Assembly (NCBI RefSeq): GCF_002355595.1
Contig: NZ_AP017422.1
Location: 5,894,823-5,958,822, forward strand
Source: Filimonas lacunae
GTDB lineage: Bacteria > Bacteroidota > Bacteroidia > Chitinophagales > Chitinophagaceae
Length of the DNA stretch: 64,000 bases
Reading direction: 5' to 3'
Shown here: positions 1 to 64,000 of the stretch, piece after piece
How the letters are laid out: each line of letters starts with the position of its first letter
How positions within the stretch are numbered: position 1 is the first letter of the stretch
The notes under the pieces: generated by a model
The model's input: the letters and a program-made list of their open reading frames with translations, nothing else
What the model was told of the DNA's origin: nothing
Database searches by the model: none
Translations under genes and position numbers: made by a program

Positions 1-1545
1 CAAAGTAATCTGCAGAAGAATGAGGAGTTAAAGCAAATTCTGTTAGAGGAAACACCGTGGGTATTAAACGCAGCCAACGAAGCACAGCAAAAGAAAAACA
101 TTGCCCTGTTGTTTGACGTGGTTACTATGGCCAGTAAGTCAGATGCAGCCTTGCAACAATTACAGGAAATGCAGTTTACTGATGGTAGCTTCAGCTGGTT
201 CAAGGGCGGTTATACTGATAGATATATTACCAATTACATTGCAACAGGTATTGGCAAACTCATTCAATTAAAAGCAGTACCTGCCAATGCCGCCAAAACG
301 CTGCAAAGTATTGGTGAAAAAGCGATACAGTACCTCGATAACAGGATGTATAAAGATTTCCTGTCATGGAAAATCACTACCAAAAACGTAGCCTTCAGTC
401 ACCTGTCCAATGATGGCATACAGTATCTTTTTGCTCGCAGTTATTTCAAAGATGTAGCCTTTAGTAATAAAGCTGCCTGGCAATTTCTGCTACAGCAAGC
501 TGCTAAACATTGGAACAAACAAAATAATTATAACAAAGCACTATTAGGCGTAGTGCTCTACCGTAATAACCAGCAAAAGCTGGCCACCGGCAGCATACTA
601 CCTTCTATCCTGGAAAATGCAGTCGAAGACAGCAGCAAAGGCATGTACTGGAAAGACCGCACTACCTGTTTCTGGCATCCTGCCGCTATTGAGCACCAGG
701 CAAGTATTATGACACTTACGGCTGAACTCAGTAATCAATATGCCACTGCCATCACCGCCAATGCTTATAAAGAAATGCGCAACTGGCTTATTCTGAATAA
801 GCAAACCAGCAACTGGGGCAGCACCATTGCCACTGCTGATGCCTGCTATGCTTTATTATTAAAACCTGATCTGTTGCAAACAGTTAAACAGGTTACTATA
901 CAATTAGGTAACACCGTTCTGCAATCAAATACAGAAACACAACAAGCAGGAAGTGGTTATTTCAAGGAAAGGATCGATGGCAGCCAGGTAACTCCGGCCA
1001 CCGGGCGCATTACAATTACAACCCATTCAACGATCAATCCAACTAACCAATCCGATGTTAGCTATGGAGCCGTTTACTGGCAGTATTTTGAAAACATGGA
1101 CAAAATCACCACTTCCACAGGCAATCCTCTGTCTGTTGCTAAAAAATGGTTTATAGAAAAACAAACAGACAAAGGTGCAGTTCTGGAGGCCATTACTACC
1201 AATAGCCGGTTAAAAGCAGGTGACAAAGTGGTAATACAAATTGTTTTAAAAAGCGACCGTAACATGGATTATGTACATATAAAAGATATGCGTGCCGCAA
1301 CAATGGAACCTGTAAATGTGCTTAGTAGTTATAAATGGCAGGATGGGCTTGGGTATTACGAAGCCACCAAAGATGCCAGCACCAACTTCTTTATCGATCA
1401 TTTGCAAAAAGGCACTTATGTGTTTAACTACCCGGTATATATTACCAATAGCGGCACATTTACCTCTGGCATAGCAACTGCGCAATGTATGTATGCCCCC
1501 GAATTCAGCAGCCACAGCGAGGGTATACAATTAATAGTACCATAG
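1..1545 (+). CDS. Alpha-2-macroglobulin family protein, C-terminal part (5' end outside window)
   Basis: The frame is open from base 1, so the gene begins upstream; 514 codons are visible. The opening residues (ILLEETPWVLNA, then KKNIALLFD) and the block LQEMQFTDGSFSWFKGG resemble the thioester-region helical domain of large bacterial alpha-2-macroglobulins of Bacteroidota. The final part (GAVYWQYFENMDKI, then HIKDMRAATMEP) resembles the receptor-binding-like C-terminal domain. Such proteins are usually cell-envelope protease traps of about 1,900 residues, often lipoproteins. No CxEQ thioester motif is visible in this part; it would lie upstream of the window or be absent, as in many Bacteroidota forms. 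A strong terminator follows the stop codon. The family call is fairly secure; the function in this organism is inferred. Confidence 0.82.
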   Translation, partial: QSNLQKNEELKQILLEETPWVLNAANEAQQKKNIALLFDVVTMASKSDAALQQLQEMQFTDGSFSWFKGGYTDRYITNYIATGIGKLIQLKAVPANAAKTLQSIGEKAIQYLDNRMYKDFLSWKITTKNVAFSHLSNDGIQYLFARSYFKDVAFSNKAAWQFLLQQAAKHWNKQNNYNKALLGVVLYRNNQQKLATGSILPSILENAVEDSSKGMYWKDRTTCFWHPAAIEHQASIMTLTAELSNQYATAITANAYKEMRNWLILNKQTSNWGSTIATADACYALLLKPDLLQTVKQVTIQLGNTVLQSNTETQQAGSGYFKERIDGSQVTPATGRITITTHSTINPTNQSDVSYGAVYWQYFENMDKITTSTGNPLSVAKKWFIEKQTDKGAVLEAITTNSRLKAGDKVVIQIVLKSDRNMDYVHIKDMRAATMEPVNVLSSYKWQDGLGYYEATKDASTNFFIDHLQKGTYVFNYPVYITNSGTFTSGIATAQCMYAPEFSSHSEGIQLIVP

Positions 1546-1565
1546 ATTTCATTACCATAAAGCCT

Positions 1566-1600
1566 AAAAGCCGGAAGCAGATATACTTCCGGCTTTTTTT
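1566..1600 (+). terminator. Rho-independent terminator after the macroglobulin gene
   Basis: A perfect 12-bp stem (1566-1577 with 1586-1597) around an 8-base loop runs into a T-tract. It sits 20 bases after the stop codon and separates this gene from the FAD oxidoreductase. Confidence 0.85.
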
Positions 1601-1630
1601 ATCCGGCACATTTACTCCACTGCTAAATTT

Positions 1631-1638
1631 TATCTTTG
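1631..1638 (+). promoter_or_regulatory. Bacteroidota -7 element (TATCTTTG) just before the FAD oxidoreductase
   Basis: TATCTTTG fits the TAnnTTTG -7 consensus of the Bacteroidota primary sigma factor exactly. It ends 4 bases before the ATG at 1643, which would place transcription initiation at or very near the start codon, so the mRNA may be leaderless. I see no convincing -33 TTTG at the expected distance, so this is a moderate call. Confidence 0.45.
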
Positions 1639-1642
1639 CGCT

Positions 1643-2710
1643 ATGCAAGTAGACTACCTGATTATTGGCCAGGGCATATGTGGCACTTTTTTAAGTCATG
1701 AACTCCACCAGGCAGGAAAAAAAATACTGGTAATAGATGAATCTCAACCGTTCTCTTCTACCAAAGTAGCCAGTGGTGTTATTAACCCCGTTACCGGCAG
1801 ACAGGTTAGTACTACCTGGATGGCAGAAGAACTGATGTCGTTTACCTGGCAGGCTTATACCCATATAGGCAATACTATTGGCAGTAATATTATTCAAAAC
1901 TGCGGCATACTGGCATTTCCGCCTTCCCAGCAAATGCGCGAGGCTTATGATGGCAAAATGAACGACACCCCGGCATTTATTCACCCCGTTGCAGCAACAA
2001 CAGTACAGGAATACATCCCTCTTTTTCATTTCTTTCATGGCGCTGTACACATTCAACCGGCTTATCATATCGACTTACATACCTTGCTAAAAGGCTGGCG
2101 CCACCAGCTGCTAACACAAAACTCTCTATTAGAAGAAAGCTTTGACGCAACACTTCTGCAATTACATCACGATCGGGTTATTTATAAAGATATCCAGGCA
2201 GAGAAAATCATCTTTTGTAATGGCACCAATACATTCCAGCATCCATTGTGGCAAAAACTGCCTTACAGCCTGAACAAGGGAGAAGCTTTAATTGCAGACA
2301 TTCCGGATTTACCTCCTAACCAGATTTACAAATTCGGCATCACCACCCTGGTTCCCTGGTACGACGGTTTATGGTGGGTAGGCAGCACTTACGATAATCG
2401 CTTTGAAGACGCTCTTCCTACAGAAATTTTTCTCAAAAAGAAGTCAGCCGAACTGGCATCCCTGGTAAAGTGCCCTTATACTATTGTTGACCACATTGCT
2501 TCTATACGCCCTGCAACTGTTGAACGCAGGCCTTTTGTGGGCTTTCATCCTCAACAACCGGCTGCCGGCATTTTCAATGGCATGGGCACCAAAGGCTGCT
2601 CGCTGGCCCCTTACTTTGCTCACCAGCTGGCGCAGCATTTAACGCAAAACACGCCCACAACACCAGCTGCCGACGTAAAAAGATTTGGATCCCTATTATC
2701 TTTGTCGTGA
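1643..2710 (+). CDS. FAD-dependent oxidoreductase (DAO/glycine-oxidase-like fold)
   Basis: A 355-residue protein that opens with a Rossmann dinucleotide-binding motif, DYLIIGQGICG at residues 4-14, followed by a second strand ending in an acidic residue (VIDE, near 35), as expected for FAD binding. The segment KVASGVINPVTGR and the C-terminal stretch ATVERRPFVGFHP, then GMGTKGCSLAPYF, are typical of the DAO family, including the oxidoreductase half of MnmC. It has no signal peptide and is probably cytosolic. Substrate unknown; oxidation of an amine or amino acid is the family norm. Its last codons overlap the longest possible reading of the next gene, but a promoter element there suggests separate transcription of that gene. 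Confidence 0.8.
   Translation: MQVDYLIIGQGICGTFLSHELHQAGKKILVIDESQPFSSTKVASGVINPVTGRQVSTTWMAEELMSFTWQAYTHIGNTIGSNIIQNCGILAFPPSQQMREAYDGKMNDTPAFIHPVAATTVQEYIPLFHFFHGAVHIQPAYHIDLHTLLKGWRHQLLTQNSLLEESFDATLLQLHHDRVIYKDIQAEKIIFCNGTNTFQHPLWQKLPYSLNKGEALIADIPDLPPNQIYKFGITTLVPWYDGLWWVGSTYDNRFEDALPTEIFLKKKSAELASLVKCPYTIVDHIASIRPATVERRPFVGFHPQQPAAGIFNGMGTKGCSLAPYFAHQLAQHLTQNTPTTPAADVKRFGSLLSLS
2697..2704 (+). promoter_or_regulatory. Candidate -7 element inside the end of the oxidoreductase gene
   Basis: TATCTTTG fits TAnnTTTG and lies within the final codons of the upstream gene. Transcription starting a few bases downstream would give a leader of about 40 bases before the ATG at 2749, and would make the GTG at 2707 an unlikely start. 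No good -33 element is seen at normal spacing. Confidence 0.4.
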
Positions 2711-2748
2711 AAATTACCGGGCTGTTATTAAATCAACTGAACTACTAC

Positions 2749-3156
2749 ATGAGTAATCCTTCTACAGAAACCGAGTACCGCATTCCGCTTGCTTATCGCA
2801 AAATGGAAAATCTGCATATTGTTTTCTGGCTGTTTAAAGATGTTAGCTGGTGTATGATCTGGAAGCCGTTAGGCATTATTATGATTATACCTACACTGGT
2901 TATTTCTATAGTCATTGCCTGGAATACACGGCAGTTCATGTCCGAGCTATGTCACAACCTGGCTATTACTATCTGGATTACCGCTAACAGCTACTGGATG
3001 TTGAGCGAGTTTTTACATTTTGATGAAAAGATAGTGATAGGCACCATAACTTATAAGCATCTTGCAATGGTACCTTTTTGTATAGGCATTCTCATATTAG
3101 GTTATTACTATCTGTACTGGAAACCACGCAATAAAGAAGCAATAGAAACGATGTAA
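2749..3156 (+). CDS. Small multi-pass membrane protein, unknown function
   Basis: A 135-residue protein when started at the ATG at 2749 (first residues MSNPSTETEYRIPL). A longer GTG start at 2707 is possible but overlaps a likely -7 promoter element. Hydrophobic stretches include IIMIIPTLVISIVIAW, LAITIWITANSYWML and MVPFCIGILILGYYYLYW, which suggests three or four membrane helices. The C-terminus is basic (KPRNKEAIE) and probably cytoplasmic. I do not recognise the family. The gene is followed directly by a palindromic terminator shared with the convergent lipoprotein gene. Confidence 0.6.
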   Translation: MSNPSTETEYRIPLAYRKMENLHIVFWLFKDVSWCMIWKPLGIIMIIPTLVISIVIAWNTRQFMSELCHNLAITIWITANSYWMLSEFLHFDEKIVIGTITYKHLAMVPFCIGILILGYYYLYWKPRNKEAIETM

Positions 3157-3158
3157 TT

Positions 3159-3190
3159 CTTTATACGGTATTATTTAATACCGTATAAAG
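3159..3190. terminator. Perfect palindrome serving convergent genes
   Basis: A perfect 15-bp inverted repeat (3159-3173 with 3176-3190) has only a 2-base centre. It begins just after the stop of the plus-strand membrane protein gene, and its right arm includes the last codons and stop of the minus-strand lipoprotein. It probably acts as a bidirectional terminator; the U-tract is weak on both sides. Confidence 0.55.
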
Positions 3191-3627
3191 TTATAACGCG
3201 TTGCATAATTGCCATCGTAATAATTGCCGTAGAATATGGATCCCTGATAATCTACCTGGTTAAAGTACAGGTTTAGCTGCTCACCTGTATAATAATCCTG
3301 TATATTCAGTTGCATTTCCTGGTGTACGTCATTGATATAATGCCCAAACTGATCGTAGTAACCACTAGTTACTGTTGTTACCGTCCAGTAACCTTCCAGA
3401 AAAGACTGTGCATCGGAATAAGTTGCGGTACCGTCACTGTAAAAATTAAACACCCCTGGTTCAAAACCTGTATAAAAGGTATTCCACCTGTAGCCATCCC
3501 CTTGCGAAGCATTAGATAAAAACCATTTACCGGTTAACTGGGCATAACCTGTATCTACATGTTTACGACAACTGGAGAAAAAGCAAACAAAGGCAACAAG
3601 CAGGCTTAAGCGTAGAATTGATTTCAT
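3175..3627 (-). CDS. Lipocalin-like lipoprotein
   Basis: Starting at the ATG at 3627 gives MKSILRLSLLVAFVCFFSSC, a clean lipoprotein signal peptide with Cys20 as the lipidation site; the longer frame would bury this signal. The mature part of about 130 residues opens with LTGKWFLSN and continues with alternating aromatic and polar residues (NFYSDGTATYSD, EGYWTV), as in small lipocalin-like beta-barrel lipoproteins of Bacteroidota. There are many Tyr, Asp and Asn residues. Ligand and function are unknown. The 3' end forms half of a palindrome. Confidence 0.6.
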   Translation of the reverse strand: MKSILRLSLLVAFVCFFSSCRKHVDTGYAQLTGKWFLSNASQGDGYRWNTFYTGFEPGVFNFYSDGTATYSDAQSFLEGYWTVTTVTSGYYDQFGHYINDVHQEMQLNIQDYYTGEQLNLYFNQVDYQGSIFYGNYYDGNYATRYNFIRY

Positions 3628-3737
3628 AGTTGAATTTTTAAGGTATGTACTTAGCAATGCAAGTTTGCAGCCAGCGCATAGCTTAGGGTCAGGAGTTAAA
3701 AGTCTTTTTAAAATTATTTAACGACGAACAGGGCCAA

Positions 3738-4904
3738 TTAGCCGTTATTATCGGCGATTTTACCGGCCAGCAAGGTAATACTAAAACCTAATATTGCTAC
3801 AAGTGCAAAAGCCAAACGCAGGTTTACCGCCTGGGAGATATAACCAATTAAGGGTGGACCTAATAAAAAGCCCAGGTAGCCAATAACAGAAACAGCAGCA
3901 ATAGCAGGGCCAGCTGCCATTTTAGTATTTTTCCCTGTTACACTAAACACCAACGGCACTACACACGAAACCCCAAAGCCCGTGAGCATAAAACCAGCTA
4001 ACCCGGTGGACACCAATGGCAGCACAACCGACAATAACAAGCCTGCTGCAATTAAACAACCACACACCTGCAACATACGTTTCACCCCGTATTTATTCAC
4101 CATTCTATCGCCCACAAAACGTCCCGTTGCCATGGTACACATATAAGCAGCATAGCCCATCCCAATGTACTCGTCCGAAACATGAATCTCTTTTTGAAAA
4201 TAGATCCCGCTCCAATCATACATAGTTCCTTCGCATACCATACTGCCAAAGGCAATTAGCCCCAGCTTCATTAATGGTTTATCCGGCAAAGCCAGCAAGG
4301 TTTTCTTTTTACTGGCATTATTATCTTCCTGCAAAGCATCACCATATGCCATCATGGTCATAACAAGCGACAATACGCCCACCAGGGTAAAATGAAAAAA
4401 CGGAGATATTTTTAATGAAATCATCAACGAGCCTAATGCTGCGCCGGCAAAACCAGCCACACTCCATATGCCATGAAATGTAGTGATAATAGAACGGGAG
4501 TACATGGCCTGTACACCTACAGATTGTGCATTAATAGCTATGTTTAAAAAATTGCGTGAACTACCAAATAAAAACAACAACGCCAGCAATTGCCATACTT
4601 CATTTACCAGGCCCAGCGCCGGTAACAACACTGCATATAATAAAGCACCTGCCAGCATTACGTACCGGCTGCTCACACGCCCCAGCAACATGCTGGTAAA
4701 AGGCAGGGTAAGAATCAGCCCCATGGGCAGCGCAAACAATACTGTACCTAGTTGCGCATCATTCAAATGCAGTTTTTCCTGTAAAGTGGGAATACGGGAT
4801 GCCCAACTGGAAAATGTAAAGCCCGATATAAAGAAGAATATAGCAACCGCAATACGAATGCGCCTGGCTGCTGCCATGTTTTTACCGGTAATCAACGATA
4901 ACAT
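3738..4904 (-). CDS. MFS transporter, YbjJ-like (second of a tandem pair)
   Basis: About 388 residues from the ATG at 4904, with 12 predicted membrane helices. That start follows a purine-rich site, lies 16 bases after the upstream stop, and avoids overlap with it; the ATG at 4877 is also possible. The segment GFTFSSWASRIPTLQEKL, followed by LGTVLFALPMGL, matches the FSSWxxRIP signature of the YbjJ branch of the major facilitator superfamily, whose substrate is not established. Later motifs include MVCEGTMYDWSGIY and GRFVGDRMVNKYG. It is clearly a paralogue of the upstream transporter, and both lie behind a DeoR-type regulator, which hints at a sugar or nucleoside-derived substrate. Confidence 0.82.
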   Translation of the reverse strand: MLSLITGKNMAAARRIRIAVAIFFFISGFTFSSWASRIPTLQEKLHLNDAQLGTVLFALPMGLILTLPFTSMLLGRVSSRYVMLAGALLYAVLLPALGLVNEVWQLLALLFLFGSSRNFLNIAINAQSVGVQAMYSRSIITTFHGIWSVAGFAGAALGSLMISLKISPFFHFTLVGVLSLVMTMMAYGDALQEDNNASKKKTLLALPDKPLMKLGLIAFGSMVCEGTMYDWSGIYFQKEIHVSDEYIGMGYAAYMCTMATGRFVGDRMVNKYGVKRMLQVCGCLIAAGLLLSVVLPLVSTGLAGFMLTGFGVSCVVPLVFSVTGKNTKMAAGPAIAAVSVIGYLGFLLGPPLIGYISQAVNLRLAFALVAILGFSITLLAGKIADNNG

Positions 4905-4920
4905 AATATACGCCTCTCTT

Positions 4921-6072
4921 TTACTTTGTTCTGGTTTGTGAGGCAAGCAATGCAGTAGCAATTCCAAACATGGCCACCAGCGTAAACGACGATTTTAAAC
5001 TGGCAGCTTCCGCTACAAAACCTATAATAGGTGGCCCAATTAAAAAACCAACAAACCCGATAGTGGAAACTGCTGCCAGCGCCACGCCGGGAGACATGGT
5101 TTTCGATTTTCCGGCCAATCCATATACCAAAGGTACAACAGAAGAAACTCCTATACCCACCAATAAAAACCCAATGGTAGCTGTTACAAAATAGGGCAGC
5201 GCCACTGCCAGTAATAAACCGCTGGCAATGCAAATGCCACTTATCTGTAACACCTTGGTTACACCAATGCGGGTAACCATCCAGTCAGCCGTAAAACGTC
5301 CGCCTGCCATAGTACTCATAAAAGCCACAAATCCAAAAATCACGTATTGCTTAGGCACCAGTACTATCTTCTGAAAATATACCCCGCTCCAATCAAACAT
5401 AGTTCCTTCACACACCATTCCGCTAAAAGCTATCACGCCCAGTTTTAAAATAACACTATCCGGTTTGGCAAACAAAGGCTGGCCGCTCCCACTTCCCACA
5501 TCCTGGTTTACTAAATACTTATGAGTAAATAATACCAGTAATAAACAAACACCACAAATACACAGGTAATGTATAAAAGGCGGCACACCAGCAGGGCTTA
5601 ATAGAAAGCCAATAAATCCACCTCCAAATCCGGCCAAACTCCATAAGCCGTGAAACGATGCCATAATAGAGCGGCCATATAACCCCTCCACACTTACCGC
5701 TTGTGTGTTCACTGAAATATTCAGCATATTACTCCATAAACCAAAGAACACCAATCCTGTAACCAACTGCCATACATGACCGGCCAACCCCAGAAAAATA
5801 AGGGTAATGGGATATAATGTAGCAGCTAATATCAATACAGATCGGCTCCCATACCTGGTAACCAAAAAGCCGGAAACAGGCAAACTTGCCATCAACCCTA
5901 CCGGTAAGGCAAACAACACGCTACCTAAAGCACCATCACTTAGCTGCAGCTGCATTTTAATGTCCGGTATGCGGCAGGTCCAGCTGGAAAACACCAGCCC
6001 GGCAATAAAAAAGAAAATACTCACCGCAATGCGGTGTACTCTACTGGTTTCCATGGATAAAGGGAAATTCAT
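4921..6072 (-). CDS. MFS transporter, YbjJ-like (first of a tandem pair)
   Basis: A 383-residue protein with 12 predicted membrane helices. The ATG at 6054 (METSRVHRIAV) is an alternative start. It has the same landmarks as its neighbour: GLVFSSWTCRIPDIKMQL, LGSVLFALPVGL, MVCEGTMFDWSGVYFQK and GGRFTADWMVTRIG. The pair looks like an old duplication that has since diverged across its length. It lies 47 bases downstream of the DeoR regulator on the same strand, so the three genes probably form one transcript. The substrate cannot be told from sequence. Confidence 0.83.
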   Translation of the reverse strand: MNFPLSMETSRVHRIAVSIFFFIAGLVFSSWTCRIPDIKMQLQLSDGALGSVLFALPVGLMASLPVSGFLVTRYGSRSVLILAATLYPITLIFLGLAGHVWQLVTGLVFFGLWSNMLNISVNTQAVSVEGLYGRSIMASFHGLWSLAGFGGGFIGFLLSPAGVPPFIHYLCICGVCLLLVLFTHKYLVNQDVGSGSGQPLFAKPDSVILKLGVIAFSGMVCEGTMFDWSGVYFQKIVLVPKQYVIFGFVAFMSTMAGGRFTADWMVTRIGVTKVLQISGICIASGLLLAVALPYFVTATIGFLLVGIGVSSVVPLVYGLAGKSKTMSPGVALAAVSTIGFVGFLIGPPIIGFVAEAASLKSSFTLVAMFGIATALLASQTRTK

Positions 6073-6119
6073 CTTTTGTTTAATTAATCGTCTTTTGATC
6101 TGGCAACAATCGTTTTCCG

Positions 6120-6869
6120 TTATAATATCTGGATGCCTAGCCTAACATAAGGTTCAAATAATTCCCGGGTGTTATCTACTTCCGTTATAATACAATCAAC
6201 AGTTGAAATATCACACATTTTATATAATTCCGCTGTACCTATTTTATCATAAGTGGTTACCGCCACTACCTTGCTGGCCGACTGCAACATCGCCCTGCCG
6301 GCATCCAGATCGTCATAATTATGTGTGCTTACGCCTATTTCATGGTGCAAGCTACAAACACCAGTAAAACAAATATCTACATGCAGCTGTTGAAACGCTC
6401 TGGCTGCTTCTGAACCTATCGTTATTTGTGAGTGCTTGTCCACACGCCCCCCTGCCAGAATAATTTCCACCGCAGGATTCTCGCATAATATGGCAGCTAA
6501 TGGCACATTATTCGTCACCACTGTCAGCGGCATATCGGGTGGCAGCATGCGCGCCAGCGCGTAAGTGGTTGTACCGCCGCCCAGCATAATAGCCTGGCCA
6601 GGCTGTATTAATTGCAACGCTTTTTGCGCTATCCGTCTTTTATCCTCTTCCAGCACATGTACTCTATCGGCAAAAGCCTTACTGGTAGGCGAATGTGGTA
6701 TAGCACCTCCCCGAACCTTTGTTAATAAGCCATTTTCTGCCAGTAATTCAATATCCCTCCTCACTGTATCTTCCGAAACATGCAAAGCAGTACTTAATTC
6801 ACCCAAACGCACTTTTTGTTCTTCCCGCAGCTTTTGTAAAATAAAGTCTAAACGCTCTTCCTTCAACAT
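6120..6869 (-). CDS. DeoR-family transcriptional regulator
   Basis: A 249-residue protein with the standard DeoR layout. The N-terminal winged helix-turn-helix begins MLKEERLDFILQKL and contains VSEDTVRRDIELLAENGLL at roughly residues 31-49. The C-terminal sugar-phosphate-sensing domain contains MLGGGTTTYALARML, VVTNNVPLA and the distal part IGTAELYKMCDIS. Family members usually repress genes for sugar or nucleoside use and are released by a phosphorylated sugar. It probably controls the two MFS genes downstream, and perhaps itself, through the repeated TGCAACAT sites in its own upstream region. Confidence 0.88.
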   Translation of the reverse strand: MLKEERLDFILQKLREEQKVRLGELSTALHVSEDTVRRDIELLAENGLLTKVRGGAIPHSPTSKAFADRVHVLEEDKRRIAQKALQLIQPGQAIMLGGGTTTYALARMLPPDMPLTVVTNNVPLAAILCENPAVEIILAGGRVDKHSQITIGSEAARAFQQLHVDICFTGVCSLHHEIGVSTHNYDDLDAGRAMLQSASKVVAVTTYDKIGTAELYKMCDISTVDCIITEVDNTRELFEPYVRLGIQIL

Positions 6870-6872
6870 TTC

Positions 6873-6922
6873 TGCAACATTTTACAGCAAAATAACATTA
6901 TTTATGGCACATTTTGCAACAT
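6873..6922. promoter_or_regulatory. Candidate DeoR operator: two TGCAACAT repeats 42 bp apart
   Basis: The 84-base divergent region between deoR and the nucleotidase carries direct repeats TGCAACAT at 6873-6880 and 6915-6922, plus a weaker related TCAACAT near 6863. The 42-base offset is close to four helical turns, so both would face the same side of the DNA. It is AT-rich with A-tracts. The operator role is inferred from position. Confidence 0.4.
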
Positions 6923-6953
6923 ATCGCATTAAATTGCACAAAAATAGCAAAAC

Positions 6954-7523
6954 ATGGCAAGAATTATCATCGACATGGACGAAGTAATGGCAGACATTGT
7001 ACCTCATATGATTGAGTATTACCAACAGGCAACCGGCGAAAAAGTAGATATAGAGCAACTGGCAGGCAAACATGTACATGAAGCAGTATCGCAACCGGAA
7101 CTCATTAGACAAATTTTGCTAACACCCGGCTTTTTCCGCACTGCTCCTTTAATTAAAGACAGCGTAACTACTATACAGGCATTAAATAATGTTCACGAGG
7201 TATATATCGTATCTGCAGCTATGGAATTTCCACAATCACTTATTGAAAAATATGAATGGCTGGAAGAGCATTTCCCCTTTATCAGCTGGCAACAAATTAC
7301 GCTTTGTGGCAGTAAACAGCTGGTAAGTGGTGATTATATGATTGATGACCACCTGAAAAACCTGGATTATTTCAATGGCGAAAAATTGTTGTTTACCTCA
7401 CCCCACAACGTTTTCATTGAAAAACATACCCGCATAAATAACTGGCAGGAAATAGCCAACCTTTTACTACCTCCTGTTAGCAATCCGTTTCACGCAAAAT
7501 TCACGCAGCAAGCGGCAGTTTAG
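6954..7523 (+). CDS. 5'(3')-deoxyribonucleotidase (HAD superfamily)
   Basis: A 189-residue cytosolic HAD phosphatase. The N-terminal motif IIIDMDEVMAD (residues 4-14) carries the nucleophile Asp and the acid/base Asp in the DxDxV form typical of the NT5C family, and the motif YMIDDHLKNLDYF supplies the acidic Mg-binding site. VYIVSAAMEFP is the second HAD motif, and KHTRINNWQEI near the end also fits the family. The family removes phosphate from deoxynucleoside monophosphates. It is divergent from the DeoR regulator, which may be coincidence or may reflect shared control. Confidence 0.8.
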   Translation: MARIIIDMDEVMADIVPHMIEYYQQATGEKVDIEQLAGKHVHEAVSQPELIRQILLTPGFFRTAPLIKDSVTTIQALNNVHEVYIVSAAMEFPQSLIEKYEWLEEHFPFISWQQITLCGSKQLVSGDYMIDDHLKNLDYFNGEKLLFTSPHNVFIEKHTRINNWQEIANLLLPPVSNPFHAKFTQQAAV

Positions 7524-7547
7524 CACAATAGCGTTAGGCAATTCTGT

Positions 7548-7555
7548 TATCTTTG
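7548..7555 (+). promoter_or_regulatory. -7 promoter element for aspS
   Basis: TATCTTTG fits TAnnTTTG and lies 32 bases before the aspS ATG, in the short gap after the nucleotidase. The -33 element is not obvious. Confidence 0.45.
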
Positions 7556-7587
7556 CTGCCCTTACTGACTATTTATAAAACGATTAT

Positions 7588-9414
7588 ATGTATCGTACTC
7601 ACAATTGTGGTGAATTAAGAATTGAAAATGCTAACAGCCAGGTAACGCTGGCAGGCTGGGTGCAAACCGTAAGAAAATTCGGAGCTATTACTTTTATAGA
7701 TCTGCGCGATCGTTATGGTATAACCCAGCTTTTGCTTGGAGAAGAACTGAATTACCTGCTGGACGAAAATCCGTTAGGCAGGGAATATGTAATTCAGGTA
7801 ACAGGTACTGCCCAGGAGCGTACTAATAAAAATCCGAATATTCCTACAGGCGATATCGAGATACATGTTCAGTCCTATACTATTCTCAATAAATCTGCAG
7901 TTCCTCCATTCACCATTACCGACGAAACAGATGGTGGCGATGACCTGCGTATGAAATACCGCTATCTCGATCTGCGTCGTAATGCGGTAAAGAAAAACCT
8001 GGAACTGCGCTATGCCGTAAACCGTTCTGCCAGGAACTACCTGCACGAGAACAGTTTTATGGATATTGAAACGCCTTTCCTTATCAAGTCTACTCCTGAG
8101 GGAGCCAGAGATTTTGTGGTACCATCGCGCATGAACCCTGGTCAGTTTTATGCATTACCACAATCACCACAAACCTTCAAGCAATTATTAATGGTAAGCG
8201 GTTACGACCGTTACTACCAGATTGTAAAATGTTTCCGTGACGAGGACTTACGCGCCGATCGTCAACCTGAGTTCACACAGATTGACTGTGAAATGAGCTT
8301 TGTGGAACAGGAAGACATCATCAACATGTTTGAAGGCCTGGTACGACGTATATTCAAAGACGTAAAGGATATCGATTATACCGAAGTTATCAGCCGCATG
8401 ACCTGGGAAGATGCGATGTGGCAGTATGGTAACGATAAGCCGGATATCCGTTTTGGAATGCAGATACTGAACCTGAAATCAGCTTTTAACAGAAACAACC
8501 AGATAGAAGCTACGGGTGAATTGATTAACGGAGCCGGTTTTGGCGTGTTTGATAATGCAGAAACAGTACTGGCTATCGCGGTGCCTGGTTGCAGCGAATA
8601 CACCCGTAAACAAACAGACGAACTTACGGAGTGGGTAAAACGTCCGCAAATTGGCATGCAGGGCCTGGTGTTTATTAAATGTAACGCCGATGGCACCTAC
8701 AAAAGCAGTGTAGACAAGTTTTACAGTGAGGATAAATTAAAAGCCATTGCCACTGCAGCCGGCGCCAAGGCGGGCGACCTGGTACTGATACTGGCTGGCC
8801 GCGAAGAAAGAACCCGTAAAGCTACCAGCGAACTGCGCCTGGAAATGGGCAAACGCCTGGGTCTGCGCAAAGAGAATGAGTTTAAACTGTTATGGGTAAT
8901 GGACTTCCCGCTGTTTGAATATGCAGAAGAGGAAAACCGTTGGGTAGCGCGTCACCACCCATTCACTTCTCCTAAGCCTTCTGATATTGCCACTATGATC
9001 AATAACAATCCTGTTATTGACAACCCGGAAAAATACCTGGAACATCCTTATTCCAACATCAAAGCCAATGCCTACGACATGGTATTAAATGGCAATGAAA
9101 TTGGCGGTGGCTCTATCCGTATTTTCCAGCGCGAACTACAGGAGAAAATGTTTGCCGCCTTAGGCATGTCTACCGAAGAAGCCAACCACAAATTCGGTTT
9201 CTTACTGGGTGCATTTGAATACGGTGCCCCTCCACATGGTGGCATTGCTTTTGGTTTTGACCGCTTGTGTTCCATCCTAGGTGGCAGCGAAAGCATACGC
9301 GACTTTATTGCGTTCCCTAAAAACAACAGTGGACGCGATGTAATGCTGGATGCTCCTTCTGAAATTGACGAAAAACAATTTGCAGAACTACAGATTAAAT
9401 TAAACCTGCAATAA
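7588..9414 (+). CDS. aspS: Aspartate--tRNA ligase
   Basis: A 608-residue class II aminoacyl-tRNA synthetase of the bacterial type. The N-terminal OB-fold anticodon-binding domain begins [11 protein letters not shown] and contains [14 protein letters not shown] and FIDLRDRYG. Catalytic motif 2 is [18 protein letters not shown] and motif 3 is [10 protein letters not shown]. The GAD-like insertion expected in bacterial AspRS lies between about residues 290 and 410. It charges tRNA-Asp with aspartate; whether it is discriminating cannot be judged here. It has its own promoter element and a strong terminator, so it is probably monocistronic. Confidence 0.97.
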
Positions 9415-9432
9415 GTATAACTTTCTTCCAGC

Positions 9433-9468
9433 AGCCGGTAAACAACAACATTGTTTACCGGCTTTTTT
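9433..9468 (+). terminator. Rho-independent terminator after aspS
   Basis: A perfect 13-bp stem (9433-9445 with 9451-9463) with a 5-base loop is followed by a T-tract, 19 bases after the aspS stop. Confidence 0.88.
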
Positions 9469-9529
9469 GTTATATTGTACTCGTCTTCGATTTTTTGTCA
9501 TAAGCATTTAAATTATTATCGTTTCGCTT

Positions 9530-10975
9530 ATGAGTATATCTGCTTTGCTACAACAATATCATTGCGCCAATGGAACCTGGGACGAAATGTGCCATACCGG
9601 TGAAATACGCGATCACTACCATAAAGTGGTTACTGCCCTGCAAAAACTGGACGTAAACATCCTGCAACAGAAAGATCTGTTGGCCAGCGAACTGTTTATG
9701 AACCAGGGCATCACTTTTACGGTGTATAGCGATAATGCTGGTATTGAACGCATTTTTCCCTTCGATATTATACCCCGTATTATTACCGGGGCGGAATGGG
9801 CGCACATTGAAGCAGGCATAAAGCAACGGTTAAAAGCGCTTAACCTGTTTTTAAAAGACATTTATTCCGATCAGCAGATACTGAAAGACAAAGTTATTCC
9901 TGCAGCATTAATAGCTTCCTGCCCTCACTATACAAGGGAAGTATTTGGCATTAAGGTTCCTTACGACATTTATGTGCATATTTCGGGTATTGACCTGATA
10001 AGAGGGGATGATGGTAAGTTTTATATACTGGAAGATAACCTGCGTACTCCTTCCGGCGTATCGTATATGCTGGAAAACCGGGAAGTGACCAAACGCATTT
10101 TCCCCGATATGCTGGCGGCTAATAAGGTACGGCTGGTACATAATTACCCGTTAATGCTGCACCAGATATTGTTATCACTGGCTCCTACTCAAATATCTTC
10201 TCCTACCGTAGTATTGTTAACACCCGGTATTTTCAACTCAGCTTATTACGAGCATACCTACCTTGCCCGGCAAATGGGAATTGCATTGGTAGAGGGACGT
10301 GACCTGGTGGTAGACAATCATAAAGTATATATGAAAACTACTAACGGATTGGAACAGGTGCATGTTATTTACCGCCGGATTGATGATGAGTTCCTTGACC
10401 CGCTGGTATTTAAAACCAATAGTGTTTTGGGAGTTCCAGGCCTGATGAGCGCTTACCGCAAAGGCAATGTGGCATTGGTAAATGCAGTAGGTAATGGTGT
10501 TGCGGATGACAAAGCCGTGTACGCCTATGTACCTGACATGATAAAATACTATCTTAACGAAGACCCTATCCTGCCCAATGTTCCTACCTATGAATTAAGT
10601 AATGCCGATGCCAGGCAATATGTTTTTGAAAACATTCAAAATATGGTAGTAAAACGTACCAATCAATCGGGTGGCTATGGTATGGTTATGGGCAACACGG
10701 TCAGTGAAACCGACTGGTTAAAAGCAAAAGCAGAAATAGAAGCAGATCCCAGAAGTTTTATTGCCCAACCCATTATTAAACTGAGTACGGTGCCTTGTTT
10801 TATTGATGGCAAATTTCAGCCACGCCATGTGGACCTACGACCTTATGCACTATGCGGCCCTAACGGTGTGCAGATTGTACCCGGCGGATTAACACGGGTA
10901 GCTTTACGTGAAGGATCGCTGGTAGTAAACTCCTCACAAGGTGGCGGCAGTAAAGACACCTGGATTATAGATTAA
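9530..10975 (+). CDS. Circularly permuted type 2 ATP-grasp protein (COG2308-like)
   Basis: A 481-residue protein of the family joining the old DUF404 and DUF407 regions. Family landmarks are the early stretch GITFTVYSDNAGIERIFPFD, then DLIRGDDGKFYILEDNLRTP, VIYRRIDDEFLDPLVF and VVKRTNQSGGYGM, and the C-terminal glycine-rich GGGSKDTWI. ATP-grasp enzymes join a carboxylate to an amine or thiol using ATP; comparative genomics has predicted amide or peptide ligase activity for this branch, but the product is unknown. It is the first gene of an operon with alpha-E and transglutaminase genes (25- and 12-base gaps), a widely conserved trio. Confidence 0.87.
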   Translation: MSISALLQQYHCANGTWDEMCHTGEIRDHYHKVVTALQKLDVNILQQKDLLASELFMNQGITFTVYSDNAGIERIFPFDIIPRIITGAEWAHIEAGIKQRLKALNLFLKDIYSDQQILKDKVIPAALIASCPHYTREVFGIKVPYDIYVHISGIDLIRGDDGKFYILEDNLRTPSGVSYMLENREVTKRIFPDMLAANKVRLVHNYPLMLHQILLSLAPTQISSPTVVLLTPGIFNSAYYEHTYLARQMGIALVEGRDLVVDNHKVYMKTTNGLEQVHVIYRRIDDEFLDPLVFKTNSVLGVPGLMSAYRKGNVALVNAVGNGVADDKAVYAYVPDMIKYYLNEDPILPNVPTYELSNADARQYVFENIQNMVVKRTNQSGGYGMVMGNTVSETDWLKAKAEIEADPRSFIAQPIIKLSTVPCFIDGKFQPRHVDLRPYALCGPNGVQIVPGGLTRVALREGSLVVNSSQGGGSKDTWIID

Positions 10976-11000
10976 TTATTGACTCACTAACCCTAGATAT

Positions 11001-11942
11001 ATGCTGAGTAGAATTGCAGATTCTCTATTCTGGATGAACCGCTACATGGAACGTGCCGATGGCATGCTACGTTCTATTAAAGCTTTTTATATTTTATCAC
11101 TGGATAAAAACACGGATGATCAACAGGGCTGGTTACCTGTTCTGGAAGTATTTACTGCTGCCGATCAGCAGCAGATGCAATTGCTGGAAAATGATACAGA
11201 TGCCGTATTACGTCAGCTGATCATTGACACACAAAATACCAACTCGCTAAAGGTGTTACTTACCAAAGCCAGGGAAAATGCACGTGGCATACAAGATCAT
11301 ATTACCAAAGAAGTATGGGAACAGGTAAACCAGATGTACCACCTGGCCAATCACTCTTCCCTGCCGCAACGGCTGCATAGCTATGGCGCACTGGAAGTAA
11401 TTGATAATCTTACCCGTTATAGCCTGTTATATACCGGCGTTATCGACAGCACCATGGCGCGTGGCATGGGCTGGCATTTTATGAACCTGGGCAAATACAT
11501 AGAAAGATGCCTCCAAACCATTGAAATTTCGGAAAAGCAATATCAGCAAATTGACTACCAGCTAAAAAACAGCCGAGATGTTATTCAATGGCGCTACCTG
11601 TTGCTGTCACTTGCCGGGTACGAATTGCATCTGAAACGATACCGTACCCCTAATAATAACCAGAATGTACTGCACCAGGTGCTTATAAACCAGGATTTTA
11701 CCCGCAGCGTATTATACTCGTTAAGCAGGCTGGATAAACATTTGTGCGATATAGTAAAAGAAAATCCTTCGGCTGAAAACAAAGCGCTGGAACGTAGTTT
11801 TGGACGCCTGTACAGTTATGTAAGATATATTGACCTAGATTCGCTGAACGAAGCCCGGCTGAAAACGTTTTTTGATACCGTAAGAAACGATCTGCTGGAA
11901 TTCAGCACGCGACTGGGACAGTGCTTTTTTTCTTATGCCTAA
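11001..11942 (+). CDS. Alpha-E domain protein (COG2307-like)
   Basis: A 313-residue, mostly helical protein. The opening MLSRIADSLFWMNRYMERADGM is the hallmark of the alpha-E (DUF403) family, and ARGMGWHFMNLGKYIERC near residues 150-170 is its second conserved block. No catalytic residues are recognised, and there is no signal peptide. The family is nearly always next to the permuted ATP-grasp protein, as here, and is thought to work with it, perhaps as a scaffold or as a helper for the ligase substrate. Function is unproven. Confidence 0.85.
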   Translation: MLSRIADSLFWMNRYMERADGMLRSIKAFYILSLDKNTDDQQGWLPVLEVFTAADQQQMQLLENDTDAVLRQLIIDTQNTNSLKVLLTKARENARGIQDHITKEVWEQVNQMYHLANHSSLPQRLHSYGALEVIDNLTRYSLLYTGVIDSTMARGMGWHFMNLGKYIERCLQTIEISEKQYQQIDYQLKNSRDVIQWRYLLLSLAGYELHLKRYRTPNNNQNVLHQVLINQDFTRSVLYSLSRLDKHLCDIVKENPSAENKALERSFGRLYSYVRYIDLDSLNEARLKTFFDTVRNDLLEFSTRLGQCFFSYA

Positions 11943-11954
11943 CGCAAAAGTATT

Positions 11955-12887
11955 ATGCCGATATTCAACATTCATCATATAACGCGCTACGAATACGATC
12001 GACCTGTTAAAGAAAGCACTAATGAAATAAAAATCTACCCTTATCAAAGTCCAGATCAGGAAACTTTGCAGCACGATCTGGTTATTACTGGTCAACCAGA
12101 AGTACAGCTTTTCCAGGACTATTGGGGTAATAAATTCGGCTCATTTAATGTGTTACCCGTTCACCAGAAGCTGGTAATAGAAAGCAGGTTGATAGTACGT
12201 ACTACTGCCCCATCGCAACTACGCATTAATTTTCATGGCACCTGGCAACAGCTGGAAGAAGAAACAGCAGGCCAGTTATTATTACTGGAACTGGCAACAC
12301 CCGATATTGTAAAAGCCCAGGATAAAATAGATACCATTACCCGGGAAATACAGGAAAAAACACACAGCGCTGCTGCTGCTGTTGAATATGGAGCAGAATA
12401 TGTTTTCAAACATTTCCAGTACATCAAAGGCATTACTACCATCGAAACCACAGTGGACGAAGTATTGGAACACAAGGCTGGCGTATGTCAGGATTTTGCC
12501 CACCTGCTGTTAGCCATTTTACGCCGCTTACACATACCCTGCCGGTATGTAAGTGGCTATATCTGCCCCAACAAAAACGGCATGCGTGGCGAAGGCGCAA
12601 CCCATGCGTGGATTGAAGCCTGGCTACCACAATACGGATGGGCTGGCATAGATCCCACCAACAATGTATGGGTCACCAATAACCACGTAAAATTGTCTGT
12701 AGGACGCCACTTTTCAGACTGCAGCCCTGTTAAAGGTACTTTCAAAGGGCCAGCCCGTCAGCAATTAAGCGTTTTTGTATCAGTAGGATATGAAGATGGG
12801 CATGTATTCGAAGACATGAACAATGTAAACACCCACCAACAGGAGAACGATCAGGAAGTGTCCGACGGATTAAGTGTTCAGCAATAG
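11955..12887 (+). CDS. Transglutaminase-like cysteine protease
   Basis: A 310-residue protein with an N-terminal beta-strand region (FNIHHITRYEYDRPVKES), a signature of the transglutaminase proteins that accompany ATP-grasp/alpha-E pairs. The catalytic triad is visible: Cys in KAGVCQDFAHL, His in GATHAWIEAWLP and Asp in WAGIDPTNN. The fold either hydrolyses or forms amide bonds; bacterial forms are more often proteases. There is no signal peptide, so it is likely cytosolic. Its position 12 bases after the alpha-E gene suggests that it processes the same unknown peptide or amide product. Confidence 0.88.
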   Translation: MPIFNIHHITRYEYDRPVKESTNEIKIYPYQSPDQETLQHDLVITGQPEVQLFQDYWGNKFGSFNVLPVHQKLVIESRLIVRTTAPSQLRINFHGTWQQLEEETAGQLLLLELATPDIVKAQDKIDTITREIQEKTHSAAAAVEYGAEYVFKHFQYIKGITTIETTVDEVLEHKAGVCQDFAHLLLAILRRLHIPCRYVSGYICPNKNGMRGEGATHAWIEAWLPQYGWAGIDPTNNVWVTNNHVKLSVGRHFSDCSPVKGTFKGPARQQLSVFVSVGYEDGHVFEDMNNVNTHQQENDQEVSDGLSVQQ

Positions 12888-12933
12888 TATTACAGAAAAA
12901 TAATGCAACTTGCAGCCCTTAATCAGTGTTATC

Positions 12934-13443
12934 ATGAAAGGTTTAATCGTTTATCGCCTGGTGTCTGTGCTCGTAAACATGTTCAGCATGTTTCTGGCGA
13001 TACTTCTGTTTATGGTGTTGCCAGCGGTATTTTCCAACCTGCTTCTTGCCCTACCTGCCTTTCTGTTATTGAGTATTGTGTTATATGCGTGGTTTGCCAA
13101 TAAGTTCTTTATAAAAGCGTTTGTTCAACGCACTGTTTTTACTAAAAAACAAAAAGACTGGTTACAGGTAAATGCCATTGTAACCAGCATTGTTTCTGCC
13201 ATCTGGTTTTTTAGTGCATTCAGCGCCTACACACACCCTACTCCATTAAAAGAAGCAGTAGAAGTACAAATGCCCGCCGAGTTACAGAATAAAATCACTA
13301 TCCAAACTGTAAAAAATATAGGCATTGGCTTAATGAGCATTTGCGTTTTATTATTAACCCATGTTATCTGGACCATTTCCCTGTTGCGCAAATACCTGGA
13401 ACATTTGAAAAACGTATCCGAAGAATCAGACATGGACAACTGA
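12934..13443 (+). CDS. Four-helix membrane protein, unknown function
   Basis: A 169-residue protein from the ATG at 12934 (MKGLIVYRLVSVLV); an upstream TTG at 12910 would only add eight residues. Four hydrophobic segments are visible: around residues 7-27, 30-52, 75-95 and 130-152. The C-terminus is charged (LKNVSEESDMDN) and its final codons overlap the convergent membrane protein gene by 18 bases. It starts 46 bases after the transglutaminase gene on the same strand and could be a fourth member of that operon, though it is not part of the conserved trio. Family not recognised. Confidence 0.6.
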   Translation: MKGLIVYRLVSVLVNMFSMFLAILLFMVLPAVFSNLLLALPAFLLLSIVLYAWFANKFFIKAFVQRTVFTKKQKDWLQVNAIVTSIVSAIWFFSAFSAYTHPTPLKEAVEVQMPAELQNKITIQTVKNIGIGLMSICVLLLTHVIWTISLLRKYLEHLKNVSEESDMDN

Positions 13444-14142
13444 TGCAGTTGAAGGAGTTCTGAATGCTCCACTATAGTTTTTACGTATCCTATCATGAAT
13501 ATCTGTGTACACCTTTCTCCATGACAGCATTATTAAAATAGCCAGTGGCGCCAGGTAAACGGATAATGAGAACAGGAAGGGCGAGTAATCATCCGGTGTA
13601 AGCCATGAATATACATTCATGCTTAAATACCAAACTGGCACACCACCTATCAGTATATGTATATTAGCTAATACGGCCATACATAACAATGGCGTTTTGT
13701 ATTCCTTTACATTTTGTTTCACCACTTTACCCCTTTTGGTAAAGGCGAACGAGTATCCTACCAATACCAATATCTGCATTAAAAGCCCCGGGAACTTATG
13801 AATATTCATATACTTTTCACCTAATACGGCCGCCGTTATCAGCAATACAGTCAATGATATTTTAGGCCAGGTGAAGTATTCTAAAAAGCTTTGCACCGTT
13901 AAACGTAAATACTCCTTCACCAGTTGCCGTCTGGTTTCTTTTACCAGTTTTGGCCACTCTGCCGCAAATACAGGAGCAATTCTGTTGGCCACCACATCAA
14001 AGGTTTCTTCCGGGTGTTGCTCGCATTCTGTTTCTATGGCGGTAGCCATATGATCTACCAGTTCGGTTTGCAAATCGTAATAGCGTATTCCTTTTTTATG
14101 GCAATACACCTCTAATCTTTTAATCTGTTCTTCGGTAAGCAT
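13426..14142 (-). CDS. Membrane protein with N-terminal HAAS-like helical domain, PadR-linked
   Basis: A 238-residue protein. The first 100 residues are soluble and helical (LTEEQIKRLEVYCHKKGI, DLQTELVDHMATAIE, WPKLVKETRRQLVKEYL), reminiscent of the small cytosolic HAAS/DUF1700-type domain found in membrane proteins paired with PadR regulators. Four membrane helices follow (ISLTVLLITAAVLG, LLMQILVLVGYSFAF, LLCMAVLANIHILIGGV and LFSLSVYLAPLAILIML). Its ATG lies 2 bases after the padR stop, so the two are co-transcribed. The likely role is a membrane effector or sensor controlled by PadR; the HAAS assignment is tentative. Confidence 0.6.
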   Translation of the reverse strand: MLTEEQIKRLEVYCHKKGIRYYDLQTELVDHMATAIETECEQHPEETFDVVANRIAPVFAAEWPKLVKETRRQLVKEYLRLTVQSFLEYFTWPKISLTVLLITAAVLGEKYMNIHKFPGLLMQILVLVGYSFAFTKRGKVVKQNVKEYKTPLLCMAVLANIHILIGGVPVWYLSMNVYSWLTPDDYSPFLFSLSVYLAPLAILIMLSWRKVYTDIHDRIRKNYSGAFRTPSTASVVHV

Positions 14143-14144
14143 AA

Positions 14145-14477
14145 TTATATTGTTTTGGGTTGCAGCAACATTTGTAGTGTTTGCACAAAAGTTTGCAGCT
14201 CTTCCGCTGCCACAGCTTTTTGCTGGTTACCTGTTTGTGTCAATGAATAATATTTGCGCATGCGGTTGCCTATAGGTTCCATTTCTACCTGTAAAATGCC
14301 TTCTGCTTCCAACCGGTGCAGCAATGGATATAAGGCACCTTCTGTAATCACCAGCTCGCCCCGCGTTAATTCCTTTACCTTCTGCGTTATTTCATAACCA
14401 TACATACGTCCATGATCGTGAAGCAGTTGCAGCAAAACGGGTTCCAGGCATCCCTTATACAACGCACGTTTATCCAT
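14145..14477 (-). CDS. PadR-family transcriptional regulator
   Basis: About 110 residues from the ATG at 14477 (MDKRALYKGCLEPVLLQLL); 16 extra in-frame codons upstream do not resemble the family. The winged helix is visible in GRMYGYEITQKVKE and ITEGALYPLLHRLEAEGIL, the core PadR signature, followed by RMRKYYSLTQTGNQ. The short C-terminal helix is typical of the compact subfamily 2, which dimerises through it. It probably represses its own promoter and the membrane protein gene immediately downstream. Confidence 0.9.
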   Translation of the reverse strand: MDKRALYKGCLEPVLLQLLHDHGRMYGYEITQKVKELTRGELVITEGALYPLLHRLEAEGILQVEMEPIGNRMRKYYSLTQTGNQQKAVAAEELQTFVQTLQMLLQPKTI

Positions 14478-14568
14478 ATCATAAATATACCCAATATGCC
14501 AATACATAAGTTTCTTAGGTATCATATTTTTTCTTCCATTTTGCTAAAGAATTAAGTATTTTGCCTTC

Positions 14569-15837
14569 ATGAACAGCGCTATACCGTTGGCAGAACGACT
14601 ACGTCCGGAAAACCTGGACGATCTTGTGGGGCAGGAACATCTTACAGGTAAAGGCAGCATTCTGCGAAATGCTATTGACAAAGGCTTAATTCCCTCTATG
14701 CTATTATGGGGGCCACCCGGCGTAGGCAAAACCACTATTGCCAATATTGTGGCTCATACCCTTCAACTTCCTTTTTACCAGCTCAGTGCCATTAGCAGTG
14801 GCGTAAAAGATGTGCGCGAAGTAATAGAGGTAGCCAAGGCGCAATCACGCGCAATTTTGTTTATTGATGAAATTCACCGCTTTAATAAAGGCCAGCAGGA
14901 TGCTTTGCTGGGTGCTGTAGAAAAAGGCACTATTACTTTAATAGGTGCTACCACCGAAAACCCATCGTTTGAAGTAAATGCGGCCTTGCTAAGCCGTTGC
15001 CAGGTGTATGTGCTGAAAGCACTAAGCGAAGAGGCATTGGTGCAACTGTTGCATCAGGCCATGCAAAAAGATGAGTATCTTCAGCAATACGATATTGAAC
15101 TACAGGAAACAACTGCTTTAATTAATATCTCCGGTGGTGATGCACGCAAACTGTTAAACCTGTTTGAACTGGTGGTGCAGGCTTCTGTAACTGATCAGAA
15201 ACTGGTTATTACCGATAAGCTGGTAATGGATATTGCCCAAAAGCGCATAGCACTGTACGATAAAAAGGGTGAACAGCACTATGATATTATTTCCGCGTTT
15301 ATTAAAAGTATGCGCGGCAGTGACCCTAACGGGGCTGTATACTGGCTGGCACGTATGATTGAAGGTGGCGAAGACGTGAAGTTTATTGCCCGCCGCATGC
15401 TCATTTTTGCCAGTGAAGATATTGGCAATGCCAATGCCAATGCTTTATTACTTGCCAATGCCACGTTTGATGCAGTTACTAAAATCGGTTACCCCGAAGC
15501 CAGGATTATTTTATCGCAATGTGCTACCTATCTGGCTTCTTCCGCTAAAAGCAATGCATCTTATGCAGCTATTGGCGCTGCTTTGCAGGCAGTACAGCAA
15601 TATGGCGATTTACCCGTACCATTGCATATCAGAAATGCGCCTACTAAACTGATGAAGAACCTTGACTATGGCAAGGGTTACAAATACGCGCATTCTTTTG
15701 AAGGCAGTTTTGCCGAACAGGAATATTTACCAGAAATGTTAAGTGGTACTGCTTTTTACGAACCGGGTCAAAACGCCCGTGAAGAAGAATTACGCCGGTT
15801 TTTAAAAGCAAAGTGGAAAGATAAATACGGTTATTAA
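14569..15837 (+). CDS. rarA: Replication-associated recombination protein A (AAA+ ATPase)
   Basis: A 422-residue AAA+ ATPase of the RarA/MgsA/WRNIP1 family. Walker A is LWGPPGVGKTTIANI (about residues 45-59), Walker B is ILFIDEIHRFNKGQQDALL, sensor 1 is LIGATTENPSFEVN, and the arginine finger is in LLSRCQVY. The C-terminal tetramerisation region contains IISAFIKSMRGSDPNGAVYWLARM, followed by ARRMLIFASEDIGNA, which is diagnostic. It acts at stalled replication forks with SSB. It lies just upstream of an esterase lipoprotein gene with no terminator between, but the two have no obvious functional link. Confidence 0.95.
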   Translation: MNSAIPLAERLRPENLDDLVGQEHLTGKGSILRNAIDKGLIPSMLLWGPPGVGKTTIANIVAHTLQLPFYQLSAISSGVKDVREVIEVAKAQSRAILFIDEIHRFNKGQQDALLGAVEKGTITLIGATTENPSFEVNAALLSRCQVYVLKALSEEALVQLLHQAMQKDEYLQQYDIELQETTALINISGGDARKLLNLFELVVQASVTDQKLVITDKLVMDIAQKRIALYDKKGEQHYDIISAFIKSMRGSDPNGAVYWLARMIEGGEDVKFIARRMLIFASEDIGNANANALLLANATFDAVTKIGYPEARIILSQCATYLASSAKSNASYAAIGAALQAVQQYGDLPVPLHIRNAPTKLMKNLDYGKGYKYAHSFEGSFAEQEYLPEMLSGTAFYEPGQNAREEELRRFLKAKWKDKYGY

Positions 15838-15871
15838 TGCAAACAGTTAACATAAACCAATATCTACAACA

Positions 15872-16738
15872 ATGAAGAATTACCGGGTATACCTGGCCAC
15901 CTTTGCAGCCGCTGTGCTGTTAACCCTATCCTGTAAAAAGGACGATGCCACACCAACTGACGACGCTTCCGTTGAAAAAACAGCTAAAGATGTAAGCTAC
16001 GGCGACAATAGCGCTCAAAAGCTGGATATATATCTGCCAGCCGGCAGAACTGATTCTGCTACCAAAATAATGGTATTGGTTCACGGTGGCGCCTGGACAT
16101 CCGGCGATAAAACTGAGCTGGATTCGGCAGTATTGTTTTTACGCCCACAGTTAAGCGATTATGCTATTTTCAATATCAACTACCGGTTAGCAGCATTACC
16201 CGCCACCAACCTGTGGCCCGCTCCTGTTAATGATATCAACAGCGCTATCGATTATATCATCAGCAAAGGGGCTGAGTATCATATTAACACCAATAAAATA
16301 GTATTAATTGGTGCCAGCGCCGGCGCACATCTTTCCTTACTGCATGCTTACAACTACAATAGCAAAGGCAATGTAAAAGCAGTGGTTGATTTATTTGGCC
16401 CTACCGATATTACTGCCTTAGCTAATAGTGACATTTATTACGCACAACTCCTTTCTGTGTGGTTAGGCGGCACGCCTGCTACTGCTCCGGCTAACTATGT
16501 AGCTGCCAGCCCTATTCAACATGTAACCGCACAGTCTCCTCCTACTATTATTTTCCATGGCACAGCCGATGATGTTGTGCCTATCAGCCAAAGCGTTGCA
16601 TTAAAAGCAGAGCTGGACAGCAAAGGAGTCATCAATGATTATAAAGAATACCCAGGTGAAAAACATGGCTGGACCGGCAGCAACCTGCTGGATACTTATA
16701 ATAGAGCCATTGCCTTTATTAAAAAAAATGTACAATAA
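15872..16738 (+). CDS. Alpha/beta hydrolase lipoprotein (BD-FAE-like esterase)
   Basis: A 288-residue lipoprotein with signal peptide MKNYRVYLATFAAAVLLTLS and Cys21. The hydrolase domain has the oxyanion motif HGGAW (residues 71-75), nucleophile Ser149 in GASAG, and probable Asp (233-234, in TADDVVP) and His265 (EKHGW). HGGxW plus GxSAG places it with carboxylesterases of the hormone-sensitive-lipase/BD-FAE type, which often remove acetyl or feruloyl groups from glycans. It is envelope-anchored. Its stop overlaps the elaA start by one base, so the two are translationally coupled. Substrate unknown. Confidence 0.83.
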   Translation: MKNYRVYLATFAAAVLLTLSCKKDDATPTDDASVEKTAKDVSYGDNSAQKLDIYLPAGRTDSATKIMVLVHGGAWTSGDKTELDSAVLFLRPQLSDYAIFNINYRLAALPATNLWPAPVNDINSAIDYIISKGAEYHINTNKIVLIGASAGAHLSLLHAYNYNSKGNVKAVVDLFGPTDITALANSDIYYAQLLSVWLGGTPATAPANYVAASPIQHVTAQSPPTIIFHGTADDVVPISQSVALKAELDSKGVINDYKEYPGEKHGWTGSNLLDTYNRAIAFIKKNVQ

Positions 16739-17187
16739 TGAACTTTAGTGCTGTGTGTAAGCATTTTACTGAATTAACGTTGCAGGAGTTATATGCCCTG
16801 CTTCGTTTACGCAGTGAGGTGTTTGTGGTGGAACAGAATTGTGTATTCCTGGATATGGATAATAAAGACCAGGAATGCCATCACCTGCTTTTATGGGATG
16901 GCAACAACCTCGTAGCCTGTGCTAGACTGGTACCTCCCGGTATATCCTACACCGAAATGTCCATAGGCCGTATTGTAAGCAGTCCGGCTTATCGTGGCAC
17001 CGGCTCTGGTCAGCAATTGGTAGCTGCTGCTATTGAACTGTGCTATGAATTGTTTGGCAAGGCCAATATCCAGATAGGTGCACAATTGTATCTCGAAAAA
17101 TTTTACGGCTCGTTCGGTTTTGAACGTATAGGTGAAGTATACGATGAAGATGGCATAGACCACATACACATGCTTAAGCACACATAA
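16738..17187 (+). CDS. elaA: GNAT-family acetyltransferase, ElaA-like
   Basis: A 149-residue protein of the ElaA group of GNAT acetyltransferases. The start region FTELTLQELYALLRLRSEVFVVEQNC is characteristic. The acetyl-CoA-binding loop is SIGRIVSSPAYRGTGSGQQL, and the end YLEKFYGSFGFERIGEVYDEDGIDHIHM is strongly conserved in the family. The acceptor is not firmly established. Its first base overlaps the stop of the upstream esterase. A bidirectional hairpin separates it from convergent uvrA. Confidence 0.87.
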   Translation: MNFSAVCKHFTELTLQELYALLRLRSEVFVVEQNCVFLDMDNKDQECHHLLLWDGNNLVACARLVPPGISYTEMSIGRIVSSPAYRGTGSGQQLVAAAIELCYELFGKANIQIGAQLYLEKFYGSFGFERIGEVYDEDGIDHIHMLKHT

Positions 17188-17189
17188 AA

Positions 17190-17226
17190 AATGGCCCCGA
17201 AAAGAATCTGACTTCCCGGGGCCATT
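17190..17226. terminator. Bidirectional hairpin between elaA and uvrA
   Basis: A perfect 10-bp GC-rich stem (17190-17199 with 17217-17226) encloses a 17-base loop, with A/T runs on both sides. It lies immediately after the elaA stop and before the uvrA stop, and probably serves both genes. Confidence 0.65.
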
Positions 17227-17248
17227 ATAAAATATCCGCTCTTACGCT

Positions 17249-20170
17249 TTATTTCTTCTTTTTACTTGTTGCTTTAGCTGCAACAGGTGGTATACTGCTT
17301 TCCAGTTCTATTTTCAAAAACCGCGCAGTATGGCTTTCTTTATTTTTGATCATTTCTTCGGGAGTGCCTTCAAATAAAATGCGTCCTCCGCCATCCCCTC
17401 CTTCCGGTCCGAGGTCAATCACATGGTCTGCCACTTTTATCACATCCAGGTTGTGTTCAATCACCAACACACTGTTACCTCTTTCCACCAATTTGTTTAA
17501 CACATCCAGCAGGTGTTGAATATCCTGAAAGTGTAAACCGGTGGTAGGTTCATCCAGTATATAAAAAGTTTTACCAGTATCTTTTTTAGCCAGTTCTGTT
17601 GCCAGCTTCACACGCTGCGCTTCACCACCACTTAAGGTAACGGCGCTTTGCCCCAGCGTTATATAACCTAATCCTACATCACTCAGTACTTTAATTTTAC
17701 GATAGAGAAAAGGTACCGCCTGGAAAAACTCGCAGGCTTCATCTACGGTCATATCCAGTACATCACTGATCGATTTGCCTTTGTAACGTATTTCCAACGT
17801 TTCCCTGTTATAGCGTTTGCCATTACATTTTTCACAATGCACATATACATCCGGCAAAAAGTTCATTTCAATTACACGCATACCACCACCTTCACATACC
17901 TCGCAACGTCCTCCTTTTACATTAAAAGAAAAACGGCCGGCATTATAACCGCGAATTTTGGCTTCTGGTATGGCAGAGAACAGTGTTCTTATTTCTGTAA
18001 AGAAACCACAATACGTAGCTGGGTTGCTACGTGGTGTACGCCCGATAGGCGACTGATCTATTTCAATGACTTTATCAATATGCTCTAAGCCCTTTATACT
18101 TTTATAGGGCAGAGGTGCTATTCGGCTGTTATAACAATGCCTTGATAAAATAGGATATAAAGTTTCATTAATTAAGGTGCTTTTGCCACTACCACTTACG
18201 CCGGTTATCAGCACCAGTTTGCCTAATGGAATTTGTACCGATACATTTTTCAGATTGTTGCCGGTGGCACCTTTCAGCTCTAAAGTTTTTCCATTGCCAG
18301 GTCTTCTTTCTGCCGGTACTTGTATGCCTTTTTTACCATTCAGGTATAAAGCTGTGTCAGAAGCGGATTGCAACACTTCTTCCGGTGTACCTGCCGCCAC
18401 TACACGTCCGCCATGTTTACCGGCGCGTGGCCCGATATCTACCAGGTGATCAGCAGCCAACATAATATCTTTATCATGCTCTACAACCAGTACGCTGTTG
18501 CCTATATTACGCAGGTTGCGTAAGGCTTCAATCAACTGGTGGTTATCGCGTTGATGCAGGCCAATAGAAGGCTCATCTAATATGTAGGTAATACCTTGCA
18601 GCTGCGATCCTATCTGTGTAGCCAGTCGTATACGCTGTGATTCACCGCCGCTTAAAGTACGTGACGATCGATTCAGTGTTAAATACGTCAGGCCCACATC
18701 CAGCAAAAACTGCAAACGCTCTCTGATTTCTTTCAGAATATCCTTGGAAATAGTATTCTGCTTATCAGACAATCTTTTTTCAATATCTGCAAACCAAACC
18801 ATCAGTTTGTCCAGGTTCAGTTCACTGAGCTCTGAGATATTCTTTTTATCTACTTTAAACCACAGGCTTTCTTTCTTCAACCGGGTTCCCTCACAGGTAG
18901 GGCAGGTTTGCAGCTCCATAAATTTCTCGGCCCATTCACGGGTGCTTTCGCTGCTTCCGGCAAACCATCTTTTAATCATGGGAATGATACCTTCAAACTC
19001 GCCCTCATAAGGTGTGCTGGATGCCGCTTCGTCATAAGCTGCCATATCTTCTGCATCTACCTCTTCTTTGCCATATAAAATAACATTCAGGCTTTTGGCT
19101 GGTATATCTTTGATCGGCTTATCCAGGCTTATTTTATGTCGGCGGGCTATCTGTGCTACTGTTTTAAACATAGAAGCTTCCCTTTCTTCCCCCAACGGCG
19201 CAATACCACCTTCCCGTATGTTTTTAGTATTGTCCGGTATAATAGCATCCATGCTTATAGAGTACACACTACCCAAACCTTTACAGGTAGGACAGGCGCC
19301 GTAAGGCGAGTTAAACGAGAAAGCATTGGGCGAAGGCTCTTCATAGCTGATGCCGGTATCTTCGCACATCAGTTGCTTGGAATATTGCACCAGCAAGTCT
19401 TCCTTGGTGCCGCCGTTCACCAGCAAAAACATCAGGTCTTTACCGGTTTTCAACGTTTGCTGTACGCTTTGGCTCAAACGAACTTTCATATCGTCTGTCA
19501 CCTGCATACGGTCTATCACCACTTCAATATCATGAATCTTATAGCGATCCAGCTGCATGCGTGGCGTAATATCCAGCACTTCGCCATCTACCCGAACCTT
19601 CACAAAGCCTTTTTTGCGAATATCTTCAAACAACTCCCGGTAATGCCCTTTTCTACCTCTGATCAGGGGAGCCAGTAAGGTGATTTTTTTGCCCTTAAAC
19701 TTTTTGAAAATATTGTCAACGATCTCCTCTTCGCTAAACTTGGTCATTTTTTTACCCGTGTTGTAGCTGTATGCTTCACCAATACGCGCATATAACAAAC
19801 GGAGGAAATCGTATAATTCAGTAATAGTACCTACTGTTGAACGTGGGTTTTTGTTGGTGGTCTTTTGCTCAATAGATATCACCGGGCTTAAGCCTAGTAT
19901 CTTATCTACATCAGGCCTTTCCATATCCCCCATAAACTGGCGGGCATAAGCACTAAAGCTTTCCATATACCGGCGCTGTCCTTCGTTGTAAATAGTATCA
20001 AATGCCAGAGACGATTTGCCACTGCCACTTACACCGGTAAACACCACCATCTTGTTCTTGGGAATATGAATATCTATGTTCTTCAGGTTATGCTCCCGCG
20101 CTCCAAATACATCTATAAACTCCTCTTTTTCTGCCTCTTTTACAGGTAATGCCTTTTTCGTAGCTGCCAT
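17249..20170 (-). CDS. uvrA: Excinuclease ABC subunit A
   Basis: A 973-residue UvrA of normal layout. The first nucleotide-binding domain has Walker A GVSGSGKSS (residues 46-54) and a zinc site CPTCKGLG; the second has GVSGSGKST with the CEVCEGGG and CEKCNGKRY zinc region. Both ABC signatures, TLSGGESQRIRLA and TLSGGEAQRVKLA, are present, each followed by a Walker B ILDEP. The C-terminus is Lys-rich (ATSKKKK). It acts as a dimer to find bulky DNA damage and load UvrB. It is on its own, and the 165-base region upstream, shared with the divergent OmpA-type lipoprotein, holds both promoters. Confidence 0.98.
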   Translation of the reverse strand: MAATKKALPVKEAEKEEFIDVFGAREHNLKNIDIHIPKNKMVVFTGVSGSGKSSLAFDTIYNEGQRRYMESFSAYARQFMGDMERPDVDKILGLSPVISIEQKTTNKNPRSTVGTITELYDFLRLLYARIGEAYSYNTGKKMTKFSEEEIVDNIFKKFKGKKITLLAPLIRGRKGHYRELFEDIRKKGFVKVRVDGEVLDITPRMQLDRYKIHDIEVVIDRMQVTDDMKVRLSQSVQQTLKTGKDLMFLLVNGGTKEDLLVQYSKQLMCEDTGISYEEPSPNAFSFNSPYGACPTCKGLGSVYSISMDAIIPDNTKNIREGGIAPLGEEREASMFKTVAQIARRHKISLDKPIKDIPAKSLNVILYGKEEVDAEDMAAYDEAASSTPYEGEFEGIIPMIKRWFAGSSESTREWAEKFMELQTCPTCEGTRLKKESLWFKVDKKNISELSELNLDKLMVWFADIEKRLSDKQNTISKDILKEIRERLQFLLDVGLTYLTLNRSSRTLSGGESQRIRLATQIGSQLQGITYILDEPSIGLHQRDNHQLIEALRNLRNIGNSVLVVEHDKDIMLAADHLVDIGPRAGKHGGRVVAAGTPEEVLQSASDTALYLNGKKGIQVPAERRPGNGKTLELKGATGNNLKNVSVQIPLGKLVLITGVSGSGKSTLINETLYPILSRHCYNSRIAPLPYKSIKGLEHIDKVIEIDQSPIGRTPRSNPATYCGFFTEIRTLFSAIPEAKIRGYNAGRFSFNVKGGRCEVCEGGGMRVIEMNFLPDVYVHCEKCNGKRYNRETLEIRYKGKSISDVLDMTVDEACEFFQAVPFLYRKIKVLSDVGLGYITLGQSAVTLSGGEAQRVKLATELAKKDTGKTFYILDEPTTGLHFQDIQHLLDVLNKLVERGNSVLVIEHNLDVIKVADHVIDLGPEGGDGGGRILFEGTPEEMIKNKESHTARFLKIELESSIPPVAAKATSKKKK

Positions 20171-20335
20171 AACACAATTCTTCAGGTTTCCGAAGGTAGA
20201 ACAAAGTCTGTTAGCTTTTTGTTTATTCAGATGGAAAGCTTTTGCATGTTCCTAATCAACCAGTTACAACTGACACATACAACAATGGCACAGTAATTGG
20301 CAGGGTACTTATCTAATCTAAAATACAGTTGATAT

Positions 20336-21001
20336 ATGAAAATCCTTCAGTTATCGTTAACCGCCGTTATTGCTGCATCCCTGTTATTATCGTCATGTAA
20401 AACATGGAATAATACTCAAAAGGGCGCCGCAATAGGCACTGGTGGCGGTGCAGCTGCCGGTGCAATTATTGGCAAAGTGTCAGGTAATACCGCACTTGGA
20501 ACTATTATAGGTGCTGCTGTTGGTGGCACTGCTGGTGCTATCATTGGCCGTAAAATGGACAAACAGGCAGCAGACATTAAAAATGAAGTTCCTAATGCCA
20601 AAGTAGAACGTGTAGAAGAGGGCATTACCGTTGAGTTTAGCAGTAAAATTCTGTTTGGCTTCGACAGCTATAGCCTTACCGATGCTTCCCGTTCCAGTTT
20701 AAGCCAGTTGATTACTGTATTAAACAAATACCCCGACACTAACGTGGAAGTACAGGGCCATACAGACAACAAAGGCACTGCCGAGTACAATGAAAAACTG
20801 TCTAATCAGCGTGCGGAATCTGTTGCCAGCTATATTAAATCAAATGGCATTTCCAGCTCTCGGGTAACCACCCGTGGCTTTGGTTTAACTGCACCCAAGT
20901 ATTCCAACGACACAGAAGATGGCCGCGCTCAAAACCGCCGTGTGGAGTTTTTGATCACTGCCAATGATAAAATGAAATCAGATGCCCAAAAGGGTAACTA
21001 A
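20336..21001 (+). CDS. OmpA-family lipoprotein with glycine zipper (YiaD-like)
   Basis: A 221-residue outer-membrane lipoprotein with signal peptide ending LLLSSC (Cys21). A glycine-zipper segment follows (AAIGTGGGAAAGAIIG, then TIIGAAVGGTAGAIIG, about residues 31-70). The C-terminal OmpA peptidoglycan-binding domain (about 95-210) has VEVQGHTDNKGTAEYNEKLS and the closing AQNRRVEFLI, holding the Asp and Arg that grip diaminopimelate. It anchors the outer membrane to peptidoglycan. A strong hairpin follows. It resembles YiaD of enterobacteria in layout. Confidence 0.9.
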   Translation: MKILQLSLTAVIAASLLLSSCKTWNNTQKGAAIGTGGGAAAGAIIGKVSGNTALGTIIGAAVGGTAGAIIGRKMDKQAADIKNEVPNAKVERVEEGITVEFSSKILFGFDSYSLTDASRSSLSQLITVLNKYPDTNVEVQGHTDNKGTAEYNEKLSNQRAESVASYIKSNGISSSRVTTRGFGLTAPKYSNDTEDGRAQNRRVEFLITANDKMKSDAQKGN

Positions 21002-21022
21002 TAACAGCTTGCTGTAAATAAC

Positions 21023-21056
21023 AAACGGGCCGTATTCTATTGAATACGGCCCGTTT
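21023..21056. terminator. Bidirectional terminator between the OmpA lipoprotein and metZ
   Basis: A perfect 15-bp stem (21023-21037 with 21042-21056), 4-base loop, and A/T tracts on both sides. It lies 21 bases after the plus-strand stop and 39 bases past the metZ stop, so it serves both convergent genes. Confidence 0.85.
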
Positions 21057-21095
21057 TATTTTATAAGCTTGCAATAATAGTAAGCTCTTGCGTTA

Positions 21096-22265
21096 TTAGC
21101 ACTGTTCTAAAGCCTGTAAAACATCTGCCGCAATATCATCCACATGCTCCAGACCCACAGACAAACGAATCATACCAGGCGTGATGCCTACCGACAGCTG
21201 ATCTGCTGCACTCAATTTAGAGTGTGTAGTAGAAGCCGGATGTGAAGCAATAGATCTGCTATCGCCCAGGTTGGAAGTAAGTGTTATCATCTTTAATGCG
21301 TTCATAAACTTACGTCCTGCATCCAAACCACCTTTTACTTCAAAGTTCACTAAGCAACCACCTCTGCTCATTTGCTTTTTCGCAATGGCATAGGCAGGAT
21401 GTGAAGGCATAAAAGGATATTTCAGTGTATTGATTTTTGCATGGCCTTCCAGCTTTTTAGCTAAGGCTTCCGCATTATCGCAATGACGCTGAATACGCAC
21501 GTCTAATGTCTCCAGGCTTTTGGTTAACACCCAGGCATTAAAAGGCGACATAGAAGGCCCGGTGTTACGGCAAAACAGGTATATTTCGCGAATCAATTCT
21601 TTTTTACCAACTACAATACCACCTAACACGCGTCCCTGTCCATCTAACCATTTAGTAGCAGAATGTATCACCAGGTCTGCGCCAAATTCAATAGGACGTT
21701 GTAAAATAGGCGTAGCAAAACAGTTGTCTACTACAAACATCAGATTGTGCTTCTTAGCCAGTTTACCAACAGCTTCCATATCCACCACATCCAACCCTGG
21801 GTTGGTAGGGGTTTCCAGGTAAATCATTTTGGTGTTAGGCTTAATTAACGATTCCCAGCTGTCTACATCATTTACCGAACCATAAGAGTAATCAATGCCC
21901 CATTTAGGCATGTACTTGGTTAATAAAGTGTGTGTAGAACCAAATATGGAAGCACAGCTTAGAATATGGTCGCCACTTTGCAAAAAGGTCATAAAGGTGC
22001 CAAAAATAGCAGCCATACCGCTGGCGCAGGAAAAACCGTCTTCTGCACCTTCCAATGCGCACATTTTATTAGTAAACTCCTGTACGGTAGGATTACTAAA
22101 GCGCGTATAAATGTTATGATCGTTTACTTCATTGAAAGCATCGGCCATATCTTCTGCACTATCAAACCGGAAACTACTGGTAAGAAATAAAGGAGTGCTA
22201 TGCTCCATTTCGTCCGTAGTAGGCGTTTGCGTGCGGATAGCTTTCGTTATAGGATGGTAAGGCAT
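21096..22265 (-). CDS. metZ: O-succinylhomoserine sulfhydrylase
   Basis: A 389-residue PLP enzyme of the Cys/Met metabolism family. NIYTRFSNPTV binds the cofactor phosphate of the partner subunit, and the Schiff-base lysine lies in LVIHSATKWLDGQGRVLGG. The DGQGRVLGG continuation favours O-succinylhomoserine sulfhydrylase (MetZ) over cystathionine gamma-synthase, whose motif differs after SxTKY. The C-terminal LTSNLGDSRSIASHP and PGMIRLSVGLEHVDD are family-wide. It would use sulfide, such as that from the sulfate-reduction cluster at 55-64 kb, to make homocysteine. It lies 42 bases downstream of the OsmC gene. Confidence 0.85.
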   Translation of the reverse strand: MPYHPITKAIRTQTPTTDEMEHSTPLFLTSSFRFDSAEDMADAFNEVNDHNIYTRFSNPTVQEFTNKMCALEGAEDGFSCASGMAAIFGTFMTFLQSGDHILSCASIFGSTHTLLTKYMPKWGIDYSYGSVNDVDSWESLIKPNTKMIYLETPTNPGLDVVDMEAVGKLAKKHNLMFVVDNCFATPILQRPIEFGADLVIHSATKWLDGQGRVLGGIVVGKKELIREIYLFCRNTGPSMSPFNAWVLTKSLETLDVRIQRHCDNAEALAKKLEGHAKINTLKYPFMPSHPAYAIAKKQMSRGGCLVNFEVKGGLDAGRKFMNALKMITLTSNLGDSRSIASHPASTTHSKLSAADQLSVGITPGMIRLSVGLEHVDDIAADVLQALEQC

Positions 22266-22307
22266 TATAAATTATGTATATAAATGAGAAAAAACGATTG
22301 AATAGCG

Positions 22308-22751
22308 TTACACGGTAACGGTTTTGCCGTTCACCACCACTTTCCACTCCAGTTTAGCACCGGCCTGGCGTAATGTTTCTGCAACAGAACAATATTTATC
22401 AATAGATAATTCCACCGCGCGGTAAGCTTTCACCTCGTCTATATTACCCTTTAGTTCAAAAACCAGTGAAGCATTTTGCCATAAAGAAGGCTCTTTGCCG
22501 GGTTCGCGCTCACCATCTACACTAATAGATATATCCTGCAGATCCTGGCGCTGTTTTTTCAGAATAGAAACCACATCCACTGCACTGCAACCGCCTAAAC
22601 CAGCCAGCAGTACCTGCATGGGTCTGAAACCGTTGCCTAAACCTCCCTTGTCAACCGGAATGTCCATGCGCAACGAATGATTGTTGGCATCAGTTGCGGT
22701 AAAACCATAATCCCCTTCTGTACGAGTTACTTGCATAATAGGCATAGCCAT
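22308..22751 (-). CDS. OsmC/Ohr-family protein
   Basis: About 147 residues from the ATG at 22751. The longer reading starts with a TTG that is part of the -7 promoter element, so it is not translated. The two OsmC cysteines are present: one in GLGGCSAVDVVSIL and one in DKYCSVAETLR. The fold is an intertwined dimer; members reduce organic peroxides or bind small sulfur compounds. The RPMQVLLAGLGGCS stretch points to the YhfA/OsmC branch rather than true Ohr. It may be co-transcribed with metZ, which suggests a sulfur or redox role. Confidence 0.86.
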   Translation of the reverse strand: MAMPIMQVTRTEGDYGFTATDANNHSLRMDIPVDKGGLGNGFRPMQVLLAGLGGCSAVDVVSILKKQRQDLQDISISVDGEREPGKEPSLWQNASLVFELKGNIDEVKAYRAVELSIDKYCSVAETLRQAGAKLEWKVVVNGKTVTV

Positions 22752-22763
22752 AAATTTGAAATG

Positions 22764-22771
22764 CAAAGATA
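22764..22771 (-). promoter_or_regulatory. -7 promoter element for the OsmC gene
   Basis: On the minus strand TATCTTTG (TAnnTTTG) ends 12 bases before the ATG at 22751. A TTG lies 16 bases further upstream (22788-22790), nearer than the usual -33 spacing. The element decides the start codon of the OsmC gene. Confidence 0.5.
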
Positions 22772-22784
22772 GTACAACGGGGGG

Positions 22785-23825
22785 TTACAACTTCACCACT
22801 ACATGTTTGATGTTCCTGCGGTTCCAGGTGTAGGTAATATGTAATAAACCATCGGGAGTTTGTATAATGGCGGGGTAGCTAAATTCGCCATCTTTCTCAT
22901 TTTCAAGCACATATACATCATTCCAGTGAATGCCGTCTGGCGATGTAGCCAAGTAAAGCCGGTTACGTCCGTTATACCAGTCCTTCCCTTTCAGTAAAGG
23001 GTTATATACCAGCGCATAACTGCCATTACAAAGCGTTACTGCATCACTCCCCGAGTTGGGATTAGGCAGTTCCGTAACAGTCAACGGCTCCCAGCTGGCG
23101 CCATTGTTCGTTGACCATGTTTGCACAATCCTGTTTTGACGGCTTCTGCAAAGCATTTGTAAGCTGTCTTTCCCATGTATCAATATACTGGGCTGAATTA
23201 CGCCAAAAGTGTCACAGTAAATAGCCACTTTCTTCCAGTGATTCCCGTTTTTATCGGTTTGTTCTACATGGATATGCCATTCCTTTTCATCCAGGCTTTC
23301 GGTGCTTGATGGATGAAGAATAGTGCCATTAGCCAGTTGCACCGGTTTATTTTTAATAGGCCCTAACATGCCGCTGGGTAACTTTTGGGCAGCAGACCAG
23401 CTTTGCCCATTATTATCCGAATAACGAACCATTCCCCACCATTCCCTGGGATTCTTGCCTATTTTATAATACAGGAAGAGTCTTCCAGTTTGGCTGCGGA
23501 ACAAAACAGGGTTCCAGCAAGGATAACGCAATGTATCATTGATAATACCATCTGCCACTTGCTTAGGGGCCTGCCATTTACCATTCTGATAAATGGCTGT
23601 CCAGACACACACTTCAGGGCTCGATTCATAAGGCCCGGCAAACCACGCCGCTATTAATCTTTTACCGGGTAATGCTTCTATAGTGGAAGCATGGCTGGCA
23701 GCATACGGTGGCTTATCCACAATCACTTCATTCACCAACGCCTGTGCAGTAGCACCGGGCACCGTCTGTGCCTGCGCCTTCCAGCACCAACCCAGGCAAA
23801 GCATTACCCATATTATCCTGTTCAT
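22785..23825 (-). CDS. BNR/Asp-box neuraminidase-like glycosidase (last gene of the N-glycan PUL)
   Basis: A 346-residue secreted protein with signal peptide ending CWKAQAQ (residue 20). Asp-box repeats of the sialidase six-bladed propeller are visible at residues 136-143 (SDNNGQSW) and 238-245 (STNNGASW), with a weaker SPDGIHW later. It belongs to the predicted-neuraminidase group (COG4692-like). The FRIP motif of classic GH33 sialidases is not seen; the equivalent region reads AAWFAGPYESSPEVCVW. True sialidase activity is therefore unproven. It starts 12 bases after the GH125 gene and closes the operon. It would act in the periplasm on a terminal sugar of the imported glycan. Confidence 0.72.
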   Translation of the reverse strand: MNRIIWVMLCLGWCWKAQAQTVPGATAQALVNEVIVDKPPYAASHASTIEALPGKRLIAAWFAGPYESSPEVCVWTAIYQNGKWQAPKQVADGIINDTLRYPCWNPVLFRSQTGRLFLYYKIGKNPREWWGMVRYSDNNGQSWSAAQKLPSGMLGPIKNKPVQLANGTILHPSSTESLDEKEWHIHVEQTDKNGNHWKKVAIYCDTFGVIQPSILIHGKDSLQMLCRSRQNRIVQTWSTNNGASWEPLTVTELPNPNSGSDAVTLCNGSYALVYNPLLKGKDWYNGRNRLYLATSPDGIHWNDVYVLENEKDGEFSYPAIIQTPDGLLHITYTWNRRNIKHVVVKL

Positions 23826-23837
23826 ATCCTTTGCGTG

Positions 23838-25256
23838 TTACGCTAACAAATGTGGCTTCTCTTTATAGGTTTTCCATAAAAACTCCCCATACAATGTATT
23901 AGCCCATGCAAACCACGAACGGGTATAATTAGAGGCATCATCTTTATGAAACGTTTCATGCATAAAACCGGTACCAGCATGTGTGGCTTTCAGGGTTACC
24001 AGGCACTCTTTTATTTCGGTGTCGCTGGTGCTGGTTAAACCACGCATAATAATACCCAATGGCCATATCATATCCGGCCCTACGTGTGGCCCGCCTATTC
24101 CTTCGCCGGCAATGCCTTTAAAGAAATAAGGGTTATTGGTAGATAACAACATTTTACGGGTATTGATATATACCGGATCGGTTACACTCACTGCCCCCAG
24201 GTAAGGCAGTGAAACCAGGCTTGGCACATTGGCATCATCCATCAGGTTAAAACTGCCAAAGCCGTTTACTTCATAAGCATATATTCTGCCGTATTGCGGA
24301 TGCTGAATAATCGCATACTTTTTTAACGCTGCTAACACTTCTTCGGCCAGCACATCTAACTGCACAGCTAACGATATATCCTTAAACAACTGGCGCATAA
24401 CAATGGCGGCCTGCTTCAGGCTTTCCACCGCAAAAAAATTGGAAGGCACCAGGAAGGAATAAATAGTGGCATCATCACTGGGGCGAAAGGCCGAACAAAT
24501 TAAACCTACAGGCTTTACGGGATAGCCATAACCACCGGGCGGCATAGTATCGGTAGCCTTTTCTGTTTTGCGTTGAAACGAATAAGAACCGGGATAAAAT
24601 TTACGTTGCTGTTCTTTAAAAGTTTCAAAGGTAGCGCGTATACTTTGCACCCAATCGGTGGTAAAAATAGAATCATCTCCTGTTTTCTTCCAGTAATGAT
24701 AAGCCAGCCGTATAGGATAACATAATGAATCTATCTCCCATTTTCTTTCATGCACTCCAGGCTGCATGTTGGTGATATCATCTTTCCACTCACTGATCTT
24801 ATTGGCATCTTTATAAAAGGCATTGGCATAAGGGTCTTTTAAAATACACTTTACCTGGCGGTGAATTACCCCTGCTATCATTTGCTGTAAAGGTTTGTCG
24901 CCTTTTACAAATTGTAAGTAAGGCCAAACCTGGGCAGTGCTGTCACGTAACCACATAGCGTCAATATCTCCTGTAATAACATAGGTATCGGGCTTGCCAT
25001 TGTGCGTTTCATGAAACACGGTCGTATCCAGGGTATTGGGAAAACAGTTTTCAAACAACCAGCCCGTTTCCCTGTCTGCCACATTCTTCCTGAACTCTTC
25101 AATTACAGCTTCAATGTTCTTGCTATGAAACTTTCTGCGGGCATAAGGCACCCGTACAGTAGGAAATGCATTGATGCCAGCCGCCAGGGATATTTTTCCC
25201 AATAGCATGCCTGCACTTAATACACCTGTTGCTTTAATAAACTCGCTTCTTTTCAT
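23838..25256 (-). CDS. GH125 exo-alpha-1,6-mannosidase
   Basis: A 472-residue protein of family GH125, metal-independent inverting exo-alpha-mannosidases that cleave alpha-1,6-linked mannose of N-glycans. Conserved blocks are YVITGDIDAMWLRDSTAQVWPY (residues 92-113, with the catalytic Asp region), ERKWEIDSLCYPIRLAY, GIAGEGIGGPHVG and the C-terminal HETFHKDDASNYTRSWFAW. The N-terminus MKRSEFIKATGVLSAGMLL looks like an export signal with a KR pair. It lies 11 bases after GH35. It complements the GH92 enzyme in removing the two mannosidic branches. Confidence 0.92.
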   Translation of the reverse strand: MKRSEFIKATGVLSAGMLLGKISLAAGINAFPTVRVPYARRKFHSKNIEAVIEEFRKNVADRETGWLFENCFPNTLDTTVFHETHNGKPDTYVITGDIDAMWLRDSTAQVWPYLQFVKGDKPLQQMIAGVIHRQVKCILKDPYANAFYKDANKISEWKDDITNMQPGVHERKWEIDSLCYPIRLAYHYWKKTGDDSIFTTDWVQSIRATFETFKEQQRKFYPGSYSFQRKTEKATDTMPPGGYGYPVKPVGLICSAFRPSDDATIYSFLVPSNFFAVESLKQAAIVMRQLFKDISLAVQLDVLAEEVLAALKKYAIIQHPQYGRIYAYEVNGFGSFNLMDDANVPSLVSLPYLGAVSVTDPVYINTRKMLLSTNNPYFFKGIAGEGIGGPHVGPDMIWPLGIIMRGLTSTSDTEIKECLVTLKATHAGTGFMHETFHKDDASNYTRSWFAWANTLYGEFLWKTYKEKPHLLA

Positions 25257-25267
25257 CTGGGCTTAAG

Positions 25268-27142
25268 TTAATTTTGTTCTGACTCTTGTAGTTGTTCCAG
25301 CACAGGTATAGCGGTACTGGTTAGCGAAGTTTGCAGGGTATCATTTAATTGCTCAAATACAGTTACCTGGTTTTTGCCCTTTTGCAACCAGCAGCCGGGC
25401 ACATATAAAGTAAGCTGGGGACCTGTTTGCCAATAACGACCCAGGTTATGGCCATTCACAAACACAATTCCCTTCCCCCATTTGCTCATATCCAAAAACG
25501 TATCCGCGGTTGAACTTAGGTCAAATTCTCCAGTATACAACACAGGGCGGCCTGCTTTATTTTTTATCGTAGCCGGCCCCGTCGTCGGCGCTTTATCAAA
25601 AGGCATTTTATACATTTCCCAGTTACCGGTGATCACAAAATCATCAATGGTAATGGGCGCTATAATCCCTTTTGTATTCTCCGTTATCTGCGCTCCGTAA
25701 TTAATCCTACCCATATTCTCTACCAATATATCCAGTGTGCTGTTAAAAGGAATATCTACCGCGCACTCATAGGTTTGCGTAATCCTGTTTAACACACCTA
25801 CTCTTTTACCATCTACATACACAGTAGCATAATCACGTAAACCGGGCACTTTCAATACTCCACGCACAGGCTGTGTAAACTTTTTACTGTACAATACATA
25901 TCCACTGCCCTGTTGCAGATTTTCAAACGATAGCACCGTATCGCTCACTACCGGTTTCAATTTGTTTTTCCAGCCTAACACATCCTGTGCAGCATGCAAA
26001 GCAATCGCAGGCAATGCTTTTACTGGAATAGCCGCCGGCACTTCCGGTACCGGGTATTGTACATATTTTTTCATCAGCTCGCGTAAAGCAGTATACTTAG
26101 CGGTTACCCAACCGGCTTCACTAATAGGAGCATCATAATCGTAGCTGGTAATATCCGGCTGAATATCATGTTCCTCATTGTAGTTAGCACCAGCCGTAAA
26201 CCCAAAATTGGTGCCGCCATGTATCATGTAAAAATTAAAGCTTACCCCATTTTTTAAATACGTTTCTGTTTGTGTAGCGATCTGGCCTGCATCTATACGG
26301 GTAAATTTTTCTCCCCAGTGGTCTAACCAACCGGGATAAAACTCCGCCACCATATAAGGGCCTTTGCCATCATGGTATTTATCTACTGCTTTTTTCAGAT
26401 TATCCACATTACCTTCTCCGTTGGCAGTGGGCAACACGCCCGGTAAGGCACCGCCATCAAACAGCCAGCTTCCATCAGAAGTAAAAAGCGGCACATTCAC
26501 TCCTGCCTGTAATAACATTTGCTTAATGGCAGCGCTATATTTTTTATGTTCCTCTACCGGAATATCTTTTCGCTGTGCTACGTAAGAACCAAACTCATTC
26601 TCAGCCTGTACCATAATAATGGGGCCACCATTGGTTACCAGCAAAGGTTTTACCTGTGCAGCCAGCTGTTGAATATATTGTTTGCAGGAGTCTAAAAAAG
26701 GCTGGTTGTTGGCGCGCACCACCAGTTGCTTATTTTGTTGCAACCACCAGGGGTAGCCACCAAACTCCCACTCTGCACAGGCATAAGGCCCGGGACGTAA
26801 AATCACCCATAAACCTTCCTGCTGTGCCAGCTTTATAAATTCAGCCATGTTCTTATTATCAGAAGTAAAATCCCACACACCAGGCGCTGTGTTATGATAA
26901 TTCCAGAATACATAGGTAGCTACTGCATTTAACCCCATTGCCTTCATCATTTGCAGGCGATGACGCCAGTATTCTTTTGGCACACGGGCATAGTGCATTT
27001 CACCGGAATGAATTTGCACCGGCTTACCGTCATATAAAAAGTTACCATCCTTAATATCAAACTGATGTTTACCCTGCGCATAAGTGATCTGTGCAGTTAT
27101 CACTAGCATCATCACTACCAGCCATTGCTTTTTCATATGCAT
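25268..27142 (-). CDS. GH35 beta-galactosidase
   Basis: A 624-residue secreted enzyme (signal MKKQWLVVMMLVITAQITYAQ; either of two nearby ATGs, 27142 or 27136, may be used). Family GH35 is shown by the IHSGEMHYARVP opening, RPGPYACAEWEFGGYP, the acid/base motif MVQAENEFGSY at about 178-187, and nucleophile Glu267 in VAEFYPGWLDHWG. C-terminal jelly-roll domains follow (WGKGIVFVNGHNLGRYW). GH35 enzymes remove terminal beta-galactose, often beta-1,3 or beta-1,4, from glycans. It lies 3 bases after the GH29-F5/8C gene, consistent with joint removal of fucose and galactose from antennae. Confidence 0.94.
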   Translation of the reverse strand: MHMKKQWLVVMMLVITAQITYAQGKHQFDIKDGNFLYDGKPVQIHSGEMHYARVPKEYWRHRLQMMKAMGLNAVATYVFWNYHNTAPGVWDFTSDNKNMAEFIKLAQQEGLWVILRPGPYACAEWEFGGYPWWLQQNKQLVVRANNQPFLDSCKQYIQQLAAQVKPLLVTNGGPIIMVQAENEFGSYVAQRKDIPVEEHKKYSAAIKQMLLQAGVNVPLFTSDGSWLFDGGALPGVLPTANGEGNVDNLKKAVDKYHDGKGPYMVAEFYPGWLDHWGEKFTRIDAGQIATQTETYLKNGVSFNFYMIHGGTNFGFTAGANYNEEHDIQPDITSYDYDAPISEAGWVTAKYTALRELMKKYVQYPVPEVPAAIPVKALPAIALHAAQDVLGWKNKLKPVVSDTVLSFENLQQGSGYVLYSKKFTQPVRGVLKVPGLRDYATVYVDGKRVGVLNRITQTYECAVDIPFNSTLDILVENMGRINYGAQITENTKGIIAPITIDDFVITGNWEMYKMPFDKAPTTGPATIKNKAGRPVLYTGEFDLSSTADTFLDMSKWGKGIVFVNGHNLGRYWQTGPQLTLYVPGCWLQKGKNQVTVFEQLNDTLQTSLTSTAIPVLEQLQESEQN

Positions 27143-27145
27143 ACT

Positions 27146-28624
27146 TTAATAAACCGCTACATTAGAAATAACGGGGCAAGCTTTTGCCGCCGTAATGCGT
27201 ACTCTTATTTTGCCAGTGCTAACAGGCGCTATTTTGCAAATGCGTTTATACCCTATGGTAGTGCCTTCTGCCACCTGCTGCCATTGACCATTGGCCCATA
27301 CGTCTACAGCAAACGATTTCACACGCTGCCCCAGCTGAATGTATTCCTGTACAAGAATGTATGCTACGGTTTTAACTGCGGGTAAGTTAATAGCTACATC
27401 TGCTGTAGTTACGCTATCGTCGGCCGCCCAATAGGTATTTTCTTTACCGTCTGTAACATTTGCAGCTGCGTAAGCCGCCGCATTCCCGCGTACATTGGAA
27501 GCTGTGGCCTTTGCATGCAATGCCAGGTTGTTTCCAAATGCTTTGTTCAGCAAACGCCGAAAGCCTTGCAACGCCTTCACATCATTCTCATGAAACAACC
27601 CTCTTTTATCCGGGGGGATATTCAATAATAAAGTACTGCCACGCCCTACTGTAGTAAGATATAACTCAAATAAGCGTTCCGGGTTTTTCACCAGCGAATC
27701 TTCGGTTGCATGATAAAACCATCCGTTACGGATAGATACGTCTACTTCCGAAGGCACCCATTGTTTGCCATCGGCCGATCCTGTATTCAGCAAATGCTCT
27801 ACACCTGCTTTACCAGCATATAAAGTATCTGTACTAATGGTATTCCAGTTAGTAAGCCCTGCGGTGCCATTTTCGTTACCGCACCAACGCAAATCGGGGC
27901 CGGCATCGCTAAAAAACAACACATTGGGTTGCATTCCTCTTACCAGTTTCAAAGTGCCTGGCCAATCGTAATAAGTAGAACGATCAATCTTCCGTACTTC
28001 ATTGGCACCACCATAATACCCTTTACCGCCATTCGCACCATCAAACCACATTTCAAACAAAGGCCCGTATTGCGTAAACAGTTCCTGTAATTGATTACGG
28101 TAATATTGTACATAAGAAGGCTGTCCGTAATCTGCCCGGTTTCTATCCCAGGGAGAGAGGTACACCCCAAATTGAATCCCGGCTTTCTTACAGGCATCTG
28201 CTGCTTCCCGCACCACATCGCCTTTGCCATTTTTCCAGGGGCTTTGTTTTACAGAATGCTCGGTATACTTACTGGGCCATAAGCAAAAACCATCATGATG
28301 TTTGCAGGTAAGTATCATGCCTTTAAAACCCGCTTTTTTCAATGTAGTAGCCCACTGCAGGGCATTCAACGCAGTGGGGTTAAATATAGCAGCGCTTTCA
28401 TCGCCATTTCCCCATTCCAACCCCGTATAGGTGTTGGTGGTAAAATGCACAAAGGCATTCATTTCCATTTTATGCCAGGCCAGCTGTTTGGCCGAGGGCA
28501 CCGGCAATAATGGGGCAGGTGCCGGCACACTTTTAGCATGGCCGGCTTGCTGCGCATCAACATACAAAGCAACCTGAATAAACAGTATAAAGGCAGGGGC
28601 CACCTTTTGCAACAACTTTCTCAT
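27146..28624 (-). CDS. GH29 alpha-L-fucosidase with C-terminal F5/8C (CBM32-like) domain
   Basis: A 492-residue secreted enzyme with signal peptide near residues 1-25. Catalytic domain: LTCKHHDGFCLWPS (about 105-118) and nucleophile Asp195 in EMWFDGANGG; SLVKNPERLFELYLTTVGRGSTLLLN is typical of GH29. The C-terminal region (about 366-492; NVTDGKENTYWAADD) is a discoidin/CBM32-like domain. This two-domain form, with the HFTTNTYTGLEWG opening, resembles subfamily B, which is specific for alpha-1,3/1,4-fucose in Lewis-type branched structures. The acid/base residue was not assigned. It is embedded in the operon between cutC and GH35. Confidence 0.9.
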   Translation of the reverse strand: MRKLLQKVAPAFILFIQVALYVDAQQAGHAKSVPAPAPLLPVPSAKQLAWHKMEMNAFVHFTTNTYTGLEWGNGDESAAIFNPTALNALQWATTLKKAGFKGMILTCKHHDGFCLWPSKYTEHSVKQSPWKNGKGDVVREAADACKKAGIQFGVYLSPWDRNRADYGQPSYVQYYRNQLQELFTQYGPLFEMWFDGANGGKGYYGGANEVRKIDRSTYYDWPGTLKLVRGMQPNVLFFSDAGPDLRWCGNENGTAGLTNWNTISTDTLYAGKAGVEHLLNTGSADGKQWVPSEVDVSIRNGWFYHATEDSLVKNPERLFELYLTTVGRGSTLLLNIPPDKRGLFHENDVKALQGFRRLLNKAFGNNLALHAKATASNVRGNAAAYAAANVTDGKENTYWAADDSVTTADVAINLPAVKTVAYILVQEYIQLGQRVKSFAVDVWANGQWQQVAEGTTIGYKRICKIAPVSTGKIRVRITAAKACPVISNVAVY

Positions 28625-28634
28625 GTATATCTTA

Positions 28635-29384
28635 TTATCCCAATGCCATTCGTAAGCTTCTTACTGCTTCTTCATGAACAGCCGGATTTACAAAATCGTT
28701 CTCTTTTATAAACGCCGGGTTTACATACTGCATTTCGCTTTTAGCGGTAGTACGTAAAGAAGCATGAAACTCCCTTGCCCCCGTTTTGTTTTTGATGTCC
28801 TCTATATTGAAAGCAGATACACCACTACCCGGCATAATGCTAATGCGATTACCAGCAGCTGCTACCAGTTGTTGAATCACGTCCAGCGCTTCCACCGCTT
28901 TTACCTGCTGGCCCGAAGTAAGTATTCGTGCGCAGCCGGTTTGAACAATCACATCCAATGCCTCAAAAGGATCGCGGCAGCGGTCAAAAGCACGATGAAA
29001 AGTTACCTGCATGGGGTATGCTTCCTGTACTGCCCTGGCGGTTCTTGCTGCATCTATCTGGCCGTCTCTGGTTAAAAATCCAATTACCACACCATCACAC
29101 TGTAGTTGCTTACAAATGCGGATATCCTGTAGCATTAATTCATACTCATCCTCAGTATACAGGAAATCACCGCTACGTGAACGTATAATGGGAAACAAGG
29201 TAGTGTGCAGTTTTTCCCGGCACTGTTGTATCAGCCCAAAGGAGGGAGTAAGCCCACCTTCTGATAAACCAGTACATAACTCTATTCTGTCGGCACCACC
29301 TTTTACTGCGCTTTGTGCAGTGATAAAATCAGTAACGGCTATTTCAATTGTATATTTCACCCGTTCAACACTGGCACTACTCAT
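28635..29384 (-). CDS. cutC: CutC-family TIM-barrel protein
   Basis: A 249-residue cytosolic protein of the CutC family. Landmarks are VKGGADRIELCTGLSEGGLTPSFG (early), RSRSGDFLYTEDE, HRAFDRCRDPFEAL and RILTSGQ. There is no signal peptide. The name comes from a copper phenotype in E. coli that was later attributed to a small RNA overlapping that gene, so the biochemical function is open. Here it overlaps GH20 by 8 bases and lies 10 bases before a fucosidase, deep inside a glycan operon, which argues for a role in sugar metabolism. No copper genes are nearby. Confidence 0.9.
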   Translation of the reverse strand: MSSASVERVKYTIEIAVTDFITAQSAVKGGADRIELCTGLSEGGLTPSFGLIQQCREKLHTTLFPIIRSRSGDFLYTEDEYELMLQDIRICKQLQCDGVVIGFLTRDGQIDAARTARAVQEAYPMQVTFHRAFDRCRDPFEALDVIVQTGCARILTSGQQVKAVEALDVIQQLVAAAGNRISIMPGSGVSAFNIEDIKNKTGAREFHASLRTTAKSEMQYVNPAFIKENDFVNPAVHEEAVRSLRMALG

Positions 29385-31014
29385 ATCCTTTATTATAATT
29401 TACTTTCCACAGATCATATCGTTTAAACTGATCACGTAAACGGGAAGAAAAATCTGCCCAGTTACGGTCTGACTTCTGGCTCCATAACACTTCACTCAAG
29501 GCGCTCATACGTGGAAACACCTGGTATTCTATCGTGCTGGGATAGTGAATGTATTCCGACCATACGTTTGCCTGCGCTCCTAACACATATTTTTCCTGAT
29601 CGGTGTTTTGCAACTGCAAAGGCACCGGTTCATAACCATATACTTTTTCTACTGTTAAACAGCAGGAAAAAGTAACGGAATCTTCTTTCTCTTTCGATAA
29701 TGCCTGAGAATAGTTGAAATAAGTATGACTTTCTGGACTCATAATAACTGCATGTTTTTCTTTCGCCGCATCAACACCACCTTTCTCCCCTCTCCAGCTC
29801 ATTACTACTGCATTAGGTGCTAAGCCCCCTTCCAGTATTTCGTCCCATCCAATAATCTGACGGCCTTTGCCGTTAATATACTTCTCTATACGCTGTATAA
29901 AATAGCTCTGTAACTCATGCTCTGTTTTTAATCCTAACTTCTTCATCAGATCCTGACAAAAAGCCGATTTCTTCCAGGCATCTTTCGGACACTCATCTCC
30001 ACCAATATGTATGTACTTGGAAGGAAATAAGGCTATCACCTCATCCAGTACATCCTGTAAAAAGTTAAACGTGTATTCACTTGGGCAAAACACATCTTCA
30101 AATACCCCCCAGGTTTCCTGTACTTTTTTCAAAGGTAACGCCTGGTTTAAAGAAGAGGCAGGAGGTAACATTTTAGTAGCAGAATCCGGAAAACAACTTA
30201 ACTGTGGGTAAGCCGCAATTGCCGCAGAAGAATGGCCTGGTAATTCTATTTCTGGTACAACAGTAATGTATCTTTTAGCAGCATAGGCCACTACTTCCTT
30301 AATTTCTTCCTGGGTATAAAAACCACCATAGCGGGTGTTGGTGTTGCCTGTACCAGGATAATGGTCTATAATGGTGCCATTTCTAAATCCACCCACCTGC
30401 GTCAGTTTCGGATACTTTTTAATCTCTATTCTCCATCCCTGGTCTTCTGTTAAATGCCAGTGGAAATAGTTCATTTTATGACGGGCCAGGTAATCAATAT
30501 ACTTCTTTACAAAAGAAGCGGGAAAGAAATGACGGCCTGCATCCAGGTGCATGCCACGGTAGGCAAAACGGGGATAGTCTGTAATATCCGTAAAGGCTAC
30601 CGTTAAAGCATTTCCTTTCTGTAAGGGCAATAACTGAATTAAAGATTGTACGCCATAAAACACACCTTCTGCATCCACTCCCTTTATCACAATACCTTTT
30701 TTATCAGCATGCAGGGTATAAGTACCCGGCACGGCATTTTTCTTAGGCTCTACGCTCAGCGTAATAGCACCTGCTTTGCTGGCAGAAGATTGTAGCCCTA
30801 CCTGGTACACTTCTTTCACATAATCAGTGAAGTAAGTGGCACTGGATTGTAACGATTTGTTTGCCACCGCTACTACCGACGCTGCTTTAATAGTATAAGT
30901 TCCTCCAATAGCAGGCATTTTTATGTCTACCGGCTTAGGTATAATATTCACCTGTGCCACCGAGGTGCAGGCAATCAACACAGCCGCCATCCCTATTGTA
31001 ATACGTTTGTTCAT
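29377..31014 (-). CDS. GH20 beta-N-acetylhexosaminidase
   Basis: A 545-residue enzyme. The signal MNKRITIGMAAVLIACTSVAQ could be lipobox-processed at Cys16 (VLIAC) or cut after VAQ. A GH20b-type N-terminal domain (about 22-140) precedes the barrel, which opens FAYRGMHLDAGRHFF. The Asp340-Glu341 pair in IHIGGDECPKDAW is the catalytic pair that uses the substrate acetamido group. It removes terminal beta-GlcNAc or GalNAc, here probably the antennary GlcNAc of N-glycans. It follows GH92 by 23 bases and overlaps cutC by 8. Confidence 0.95.
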   Translation of the reverse strand: MNKRITIGMAAVLIACTSVAQVNIIPKPVDIKMPAIGGTYTIKAASVVAVANKSLQSSATYFTDYVKEVYQVGLQSSASKAGAITLSVEPKKNAVPGTYTLHADKKGIVIKGVDAEGVFYGVQSLIQLLPLQKGNALTVAFTDITDYPRFAYRGMHLDAGRHFFPASFVKKYIDYLARHKMNYFHWHLTEDQGWRIEIKKYPKLTQVGGFRNGTIIDHYPGTGNTNTRYGGFYTQEEIKEVVAYAAKRYITVVPEIELPGHSSAAIAAYPQLSCFPDSATKMLPPASSLNQALPLKKVQETWGVFEDVFCPSEYTFNFLQDVLDEVIALFPSKYIHIGGDECPKDAWKKSAFCQDLMKKLGLKTEHELQSYFIQRIEKYINGKGRQIIGWDEILEGGLAPNAVVMSWRGEKGGVDAAKEKHAVIMSPESHTYFNYSQALSKEKEDSVTFSCCLTVEKVYGYEPVPLQLQNTDQEKYVLGAQANVWSEYIHYPSTIEYQVFPRMSALSEVLWSQKSDRNWADFSSRLRDQFKRYDLWKVNYNKGYE

Positions 31015-31037
31015 ATGTTTTATTCTACAGTTGATTA

Positions 31038-33293
31038 CTAGTTATTTTGTCCGGGTAAATCCAATGCCTTTACACCCCAGGTTGCAGAAGGAGTGCTTCC
31101 CATGGTAAATACCAGCTCTCCTCCACGTACAATATCCGTGTGCTTAATAAAAGAAGCAGTATAAGGCTTACCATTCAAAGTGGCCTTTTGAATATACCTG
31201 TTGGTATTGCTTACCCCTTTGGCTATTACGGTAAATTTCTTCTGCCGTGGCAGCTGAATACTTACTTTATCAAATAAAGGCGCTCCAATAGCATATTCTC
31301 CGCTGGCGGGGTTTACAGGATAAAAGCCCAGCGCACTCCATACAAACCAGGCGCTCATTTGCCCGCAATCTTCGTTACCGCATAATCCATCCGGTTTATT
31401 GGTATACAGGTTTTGCGTAATGTAGCGTACCCGGTCAGCTGTTTTTGCCGGCATGCCTGCATAGTTATACAGGTAAGCTATATGATGGCTCGGTTCGTTG
31501 CCATGCGCATATTGTCCTACCAGGCCACTGATATCAGGTGATGTATTTTCGCCTTTCAGTTCAGAGCTTACTGTAAACAGCGAATCCAGTTTGGTTACAA
31601 ATGGCGTAACACCTCCATAAGCCTGCATCAAGCCTTTTACATCCTGTGGTACAAACCAGCTATGCTGCCAGCTGTTCCCTTCTGTAAACATGGCTTTATG
31701 CTCATCGTGTTCTGAAAAATAAGGGTCAAAAGGCGTTACCCAGCTACCGTCTGCATTTTTAGCCCTGGCAAAACCGATAGTGCTGTCAAACAGACTTTTC
31801 CACGAAGCCGATCTTTTCATAAAAAGTGCGTAATCGTCTTCTTTGCCCAGCTTTTTAGCCACCTGCGCTATGCACCAGTCGTCGTAAGCATATTCCAGGG
31901 TAATAGTAACACTGCTGCCCATTTTATCCTGTGGCAGGTAACCATATTCGCGATACCAGTTAGCACCTCTTATATTTTGCATGGCACTTTTCTTCATTGC
32001 TTCCAAAGCCACTTCGGGCTGCACGCCTGCCATCCCTTTCAATACGGCATCAGCAACGATAGGAATGCAATGATACCCCGTCATACAATTGGTTTCATTA
32101 AAATGCAAATCCCATACAGGCAGTAATCCGTACTGATTGTAAAAATCCATGTAGGAATGAATGATATCAGGCACTCTTTCCGGCTGCAACAGGGTAAACA
32201 AAGGACTCTCTGCTCTAAAAACATCCCATAGCGAGCTTACGGTATATACCGGGTAATCGGCATGTGCCAGGTTACCTTTTACATTCTTATAGTTGCCATT
32301 GACATCACTGAATAAAACAGGCGCTTCAAAGGCATGATATAAAGCAGTATAAAATACTTCTTTCAGGCTGGCATTGGCAGTGGTAATGGCCACTTTGCTT
32401 AATGTTTTCTCCCAAAGTGCCACTGCCTGCTCTTTTACCTTATCAAAAGCCCAGCCTTTCTCTTTATTTAATGCATCCAGCGCACCAGCTTCGTTGGCAA
32501 AGCTTAACGATACCTGCATTTGAACCTGCTCACCCTCCTGTGTACTAAACAGCAAACAGGCAATGGAGCTATTGCTTTTCACTTCAACAGCCGGCACTAT
32601 ACGGTTGTTGGCGTATAAACGCATTTCACGCACCGGCTTGCTCAGCCGCACGGCAAAATATACGCGTTGATCTTTGGCCCAACCTGTTGAATAACGATAA
32701 CCGATAAACGTAGTAGAATCCAGTTGTTTAAAATGTGTTTCGGTAGCCTTATCCCAGTTAATGGCAAAGCCCAGGTTAAAACGGATCATGGCCTTTTCCG
32801 ATTTAGGAAAAGTATACCGGTGATAACCTGTTCTTTCCGAAGTGGTCAGTTCTGCTTTAATATGAAAGTCGTCCAGCATCACGCTGTAATACCCCGCACT
32901 GGCTTTTTCTGTTGCATGCGAAAAAGCACTGTGCATCTTTTCAAAATTGGGTTCCCGGTTTACAGAGGGCAATACAGATATATCGGCCAGATCACCTATA
33001 CCTGTTCCGCTAAGATGGGTATGGCTAAAACCAGCTATCACACTATCACTGTAGTGATAACCACTGCACCAGTCCCATCCGGCAGTACCATTATCCGGGC
33101 TTAACTGCACCATACCAAATGGAACAGTAGGCCCCGGATAGGTGTGCCCATGCGCACCTGTGCCTATAAAAGGATTGATATATCCTGATAACTTTTGTGT
33201 TTGCGCCTGCACACCTGTCCCTAACAAAAGCCCTCCTATTACAGTAGTTACTTTTGCGGTGACATGCAGTAATTTGTTCAGCTTATTTTTCAT
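31038..33293 (-). CDS. GH92 alpha-mannosidase
   Basis: A 751-residue secreted enzyme; the ATG at 33293 is preferred to an in-frame TTG two codons upstream. It shares 11 bases with the end of the GH2 gene. The GH92 N-terminal beta-domain opens YINPFIGTGAHGHTYPGPTVPFGMVQLSPDN, and the catalytic part includes WDVFRAESPLFTLLQP, GYLPQDKMGSSVTITLEYAYDDWCIA and GLCGNEDCGQMSAWFVWSALGFYPV, all family hallmarks. GH92 enzymes are calcium-dependent inverting exo-alpha-mannosidases, mostly alpha-1,2 or alpha-1,3, acting on N-glycans. It pairs with GH125 for complete alpha-mannose removal. Confidence 0.95.
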   Translation of the reverse strand: MKNKLNKLLHVTAKVTTVIGGLLLGTGVQAQTQKLSGYINPFIGTGAHGHTYPGPTVPFGMVQLSPDNGTAGWDWCSGYHYSDSVIAGFSHTHLSGTGIGDLADISVLPSVNREPNFEKMHSAFSHATEKASAGYYSVMLDDFHIKAELTTSERTGYHRYTFPKSEKAMIRFNLGFAINWDKATETHFKQLDSTTFIGYRYSTGWAKDQRVYFAVRLSKPVREMRLYANNRIVPAVEVKSNSSIACLLFSTQEGEQVQMQVSLSFANEAGALDALNKEKGWAFDKVKEQAVALWEKTLSKVAITTANASLKEVFYTALYHAFEAPVLFSDVNGNYKNVKGNLAHADYPVYTVSSLWDVFRAESPLFTLLQPERVPDIIHSYMDFYNQYGLLPVWDLHFNETNCMTGYHCIPIVADAVLKGMAGVQPEVALEAMKKSAMQNIRGANWYREYGYLPQDKMGSSVTITLEYAYDDWCIAQVAKKLGKEDDYALFMKRSASWKSLFDSTIGFARAKNADGSWVTPFDPYFSEHDEHKAMFTEGNSWQHSWFVPQDVKGLMQAYGGVTPFVTKLDSLFTVSSELKGENTSPDISGLVGQYAHGNEPSHHIAYLYNYAGMPAKTADRVRYITQNLYTNKPDGLCGNEDCGQMSAWFVWSALGFYPVNPASGEYAIGAPLFDKVSIQLPRQKKFTVIAKGVSNTNRYIQKATLNGKPYTASFIKHTDIVRGGELVFTMGSTPSATWGVKALDLPGQNN

Positions 33294-35928
33294 TGGCAAT
33301 AGTATTAAAGGTTTCTTTCGAGTTCCAACCGGTAACCATTACAGCCAGGTTGCTGATGGCACCTGTATAAGAGATCGTTATTGTTTTTTGCTGGCCTGGC
33401 AGTACCGATACATAGTTATCGCTGTAAAAAGCAGGTAATATGCGTTGCTTACTGCTGGCATCTAACAGCGATATCCTGTTAAAAAAAGCAACTGCGCCAT
33501 TGGCTGCATTTTGCAAAGTCACTTCTACTTCGCCTGCACGCACCCTACGGCACTGCGTGGTAAGCGAAGCAACCGGCAACTGTTGTAGCATGGTGTACTT
33601 GCCATCTGCGCCAGGCAACCAATACAAATTATCACTGATTACCTGTTGCTGCTTATCCAGCAATTGCAGACTTAAAAAAGCACCATCTTTTTTAGCAGCT
33701 TTGACTAATGCTTCCCCTACCCCAAAATATCTTCTTGCCCTGTTGGCTGGCGCTTCTGTAAACACCTGGGTAATAAAAGTTTCTTTGCCTGCTTTATCAT
33801 ATAGTTTGGCTACCATCATTACATCACGCTGTGCAGTAAATGTGTTATTGCACAACATCACCATGCTATCCATAGGGTTAAACATAATATGCAATGGCTC
33901 ACCTGCATTGCGCAGGCCAAACAAACAAGCATTCGGATCGAGATAGTAATCATACATCTGTCCGCGCATAGCGGTCCACGGGTTCTGTGTTTTCCAGATA
34001 ATTACACCGGAATACCACTCCCATTGATGCGAACTAAAACCTTCTATTAAACCACGATACTGGTTATAATTCACCAATTGTGCTTTCCGTGCAAAATCAG
34101 CCGCGTCCATTACCTTACCATAGGCTTCTACCGACGAATCATAACCAATATATTTATGATAATCCCATACAGAGTCTACTATTGCAGAACCGTCTGCTTT
34201 GTATACCGGCGCTTTTAAATTAGCAGCAGGAATAAAACGCTGTAACGATTCATAATCTCCCACGCCCACCGATCCCACTTCTGAATTGAACGGCCATGTT
34301 TGTGTACCCCAAAAGGTTTTAATATCCTGCAAACCATAGGGACCATCTCCATTTCCACCCAAACGGTTGTACGACATGCTATCTGAGTTGGAATAATCCA
34401 CAAACCAGCGTGTACCATCCAGCATAGGCATTAATGAATCTTTCAAAGCATGGTGAATATCTTCCGCTAAAGTAATTTCATTACCGCCGCACCAGATAGC
34501 TAATGAAGGATGGTTACGGATCATTTTAATCTGATCGGCTGCTGAAACAATAAACAAGGGATGATCATCCGGATATTTTCTGCGTGTCCATTGATCTTCT
34601 TTCTTCAATGGATCCACCCATTTACCATTGCAATCGCCTGAAGTCCAGAAATCCTGCATTACCAGCATGCCATATTTGTCGCAGGCATTGTAAAACTCAG
34701 GACGCTCAGTTAACGCACCACCCCATACCCTTATCAGGTTCAGGTTCATATCGCGATGGTAACGCACTTCTGCATCATAACGTTCCGGTGAAAAACGCAG
34801 CATCGCGTCTGATATAATCCAGTTCCCCCCTTTAATAAACACCTTCTGACCATTCACTGCAATTTCCTTGCTGCCAGTAGTGGTGTTCCAGCTGGTTTGT
34901 ATTTCCCGTATACCAAACGATACGCTATCTGCATCCGACACTCCTTTGCCGTTTACCACAAACTGCAGGGGCAGGGTATACAATGGCTGAGAGCCGTAAT
35001 TGTTAGGCCACCACAAGCGTGGGTTATCCAATACCAACCGGGGAAGCTGCACCTGCTTAGTAGCTCCGGGTGCTAAAATTACCTGCTCACTTATTTTATG
35101 CCCGTCTAACACGTACTGTAATGTGCCTGTTAGCGTAGCAGCAGTGGTATTTTGTAGTTCTGCCGATACTTTAATAATAGCGGGCTGCTGCACTCCGGTG
35201 GGTATACGTACACCTGGCACCTCCGTTATTATATGCGGATGCCTTACTACCACACCACCGGTTTTCTTTATAAACACTTTGTCCCATATTCCTGTGTTCC
35301 TGTCACGGATAGGCTGTATCCAGTCCCATCCCGCTACATACTGATGCGATACATTTTTAGCAATCGTGCCATCACCACCCTGACCGCCATTGGCATTGCC
35401 GGTTTCATCGGGTGGGTATACAATTACTGCCAGCCTGTTATGGCCATTCTTCTGCATCCACTGTGTAATGTTATACTCCTGGCGCAAAAACATGCCTTTA
35501 TGGGTAACGCGATTTAGCTTATGACTATTATAATACACATCACAGCCGTAGTTAACCCCTCTTAGTTGCAACCACACCTGCTGTCCGGCAGCAGGGTAAG
35601 CTTCCTCTACATCTTTTACAAACCAATAAGTATAATAGTCGCGACCAGTGTTATGAATATCAGGAATCAGCTGATTATTCATGCCATAAAACGGATCCGG
35701 CACCTGCTTATGCAATAACTGCGTAGTAAGCACCGTACCGGGCACCACAGCTGTTTGCCAGCTATTGAGGGCGTAAGCAGTACCGGAAATAACCGCACCG
35801 CTTTCTTTCACGGAAGATACAGGTGCACACTTCCAGCCATCCGATAATTCGTATAGCTGTTGTGCCGTTAGTGGCCTGCTGCACAAAACAAGCAAACCAC
35901 CTAATACAATCAATAGTTTACTTTTCAT
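33283..35928 (-). CDS. GH2 beta-mannosidase-like enzyme
   Basis: An 881-residue secreted enzyme with signal ending RPLTAQQ. GH2 layout: N-terminal sugar-binding sandwich (DYYTYWFVKDV, then VNYGCDVYYNSHKL), Ig-like domain, TIM barrel. Acid/base Glu484 lies in IWCGGNEITL, and the probable nucleophile Glu550 in WPFNSEVGSVG. Its length and GIREIQTSW, NGQKVFIKGGNWI motifs resemble GH2 proteins annotated as beta-mannosidase, mannosylglycoprotein endo-beta-mannosidase or exo-beta-glucosaminidase. In this operon, cleavage of the single Man-beta-1,4-GlcNAc core bond of N-glycans is most likely. It overlaps nagB by 11 bases and GH92 by 11. Confidence 0.82.
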   Translation of the reverse strand: MKSKLLIVLGGLLVLCSRPLTAQQLYELSDGWKCAPVSSVKESGAVISGTAYALNSWQTAVVPGTVLTTQLLHKQVPDPFYGMNNQLIPDIHNTGRDYYTYWFVKDVEEAYPAAGQQVWLQLRGVNYGCDVYYNSHKLNRVTHKGMFLRQEYNITQWMQKNGHNRLAVIVYPPDETGNANGGQGGDGTIAKNVSHQYVAGWDWIQPIRDRNTGIWDKVFIKKTGGVVVRHPHIITEVPGVRIPTGVQQPAIIKVSAELQNTTAATLTGTLQYVLDGHKISEQVILAPGATKQVQLPRLVLDNPRLWWPNNYGSQPLYTLPLQFVVNGKGVSDADSVSFGIREIQTSWNTTTGSKEIAVNGQKVFIKGGNWIISDAMLRFSPERYDAEVRYHRDMNLNLIRVWGGALTERPEFYNACDKYGMLVMQDFWTSGDCNGKWVDPLKKEDQWTRRKYPDDHPLFIVSAADQIKMIRNHPSLAIWCGGNEITLAEDIHHALKDSLMPMLDGTRWFVDYSNSDSMSYNRLGGNGDGPYGLQDIKTFWGTQTWPFNSEVGSVGVGDYESLQRFIPAANLKAPVYKADGSAIVDSVWDYHKYIGYDSSVEAYGKVMDAADFARKAQLVNYNQYRGLIEGFSSHQWEWYSGVIIWKTQNPWTAMRGQMYDYYLDPNACLFGLRNAGEPLHIMFNPMDSMVMLCNNTFTAQRDVMMVAKLYDKAGKETFITQVFTEAPANRARRYFGVGEALVKAAKKDGAFLSLQLLDKQQQVISDNLYWLPGADGKYTMLQQLPVASLTTQCRRVRAGEVEVTLQNAANGAVAFFNRISLLDASSKQRILPAFYSDNYVSVLPGQQKTITISYTGAISNLAVMVTGWNSKETFNTIANEK

Positions 35929-37846
35929 CGAATCTCCATTTTACAAAGGCTTCCATCGCTTCATAATCGGCCAACCCCAGGCTGTCGTATATTCTGGCAG
36001 TTTCGCGGTTACGCTGTTCTGCACGCACCCAAAATTCCCTGGCGTCGTCACCTGGGAAAACAGGGGTATCTTTTTGAGATTGATGTTTAAATATGGCGTT
36101 GCGCTTGCGTATCACCTCCAGTGGCGATAACGGCACAGCCATCTCAATTTCATATGCTTCAAACTCATGCCATGCTCCACGATACATCCACAACCAGCAG
36201 TCTTTGGCCCAGGCTTCTGTTTTGCGTAAACGGGTTAATGCTTCTATAATAATGTGGAAACAAACAATGTGCGTTCCATGCGGGTCGGCAAAATCACCGG
36301 CTGCAAATACCTGGTGTGGTTTTACCCTTTGCAGCAACTCAATGGTCAGCTGAATGTCCACTTCACTTACAGCATTCTTCTGTGTTTTACCGGTTTCATA
36401 AAAAGGAAGCTCCATAAAATGAATATGATCATCCTGTAAGCCTGCATAACGCGCGCCTGCAATCGCTTCTGTTTTACGTATAAACCCTTTTACGCTTCTT
36501 ATTTCCTTTGTATCTATCTGGTTGGGTTGTTTGGCAGCTATAAAGGCACGCATGTCTTTATAAGTCTGCTGTAATTCGTTCACATCCTTACCCGAGCTTT
36601 TCATAAAGTCAATGGTAAACTCCACATAGCGCAACACATCATCATCCCACACAGCTGTATTACCCGATGTCTGGTAAGCCACATGCACGTCATGCCCCTG
36701 ATCTACCAGGCGAATAAACGTACCACCCATAGATATTACATCATCATCCGGATGTGGTGAAAAAATGATAGAACGTTTTACGGCTGGTATTGCACGTTCC
36801 GGACGGGAACTGTCATCGGCATTGGGCTTACCACCTGGCCAGCCGGTAATGGTTTGCTGTAACTGGTTAAAAATACTGATGTTGGTATTATAAGCGGGAC
36901 CGGTTTGCACTATCAGTCCGGCCATACCGTGACTGTTATAATCCTCGTCGGTAAGCTTTAACACAGGCTTACCCAATGTTTGCGAAAGCCATATCACCGC
37001 TTTTTTAATCAGGGTTTTATCCCATATGCAATCTTTCACCAGCCAGGGCAGGTTAAAGCGGGTAAGCTCGCTCGCCGCATCTTCATCTACAATAAACTCT
37101 ACGCTGGAAGACAACTGTAAAAAAGTAGCAGGCACCTCACCGGTGATATCGCCTTCCACTGCTTTCTTTATGATAGAAGCCTTCGTTTTGTTCCAGGCCA
37201 TCAAAATAATTTCCCGGGCTTTGAATATGGTTCCAATGCCCATGGTAATGGCTTTGGATGGCACATTTTCTTTCGCACCAAAATCACGCGAAGCATCTCT
37301 CCTGGTTAACTCTTCCAGGGTTACCAGACGCGTACCTGAGTTAGGCGCACTACCCGGCTCGTTAAATCCTATATGCCCGGTACGGCCTATACCTAACAGC
37401 TGAATATCCAGCCCTCCAAATTTTTCAATCTTTTGTTCGTATTCCAGGCACCAGGCATGTATGGCATCTTTATTCAGTGTGCCATCCGGTATATGAATGT
37501 TCGCAGGTGCAATATCTATATGGTTAAACAAATGCTCGTGCATAAAAGCCACATAGCTTTGTTTGGCAGTAGGCTGTATAGGATAATATTCATCCAGGTT
37601 AAATGTAACCACATTACTAAAGCTTAACCCTTCTTCTTTGTGCAGACGCACCAGCTCACTGTATACTTTAACAGGGGTTGCGCCCGTAGCCAATCCCAGT
37701 ACGGCAGTTTCGCCCTTTGCCTGTTTGGCTTTAATAAGTGTTGCAATACGCGCTGCAACTATCACCGACGCTTCCTGCTGGGAAGCATACACAGTTACCG
37801 GAACTTTCTCAAAACGGGTTTCTTCTAAAAGGTTTAATCTGGCCAT
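35918..37846 (-). CDS. nagB: Glucosamine-6-phosphate deaminase-like protein fused to a PIG-L/LmbE deacetylase domain
   Basis: A 642-residue cytosolic two-domain protein. The N-terminal NagB domain (about 1-275) has LATGATP, Asp85 in TFNLDEYY and the motif GIGRTGHIGFNEPGS. His158 and Glu163 match E. coli His143 and Glu148, but Thr156 replaces catalytic Asp141. The C-terminal domain (about 358-642) is LmbE/PIG-L, with HPDD (365-368) and HGTH (523-526) supplying zinc ligands; relatives deacetylate GlcNAc-containing molecules. The fusion could convert GlcNAc-6-P to Fru-6-P, with the LmbE half standing in for NagA, but this is inference. Lacking a signal peptide, it is the main intracellular step of the operon. 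Confidence 0.88.
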   Translation of the reverse strand: MARLNLLEETRFEKVPVTVYASQQEASVIVAARIATLIKAKQAKGETAVLGLATGATPVKVYSELVRLHKEEGLSFSNVVTFNLDEYYPIQPTAKQSYVAFMHEHLFNHIDIAPANIHIPDGTLNKDAIHAWCLEYEQKIEKFGGLDIQLLGIGRTGHIGFNEPGSAPNSGTRLVTLEELTRRDASRDFGAKENVPSKAITMGIGTIFKAREIILMAWNKTKASIIKKAVEGDITGEVPATFLQLSSSVEFIVDEDAASELTRFNLPWLVKDCIWDKTLIKKAVIWLSQTLGKPVLKLTDEDYNSHGMAGLIVQTGPAYNTNISIFNQLQQTITGWPGGKPNADDSSRPERAIPAVKRSIIFSPHPDDDVISMGGTFIRLVDQGHDVHVAYQTSGNTAVWDDDVLRYVEFTIDFMKSSGKDVNELQQTYKDMRAFIAAKQPNQIDTKEIRSVKGFIRKTEAIAGARYAGLQDDHIHFMELPFYETGKTQKNAVSEVDIQLTIELLQRVKPHQVFAAGDFADPHGTHIVCFHIIIEALTRLRKTEAWAKDCWLWMYRGAWHEFEAYEIEMAVPLSPLEVIRKRNAIFKHQSQKDTPVFPGDDAREFWVRAEQRNRETARIYDSLGLADYEAMEAFVKWRFDEK

Positions 37847-37874
37847 ATGTTATATCAGGTAAGTGCAAAATGAA

Positions 37875-39317
37875 TTAATAACGGATCTTAAAACTCCATG
37901 CTTCTTTACATGGCAACTTCTTTAATAATGCTTCGGGTATAGTAATTACCAGGGTTTGTCCCTCCTGCTTCCAGGTGAGTTTTTGTTTAGCCCCCAGCAT
38001 ACTTACATTCTTTACCTGCTGATAAGGTATATGCGTTAAGGTAACAGTAGCCGGCAGGCTACCCTTCCCTTCTTCCGAGCGGTAAATGGCATAAGTAGCA
38101 CCAGGCTTGTGGGTAAACACCACATGCCCCTGCTCACCAATCAGGCTATCTCCCTGGGTATTGTAAATAGCTTCCCCGTTCACCGTCATCCACGAACCAA
38201 TTTCCTGTAAGCGCTCATACGCTTCTGTGTGCCAGTCCCCATCAGGTCCGGGCGCCACATTCAACAGCAGGTTGCCATTACGCGATACCACATCCGTTAA
38301 AATATGCACCACCTTATTGGTGCTTTTAAAATGCTCTTTGGGAATATACGACCATGAATCGCCCAACGTCATACAGCTTTCCCAGGGATAAGGTAAATAG
38401 CCGGCAGGAACACTTTGTTCAGGAGTAACATAGTTTTCAAACTCACCACTCACTGTTCTGTCCACCACCAGCAAGCCTGGCTGATTTTTCCTCGCCATGC
38501 GGGCAATGTTAGGCATATCAATATCCTGGTCGTAAGGAATGGCACGTTGCCAGTCCACCGCAGTGTCAATCGTATTTTTAGGACGTACCCAGCCGCCATC
38601 TAACCATAAAATATCCATCTTACCGTAATCCGTCATCAGTTCCTCTATCTGGTTATAGGTATACTGCTTAAACTGGTTCCATTTATCCGGATGTTTGGCA
38701 GGGTTGTAAGAGGGGTTACGTGTTTGTGGTGGAAAATAACGCCACCAGTAATCATTGCTATGCCAGTCGGGCTTGGAAAAATAAGCGCCAATCATAAAGC
38801 TATCGGCACGGAAAGCCGAGAATACTTCTTTGGCAATATTGCTACGTGGATTACTGGAAAAAGGAGTTTTCGGATCTGTTACTTTATAATCGGTCTGATC
38901 TGTGTCGAACATACAAAAACCATCATGGTGCTTGGTGGTAAACACCACATACTTCATTCCTGCCTGCCGGGCGGCTTTGGCCCATTTCTGCGGATTAAAC
39001 AATACAGGATTAAAGGTGGTTTGCAGCTTTTCATAAGCTGCCAGGTAGGTATTATAACTTTCGGCATAAGGGCCTTTACGTTCGCACCATCCTTCATCTT
39101 CCGGACAAATGCTCCAGCTTTCTACCACACCCCATTCGCTGTAAGTGCCCCAGTGCATCAGCAAACCAAACTTTACATTTTGCCATTGGTGCAGCTTTCT
39201 TGTAACCAAGCTGTCTTTTGGCCATTGGTAATCCTTACTGGTGTTATGCTGCTGAGCCTTACCTGTAAGGCATGCACCCAGTAAACCTGCCACCAGCACT
39301 GTTTTCACTTTGCTCAT
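37875..39317 (-). CDS. GH29 alpha-L-fucosidase (single catalytic domain plus beta-sandwich)
   Basis: A 480-residue secreted enzyme. The signal MSKVKTVLVAGLLGACLTGKAQ has a possible lipobox (LGAC, Cys16), though a cut after KAQ is as likely. GH29 landmarks are FGLLMHWGTYSEWGVVESW, VVFTTKHHDGFCMFDTD and nucleophile Asp240 in ILWLDGGWV. It differs strongly from the other GH29 in the operon and has no F5/8C domain; the C-terminal part is a short beta-sandwich ending in the KIRY tail. By layout it is closer to the broad-specificity subfamily A, which includes core fucosidases. The two fucosidases probably attack different linkages. Confidence 0.9.
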   Translation of the reverse strand: MSKVKTVLVAGLLGACLTGKAQQHNTSKDYQWPKDSLVTRKLHQWQNVKFGLLMHWGTYSEWGVVESWSICPEDEGWCERKGPYAESYNTYLAAYEKLQTTFNPVLFNPQKWAKAARQAGMKYVVFTTKHHDGFCMFDTDQTDYKVTDPKTPFSSNPRSNIAKEVFSAFRADSFMIGAYFSKPDWHSNDYWWRYFPPQTRNPSYNPAKHPDKWNQFKQYTYNQIEELMTDYGKMDILWLDGGWVRPKNTIDTAVDWQRAIPYDQDIDMPNIARMARKNQPGLLVVDRTVSGEFENYVTPEQSVPAGYLPYPWESCMTLGDSWSYIPKEHFKSTNKVVHILTDVVSRNGNLLLNVAPGPDGDWHTEAYERLQEIGSWMTVNGEAIYNTQGDSLIGEQGHVVFTHKPGATYAIYRSEEGKGSLPATVTLTHIPYQQVKNVSMLGAKQKLTWKQEGQTLVITIPEALLKKLPCKEAWSFKIRY

Positions 39318-39324
39318 CGCTTTG

Positions 39325-41997
39325 TTATTTTACCTGTATTAAATCTCTTAACTGAATAGTTTTGGAAGAACCGCCGATCATTACCCGAAAAGCTCCTGGC
39401 TCTATCACCTGCTGCATGTCTGCATTGTACATTGTTAGCATTTCAGGCGTAATAGTAAAATGTACTTCTTTTTGTTCACCGGGTTGTAATAAAATGCGCT
39501 GAAACCCTTTCAATTCTTTCACGGGCCTTACTATGGAAGCAATTTCATCATGAATATACAATTGTACTACTTCATCTCCTGCCATATCCCCCGTATTCTT
39601 TATAGTAAAAAACACATTTACAGAATCAGAAGCTTTTATTTCGGATTTATCAAAACGTAAGTCACTGTATGTAAACCGGGTATAACTTAATCCATGCCCA
39701 AAAGGAAACAAAGGCTGGCCGGTTAAATTATCATAATCATCCCCTCTTCCGGTTGGTTTATGATTGTATACCAGCGGCAACTGCCCTTCAAACACAGGAA
39801 AGGTAACAGGCAAACGGCCGGCTGGGTTATAATCACCAAACAACACATCTGCAATAGCATTGCCCCCTTCATCTCCCGGATACCAAACATCCAGTATGGC
39901 CGGCGTTTGATGTATCCAGCTGTTCATAGTTACGGCACTGCCGCCCACTATCACCACCGCAAAAGGTTTTCCCGTAGCAGCAATGGCCTGAATAAGCGCT
40001 TCCTGCTGTCCTGGCAACGACAGCTTAGCCCTGTCTCTGAATTCTCCTTCCTCTATACCCACTACAACCACAGCCGCACCGGCTTTTTGCACAGCTGCTA
40101 CGGCCTGCTGTATCAGCTGATGGTTGTTATGTTTTACACCAGCATCCCATACCAGTTTTAAACGGGCGCTGCCATTAGGTTCGTGATATACCAGTTTTAT
40201 CTTATAGGCTTTGTCTTTTACCAGCACCACCGGCTTTAGTAAAGTATCAAAAGAAGATTTATCCCAGGTATCAATCAACAGCACATCATTGATATATAAT
40301 CGATAGCCATCGTTGCCCTGTATACCCAGCTGCACGGTGCCGCTCACCGGCGATTGTATAAAACCATTCCATTCTGCAGAAAAGAAATCGTAGTGCAGGC
40401 TGCGATCCGGAGCAAAAAGCGTCCACTGAAAATTAACCGTCTCATCTACCCGGCTCACTTTAGGTGTACCCGTAGCGGTTACGTTATCATAGTAGCAGGC
40501 CTGCAATCCTTTTTTAGTTTGCCCGTTCTCTTTGTAAAAGAAACAATCGGCCGGCACCACTACATAGTTGTTATCAAATCTTCCGGGGCCCGGTGCATAA
40601 GTCACCTCCATACCCGGCACTTTACGCTTAATTCCCGTTACTATGTTCACAGTTTGTTCACCGGGGCCACTATAACCACCCAGTCTTGCCGCCATAGCAT
40701 CTTCTCCAATAACCGCCAACGAGGTCAGTTTTTTACTAAACGGCAATACCTGCCTGTCGTTTTTCAGTAACACAATCGACTCTTTGCTGGCCTGGCGGGC
40801 AATGCTGCGATGTTGTGCATTATTCACATACCTGTTGGCATCTTCTGCATGGATATAGGGGTTTTCAAAAAGCCCCAGTTCAAATTTTACGCGTAACACA
40901 CGGGCTACCGCGCTATCAATAGCCGATGCCCGGATATATCCTTTATCAAAAGCAGCTTTAAACAGTGGATAGTGCTGGTAAGAGGTTTGGAATATTACAT
41001 CCAGCCCGTTATTCACCGCACTGGCAGTAGCATCGTCATATCCGGTGGCGGTATAATGTAACACATTCGCACCACCCACTGCCGAAGCATCAGATATTAC
41101 AAAGCCTTTAAAATTCCAGTCATGTTTTAGTATCGTGTTCAATAAATGATTGTTGGCAGTGGCCGGACTTCCATCTACTGAGTTATAAGCAGTCATTACC
41201 GAGCGGCTGCCCCCTCTTTCAAAACAGGCACGAAAAGGAGGGAAATATATTTCGTTCAGCAACCTTTCGTTATAATGAATAGGATAACTATCTCTTCCTC
41301 CATCGCCCACATTGGCGATAAAGTGTTTAGGGGTAGATACTATTCCCAGCTTTTCAAAAGCACTTACAAAAGCCACTCCCATTTCGGAGGTAAGAAAAGG
41401 ATCTTCGCCATAAGTTTCTTCTGTACGGCCCCATCTTACATCTGCGGCAATATTCACTACCGGCGTTAATATCTGCCGTATGCCCCTGCTTTTACTTTCC
41501 AGTGCAATAGCATTGGCCACCTGGTGCATTAAAGCCGTATCCCAGGTAGCGGCTAACCCTATCGCCTGCGGGTAAGCTGTGGCCTGAGCCCTCACCAACC
41601 CATGCAAAGCTTCATCAAAAGGAATAATAGGAATACCCAGCCTGGTTTCTGTGGTAAAGAAACGCTGCATATCATTTATTTCCTTCGCCATCTGCACTGC
41701 ACTTCCACTACTGCCATACATCATCAACTGTGCAGCAGCTCCCCCCGCCTGTGCTTCTGTGTTTACCTGGAAGCCAAATATGCCATTCTTATATTTGTCT
41801 TTTCCTTCCTGCAGCCCTCCGGGAATCATAAACATCTGCCAGAATTTTTCTTCCAGTGTCATCCGCTTTAGTAAATCCTGCACACGCGCTTCTACAGGTT
41901 GTGTACTGTCTTTATACAAAGCCTTTTCCGTCTGGCTTATTCCAGGTAAAACAGACAACCAAAACAAACCAAGGGGAATATATTTTTTACAGTTCAT
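39325..41997 (-). CDS. GH3 beta-glycosidase with PA14 insertion
   Basis: An 890-residue secreted enzyme from the ATG at 41997, which gives the signal peptide MNCKKYIPLGLFWLSVLPGISQ and lies 2 bases after the upstream stop; the longer frame overlaps the esterase gene. The GH3 barrel carries RWGRTEETYGEDPFL, KHFIAN and nucleophile Asp303 in GFVISDASAV. A PA14 domain (about 495-620; FFSAEWNGFIQSP, IQGNDGYRLYIND) is inserted in the second domain, and a fibronectin-type-III-like domain ends the protein. Such GH3 enzymes are beta-glucosidases or beta-xylosidases. In this context, removal of the core beta-1,2-xylose of plant N-glycans is a hypothesis. Confidence 0.9.
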   Translation of the reverse strand: MNCKKYIPLGLFWLSVLPGISQTEKALYKDSTQPVEARVQDLLKRMTLEEKFWQMFMIPGGLQEGKDKYKNGIFGFQVNTEAQAGGAAAQLMMYGSSGSAVQMAKEINDMQRFFTTETRLGIPIIPFDEALHGLVRAQATAYPQAIGLAATWDTALMHQVANAIALESKSRGIRQILTPVVNIAADVRWGRTEETYGEDPFLTSEMGVAFVSAFEKLGIVSTPKHFIANVGDGGRDSYPIHYNERLLNEIYFPPFRACFERGGSRSVMTAYNSVDGSPATANNHLLNTILKHDWNFKGFVISDASAVGGANVLHYTATGYDDATASAVNNGLDVIFQTSYQHYPLFKAAFDKGYIRASAIDSAVARVLRVKFELGLFENPYIHAEDANRYVNNAQHRSIARQASKESIVLLKNDRQVLPFSKKLTSLAVIGEDAMAARLGGYSGPGEQTVNIVTGIKRKVPGMEVTYAPGPGRFDNNYVVVPADCFFYKENGQTKKGLQACYYDNVTATGTPKVSRVDETVNFQWTLFAPDRSLHYDFFSAEWNGFIQSPVSGTVQLGIQGNDGYRLYINDVLLIDTWDKSSFDTLLKPVVLVKDKAYKIKLVYHEPNGSARLKLVWDAGVKHNNHQLIQQAVAAVQKAGAAVVVVGIEEGEFRDRAKLSLPGQQEALIQAIAATGKPFAVVIVGGSAVTMNSWIHQTPAILDVWYPGDEGGNAIADVLFGDYNPAGRLPVTFPVFEGQLPLVYNHKPTGRGDDYDNLTGQPLFPFGHGLSYTRFTYSDLRFDKSEIKASDSVNVFFTIKNTGDMAGDEVVQLYIHDEIASIVRPVKELKGFQRILLQPGEQKEVHFTITPEMLTMYNADMQQVIEPGAFRVMIGGSSKTIQLRDLIQVK

Positions 41998-41999
41998 TG

Positions 42000-44513
42000 T
42001 TATTGCACCTCCGTTATTACAGATTCGCTGTCTGCTATCTGCCATTGATTGTTATAAAATCCGGCAAGCTTAACACCGCTGCTGCCTTTTATAAGCATGT
42101 CTACTCCAAACACCATGTAGTCCGGAAAGCCGCTTGCACCTGCAAAATACTGGTTGGCATTGGCCGCGCTAAACCCTTTCAAGCCTGTGCCACTTACAGC
42201 ACCTACAGTGATATGGTTACTGCTTTTCAACGGCCAGGTAAAATAGGCTGCCAGCGAATCGCCCTGTAACACACGGCTACCCACCTTCACTTCATTGCGG
42301 GTTACCTGAACCGGGCAATCTTTCAGCAACAGTTTCCACGCAGTATTGGTAGCAGCATTGCCAAACAACACAACTCCCCTATCAGCGTATTTATCTAATG
42401 AGTATTCTTTATCAGCAATAATATCTATAGCTCCATTCCCCCGGTAATACCAGGTTTCAGCATCATATTTTGCCTTATTCAGGCTCCACGCATTCTCTTC
42501 TTTTGCACCGGCTGTGCTGTATACAAACACCATCCTGTAGTTAAAGGGCTCTTTAAATGTGCCATTACGCACAGGGCCCTTTTGCCAGCTATCCGGCTTA
42601 CCGGTCACTTTCCATTGGGCCGCGTCTTTTGTAATATACACGCTATCATTTTCACTCGCCGTTGTATAGGTAATAGCAGCAGTAGCATCCAGCTGTATGG
42701 TAATCGTGCGGCCTTTGCCCCATGGCTGCAATTGCAACGCCAGCATTTGTACATTTTCTGTACTACCGGTTATCGCACCAGCCGCTACATCCCGCTTCAA
42801 CTGAATACGGCTATAAGCCAGCGGATGTTCCTGTTGTTGTATCACTGCCCATCTGTACGCAGCAGATACACCAGGGTTGGCAGTAGTAAAATCTATCACA
42901 TGCATAGCACTGTCTGCTACACGGGCATGCCATTTAAAAAACTCAAACAAAGGCTTCCAGTCCACACTTTGATCGCCATACCAATGTTCTCCACCCGGAT
43001 ATTCGAAATAGCTCATATCGGTATGAAATCCTCCAAACAGCTTACGCATTTGCCGGGCATAAGTAACAGGTACCACCTTATCGGCATCACCATGCAGTAT
43101 ATAAGTACCTAATGGTTTATAATTATTCGCCAGCTTTATTACATCGCTCTGGTTGCTGGTGCGCAGCAGCATTGCTTCCATTGCGGTGGCACCGCTATCC
43201 GGGATCAATCCATCTGCCGATCCGTATCCTTTTAAAGTTGGATAACCCGAACAAGGTGCAATACCAGCCCACTTATCCGGATAGGTAGCTCCTAAAAACC
43301 AGGTACCATGTCCACCCATAGAATGCCCGGTAAGATATACATGCTGTTCGTCTGGCATAAATTGCTTTTTCGCAATAGCCAATACTTCCAGTGCATCCAG
43401 CCGGCCCCAATCTTCCCAGTTAAACCCTCTGGGTCTGCGGTTGGTAGGCGCCACCAGGTTGCCCCAGTCTTTCGGCTTATAAGCACGCGCTTGCCCAATA
43501 GCTTCTACACCTGCACCATGTACCGAAAAAAACAAAGCCTGCCCCGGCGCATCCCCTCCGGTACCCGGTGTTACTGCATAATACTGTAAACTGCCATCTA
43601 TAGCACTGGTAAAAGTAGCGGCATAAGGGTCTGTTGCATTTACTGCTTCAATAATGAATGGCTTTTTATCCAGCTCTTTTCCTTGCAACGTTAGCACCAC
43701 ATTTCCATTGTGCTTTCCCTTGCTTTGTATTCCACTGGCATCAAAAGTAAAAGGCACTTTGCGGGTACTCATTGCTGGTACATCCGGCAAAGTGCTGGTA
43801 TAGGAACGGTTGTTTATAATAGTATGGAGTTGAAGTCCCTTTGTTGTACGGGCAGAAGCATTGATCACGACTATGGCACCCTGCAACTGCTGGTTATTTT
43901 GCGACAGCCGAACGGAAGGCAGCGTAGCGTCTTCGGTATTTACGGTTATGGGGCTACTATTCCATAGTAACGCAGCAGACACCGCCCCGCCACGAATGTA
44001 AAACTCATTCAGACCTTTGTTTAATTGCACAGGTATATATAAGTACCCTGCATTGTATATATCGCCGGCATGAATTACCCCGTTAACATATACAGCGCTG
44101 TTCCCTTTTACCTGTAACAAAGCTGTTTGTTCTTTTTCGGAAGAATAAGTTACATATATATAAGCACCGCTAATACCAATTCCACCGGCATGCGTTCCGG
44201 ATTTTACGCCCGGCCCGGGAGGCCCTCCTGCTCTTTCCCGTTTCTCCCTTGCCCTTTTGAGTATATGAAGGCTATCGGCCTGTACCGGCTCCCACACTAT
44301 ATCCTTGCTTCCCCCTACAGCACCACCAGCCACCGGCGTTGGTAAAGCCTTTACATACAAATAGTAAGCAAGTTCATCTGTATAAATAGCCTCACGACCA
44401 TAACGGGCGGGAATAGCAGCGGCAAGCCCCTTATCAAAATAATATACTTTCTGTGCTTTTGCCTGCGTTAACAGCATAGCAAGCACATACAAGAGCCGTT
44501 GATAGCTTCGCAT
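42000..44513 (-). CDS. Large secreted alpha/beta hydrolase (esterase/prolyl-oligopeptidase-like), unknown substrate
   Basis: An 837-residue protein with a signal peptide ending TQAKAQ. Beta-rich regions (about 25-300) precede a serine-hydrolase core (about 310-530) with nucleophile Ser398 in TGHSMGGHGTW, probable acid Asp476 or 478 (HGDADKVVP) and His510 (GGEHWYG). A long C-terminal region of about 300 residues follows, without a recognised motif. The GHSMGGHGTW form occurs in polyhydroxybutyrate-depolymerase-like esterases and S9 peptidases. It is the first gene after susD and is separated from it by an imperfect terminator. It might remove ester substituents or cut the peptide part of glycopeptides. 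The substrate is not known. Confidence 0.72.
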   Translation of the reverse strand: MRSYQRLLYVLAMLLTQAKAQKVYYFDKGLAAAIPARYGREAIYTDELAYYLYVKALPTPVAGGAVGGSKDIVWEPVQADSLHILKRAREKRERAGGPPGPGVKSGTHAGGIGISGAYIYVTYSSEKEQTALLQVKGNSAVYVNGVIHAGDIYNAGYLYIPVQLNKGLNEFYIRGGAVSAALLWNSSPITVNTEDATLPSVRLSQNNQQLQGAIVVINASARTTKGLQLHTIINNRSYTSTLPDVPAMSTRKVPFTFDASGIQSKGKHNGNVVLTLQGKELDKKPFIIEAVNATDPYAATFTSAIDGSLQYYAVTPGTGGDAPGQALFFSVHGAGVEAIGQARAYKPKDWGNLVAPTNRRPRGFNWEDWGRLDALEVLAIAKKQFMPDEQHVYLTGHSMGGHGTWFLGATYPDKWAGIAPCSGYPTLKGYGSADGLIPDSGATAMEAMLLRTSNQSDVIKLANNYKPLGTYILHGDADKVVPVTYARQMRKLFGGFHTDMSYFEYPGGEHWYGDQSVDWKPLFEFFKWHARVADSAMHVIDFTTANPGVSAAYRWAVIQQQEHPLAYSRIQLKRDVAAGAITGSTENVQMLALQLQPWGKGRTITIQLDATAAITYTTASENDSVYITKDAAQWKVTGKPDSWQKGPVRNGTFKEPFNYRMVFVYSTAGAKEENAWSLNKAKYDAETWYYRGNGAIDIIADKEYSLDKYADRGVVLFGNAATNTAWKLLLKDCPVQVTRNEVKVGSRVLQGDSLAAYFTWPLKSSNHITVGAVSGTGLKGFSAANANQYFAGASGFPDYMVFGVDMLIKGSSGVKLAGFYNNQWQIADSESVITEVQ

Positions 44514-44542
44514 AAAATATTGGTATCAGTATTTCAATTTAG

Positions 44543-44589
44543 GAAAAAAAATATAGAAAAGACTGTGCTGTTTTCAGTCACAGCCTTTT
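44543..44589 (-). terminator. Imperfect terminator/attenuator between susD and the enzyme genes
   Basis: On the minus strand a hairpin (44557-44589; about 13 pairs with one mismatch and one bulge around a 4-base loop) is followed by a U-rich run (44544-44552). It begins 16 bases after the susD stop. Being imperfect, it would probably terminate only part of transcription. Confidence 0.6.
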
Positions 44590-44605
44590 CTTATATGCCT
44601 TGCTG

Positions 44606-46195
44606 TTAATTTACATCCCAGAAAACCTTATTGGTTCTCAGATCTTTTGGCTGTACAACCTCATAGTTCTCAGCATTGTAAGCCTTTTCTGTTGAAGTAT
44701 ATACCAATCGGGTAGGTGGTGTAGTATAGCCCGCCAGGGTGGCTGTAGGGAAAGTAAGCTGCGGATATCCCGTTCTTCTATACTCTGCCCATGCCTGGAT
44801 AGACTGCAGGAAGCCAAAATGCAACCACTTCTGCGTCCATATTTCCGAGAGTTTGTTGGCGCTGCTACCTGTATAAGCCACTCCATTGTCTACAAAATCG
44901 GCAATAACAGCGTCCGAAGGTTTTGTTACCGCGGCAATACTGGTATTGGTGGCATTCAGATAATAATAGAAAGATACTGATTGCTTCACCGCTAAATCGT
45001 AAGCCGCTTTTGCGCTGGCGGTGCTACCCCAGCGTTCATAAGCTTCTGCCTTTATAAAGTTTACTTCCGGAGCAGTAATAACAATACCCGGCAAATAAGC
45101 ATTCACTAAAAAAGTAGCAGAATCCCATATGGCATATTTGCCATAGTTGGCTTCCTGCTGGGAAGAGTTAAACGAAATGGGCATTGCCTGATAAGTGGCG
45201 TTAGGATAAAAAGTATCCTTAATAGTAACACCATACTTATCAAACATAGCAGGAATACGTGGATCATTGGCTGGCAGCATCACTGTATTCAACATATAAT
45301 CCGGCGCATAATGGCTTGGCAGTTCCGTTAAGCCATCTTTTAAACTATTTATGTTATTGGTTAAAGGCTTCAGCAATATATCGGAAGTTCCCGGTGAATA
45401 ATTGGCCACATTATTGCCATCCACCAGTGGATACGCTGCACTATTGTTCAGCATTTCCATAATAGCCGTCTGTGCTGTAGTTTCATCATAGTTAGACATG
45501 CGCATTAACAATCGCAATCTGATAGAGTTTGCGTAACGTTGCCATTTGTCAATACTACCACTGGACAATATATCTGCCCTGGTAAAAGCAGATAAAGAAG
45601 CAGCTGTTTTAAAATAACTGGCCGCTACTGCCAAGCTATCCAGGAAAGTCTTATACAAATCTACCTGGCTATCAAACTTCGCATTTACAATAGTACTGCT
45701 TGTTTCCAGGCTGCCTGCTTCTGTAAAAGGCATATCACCCCACATATCCACCACCTGCGAAGCCTGATCGTATAAAACAACCCGGGCCGCTTCCATATAA
45801 ATGCGGTTGGTTACTTTAGTGGCAGAGTCCATAGAATTATACAACACCTGCATAGCCCTGTACATTGACAAAGGACCGCTGCCATTGGAATTGGCGTAAT
45901 AAAAGTTATTCCAGTACTGATCTGAATAACTATCATTTTGCTGATACATGGTACTGCTAAACGGGTAATAAGCCGTTTGACTATATACAGCAGGTTGCAT
46001 TAATAAGAAGGTACGCACATTCCAGTAGCTGGGACGTACACGATCATTATTTAAAATAGCCGTTAAAAAACCAGACAAGCTGCCATCAAAGGCTTTTTCC
46101 GGATTCTCATATTTATCATCCAAAGACTTTTTGCACCCACTCACTACCAAAAGAAGGAGTACGCAAAAGCTTGTAATTATGGTAAACTTTTTCAT
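44606..46195 (-). CDS. susD: SusD/RagB-like outer-membrane glycan-binding lipoprotein
   Basis: A 529-residue lipoprotein with signal MKKFTIITSFCVLLLLVVSGC (Cys21), followed by KKSLDDKYENPEKAF, whose acidic residues fit a Bacteroidota surface-export signal. The early region LSGFLTAILNND and the block ARVVLYDQASQVVDMWGDMPFTEAG are typical of the SusD-like group with TPR-type helices. It would form the lid over the SusC barrel and bind the glycan at the surface. It starts 25 bases after susC. No further surface-binding lipoprotein follows, so this may be the only surface glycan-binding protein of the locus. Confidence 0.9.
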   Translation of the reverse strand: MKKFTIITSFCVLLLLVVSGCKKSLDDKYENPEKAFDGSLSGFLTAILNNDRVRPSYWNVRTFLLMQPAVYSQTAYYPFSSTMYQQNDSYSDQYWNNFYYANSNGSGPLSMYRAMQVLYNSMDSATKVTNRIYMEAARVVLYDQASQVVDMWGDMPFTEAGSLETSSTIVNAKFDSQVDLYKTFLDSLAVAASYFKTAASLSAFTRADILSSGSIDKWQRYANSIRLRLLMRMSNYDETTAQTAIMEMLNNSAAYPLVDGNNVANYSPGTSDILLKPLTNNINSLKDGLTELPSHYAPDYMLNTVMLPANDPRIPAMFDKYGVTIKDTFYPNATYQAMPISFNSSQQEANYGKYAIWDSATFLVNAYLPGIVITAPEVNFIKAEAYERWGSTASAKAAYDLAVKQSVSFYYYLNATNTSIAAVTKPSDAVIADFVDNGVAYTGSSANKLSEIWTQKWLHFGFLQSIQAWAEYRRTGYPQLTFPTATLAGYTTPPTRLVYTSTEKAYNAENYEVVQPKDLRTNKVFWDVN

Positions 46196-46220
46196 CTTTT
46201 AAAATTGACAGGTGCTTTAA

Positions 46221-49200
46221 TTAAAAACTGGCATTTAAAGAGATACCTATGCTACGTGTAGGAGCTGAGGAACCTAAGTTAACACCTTGTGAGTACCACT
46301 TATTACCTGTTACAGACTCCGGATCTATATTATCCATCGTTTTCCAGATGTAGAAGAGGTTACGTGCAATGAAAGACACTTTTAAACCGTTCAAATGCAT
46401 CTTATTGGAAATAGCAGATGGCAATCTGTATCCAAACACCACTTCACGCATTTTAATATAGCTATTATCATACACGGCGCCTTTTTCGTTCCAGGCGTCT
46501 GCACCCCAGTTAAACGTATTCAGGTAATAATCTGCTGCACTGATCACTTTGGTATTGGTAGCGCCAGTAGTTTGGTTTACACCTTTCAGCAACACACCAT
46601 CGTTGTAAATAGTACCGTTATCTGTGTACGTTAAACCACCATGCGCAGCGTCTCTATACTCCAGCGTGCTTTTGTACATACCTGCACCCAGTGCATATTT
46701 GGTAGGAGGAGAAAGCAGTTGACCGCCAATGCGATAATCCGCTGTAAAATCTAAAGAGAAAGATTTATAGGTAAAAGTGTTAGAGATACCACCAATTGCT
46801 TTAGGCATAATGTTGCCAGCCTTTACATAACGACTCTTGTCTATTACGTATAAACCATCATCATTAATCAGTAACTCGCCTTTCTCATTGGTAGCCCTTG
46901 GCATTACATAAATATTACCCAATGTTTCGCCTACGCCTGCCACAATTCTAAAGGCGCTTTGTTCACCATCATAAAACACTATCTGGTTCAGGCCGGATGT
47001 AAGTGACTTCACTTTCGATTTAGAGAAAGAATAGTTCACCCGCATATCCCATTTAAAAGCTTTGGTTACTATAGGAGTAAAATTCAAGCCTACTTCCAAC
47101 CCTTTGTTGTCTATTTCCCCTACATTGATAATCTGACTACCTGCACCTACAGATCCTGCGGTAGACAAGTTGATGATCTGGTTTTTAATCTGGTTGGTGT
47201 AATAGTTTACATCCATTCCTATACGATTGTTCAGGAAACGTGCTTCTATGCCAAACTCAGCTTCATACTTCTTTTCAGGAACCAGGTTGCTATTACCATA
47301 GGTACCCGTTAAAGAAAGCGAAGGAACCGATCCGTTCACAGACTGTAATGAAGTTTGCGTGTAGGCAATATTAGATTCGTAAGGTAACGGACCATTAGCC
47401 ACAATAGCATAAGAAGAACGCACCTTGGTGTAGCTGATAAAGGCAGGCAAATGAAATGCCTCAGACACTACAAAGCTTCCATTTACAGATGGATAAAAAT
47501 ATTTGTTATTAACTGGCGGCAATGGAGAAGCATATTCTTCTCTTGCAGTAGCTTCCAGGTACAGGAAGTTTTTGTAACCCAGGTTCACCGTTCCCAGGTA
47601 AGCATATTTCAGTAATTCTCTCCTGGTAGAAGTGGTGGTAGCCTGCGCAAAAGAGTTGGAAATAGCAAACCAATCACGCGAAACCAGGCCACTGGCTGTG
47701 CTTGAATTCTGATCCAGGTATTTTTCTGATCTGCCCTGGAAACCACCGGTTACCGTCAGGTCAAAATCCTTACCCAGTTTGTTATTGTAAGTCAGCAAGG
47801 CGTCTCCATAAAATAAAGAGTATTGTCCTTTCTGTATAGCATATGCACCAGTGCTGGTAGTACCGTTATAAATTTCAGCCTGCTCGGTATGGCGCTTGTC
47901 TTCTGAACCATAACCGGTATAATCGCTACCTAAACGTGTTCTAAACTTAACATGTTTTGCTACATCCCAGTTTAAAGTACCGCTGGCAATGATCCTGTTT
48001 TCCGTTTCGTCGTAGCTGTTTTTCAGTTGGTTCCAGAAAAAGTCCAGCAAGTTGGTAGCCCGCATAGGATACACAAAATCTTCCGGACGCCCGGTACCAT
48101 TGGTGCTATACTTATAACCATCGGAAGTTTGATATCTCTGTTTCATCACAGACATATCTTCTGCACGGCTAAAGAAACCACCAAAAGAGCTTAATACGTT
48201 ATAAATTAAATAAGCCCTGTTATGTGTATAAGTGTTCACATAATTCACTACGAAATCAGCAGTAACCTTGTCGCTTAACTTAATAGAGCTATTCAGGTTA
48301 AAGTTGTTACGCGATTGCTTGCTACCCGGGTTGGTACCTTTATAATCTAAACGGTTCACCGAAAAGCGGAAGCTTCCCTTATCTGTATAATTAGATACCG
48401 CCATGTTCACACTGGAACTATAGCCTTTGTCAAAAATATCTTTATAGTTATTCTCCTGGGCTACAAACGGACGGATAGAACCATCCCACCATCTTACCTG
48501 CTGGCCTTCCATTTTAGGACCAAACTGGGCATAAGCACGGAAATAAGGATGGTACCCGGTAGGGCTTTGCGCATCAGCCATCCAGCCATCAGCCGTATAG
48601 CCATTAGCCACGTTAGTAGCTCTGTCATAACCAGGGCCATATGTGTTTTGAAACTCTGGCAGGAAAGCTGCTCTTTCCATAGTGGCATTATAGTTTAAGT
48701 CAACACCTAAACCTCTGCCCTTGGTTCCTTTTTTGGTAGTAATTACAATTACACCGTTGGCCGCATCAGAACCATATACCGCAGCAGCACTGGATCCTTT
48801 TAAGATGGTCATGCTTTCAATGTCTGCCGGGTTAATATCTAATATACCATTACCCCGAATACGCTGATCATCATCGAAATTACTGTTATTGGCACCTTTA
48901 GAACCATATTGACCATCGTTTCTGATCACTACCCCATCCACCACATACAATGGCTGCTGGTTGTAGCTGATAGAGTTGATGCCACGTATTTGAATATTCA
49001 CTGCACTGGATGCTCCACCGGGGGCAGTAGTAATTTTTACACCAGCGGCTTTACCATATAAAGCAGAACCCAGGTTGGTATTACCCGCCTCAGTAAGTTG
49101 CTTGGATGAAATAGTATTTACGCCATAACCTAACGATCTGGCTTCTCTTTTAATACCTAAAGAAGTTACTACCAGACTGGACAATTCGTTCGACTCTACA

Positions 49201-49796
49201 TCCAACACCACTTCAATAGTGGCATCACTGCCCACTACAATTGTTTTTTGCTGAAAACCCACCAGGTTTATCAACAGCGAATCGCCTTCAGCAGCATTAA
49301 TGTGAAACTTACCTTCCGCGTCGGTTACCACTCCCCCTTTTCTGCCTTTCACCTGTACGCTTACCGCAGAAAGGGGTGCGCCCTTTGCGTCTTTCACCAC
49401 GCCTTTTACTTCGGCTTTATTCTCATATCCCGATTCAGGAGTAATTACTATCAAATTATTCTCCAGCACAGAATACGTGTATCCCGTACTGTTTAATAAA
49501 CGGCTTAACACCGTAAGCACATCTTCATCCCGGGCAATAACATCTACCTTTTTATTCGACTCCAGTTTTCTGTCGCTGAATAAAAAATGATAGCTGCTTT
49601 GTTTTTCTATAATAAGGAGAGCTTGTTTTAATTCGATAGACTTTAAACTTAACGTAATCTTTGTTTGTCCAAATCCCCTGGCAAAGCTTTGAAAGTTAAG
49701 GAAAAGTACTAAGGCAATAATGAGCTTCATAATTACCAATTTCTTTATTAGCCAATATCTGGCCTGTACCCCCGCCGGGGGGCAAAAATTTTTCAT
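46221..49796 (-). CDS. susC: SusC/RagA-family TonB-dependent transporter with STN signalling domain
   Basis: A 1191-residue outer-membrane transporter. The long N-terminus before MKLIIALVLFLNF is common in this group, so the first ATG is kept; 49730 is an alternative. An STN domain (about 47-100; ITLSLKSIELKQALLIIEKQ) for talking to an anti-sigma factor is followed by a carboxypeptidase-regulatory-like domain (about 128-205; VKGVVKDAKGAPLSAVSV), the plug (ALYGKAAGVKI, QIRGINSISYNQQPLYVVDGVV) and a 22-strand barrel ending in Phe. It imports the oligosaccharide with SusD. The STN domain and the neighbouring fecR and sigma genes make a complete surface-signalling chain. Confidence 0.95.
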   Translation of the reverse strand: MKNFCPPAGVQARYWLIKKLVIMKLIIALVLFLNFQSFARGFGQTKITLSLKSIELKQALLIIEKQSSYHFLFSDRKLESNKKVDVIARDEDVLTVLSRLLNSTGYTYSVLENNLIVITPESGYENKAEVKGVVKDAKGAPLSAVSVQVKGRKGGVVTDAEGKFHINAAEGDSLLINLVGFQQKTIVVGSDATIEVVLDVESNELSSLVVTSLGIKREARSLGYGVNTISSKQLTEAGNTNLGSALYGKAAGVKITTAPGGASSAVNIQIRGINSISYNQQPLYVVDGVVIRNDGQYGSKGANNSNFDDDQRIRGNGILDINPADIESMTILKGSSAAAVYGSDAANGVIVITTKKGTKGRGLGVDLNYNATMERAAFLPEFQNTYGPGYDRATNVANGYTADGWMADAQSPTGYHPYFRAYAQFGPKMEGQQVRWWDGSIRPFVAQENNYKDIFDKGYSSSVNMAVSNYTDKGSFRFSVNRLDYKGTNPGSKQSRNNFNLNSSIKLSDKVTADFVVNYVNTYTHNRAYLIYNVLSSFGGFFSRAEDMSVMKQRYQTSDGYKYSTNGTGRPEDFVYPMRATNLLDFFWNQLKNSYDETENRIIASGTLNWDVAKHVKFRTRLGSDYTGYGSEDKRHTEQAEIYNGTTSTGAYAIQKGQYSLFYGDALLTYNNKLGKDFDLTVTGGFQGRSEKYLDQNSSTASGLVSRDWFAISNSFAQATTTSTRRELLKYAYLGTVNLGYKNFLYLEATAREEYASPLPPVNNKYFYPSVNGSFVVSEAFHLPAFISYTKVRSSYAIVANGPLPYESNIAYTQTSLQSVNGSVPSLSLTGTYGNSNLVPEKKYEAEFGIEARFLNNRIGMDVNYYTNQIKNQIINLSTAGSVGAGSQIINVGEIDNKGLEVGLNFTPIVTKAFKWDMRVNYSFSKSKVKSLTSGLNQIVFYDGEQSAFRIVAGVGETLGNIYVMPRATNEKGELLINDDGLYVIDKSRYVKAGNIMPKAIGGISNTFTYKSFSLDFTADYRIGGQLLSPPTKYALGAGMYKSTLEYRDAAHGGLTYTDNGTIYNDGVLLKGVNQTTGATNTKVISAADYYLNTFNWGADAWNEKGAVYDNSYIKMREVVFGYRLPSAISNKMHLNGLKVSFIARNLFYIWKTMDNIDPESVTGNKWYSQGVNLGSSAPTRSIGISLNASF

Positions 49797-49873
49797 ACAT
49801 TTACTATTGTAAGATGATAAAAGGCAGTCCCCGCCGTCAAACGTGGCTGCATGGTAAATTCCAGTCGTCTGTC

Positions 49874-49902
49874 AGAGGGAGTTGCTGCAAACAATTCCCT
49901 CT
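49874..49902. other. Stem-loop between fecR and susC
   Basis: An 11-bp inverted repeat with one mismatch (49874-49884 with 49892-49902) and a 7-base loop sits in the 161-base gap between fecR and susC. On the minus strand no U-tract follows, so it is not a standard terminator. It may stabilise the susC mRNA or mark a processing site. Confidence 0.4.
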
Positions 49903-49957
49903 TTTCATTGGTATTATGTTCTCTTTTTTTGTAGTGGCATGTGCATTTAAGTTTTGG

Positions 49958-51046
49958 TTAAAGAATGCAGAGGGTTTCCCCTTTTATTCTGAACTGAAAT
50001 TTCTCCGTTAGTTGTAGTGCTGATAGCGCCTGCTCCAGCGATTCTTTTTCAAAAACACCTGTAAAACGCAAACTTTCCTGCTGTTCATTCTGGAAATACA
50101 CATTCACGCCGTACCATCTTTCCAGTTTCTTAGCCAAACTGCCAAAGTCCTCATTTCTAAACACCAGTTTGTTATTAATCCATGAGGTTTCTACTATATC
50201 GCTGCTATCGTTAGTGCTGTAATGTGTTAATGTAGCCAAAGAGTAAGAAGAAGGAGCAGCAGCCTGCTTTACAGTAGCTGCCACTTCCTTTCCTGTTTCA
50301 TGTGCATTATTCGTAAGTACAAACTTATCATTAGGCTTCAGGTAAATTTTATCTGAAGGCCTGTCGGCCACGTTAATTTCAATGGCGCCTTGTATTAAAG
50401 TAGTTTCGCTGGTTGCTTCATTTGCATAAGTGCGAACATTAAATGCAGTGCCTAATACCCGTATATCCATTTTAGGTGTATGGATAATAAAAGGATGGTT
50501 TGCATTTTTAGCCACATCGAAGTAAGCTTCACCGGTAAGAAACACTTCTCTTTTGCTTCCTGTAAAGCTTTCCGGAAACTTCAACTTACTGTCAGAGTTT
50601 AATATCACACGGGTGCCGTCAGTTAATACTATGGTAGACTTCACTTTTTTAGGCGTGTATTTCTCCTGCCAGTTACCCGAAGCCAGTATATCTTCTCCCC
50701 CTTTCCGGTTGGCCAGAAAAAGTATAGCACCCGCTATTAATAATATAGCTGCCGCAGCTGCTCCTTTCCAATACCATCGCTTTCCTTGCATAGAAATAAC
50801 AGGAGCAGGTTCCTCTTCCTGCTCCTGTTCCAGAACAGCTATTCTCTGGGTCACCTTTTTAAAGGCAGCATCTATACCTTGGTAAGAAAGAGAAGCCTCT
50901 TCCTCCCAAAAAGCTCTTAAATCGGCATATTGGGTACGTAAAACGGGCTGTGATTGCAAGAGTTGCTGTAGCTGCTCTCGCTCTTCAGCAGAAATTTCAC
51001 CACTTAACTCTTTGGTTATAAGCAATATAAAGTTTTGATTATCCAT
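49958..51046 (-). CDS. FecR-family anti-sigma factor
   Basis: A 362-residue inner-membrane protein from the ATG at 51046 (MDNQNFILLITKELSGEIS); the in-frame GTG five codons upstream is unlikely. The cytoplasmic N-terminal domain (to about residue 85) would hold the sigma factor. One membrane helix is GAAAAAILLIAGAILFLA. The periplasmic FecR domain contains TIVLTDGTRVILNSDSKLKFP, EVFLTGEAYFDVAKNANHPFIIHT and IRVLGTAFNVRTY, followed by a DUF4974-like C-terminal domain (NEDFGSLAKKLERWYGVNV) that contacts the STN domain of SusC. It relays glycan uptake to the sigma factor 59 bases upstream. Confidence 0.95.
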   Translation of the reverse strand: MDNQNFILLITKELSGEISAEEREQLQQLLQSQPVLRTQYADLRAFWEEEASLSYQGIDAAFKKVTQRIAVLEQEQEEEPAPVISMQGKRWYWKGAAAAAILLIAGAILFLANRKGGEDILASGNWQEKYTPKKVKSTIVLTDGTRVILNSDSKLKFPESFTGSKREVFLTGEAYFDVAKNANHPFIIHTPKMDIRVLGTAFNVRTYANEATSETTLIQGAIEINVADRPSDKIYLKPNDKFVLTNNAHETGKEVAATVKQAAAPSSYSLATLTHYSTNDSSDIVETSWINNKLVFRNEDFGSLAKKLERWYGVNVYFQNEQQESLRFTGVFEKESLEQALSALQLTEKFQFRIKGETLCIL

Positions 51047-51105
51047 ATTCAAGTCTCGCACTTAACATAAGGACAACAATTGCTTAACAAATTGCCTACA
51101 AGATT

Positions 51106-51738
51106 CTAAAAAAAATTTACGAGGAGGAAAATCACGATTCCGGCAATCGCATCGTCCCGGAAAATACTGTGTGGATAATCAGCATATCCCTGTAATACCA
51201 GGTTTAGCTTTTTCATGGCACGGAACAATTGGGTTTGCACTGTACGGGGGGAAATAGATAAAATTTCAGCCGCTTCTTTATAGCTCATGCCATCTTCCCT
51301 AACAAGCCGGAATATAACCTGGCATTGTTGGGGCAGCTCCGCAATAGCTTTGTTCATTTTTACAAACAGCTCTTTCTTTTCCAGTTCCTTTTCCGGAAAG
51401 CTGGCACTGTTTATCAGCTGCGTTTCGTCATCTATAGAAGTAACACGATAATTAGAGAAAGATTTGAGATAATTCAGTGAGCCGTTTTTTACTGCTACAA
51501 ACAGATATACCTCCGGATTATTTACATGTTGCAGTTGCTCCCGGGTCATCCAGCATTTTACAAAAACATCCGAAACAATTTCTTCAGACACTTCCCGCTG
51601 ACGCACATATAAATTACAAAAATTAATTAAGCGAGAGTACAACATATGAAAGAGCTTCTCAAAAGCCACAGCATCTCCACCCATAGTTATGGCACTCCAT
51701 ATGGCGGATACACTATCTGTACTCTCTCTTCCTTTCAT
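51106..51738 (-). CDS. ECF RNA polymerase sigma factor
   Basis: About 210 residues from the ATG at 51738 (MKGRESTDSVSAIW). Region 2 is FEKLFHMLYSRLINFCNLY and VSEEIVSDVFVKCW; region 4 is ELPQQCQVIFRLVREDGMSYKEAAEILSISPRTVQTQLFRAMKKL. This is the Bacteroidota ECF type paired with FecR and STN-SusC. The C-terminus carries an unusual hydrophobic tail (AIAGIVIFLLVNFF) of about 14 residues, which might touch the membrane. It should direct RNA polymerase to susC and perhaps to its own promoter when the glycan is present. Confidence 0.95.
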   Translation of the reverse strand: MKGRESTDSVSAIWSAITMGGDAVAFEKLFHMLYSRLINFCNLYVRQREVSEEIVSDVFVKCWMTREQLQHVNNPEVYLFVAVKNGSLNYLKSFSNYRVTSIDDETQLINSASFPEKELEKKELFVKMNKAIAELPQQCQVIFRLVREDGMSYKEAAEILSISPRTVQTQLFRAMKKLNLVLQGYADYPHSIFRDDAIAGIVIFLLVNFF

Positions 51739-52026
51739 GTGCAGTTTTTGTTTACAAAGGGTAATTTGTAAGTACAAGTTAGAGAAAAATCAATCAACAG
51801 CCTATTTCTAAACTTTTTAATGCACTCAGCAGCAATGCATTAAAATAATTCCCATATTGTTTAGTTTCATTGGCAGCACCCCATTTTTATTTCGCAGAGG
51901 TCTTTCCTATTTTGGCCGCGTTTCTTCTTTTCCCTAAAAAATGTAAAAAATCCTGAAACAAAAAAAGGCTGCGCCTGGAAAAGCGCCGCCTTGCTATCAA
52001 CACAAACAAAGAATGAGACTCTTTAA
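51739..52026. other. Intergenic region between the PUL regulator and the TonB receptor gene
   Basis: This 288-base stretch has no gene that I can support. It must hold the promoter of the sigma gene and the terminator of the TonB receptor gene. A TACCCTTTG sequence on the minus strand just upstream of the sigma gene is one base longer than the -7 consensus and is only a weak candidate. The rest is AT-rich without repeats. Confidence 0.5.
51960..51992 (-). terminator. Terminator of the TonB receptor gene
   Basis: On the minus strand a 10-bp GC-rich stem with one mismatch (51983-51992 with 51965-51974, 8-base loop) runs into a U-tract (51960-51966), 34 bases after the receptor stop codon. Confidence 0.8.
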
Positions 52027-54987
52027 TTACTTTGTCAACAATCCATCTATCGTAATAGCAGCATAGTATAACCCACCCAATGTTGGACCACCAGCATACT
52101 GTATATAGTTGGAGTTAAATATATTGGAACCACCTACTTTAATGGTGGTTTTAGATTGCGGTACACGATAAGTAACCTGTGCATCCACTGAATGAATAGC
52201 GGCTACGCTTCCTGTAACCAGCGGGCTTTCCCATAAAAATGCCTGCTGCCATTTGTACACTACATTAAATCCAAAATTCTTTACTATTTCCCTGTTACCA
52301 AAGCTGATGTTGGCAGCCCATTTAGGGGTGTTAAAGCCGGTAACGAAAATATCATCACTGGCACCAGACTTCATGGTATTAAAGCTGGTGTTACCGCCAA
52401 TTACAAAACGCTTATAAAAATTATAGGTTACGCCCACAGCAAATCCGTAGTTGGTGTAGGTATTTTTAGCATTTGTATATACGCGATAACGCTCCTGCCC
52501 TTTACTGCCGGCATTTACACCGGAAGCGCCGGTAGAATCACGGTTTCTGTCAACCATAGCAATTACTGCCGCATCTGAACCTATTGTTTCTCCTTTAGGC
52601 ACATATACCTGTACTTGCCCTAAAAAGCCATCATATTTATTGGTATATGCGTCAATATCAATAATCAGCTTATTGTTCAGCAGTACGCTTTTATAACCAA
52701 ATTCAAACGATTGAATGCGTTCAGGACGTGCATCGGGCAAATTAGCAGCCACCAGCAGGTTGCGGTTAGCCAACGCAGCCGCATCCGTATTTCCCGCTGC
52801 TTTTACAGCCGCATTGAAGTTTACCACCGAAGACTGTGTATAGCTATTATTCAAATACCCCAATCCTTCATTAATATAAGAAAGGCTACCCACACGTTTT
52901 ACCCTTCCGTTATTTACATAAGACAAGGCTTCAAACAAAGCAGGAAAACGATATCCTTGCTGGAAGGTTACCCTAAAGTTATGGCTTTTGTTCAATGTGT
53001 ACACTGCCGCCACCCTGGGTGTGAACTTAGGTTTAAACTCCGGGTTATAATCATACCGTAACGAAGCAAACAATTTCAGCTTTTCTTCTAACAAGGTTTT
53101 CGTAACCTGCGCAAAGCCGCCATATTTCTTATAATGTATATTATTGCCATAAGTACCATCGGCCAAAGGTTTATTGCGCTCACTGATAGGCCGGCTGAAA
53201 TCCACGAAGTTGTTACCATCCGGGATGATAGTATATACCCTGGCATCACCACCCACCAGCAGATCTACAACCTTCACATATTTGCTCAGGTTCCACTGGC
53301 CTTCTATATGAAACATGCGACTCTTTTGAATTAAAGCAGCACCACCGGTTACAGGAGCATCAGGTATGGCTCCGGATTTAATATCCCAGTTATTAATATG
53401 CCGGATTACATTTTTAATAGAATCAAAACGGGCTGTACCAGGCTCCGCACGCGGCGCATCTGCCTGTGCACGGGCGTATCGGGTTGCCGCAGCAAGGTTG
53501 GCAGATGTTAAACCACCATTGGCATTTCCATATGCATTCAATGCTGTTTTATAGGTATTGCCCCAGGTAGTACCACTTCCTCCGCTAAACAAATCCATAT
53601 TGTCAGCCAAAGGTTTTACGTTATACGAATCACCTGTGTTTTCCAGTGACAGGTAACTGCGAATTAAAAAGTCTTCTCCCTTAATTTCTATCTTATGATT
53701 TTGCACACGCACGTTGTCCAGCTGCACTTTATTACCGCGTTGAAACACTCCATCCATTTTACCAAAACGGTAGGCATAAGAAACTTCTAAATGCTCAGTT
53801 GGTCTGAAATGCAAAGCAGCGTCCAGTTTCAGGTTATCCACGGTTGGGCTTACCAGGTCTTTTTCCCAATAACCTGTACGTGCTACCGTTAATGTTTGAT
53901 TGGCCTGACCATTAATAGTTAAGTTTCCTACAGAAACCGTGTTACTACCCGCCAGCGCATCATCACCATATTTGTTCCATCCATCATACACCTGGTTATT
54001 ATCACCATTTAGTTCGGGATAAGCAGGGTTAGCCGATTTCAGGTTATTCGGATTCTGATCTTTACGGGTATCAGACAACCAGTCTGTACCACGCAGATAG
54101 CTGGCATTTAATTTAAAAGCAAATTTATTATTAAATGCCTGGGCATAACGGATAGCTGTTTCTGTAAGATTACTTAAATCGCGTCCTGTACCGCCCACGT
54201 GGTTGATGCCTGTTTTCTGATACACACTTAGCCCCTGGCTGGTGAAAGGACTTTTGGTAAGCAGGTTAGCCATACCGTTAATGGCATTCATACCATATAA
54301 CGCCGAAGCTGCACCAGGCGTAATTTCCACGCTTTCTATATCCAGTTCGGTGGGCCCAATGGCATTACCCAATGGTACACCCAGCGTAGCAGCCTGCATA
54401 TCCACCCCATCTACCAGCTGCATAAAGCGGAAGTTGTTAGGAATGTTAAAACCGCGTGTATTAGGTACTTTAAAGGTTAAGCTGGAAGTGGTCATTTGCA
54501 CCCCCTTTACGGTTTCTAATGCATCGTAAAAACTGGGAGCCGGACTTTCGCGTATAGCCCGTATATCCAGCTTTTCAATAGCTACAGGCGATTTTAAAAT
54601 ACTTTCTGGAACACGGGAAGCGGTTACTACCACATCGTTACCGATATAAGTTTGTGTAACCAGTGCCACCTGTAACGATGACCCCAGCTCATTCACCACA
54701 AACTCCTGTGGTTTAAAACCTACAGAAGAAAATACCAGCACCAGTGGCAATTTCAATTTGGTACGCAACCTGAAGTCTCCTGTGCTGTTGCTTACTGTAC
54801 CAGCTACAGTACCCTTAATATGTATGCTTACATCCGATAAAGCTTCCTTTTGTTCGTTGGTAACCTTACCCGATATTTCAATCAAAGCATTACCCTGTGC
54901 CGTTGCAGTAACAGTAAACACTATCTGCAACAATAGTATTGACAGGGTGGTTGAGATGTTTTTTTGTAAAGTAGGCAATAGTTTCAT
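52027..54987 (-). CDS. TonB-dependent receptor at the end of the sulfur cluster
   Basis: A 986-residue outer-membrane receptor with signal ending VTATAQ. A carboxypeptidase-regulatory-like domain (about 37-110; ISGKVTNEQKEALSDVSIHIKG) is followed by the TonB box region (NDVVVTASRVPESIL), the plug (ALETVKGVQMT, TRGFNIPNNFRFMQLVDGVDM, ITPGAASALYGMNAINGMANL) and the barrel. It has no STN domain and no SusD partner, so it is not a PUL transporter. It follows the sulfite reductase and siroheme genes on the same strand after a 104-base gap that holds a hairpin. Import of an organic sulfur compound, or of a metal or tetrapyrrole needed by sulfite reductase, is inferred from position only. Confidence 0.88.
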   Translation of the reverse strand: MKLLPTLQKNISTTLSILLLQIVFTVTATAQGNALIEISGKVTNEQKEALSDVSIHIKGTVAGTVSNSTGDFRLRTKLKLPLVLVFSSVGFKPQEFVVNELGSSLQVALVTQTYIGNDVVVTASRVPESILKSPVAIEKLDIRAIRESPAPSFYDALETVKGVQMTTSSLTFKVPNTRGFNIPNNFRFMQLVDGVDMQAATLGVPLGNAIGPTELDIESVEITPGAASALYGMNAINGMANLLTKSPFTSQGLSVYQKTGINHVGGTGRDLSNLTETAIRYAQAFNNKFAFKLNASYLRGTDWLSDTRKDQNPNNLKSANPAYPELNGDNNQVYDGWNKYGDDALAGSNTVSVGNLTINGQANQTLTVARTGYWEKDLVSPTVDNLKLDAALHFRPTEHLEVSYAYRFGKMDGVFQRGNKVQLDNVRVQNHKIEIKGEDFLIRSYLSLENTGDSYNVKPLADNMDLFSGGSGTTWGNTYKTALNAYGNANGGLTSANLAAATRYARAQADAPRAEPGTARFDSIKNVIRHINNWDIKSGAIPDAPVTGGAALIQKSRMFHIEGQWNLSKYVKVVDLLVGGDARVYTIIPDGNNFVDFSRPISERNKPLADGTYGNNIHYKKYGGFAQVTKTLLEEKLKLFASLRYDYNPEFKPKFTPRVAAVYTLNKSHNFRVTFQQGYRFPALFEALSYVNNGRVKRVGSLSYINEGLGYLNNSYTQSSVVNFNAAVKAAGNTDAAALANRNLLVAANLPDARPERIQSFEFGYKSVLLNNKLIIDIDAYTNKYDGFLGQVQVYVPKGETIGSDAAVIAMVDRNRDSTGASGVNAGSKGQERYRVYTNAKNTYTNYGFAVGVTYNFYKRFVIGGNTSFNTMKSGASDDIFVTGFNTPKWAANISFGNREIVKNFGFNVVYKWQQAFLWESPLVTGSVAAIHSVDAQVTYRVPQSKTTIKVGGSNIFNSNYIQYAGGPTLGGLYYAAITIDGLLTK

Positions 54988-55055
54988 AATAGTCGTTTGG
55001 CGTTGTTTTGATTTATATTTTTTAGTCCATCAATAAGATAGACTTTTTGTTTATA

Positions 55056-55079
55056 AAAATACCCGGAATTGCACCGGGT
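55056..55079 (-). terminator. Short terminator after the siroheme synthase-TauE gene
   Basis: On the minus strand a 6-bp GC-rich stem (55074-55079 with 55061-55066) with a 7-base loop is followed by ATTTTT. It lies 12 bases after the stop and suggests that the TonB receptor gene is at least partly transcribed on its own. Confidence 0.55.
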
Positions 55080-55091
55080 GTTATAATATGT

Positions 55092-56606
55092 TTAAAATAT
55101 TTTTACAAGTATACGAAGGCTCCAAACAATAACAAGCACTCCTAACAAAATAAATGATGCTTTTCTGGGTAATTTTCCTGCAATCTTAGCCGCAATAGGC
55201 GCAGCAATCAATCCACCTAATATTAAAGCAATGATAGCCTGCCAATGACTTACGCCAATGAGTGAGAAGAAAGTAAGGGCGCTTGCCAGGGTAACAAAAA
55301 ACTCCGTAAGACTGATAGAACCAATTACATATTTAGGATTACGGCCCCGGGCAATAAGGGTGCTGGTAACAATAGGCCCCCAGCCACCGCCGCCAAAAGA
55401 ATCCAGGAAACCGCCCACTACTGCCAGTACACGATAATTCTTAAACTTTTTCTTACGCATTTGTTTTCTGAACGCGTTAAATAAAATACGCACACCCAGC
55501 AACAAGGTATAAGCCGCCATAACAGGTTTCAGGTAATTAGCATAGCTATCGCCATATTTACTTAGCAGCCATGCTCCTGCTACCGCCCCTATCACACCCG
55601 GAATTACCAATACCCGGAACAGCTTTTTATTTACGTTACCAAACTTATAATGACTATAGCCCGAAGCCCCACTGGCAAACATTTCGGCCGTGTGAATACT
55701 GCTGCTGATAGCACTAAGGTTGATGCCGGCCGATAACAGGATGGTAGCGCTGGTTACTCCGTAACCCATACCCAGTGCGCCATCTACAATCTGTGCCAGA
55801 AAGCCTGCTAATAAAATCCAATGAAAATTACTGTCTAATGTACCATACCAGGCAATAGTAGAATCGGCTAATTGTTGCAATGGCAGATAGGATAAAATAA
55901 AATGCCCTATCAACATTAACCCAAAAGCAGCTACAGAGTAGGTAGCAATCTTACGCCATTTACGTTCCCGCCTGGTTACGGTGCTTTCTACCAGTGGCCT
56001 GGTAATCGCATTCAACTGCTCTACTTTGCTGGCGAAATCGCCATTCAATCCATTACGGATATGATGCAGATTGCTGATCATTTCTTCAACGCCTGCAGGT
56101 ATTGATTCCTGGAACACCTCACGCAAACGCTTGGCAGCGGTAGGCGATTTACCATTGGTAGAGATAGCAATTTTTAAATCGCCTTTCTGCACTACCGATC
56201 CCAGGTAAAAATCACATAAACCAGGCGTATCAGCCACATTCACCAGCAGCTTGCGGCCATTGGCCAGCACACGTATATATTCACTGGTTTCTTTATCGTC
56301 TACCGCTACCAGCACAATATCCTTATCGTCGAGATCAGCAGGTTCAAAAGGTCGCTCCAAAATGGTAACCAAAGCATGCGCTGCAGCCAGGTTATGCACT
56401 TCTTCGCTTACCTGCTTCGCCACAATAGTAATACGGGCAGCCGGGGCATTGCCCACCAGCGCATTCAGCTTTTCCAGCCCTACTTTACCCGCACCCACCA
56501 GTAACACATGCATTTGTTCCAGTTTCAGAAAAACCGGGAACAGCCTGTTCTGTTGGGCCGCAGGTACTGTGCCGGCCAGTGCTTCAGTTACTACATCTTG
56601 TTCCAT
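55092..56606 (-). CDS. Siroheme synthase (precorrin-2 dehydrogenase/ferrochelatase) fused to a TauE/SafE permease
   Basis: A 504-residue fusion. The N-terminal part (about 20-215) matches the CysG/Met8 domain: FPVFLKLEQMHVLLVGAGKVGLEK (NAD-binding), then DKETSEYIRVLANGRKLLVNVADTPGLCDFYLGSVV and KIAISTNGKSPTAAKRLRE. It oxidises precorrin-2 and inserts iron to make siroheme. The C-terminal part (about 220-504) is a TauE/SafE (TSUP) membrane domain with two copies of the repeat motif (DGALGMGYGVTSATILL and DSFGGGGWGPIVTSTLIARG); such permeases move sulfite, sulfate or sulfonates. It abuts cysI with no gap. The fusion puts cofactor synthesis and sulfur-anion transport in one chain. Confidence 0.92.
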   Translation of the reverse strand: MEQDVVTEALAGTVPAAQQNRLFPVFLKLEQMHVLLVGAGKVGLEKLNALVGNAPAARITIVAKQVSEEVHNLAAAHALVTILERPFEPADLDDKDIVLVAVDDKETSEYIRVLANGRKLLVNVADTPGLCDFYLGSVVQKGDLKIAISTNGKSPTAAKRLREVFQESIPAGVEEMISNLHHIRNGLNGDFASKVEQLNAITRPLVESTVTRRERKWRKIATYSVAAFGLMLIGHFILSYLPLQQLADSTIAWYGTLDSNFHWILLAGFLAQIVDGALGMGYGVTSATILLSAGINLSAISSSIHTAEMFASGASGYSHYKFGNVNKKLFRVLVIPGVIGAVAGAWLLSKYGDSYANYLKPVMAAYTLLLGVRILFNAFRKQMRKKKFKNYRVLAVVGGFLDSFGGGGWGPIVTSTLIARGRNPKYVIGSISLTEFFVTLASALTFFSLIGVSHWQAIIALILGGLIAAPIAAKIAGKLPRKASFILLGVLVIVWSLRILVKIF

Positions 56607-58280
56607 TTATCCAATAATTTTTTCGCGTATAACAAAATCGCCAAACGTTTCGTTCTTCTTACGTTTCTTACTATACTTACCCAGCAAACCATCCAGCTCT
56701 TCCAATATGGTTTCTTCGTTTATGTTTTCCTTATACTTCAAATTCAGGCGTGTACCTTCCCTGTCGCCCCCTATGTGCATGTTATAATGTCCGTAACCTG
56801 TTCCTATAAAACCAATCTCTGCTACATAAGGTCTGCCACATCCATTGGGGCAACCGGTCATGCGCACACTGATAGCATCATCGCCCAGTTTATGCTTTTG
56901 TAGTAAAGGTTCTATTTTACCAATCAGGGTGGGCAGGTAACGTTGCGCTTCTGCCAGCGCCAGCGGGCAGGTGTTAAAGGCCACACAGGCCACCGCATTT
57001 TTTCGCATGCTGCTGGCATTATCGGTATGTACAATAATGCCATATTGCTCCAGTATACCATGCACCAACTCTTTATCTTCTGCACTTATATCTGCCAGTA
57101 TCAGTTTCTGGTTAGCAGTAAACCTGAAATTGGCTTTACGGGTTTTAGCCACCTCCAGCAACGCAGTCTTTAAAGGTAATGATTCTGTATCCATCACACG
57201 GCCATTTTCGGCAAACACCGTGTAATACCATTTACCTTCATGATTCTGCTGCCAACCAAAATAATCTACACGTTCGGTAAAAGCATAAGGCCGCGCAGGC
57301 GCCAGCGTAAAACCACAACGCTTTTCCAGTTCGGCTTTAAATTCCTCAACTCCCATCTTATCAATGGTATATTTCAAGCGCGACATTTTACGGTCGCTCC
57401 TGTTGCCATAATCGCGCTGTATGGTAATAATTTCATACGCCGCTTTCAGCACCTTCTCTTCTGTATCTACAAAACCCAATACGGTAGCCAGTCGCGGGTA
57501 GGTATTAGGGTTACCATGTGTAGTGCCCAGGCCGCCACCTGCTGCTATATTAAAGCCTTTCAGTTCATTGTTCTCAATAACTGCTATTAACCCCAGGTCG
57601 TTGGCAAATACGTCCACATCATTATTAGGTGGTATAACAATGGCCATTTTAAACTTACGTGGCAAGTACCTGTCCTGGTACAAATCATCCTCTTCTTCTT
57701 TCTTATTCGTCAGTGGTTGTTCATCCAGCCATATTTCGTAATAGGCCCGTGTTTTAGGCAAACCCAGCTGGCTTAGTTTATCGGCATAGGCAAATACCTG
57801 TTCATGAATAGCCGACTGCTTGGGATGGGCCGCGCAAATCACATTCCTGTTCACATCACCGCAGGCAGAAATAGAATCCAGCCCGGCAGTATGAAAATCC
57901 TGTATAGTAGGTTTTACATGCGACTTTAAAATACCATGCAGCTGAATGGTTTGCCGGGTGGTTATTTTAATTACGCCGGTAGCATGTTCACCGGCTATAT
58001 GATGTAATGCTTCCCATTGCTCGCCGGTAATAAAACCACCGGGCAGGCGCAGGCGAATCATATAAGAATATAACCATTCCAGTTTTTTAGCGCTCCTTTC
58101 CTCCCTGCGGTCACGGTCGTCCTGCTGGTACATACCATGAAACTTTACCAGGGCCTGGTCATCTTCATATAAAGCGCCGGTTAGTTGCTCCTGCAGGCTT
58201 TCTTTCAAAGTGCCCCGTAAGCCGTCACTGGCTTGTTTTATTTTTTCTATAGGAGATAAATTCAGTTGTTGCTCTTTCAT
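56607..58280 (-). CDS. cysI: Assimilatory sulfite reductase hemoprotein (beta) subunit
   Basis: A 557-residue protein with the siroheme/4Fe-4S ligands Cys432 and Cys438 (CVAFNTCPLAL) and Cys477 and Cys481 (GCPNGCGRP), the standard C-x5-C and C-x3-C pairs. Two ferredoxin-like half-domains are seen, with ITTRQTIQLHGILK in the first and RKANFRFTANQKLILADI in the second. It reduces sulfite to sulfide with six electrons supplied by the flavoprotein encoded just upstream (23-base gap). The FNTCPLALAEAQRYLP form is typical of sulfite rather than nitrite reductase. It is cytosolic. Confidence 0.95.
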   Translation of the reverse strand: MKEQQLNLSPIEKIKQASDGLRGTLKESLQEQLTGALYEDDQALVKFHGMYQQDDRDRREERSAKKLEWLYSYMIRLRLPGGFITGEQWEALHHIAGEHATGVIKITTRQTIQLHGILKSHVKPTIQDFHTAGLDSISACGDVNRNVICAAHPKQSAIHEQVFAYADKLSQLGLPKTRAYYEIWLDEQPLTNKKEEEDDLYQDRYLPRKFKMAIVIPPNNDVDVFANDLGLIAVIENNELKGFNIAAGGGLGTTHGNPNTYPRLATVLGFVDTEEKVLKAAYEIITIQRDYGNRSDRKMSRLKYTIDKMGVEEFKAELEKRCGFTLAPARPYAFTERVDYFGWQQNHEGKWYYTVFAENGRVMDTESLPLKTALLEVAKTRKANFRFTANQKLILADISAEDKELVHGILEQYGIIVHTDNASSMRKNAVACVAFNTCPLALAEAQRYLPTLIGKIEPLLQKHKLGDDAISVRMTGCPNGCGRPYVAEIGFIGTGYGHYNMHIGGDREGTRLNLKYKENINEETILEELDGLLGKYSKKRKKNETFGDFVIREKIIG

Positions 58281-58303
58281 AATTTGTTGTTGATAGTGGA
58301 TGC

Positions 58304-60001
58304 CTAATACACATCTTTTAAATACCTGCCCTCTTCTGATAATTGTTCCAGGTACACAGCCGCTTCTTCTGCGGTTTTATTACCCTGCTGCACTATAACA
58401 TCCAGCAAAGCCTGTTCAACATCAATACTCATCGGGGCTTTTGCGCCACACACATATACATAAGCACCTTCTGACAGCCACTGCCATAATTCAGCAGCCT
58501 GCTGTTGCATGCGATGCTGTACATATATTTTCTGTTGCTGATCGCGCGAGAAAGCAAGGCTTACTTTATGCAGCACACCCGTTTGCACATAATTCTGAAT
58601 TTCGGTCTGATATAAAAAATCACTTACAAAATGCTGCTCGCCAAAAAATAGCCAATTGCGACCGCTGGCGCCTGCTGCATCCCTTTCGGCTATGAAAGAA
58701 CGAAAAGGTGCAATGCCGGTGCCTGGGCCTACCATTATCACATCCTTATCTTCGGCCGGCAGGCGAAACTGGTTATTCTTATGAATGTAAAAATCCAATG
58801 TATTACCAACTTCCAGCTGTGATAAAAAATCAGAACATAAACCATATTTCTTTTCATCATTTACCGGGAAGCAATCGCGCGCTACGGTTACATGAACCTC
58901 GCCGCTATGTGCTGCCGGTGAAGAAGATATAGAATACAAGCGCGGTACAATAGATTCCAGTATACCTATCACCTCTTCAAACTGCGCCACATCTTTTACC
59001 GGGTATATCTTCAACAGGTCTACCAGGTCAATTCTTGTGGCAGGTATTTCCTGGCCGGTTACCTGTGCATACTTAGCAACTACCCTTTCCGACAGGTGTA
59101 CAATGTTCAACCGCTTCCACAACAGTTCTTCGGCGGTAGTGGTAATGTCTTTATAAGTAACCTCATAGTCAGGTCTCATACCTGTTACGGTAAGTATCGC
59201 TTCTACCCACTGCTTTTTATTATGCGGCACAATACCAATAGCATCGCCCGGCTGGTAATCCACTTCTTCATCCGTGGCTATTTCCACATGATAGGTTTCC
59301 TTTTTCGAGTCACGGTCGTTTAAATTAATATTGGTAGCAATGCTACCTGTATATATTTTTTTATGAGAAGACTTTTTAGGCGCTGCGGAAGATGCTGCGC
59401 TGCTACCACCAGCGCTGGCCAGTGTTTGCAGCACTTTCTCAAACCACAGCTGCGCATCCTGCTCATAGTCTGTATCACATTTTTGCAGGGCCAGCACTCT
59501 TTTACCTCCCAGCTTTTCCAGCCTGCCATCCACATCTTCTGCCGTTTTGCAAAATAGAGGATAAGAGGTATCGCCCAGTCCCAGCACGCCAAATTTCAGG
59601 TTACCCAACTGCACATCCTGCTGGTGTATGTAGTCATAAAACTTTTTAGCAGTGGCAGGCGGTTCACCATCGCCTTGCGTGCTTACCACTGTAAACAGGT
59701 ATTCCTCTTTGGATAGATCCGTTAAACGGTATTGATCAAGGCCAGATAGTTTTACCGTAATGCCTTTTTTCTTGGCCACTGCCGCAAACTGGGTAGCCAC
59801 TTTTTTAGCGTTACCGGTTTCGGTGCCATACGTAATAGTAATTTTCTTTACCTGCACAGCAGCCACTGCTGTCGGCTCTTCCTTAGCGGGTGATGCACTT
59901 TGCATTAAACCAGCCAGGAAGCCGTTCATCCATATCAGTTCATCGCGGGAAGCATTGCTTACCAGGTCGCGAAATAATTTTAAATTAGGCTCTGCTAACA
60001 T
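58304..60001 (-). CDS. cysJ: Sulfite reductase flavoprotein (alpha) subunit
   Basis: About 565 residues from the ATG at 60001 (MLAEPNLKLFRDLVS); the longer frame runs deep into the upstream methyltransferase gene and adds no family sequence. Domains in order: flavodoxin-like FMN domain (ITITYGTETGNAKKVA, VVSTQGDGEPPATAKKFYDYI), a connecting and FAD domain (RLYSISSSPAAHSGEVHVTV), and NADPH-binding domain (VGPGTGIAPFRSFIAER, YVCGAKAPMSIDVEQALLD). It passes electrons from NADPH to CysI. The start overlaps the end of the methyltransferase gene by 17 bases, so the two are translationally coupled. Confidence 0.94.
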   Translation of the reverse strand: MLAEPNLKLFRDLVSNASRDELIWMNGFLAGLMQSASPAKEEPTAVAAVQVKKITITYGTETGNAKKVATQFAAVAKKKGITVKLSGLDQYRLTDLSKEEYLFTVVSTQGDGEPPATAKKFYDYIHQQDVQLGNLKFGVLGLGDTSYPLFCKTAEDVDGRLEKLGGKRVLALQKCDTDYEQDAQLWFEKVLQTLASAGGSSAASSAAPKKSSHKKIYTGSIATNINLNDRDSKKETYHVEIATDEEVDYQPGDAIGIVPHNKKQWVEAILTVTGMRPDYEVTYKDITTTAEELLWKRLNIVHLSERVVAKYAQVTGQEIPATRIDLVDLLKIYPVKDVAQFEEVIGILESIVPRLYSISSSPAAHSGEVHVTVARDCFPVNDEKKYGLCSDFLSQLEVGNTLDFYIHKNNQFRLPAEDKDVIMVGPGTGIAPFRSFIAERDAAGASGRNWLFFGEQHFVSDFLYQTEIQNYVQTGVLHKVSLAFSRDQQQKIYVQHRMQQQAAELWQWLSEGAYVYVCGAKAPMSIDVEQALLDVIVQQGNKTAEEAAVYLEQLSEEGRYLKDVY

Positions 60002-60836
60002 GCGCTGCTGAATTATAAGCGTTATTAGAATGTTGTAGAGAAGCAACCGGCTTAAAGTAATATTCTTTGCTGTTGCTGTTGGCAACCCAGCCAAACTGTT
60101 CGTGCAATGCCACCACAGTACCAATAATCACCAGCGAAGGCGATACCAGTGCCTGCCCCTTCAACTTCGTTGCATACTCGTGAATATTGCAGGTGTATAC
60201 ATTTTGCAGTGGCGTTGTTGCCTGTTCCACTACCGCTATATGCACATTATTGGCAATACCATATTTCAGCAGGTTTGCCACTACCCCCTCAATGGTTTCG
60301 GCACTCATATAAAACACCAGCGTATCGCTGGTATGGGCCAGCTCTTTCCAGTAAGCTTCACTTACCACATCAGATTGGTAGCTGGTTAAAAACCGCACCG
60401 AGGTAGTATACCCCCGTGCGGTTAAAGGAATGCCTGCATAAGCGGCAGCCCCTAAAGCGGCTGTTACGCCAGGTACTATTTCGTAAGCAATATTGTTGGC
60501 TTTTAGCACCATCAGTTCGTCCAGTACATTAGAAAAGATAGACACATCCCCTCCTTTTAACCGAACCACCAGTTTGCCCCGTTGGGCGTGATGTACCAGC
60601 AGCTCGTTTATAGACTGCTGTGGTGTAGAAGCACCTCTGCGGCATTGTTTGCCTACGTATACCAGTTCAGCTGCGGGATTTACATACCAGCGGATAATAT
60701 CGTCACTTACCAGCCTGTCTGTTAACACCACCTCAGCCTGCTGCAGGTAACGTATCGCCTTTGCTGTAATCAGCTCAGGATCGCCGGGACCAGCCGCCGC
60801 CAGTATCACCTTTCCGTTGTTAGTACCTGTTAACAT
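59985..60836 (-). CDS. cobA: Uroporphyrinogen-III C-methyltransferase
   Basis: A 283-residue SUMT that makes precorrin-2 from uroporphyrinogen III with two SAM, the first step of siroheme synthesis for CysI. Motifs are ILAAAGPGDPELITAKAIRYL (SAM loop), DRLVSDDIIRW, VRLKGGD, YEIVPGVTAALGAAAYAGIPLT and TLVFYMSAETI. After RLKGGD, the common PFxFGRGGEE is replaced by VSIFSNVLDEL, a change I note below. The C-terminal 40 residues are poorly conserved. With the downstream siroheme synthase-TauE fusion, the cluster has all siroheme steps from uroporphyrinogen III. Confidence 0.92.
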   Translation of the reverse strand: MLTGTNNGKVILAAAGPGDPELITAKAIRYLQQAEVVLTDRLVSDDIIRWYVNPAAELVYVGKQCRRGASTPQQSINELLVHHAQRGKLVVRLKGGDVSIFSNVLDELMVLKANNIAYEIVPGVTAALGAAAYAGIPLTARGYTTSVRFLTSYQSDVVSEAYWKELAHTSDTLVFYMSAETIEGVVANLLKYGIANNVHIAVVEQATTPLQNVYTCNIHEYATKLKGQALVSPSLVIIGTVVALHEQFGWVANSNSKEYYFKPVASLQHSNNAYNSAAHVSRA

Positions 60837-60877
60837 AACTCCACTTTTTTTGTAGGATAAATAAGCAATTAGTTTCG

Positions 60878-60894
60878 CGGAAACCTGGTTTCCG
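60878..60894. promoter_or_regulatory. 17-base palindrome upstream of the methyltransferase gene
   Basis: The sequence cGGAAACCtGGTTTCCg is a perfect inverted repeat with 8-base arms and a single central base. It lies in the 83-base gap between cysK and cobA, 42 bases before the cobA start. Such a compact dyad is typical of a dimeric repressor or activator site. The binding factor is unknown. Confidence 0.45.
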
Positions 60895-60919
60895 TAACTA
60901 TTTCAATCGAAAAAAAATA

Positions 60920-61831
60920 TTAATACAAACCTTCTATTGACAAATACCGTTCTCCGGTATCGTAGTTAAATGTAAGTACGGTAGCTCCTTTAGAAACAGA
61001 TGCCAGTTTTTGCGCTACAGCAGCTAAAGACGCTCCGGTTGAAATACCTGCAAAAATGCCTTCCTCTTTTGCCAGGCGCTGTGCATAGTAAAAAGAATCA
61101 TCCTTTGTTACCGTGATCACACCGTCCAGTATACCTGTGTTTAAAATAGAGGGCACAAAACCAGCTCCAATCCCTTGCAATGGATGCGGCCCCGGTGTAC
61201 CACCACTTAACACAGGCGATAACTCAGGTTCTACAGCAAACACCTGCAAAGCCGGAAATTTAGCTTTCAGTATTTCTGCCACACCGGTAATATGCCCGCC
61301 GGTACCTACACCGGTGATCAGGTAATCAATGCCTTCGGGAAAATCATTTAAAATTTCCTGTGCAGTGGTTTTGCGATGAATTTCTGTGTTGGCCGCGTTA
61401 TCAAACTGCTGCGGAATCCATGCGCCCGGTGTAATCTCCTTTAATTCATTCGCGCGCTCAATGGCACCTTTCATACCTTTTTCGCGGGGTGTTAACACAA
61501 ACTCTGCCCCGTAAGCAGCCATCAGCTTTCTGCGTTCCACACTCATTGATTCGGGCATTACCAGAATCAGGCGGTAACCTTTTACTGCTGCTACCAGCGC
61601 CAGTCCTATACCAGTGTTACCCGAAGTAGGTTCTATAATTACGCTGTCTTTGTTTAAAAAACCTTTTTGCTCGGCATCTTCAATCATAGCCAGTGCAATA
61701 CGGTCTTTAATGCTATTACCCGGGTTGGCCCGCTCTAACTTTATCCACACATTCGCTTCACTGCCATACAAACGGTTAATACGAACATGGGGCGTATTTC
61801 CGATTGTCGCTAAAATATTGCCTGCTTTCAT
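60920..61831 (-). CDS. cysK: Cysteine synthase (O-acetylserine sulfhydrylase)
   Basis: A 303-residue fold-type II PLP enzyme. The Schiff-base lysine lies in [11 protein letters not shown], the substrate loop is [12 protein letters not shown], the phosphate-binding glycine loop is [11 protein letters not shown], and the C-terminal [10 protein letters not shown] completes the site. It joins O-acetylserine with sulfide to give cysteine. Its ATG overlaps the cysE stop (ATGA), a sign of tight coupling. CysE ends in Ile, which suits docking into the active site of this enzyme. I favour CysK over CysM, but they are hard to separate by eye. Confidence 0.92.
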
Positions 61832-62664
61832 ATTACAAAATTCAATGGTTCAGGAAATGGGTTATTGTCTTTTACTTTGATTTCACTTTTATGGTAAACA
61901 ACCGAAGAAGAAGGAATACTATACGTAAGAAACACGTTACCACCTATAATGCTATCCCTGCCAATGATCGTATCGCCGCCCAGGATGGTAGAGCCTGAAT
62001 AAATGATCACATTATCTTCCACCGTTGGATGACGCTTTATGTTGGCTCTTGACTTATCTACGCTTAATGCCCCCAATGTAACACCCTGGTATATTTTCAC
62101 ATGATCGCCGATTACCGTGGTTTCGCCAATCACCAGGCCTGTTCCGTGGTCTATGGCAAAAGCCTTTCCTATCACTGCACCGGGATGAATGTCAATACCT
62201 GTTTGGCTATGTGCATGCTCTGTTAACAAACGGGGTATTACCGGCACATCCGACACCAGTAACTGGTGCGCCACGCGGTAAATAGCCGTAGCATAAAACC
62301 CCGGGTAAGCCATCAACACCTCTTCAATAGATTTGGCTGCCGGATCGGTACGCAGGATAGCATGGGCATCTTCCAGCAACACATGGTATATGTTGGGAAT
62401 AGCTTCAAAAAAATCTTCTGTTGCCTTTTCAATCACAGCTGCTTCATGAATCACTTCCTGCAGCAAGGTTTGCAGGTGACTTTTCAACAACCGGTATTCA
62501 TTTTCAACTTCCTGGCTGCTATTTAAACGCTTTTTTGAGTATCCAAAAAGAAACTGGAACAACCTGTCAGCAAATTCTGCTGCCAGCTGCTTGCTCGGAT
62601 AACCGGCAAAATTGCCCTGATTCTTTTCTACCAGTTCTTTAATCAGTTGTTGATAATTGTTCAT
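61828..62664 (-). CDS. cysE: Serine O-acetyltransferase
   Basis: A 278-residue enzyme. A helical N-terminal domain (to about 125) is followed by a left-handed beta-helix of hexapeptide repeats ([31 protein letters not shown]). The catalytic His is in IDHGTG, and the loop [18 protein letters not shown] is typical of SAT. It makes O-acetylserine from serine and acetyl-CoA. The protein ends NFVI; a C-terminal Ile is the residue that enters the CysK active site in cysteine synthase complexes. It lies 15 bases after cysN and overlaps cysK by 4. Confidence 0.95.
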
Positions 62665-62679
62665 GCTAGTCAGTTCTTG

Positions 62680-63921
62680 TTATTGAATCATGCAAGCACC
62701 TACGGTAACATGACTGGTTTCGTCAATTAAAATAGCCCCACCATTTACTTTCAGTTTTTTATACTGATCAAATACCAATGGCCTGGCGGTTTTGATAACG
62801 GCTTTTACTATATCATTTAAACCAGCCTGTTCAGGAGCGGGTAAACGCTCCAGGGTGTTTACATCTATTTTATATTCTATTTCTTTTACCACACTTTTTA
62901 CCACAGCGCTGTTCAGCTGCAATAAGTATTTTTTACCGGCCGCCAGTGGCTTGCTGTCCATCCAGCACAACAGCACTTCCAACTCTTGCTCTACCTGTGG
63001 CAAATCGTTGCTTTTTACAATCACATCCCCTCTGCTAATGTCAATATCATCAGCCAGGTGCAGTATAATGCTTTGTGGTGCAAACGCTTCTTCAACTTCT
63101 TTACCAGTGACTTCAATGGCACTGATAGTGGAAGTAATGCCTGATGGCAATACGGTAACGGTATCCCCTTTCTTATATACGCCACTTACCAGCTTACCTG
63201 CATACCCACGATAATCGTGCAGGTTTTCTGTTTGCGGGCGTATTACATACTGCACCGGAAAGCGGGCATGCTGTAAATCTATATCATGCTGCACCTGCAC
63301 ATTTTCCAGCACATCCAGCAAAGCCGGCCCTTCGTACCAGGTGATATCGGTAGATTTATCAACAATGTTATCGCCTTTTAATGCACTGATAGGAATGTAG
63401 GTAACATCTTCCAGCCCCAGCGATTTTGCCAGGTTGGCATAATCAATTACAATGTTGTTAAACACATCCTGCGAGTTATCAACCAGGTCCATTTTGTTCA
63501 CCGCTACTACTACGTGGCGCAGGCCCAGTAAAGAAGCGATAATAGAATGCCTTCTTGTTTGCTCTACCACACCCGTGCGGGCATCTATTAAAATGATGAT
63601 GAGGTTGGCATTAGAAGCACCGGTAACCATGTTACGGGTGTACTGTATGTGCCCCGGCGCATCTGCTATAATAAACTTACGCTTAGGTGTAGAAAAATAT
63701 TTATAAGCAACGTCGATAGTAATTCCCTGTTCCCGCTCGGCACGTAAGCCATCAGTAAGCAAAGCCAGATCTATCTCGCCTTCTTCTTTATTCTTGGTTT
63801 GTTTTTCAATTGCTTCCAGCTGGTCAATCATAATACTTTTACTGTCGTATAATAAACGGCCAATTAAAGTACTCTTGCCATCATCAACACTACCTGCTGT
63901 TATAAAACGTAAAATGTCCAT
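62680..63921 (-). CDS. cysN: Sulfate adenylyltransferase subunit 1 (GTPase)
   Basis: A 413-residue EF-Tu-like GTPase. G motifs are GSVDDGKST (residues 10-18), the DGLRAEREQGITIDVAY switch, IADAPGHIQYTRNM, VNKMDLVD and PISALKGDN. Beta-barrel domains 2 and 3 follow (VQYVIRPQTENLHDYRG). It drives APS formation from sulfate and ATP together with CysD, whose gene ends 24 bases upstream. There is no fused APS kinase domain at the C-terminus, so reduction probably proceeds directly from APS or through a separate CysC. It is the first complete gene of the sulfur cluster in the window. Confidence 0.96.
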   Translation of the reverse strand: MDILRFITAGSVDDGKSTLIGRLLYDSKSIMIDQLEAIEKQTKNKEEGEIDLALLTDGLRAEREQGITIDVAYKYFSTPKRKFIIADAPGHIQYTRNMVTGASNANLIIILIDARTGVVEQTRRHSIIASLLGLRHVVVAVNKMDLVDNSQDVFNNIVIDYANLAKSLGLEDVTYIPISALKGDNIVDKSTDITWYEGPALLDVLENVQVQHDIDLQHARFPVQYVIRPQTENLHDYRGYAGKLVSGVYKKGDTVTVLPSGITSTISAIEVTGKEVEEAFAPQSIILHLADDIDISRGDVIVKSNDLPQVEQELEVLLCWMDSKPLAAGKKYLLQLNSAVVKSVVKEIEYKIDVNTLERLPAPEQAGLNDIVKAVIKTARPLVFDQYKKLKVNGGAILIDETSHVTVGACMIQ

Positions 63922-63945
63922 ATTGTTTCTGTTGAATGAGGAATG

Positions 63946-64000
63946 TTAAAAATATCCGTTCTTCTTTCTGTCTTCCATCGCCGCTTCCGATACACGATCA
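63946..64000 (-). CDS. cysD: Sulfate adenylyltransferase subunit 2, C-terminal end (partial)
   Basis: Reading the minus strand from the window edge, the last 17 codons before a TAA at 63946-63948 give DRVSEAAMEDRKNGYF after a partial start. The ending MExRKxxGYF is the conserved C-terminus of CysD, the ATP-sulfurylase catalytic subunit. Only the tail is present; the rest lies beyond the window. The 24-base gap to cysN fits the usual cysDN order. Confidence 0.85.
   Translation of the reverse strand, partial: DRVSEAAMEDRKKNGYF

Follow-up and report, generated by a model that had tools for sequence, protein, structure and literature searches.

A predicted 16-gene operon of Filimonas lacunae, probably a polysaccharide-utilisation-type locus for plant-type complex N-glycans

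The 64,000-nucleotide stretch of the Filimonas lacunae chromosome analysed here (the window) contains an uninterrupted minus-strand run of 16 co-directional genes at positions 22785–51777 of the ORF listing. The genes are given below in their order from the sigma end, followed by two flanking genes.

51106–51777, minus strand: ECF-type sigma factor (Pfam Sigma70_r4_2, 3e-17); the ATG at 51738 is the likely start
49958–51061, minus strand: FecR anti-sigma/sensor (Pfam FecR, FecR_C)
46221–49796, minus strand: STN-type SusC TonB-dependent transporter (Pfam STN, Plug, CarbopepD_reg_2)
44606–46195, minus strand: SusD-like outer-membrane lipoprotein (Pfam SusD-like_2)
42000–44513, minus strand: exported alpha/beta-hydrolase, 837 aa, esterase- or S9-peptidase-like (weak Pfam Esterase and Peptidase_S9)
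39325–42045 (probable start 41997), minus strand: GH3 with PA14, likely beta-xylosidase (Pfam; best solved relatives 7zb3, 8c7f)
37875–39317, minus strand: GH29 subfamily-A-like fucosidase, GH29-A (Pfam; GH3 adjoins it in Chryseobacterium and others)
35918–37846, minus strand: NagB-LmbE, glucosamine-6-phosphate deaminase-like (NCBIfam NF002557, 1045 bits; no signal peptide seen)
33283–35928, minus strand: GH2 with Ig_GlcNase domain (Pfam)
31038–33299, minus strand: GH92 alpha-mannosidase, alpha-1,3 type
29377–31014, minus strand: GH20 beta-N-acetylhexosaminidase (Pfam, 5e-117)
28635–29384, minus strand: CutC-family protein (Pfam, 5e-68; the genome's sole copy; no signal peptide visible)
27146–28624, minus strand: GH29 subfamily-B-like alpha-1,3/4-fucosidase, GH29-B, F5/8 domain, antennary (Pfam)
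25268–27142, minus strand: GH35 beta-galactosidase, antennary galactose (Pfam, 8e-107)
23838–25256, minus strand: GH125 alpha-1,6-mannosidase (Pfam, 2e-168; the genome's sole copy)
22785–23825, minus strand: BNR_2 sialidase-fold protein (Pfam; AlphaFold and Foldseek)
21096–22766, minus strand: OsmC and Cys/Met PLP enzyme, flanking sulfur genes (gaps of 18 and 42 bases)

The close spacing of 16 same-strand genes given in a preliminary description is borne out. The widest intergenic gap is 161 bases, between FecR and SusC, and four adjacent pairs overlap, the GH3 overlap disappearing if translation begins at the internal Met at 41997. The 14 gene identities named there agree with Pfam or, for NagB-LmbE, with NCBIfam, but the alpha/beta-hydrolase and CutC had been omitted, and the end placed at 51738 is the first ATG within a sigma ORF that reaches 51777.

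No clear terminator is seen at the proposed 3′ end. OsmC starts 18 bases past the BNR gene, the Cys/Met PLP enzyme gene follows after another 42 bases, and both are possibly co-transcribed with the operon. Because the first strong hairpin, a 15-pair stem at 21023–21056, comes only after the Cys/Met PLP enzyme, transcription may extend over 18 genes. The two flanking genes also occur without the locus, in genome G296. The window has no tRNA genes and no Rfam elements above gathering thresholds, GC composition shows no clear break at the locus, and promoter-like sites are in no clear excess over shuffled sequence (32 vs 41.6 and 48 vs 42.8, sd 6.4).

The SusC and SusD genes are adjacent, with a 25-base gap, a pairing that marks Bacteroidota polysaccharide utilisation loci; the regulators of such loci are represented by the linked ECF sigma and FecR genes and by the STN domain of SusC. 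SusC copies that are 54–56% identical adjoin GH29-A in Sphingobacterium faecium and S. paludis.

The best solved relatives of the GH3 are beta-xylosidases (7zb3 and 8c7f), and by sequence it is likely a beta-xylosidase. GH29-A, which shows only moderate likeness to solved fucosidases (best 6gn6, 189 bits), is likely a core alpha-1,3-fucosidase. The best solved relatives of GH29-B include entries named ‘Alpha-1,3/4-fucosidase’ (3ues/3mo4), and the nearest relatives of the GH92 are two alpha-1,3-mannosidases, BT3130 and 7zgm, of which 7zgm is specific for plant N-glycans. Assignment of the GH2 to beta-mannose is partly upheld: beta-mannosidases are among its solved relatives (151 bits), but a CsxA-type exo-beta-glucosaminidase is nearer (217 bits); the enzyme is likely beta-mannosidase or endo-beta-mannosidase-like. 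In five other genomes of the same family, GH2 relatives of 56–67% identity are mostly isolated from other locus genes, and only in G309 are GH3, GH35 and GH29-B relatives nearby. Export signals were judged by eye on ten hydrolases, that of the GH3 being present only if its start is 41997.

In the alpha/beta-hydrolase, GHSMGG, D478 and H510 are invariant in all eight aligned sequences, and the gene comes after GH29-A orthologues in Larkinella and Parapedobacter. Its structure model, built from eight sequences, has a pLDDT of only 72. Its matches fall among esterases, S9 peptidases and GH2 enzymes (query TM 0.17–0.24), the LC-Est1 esterase domain giving a target TM as high as 0.63, and the structure search supports no more than an esterase-like assignment.

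A reading of the BNR protein as a sialidase stands as far as the fold is concerned. The model (pLDDT 89.9) has the six-bladed sialidase fold, with TM 0.69–0.77 for its ten best matches, which are sialidases and 5hx0. The predicted active site tells otherwise. Residues were mapped by eye against known sialidase motifs and an alignment. All 19 aligned family members have an invariant H45-A46 in place of the first sialidase Arg and Val, Ile or Ala at the catalytic Glu position; Tyr317, R227 and R287 are retained. By this mapping the arginine triad and Tyr/Glu pair of GH33 are incomplete, sialidase activity is judged unlikely, and the protein is probably not a sialidase. No canonical sialidase is present among the 16 genes. 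The BNR gene was also rejected as a straightforward indicator of N-glycan loci: at 29 other BNR sites, other locus genes (at least 45% identity) occur at only three (L032, L054, L056).

These residues bear on the proposal that the locus serves fucosylated complex N-glycans of animal or generic type. In that reading the BNR protein would be the sialidase, and alpha-1,6-core and Lewis-x fucose would fall to the two GH29 enzymes. GH35, GH20, GH92, GH125, GH2 and GH29-B would be equally useful on animal glycans, and the sialidase fold, together with a BNR–GH29-B fusion in genome G190, would suit sialyl-Lewis antennae. The proposal is nevertheless improbable, as two sialidase residues are, by the mapping above, missing in all 19 aligned BNR family members, the GH3 has no function on animal glycans, and the GH29-A relative in G190 accompanies a type II PNGase.

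Comparison with relatives shows that the clustering exceeds chance. This is based on a congener that retains seven of the 16 genes at the same chromosomal site and in the same order (GH3, GH29-A, GH2, GH92, GH20, CutC, GH125), and on GH125 and CutC, the only copies found in a search of the one-contig 7.81-Mb genome. The seven-gene site has no antenna, transporter or regulator genes, and its predicted enzymes would suit a fucosylated, xylosylated trimannosyl core. In another congener the site is present and the locus absent.

Genome G190 has GH29-A (66%) and GH125 (56%) relatives in an operon-like run with glycosylasparaginase (AGA), GH18 and a type II PNGase that carries a PNGase_F-II_N domain. 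A GH3 relative lies within 10 kb of a GH29-A relative (both at least 45% identical) in 15 of 80 named loci, with Chryseobacterium accounting for 11, and in four of 26 further loci. Any of eleven tested partners, at the same thresholds, is near GH29-A in only 34/80 and 16/26 loci, some of them cut by contig ends; AGA is near it in 7/80 and 3/26. With the F. lacunae PNGase as query, a match was found only in L217 among 120 loci, and PNGase neighbours may have been missed with this query. Record titles place GH29-A relatives in many Bacteroidota and in a few Ignavibacteria, KSB1 and Aminicenantes MAGs. Some carriers have plant-associated names (phyllosphaerae, Leaf180, rhizosphaerae), an observation on names only.

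The locus is probably an operon of the polysaccharide-utilisation type, directed at plant-type complex N-glycans, and its target is better read as having core alpha-1,3-fucose, beta-1,2-xylose and Lewis-a antennae. The earlier description of a single contiguous locus for exo-degradation of complex N-glycans holds, but plant-type glycans fit better than a generic or animal-type target because the GH3 is otherwise unexplained, a canonical sialidase is absent, and GH29-A relatives are paired with GH3 or type II PNGase. With a plant-type target the GH3 would gain a function.

Core alpha-1,3-fucose and xylose are also found in some invertebrates and algae. Insect glycans are a possible target, which we consider unlikely; the wide spread of GH29-A relatives would agree with this, but a GH3 beta-1,2-xylosidase and a Lewis-a-type antenna set would indicate plants, as would the names of some GH29-A carriers. 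The type II PNGase of Bacteroides massiliensis, also active on insect glycans, is a further point in its favour (PMC9522356, in excerpt). Use of these families on another glycan, such as fungal mannan, arabinogalactan or xyloglucan, is very improbable. Enzymes of GH92 and GH125 do act on fungal alpha-mannan, and xyloglucan is a target of GH3, GH29 and GH35 enzymes, but no clear role there is evident for GH20, GH2 and NagB, and AGA near GH29-A relatives, with PNGase and GH18 in G190, points away from it.

Gene content, sequence relationships, synteny and the state of the site in congeners are observed; for plant-type N-glycans, we infer substrate specificities, order of action, induction and localisation as follows. 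The ECF sigma factor, FecR and STN-type SusC would sense the glycan and switch on the operon, SusC/SusD would take up N-glycans or glycopeptides, and ten exported hydrolases would trim them in the periplasm. GH29-B would remove antennary alpha-1,4-fucose, then GH35 beta-1,3-galactose and GH20 GlcNAc; GH92 would next remove alpha-1,3-mannose, GH3 core beta-1,2-xylose and GH29-A core alpha-1,3-fucose. Lastly, GH125 would take off alpha-1,6-mannose and GH2 beta-mannose, and GH20 would split the chitobiose. NagB-LmbE and CutC may work in the cytosol on GlcNAc-derived products. The term ‘near-complete’ is apt for the exo enzymes but not for release, since Pfam finds no PNGase, GH18, GH85 or glycosylasparaginase among the 16 genes. 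Elsewhere the genome encodes a PNGase-family protein with a Por_Secre_tail (~0.5 Mb off) and an AGA-type asparaginase (~0.86 Mb off), and release from protein would proceed via this T9SS-tailed PNGase and glycosylasparaginase.

A single-cluster precedent is the nix cluster of Xanthomonas. Its enzymes reportedly act in the order GH92, then GH3, then GH125 (Dupoiron's work of 2015), and by sequence a GH92 of alpha-1,3 type and a GH125 both appear in the F. lacunae locus. Unlike that locus, nix is gammaproteobacterial, and we know of no SusD or sigma/FecR in it. In X. campestris pv. campestris it comprises nixD-L and a TonB-dependent receptor, for plant N-glycans, with fucosidase and beta-galactosidase genes, and neuraminidase-like and asparaginase genes close by (PMC5700972, in excerpt). 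On this description, both are single clusters of glycosidases with a TonB-dependent receptor, for plant N-glycans in nix and probably so here. The arrangement had been called unusual; this holds against a gut Bacteroides and is softened by nix. As had been claimed for gut Bacteroides, activities are scattered in B. massiliensis: its plant N-glycan enzymes are in several loci, the galactosidase is a GH2, not a GH35, and its authors describe alpha-1,6-mannose as without a known enzyme (PMC9522356, in excerpt). The presumed chemistry and the families GH92, GH3 and GH29 are shared, the GH92 here being close to 7zgm, but F. lacunae carries GH125 and GH2 within the one operon, the galactosidase is a GH35 and PNGase is outside. 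The Runella zeae PNGaseRz operon resembles that of G190, with its GH29-A and GH125 relatives; unlike it, the present locus has SusC/D, sigma/FecR, GH92, GH20, GH35 and GH29-B and no release enzyme. GH20, GH2 and GH29 enzymes act on complex N-glycans in B. thetaiotaomicron as well (PMC10154615, in excerpt), and all three families are present here, but that organism reportedly uses multiple co-regulated loci for mammalian glycans and a GH18 for release, which is absent from this locus.

CutC is conserved from bacteria to humans and is annotated as a copper protein. The gene here belongs to this family by sequence, its solved relatives being 3iwp and 1twd. Gene neighbours suggest a place in glycoprotein breakdown: glycosylasparaginase adjoins CutC in 22 of a sample of 40 Bacteroidota CutC neighbourhoods, and among three congeners CutC is found only where the operon is present. 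The E. coli copper phenotype has been ascribed wholly to the sRNA MicL (PMC6538781, in excerpt), and the predicted STITCH network of VirK in Xanthomonas has CutC, nixI and asparaginase (PMC5700972, in excerpt). Literature searches joining ‘CutC’ with ‘glycosylasparaginase’ or ‘aspartylglucosaminidase’ returned nothing, and among the matches listed for CutC and polysaccharide utilisation loci nothing on N-glycans was evident. We give even chances to CutC being a cytosolic step of Bacteroidota N-glycoprotein catabolism, with as its substrate some small molecule released by glycosylasparaginase or during N-glycan trimming, e.g. 1-amino-GlcNAc or another GlcNAc derivative. In that case the seven-gene operon with CutC would be the smallest module for the plant N-glycan core, with the transporter and antenna genes as additions to it.

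Candidate enzymes for every exo step in a single operon provide a ready toolbox and a testable Bacteroidota nutrient route, and they include candidates for the alpha-1,6-mannose and beta-mannose steps, which in the work on B. massiliensis were assigned to other loci or had no known enzyme. Within one genus, three states (empty site; core; core with antenna, transporter and regulator genes) show a possible assembly or paring-down of the locus. If CutC does act in N-glycoprotein catabolism, a widely conserved family with a disputed copper role would become directly testable.

The single-contig genome of Filimonas lacunae has 7,814,405 bases, of which the window covers 5,894,823-5,958,822. Its UvrA is 79-81% identical to those of Pinibacter, Flavihumibacter and Ferruginibacter, 77% to that of Arachidicoccus, 74-75% to those of Chitinophaga and 60-63% to those of Sphingobacterium, Mucilaginibacter and Chryseobacterium, which places it near Chitinophagaceae. 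The preliminary description of 16 same-strand genes with gaps of at most about 160 bases and many overlaps is borne out by the open reading frames; no gap exceeds 161 bases and four pairs overlap. The locus is embedded in a sulfur-assimilation neighbourhood:

52027-63921, first flank: CysN, SAT, CysK, methylase, flavodoxin reductase, sulfite reductase, TauE, TonB receptor
51777 to 22785, minus strand: the 16 locus genes, in order of transcription
genes 1-8: ECF sigma, FecR, STN-SusC, SusD, alpha/beta-hydrolase, GH3 with PA14, GH29-A (subfamily-A-like fucosidase), NagB-LmbE
genes 9-16: GH2, GH92, GH20, CutC, GH29-B (subfamily-B-like fucosidase) with F5/8, GH35, GH125, BNR_2
21096-22766, other flank: OsmC and Cys/Met enzyme

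The 18-base BNR/OsmC junction has no strong terminator; OsmC and the Cys/Met enzyme are 42 bases apart, and the first strong hairpin (21023-21056) lies 3′ of the latter. Read by eye, ten hydrolases have export signals (GH3 from its second Met only; that of GH125 is the weakest) and SusD has a lipoprotein signal, and no export signal was seen in the NagB-LmbE and CutC sequences. The alpha/beta-hydrolase (42000-44513) is exported, has about 840 aa and conserved Ser/Asp/His, and several distant genomes have a relative of it next to CutC or a GH29-A relative (loci L149, L164, L204, L318).

Comparison of three genomes, that of F. lacunae and congeners G296 and G297, reveals three states of the site. 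G296 retains the flanks, with UvrA, the Cys/Met enzyme and OsmC on one side and the TonB receptor and sulfur-assimilation genes on the other. Between them lie 3.6 kb with other open reading frames; apart from this gap the sulfur neighbourhood is contiguous. In the 39.8 kb searched, the 16 locus genes matched nothing but the TonB receptor, which SusC matched at 27%, and genome-wide G296 is without GH125, GH2 of the locus kind and CutC. At the same site G297 has seven genes in the locus order, beginning 118 bases past the TonB receptor: GH3 (73% identity), GH29-A (75%), GH2 (73%), GH92 (81%), GH20 (69%), CutC (76%) and GH125 (82%). Sigma, FecR, the SusC/SusD pair, alpha/beta-hydrolase, NagB, GH29-B, GH35 and BNR were not found there in 39.8 kb. 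The seven-gene set is what a xylosylated, fucosylated trimannosyl core would need, and the genes absent include antenna enzymes.

Matches to solved enzymes bear on the plant-type reading, and those of GH3 and GH92 favour it. GH3 is led by the beta-xylosidases 7zb3 (519 bits) and 8c7f (515), ahead of a third match at 426, and GH92 by BT3130 (6f8z, 634 bits), 7zgm (581) and 6f91 (570). GH29-A has only moderate similarity to any solved enzyme. GH2 had been assigned to beta-mannose, and beta-mannosidases are indeed matched (151 bits), but behind an exo-beta-glucosaminidase (217 bits). Both of what we take, by eye, to be its catalytic glutamate regions (WCGGNE, FNSEVG) seem present in the alignment. 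GH2 relatives 56-67% identical occur in the genomes G303, G304, G302, G309 and G312, mostly without other locus genes nearby; close to that of G309 are GH3 (59%), GH29-B (52%) and GH35 (42%). GH29-B is close to 8ayr, 5k9h and the 3ues/3mo4 ‘Alpha-1,3/4-fucosidase’ entries. Lewis epitopes are reported as the preferred targets of GH29-B enzymes (PMC11189522), a preference that, if shared here, fits plant Lewis-a antennae.

The gene neighbours of GH29-A also speak for a plant-type target. GH29-A relatives are found in 44/296 Bacteroidota genomes (E<=1e-60). Two sets of loci were compared, the best 80 among the matches listed in a separate scan of named organisms and 26 loci, mostly best-scoring, one per genome from 26 of the 44; 11 partners were tested at >=45% identity and >=60% coverage. 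At least one partner is present in 34/80 and 16/26 loci, and at least two in 12/80 and 5/26. Sixteen unrelated window genes, as a control, gave 5/1280 and 0/416 gene-by-locus matches, respectively. In the best-80 set the partner seen most often is GH3 (15/80), but these co-occurrences are not independent because 11 of the 15 are from Chryseobacterium; GH92 (5/26) and GH3 (4/26) lead the smaller set. Sphingobacterium faecium and S. paludis have a SusC/SusD 53-56% identical to the locus pair, adjoining GH29-A, and a BNR protein at 53%; S. alimentarium has GH29-A, then GH3 and BNR (loci L181, L186 and L211). Genome G190 has a co-directional run of GH30, GH125 (56%), GH29-A (66%), glycosylasparaginase (AGA), GH36N-like, GDSL, GH18 and PNGase genes; the asparaginase best matches entries named glycosylasparaginase, and the PNGase bears a PNGase_F-II_N domain.

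The view of a near-complete N-glycan locus stands for the glycosidase set but not for release from protein, as none of the 16 genes encodes a release enzyme. The single PF09113 match in the genome belongs to a PNGase-family protein that carries a T9SS tail, is encoded about 0.5 Mb from the locus and scores 58 bits against PNGase F. It is divergent and outside any glycan locus (L061:9038-11269; G000:C1, the F. lacunae contig, ~5.38 Mb). By eye, the presumed WD and CxE motifs are kept and the Glu118 region is not. T9SS tails are reported for PNGaseL and PNGaseDo too, and this protein may supply the extracellular release step. Also in the genome are three Asparaginase_2 genes, one of which resembles the G190 glycosylasparaginase at 64%; GH18 was matched at three sites, of which two exceed the cut-off.

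The AlphaFold model of the BNR protein (19 sequences, pLDDT 89.9) has a sialidase fold, and the Foldseek top ten are 5hx0, of unknown function, and sialidases (TM 0.69-0.77, identity 11-18%). All 19 aligned homologues have His-Ala at what we take, from the motifs, to be the first sialidase arginine position, and Val, Ile or Ala at the presumed catalytic glutamate position; Tyr317, R227, R287 and several acids are the same in all. With these changes the protein is probably no sialidase but some other hydrolase or a binding module. A role on the fucosylated antenna, acting or binding, appears likely because G190 has a natural fusion of BNR_2 to a GH29-B fucosidase (L032:9518-11938, 806 aa). A second F. 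lacunae BNR protein, 44% identical, lies within a 1282-codon open frame (L057; G000:C1:1402703-1403644); other locus genes were not found in the surrounding 19.9 kb.

The operon copy of CutC is the only one in F. lacunae, and that of G297 is in the equivalent slot. CutC is present in 24/25 genomes examined, the exception being G296, also without the locus; among the three congeners it occurs only where the N-glycan operon is present. That E. coli cutC mutants are sensitive to copper has been attributed to MicL, and the copper link is thus disputed (PMC6538781). CutC is found in 37/44 GH29-A genomes vs 55/252 others, in 27/27 vs 35/46 within the class of F. lacunae and in 10/17 vs 20/206 in other classes (Fisher tests, kinship ignored). 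It is rarely near GH29-A (1/80 and 0/26 loci, >=45% identity), so the link runs to AGA rather than to GH29-A. CutC neighbourhoods (L250-L289, L290-L313, L315) included a non-random sample of 40 of the 95 listed places, mostly top-scoring, each taken with flanks of about 4 kb. AGA is present in 22/40, spanning seven family codes, and absent from 18/40; in 17/40 AGA precedes CutC on its strand, within 211 bases of aligned sequence. For 16 unrelated window genes, 3/640 gene-by-locus tests produced a match. With 1.5 kb on each side, G297 included, AGA was found in 11/24 further neighbourhoods and not in 13/24. Counted against a glycoprotein link for CutC are these AGA-free neighbourhoods, its rarity near GH29-A and the E. 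coli control genome, which has both a CutC and an Asparaginase_2 match. L315 (G033:C1:138000-157900), from a same-family genome, has SusC, PNGase-family, AGA, CutC, GH92, GH29-type and GH29-B genes together and is a different N-glycan-like locus. A pairing of CutC with glycosylasparaginase or aspartylglucosaminidase was not found in the literature searched.

Dupoiron 2015 reportedly described single-cluster plant N-glycan degradation in Xanthomonas. A single locus had been considered unusual. This holds relative to Bacteroides, where the plant N-glycan pathway is known but scattered (PMC9522356), and does not relative to Xanthomonas, where a single cluster is already known (PMC5700972). In the literature searched, PMC12381499 included, no comparable locus for soil or Chitinophagaceae-type Bacteroidota was found. 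What is new here is the linkage of sigma/FecR with SusC/D, GH35, GH125, GH2 and CutC, all in one run.
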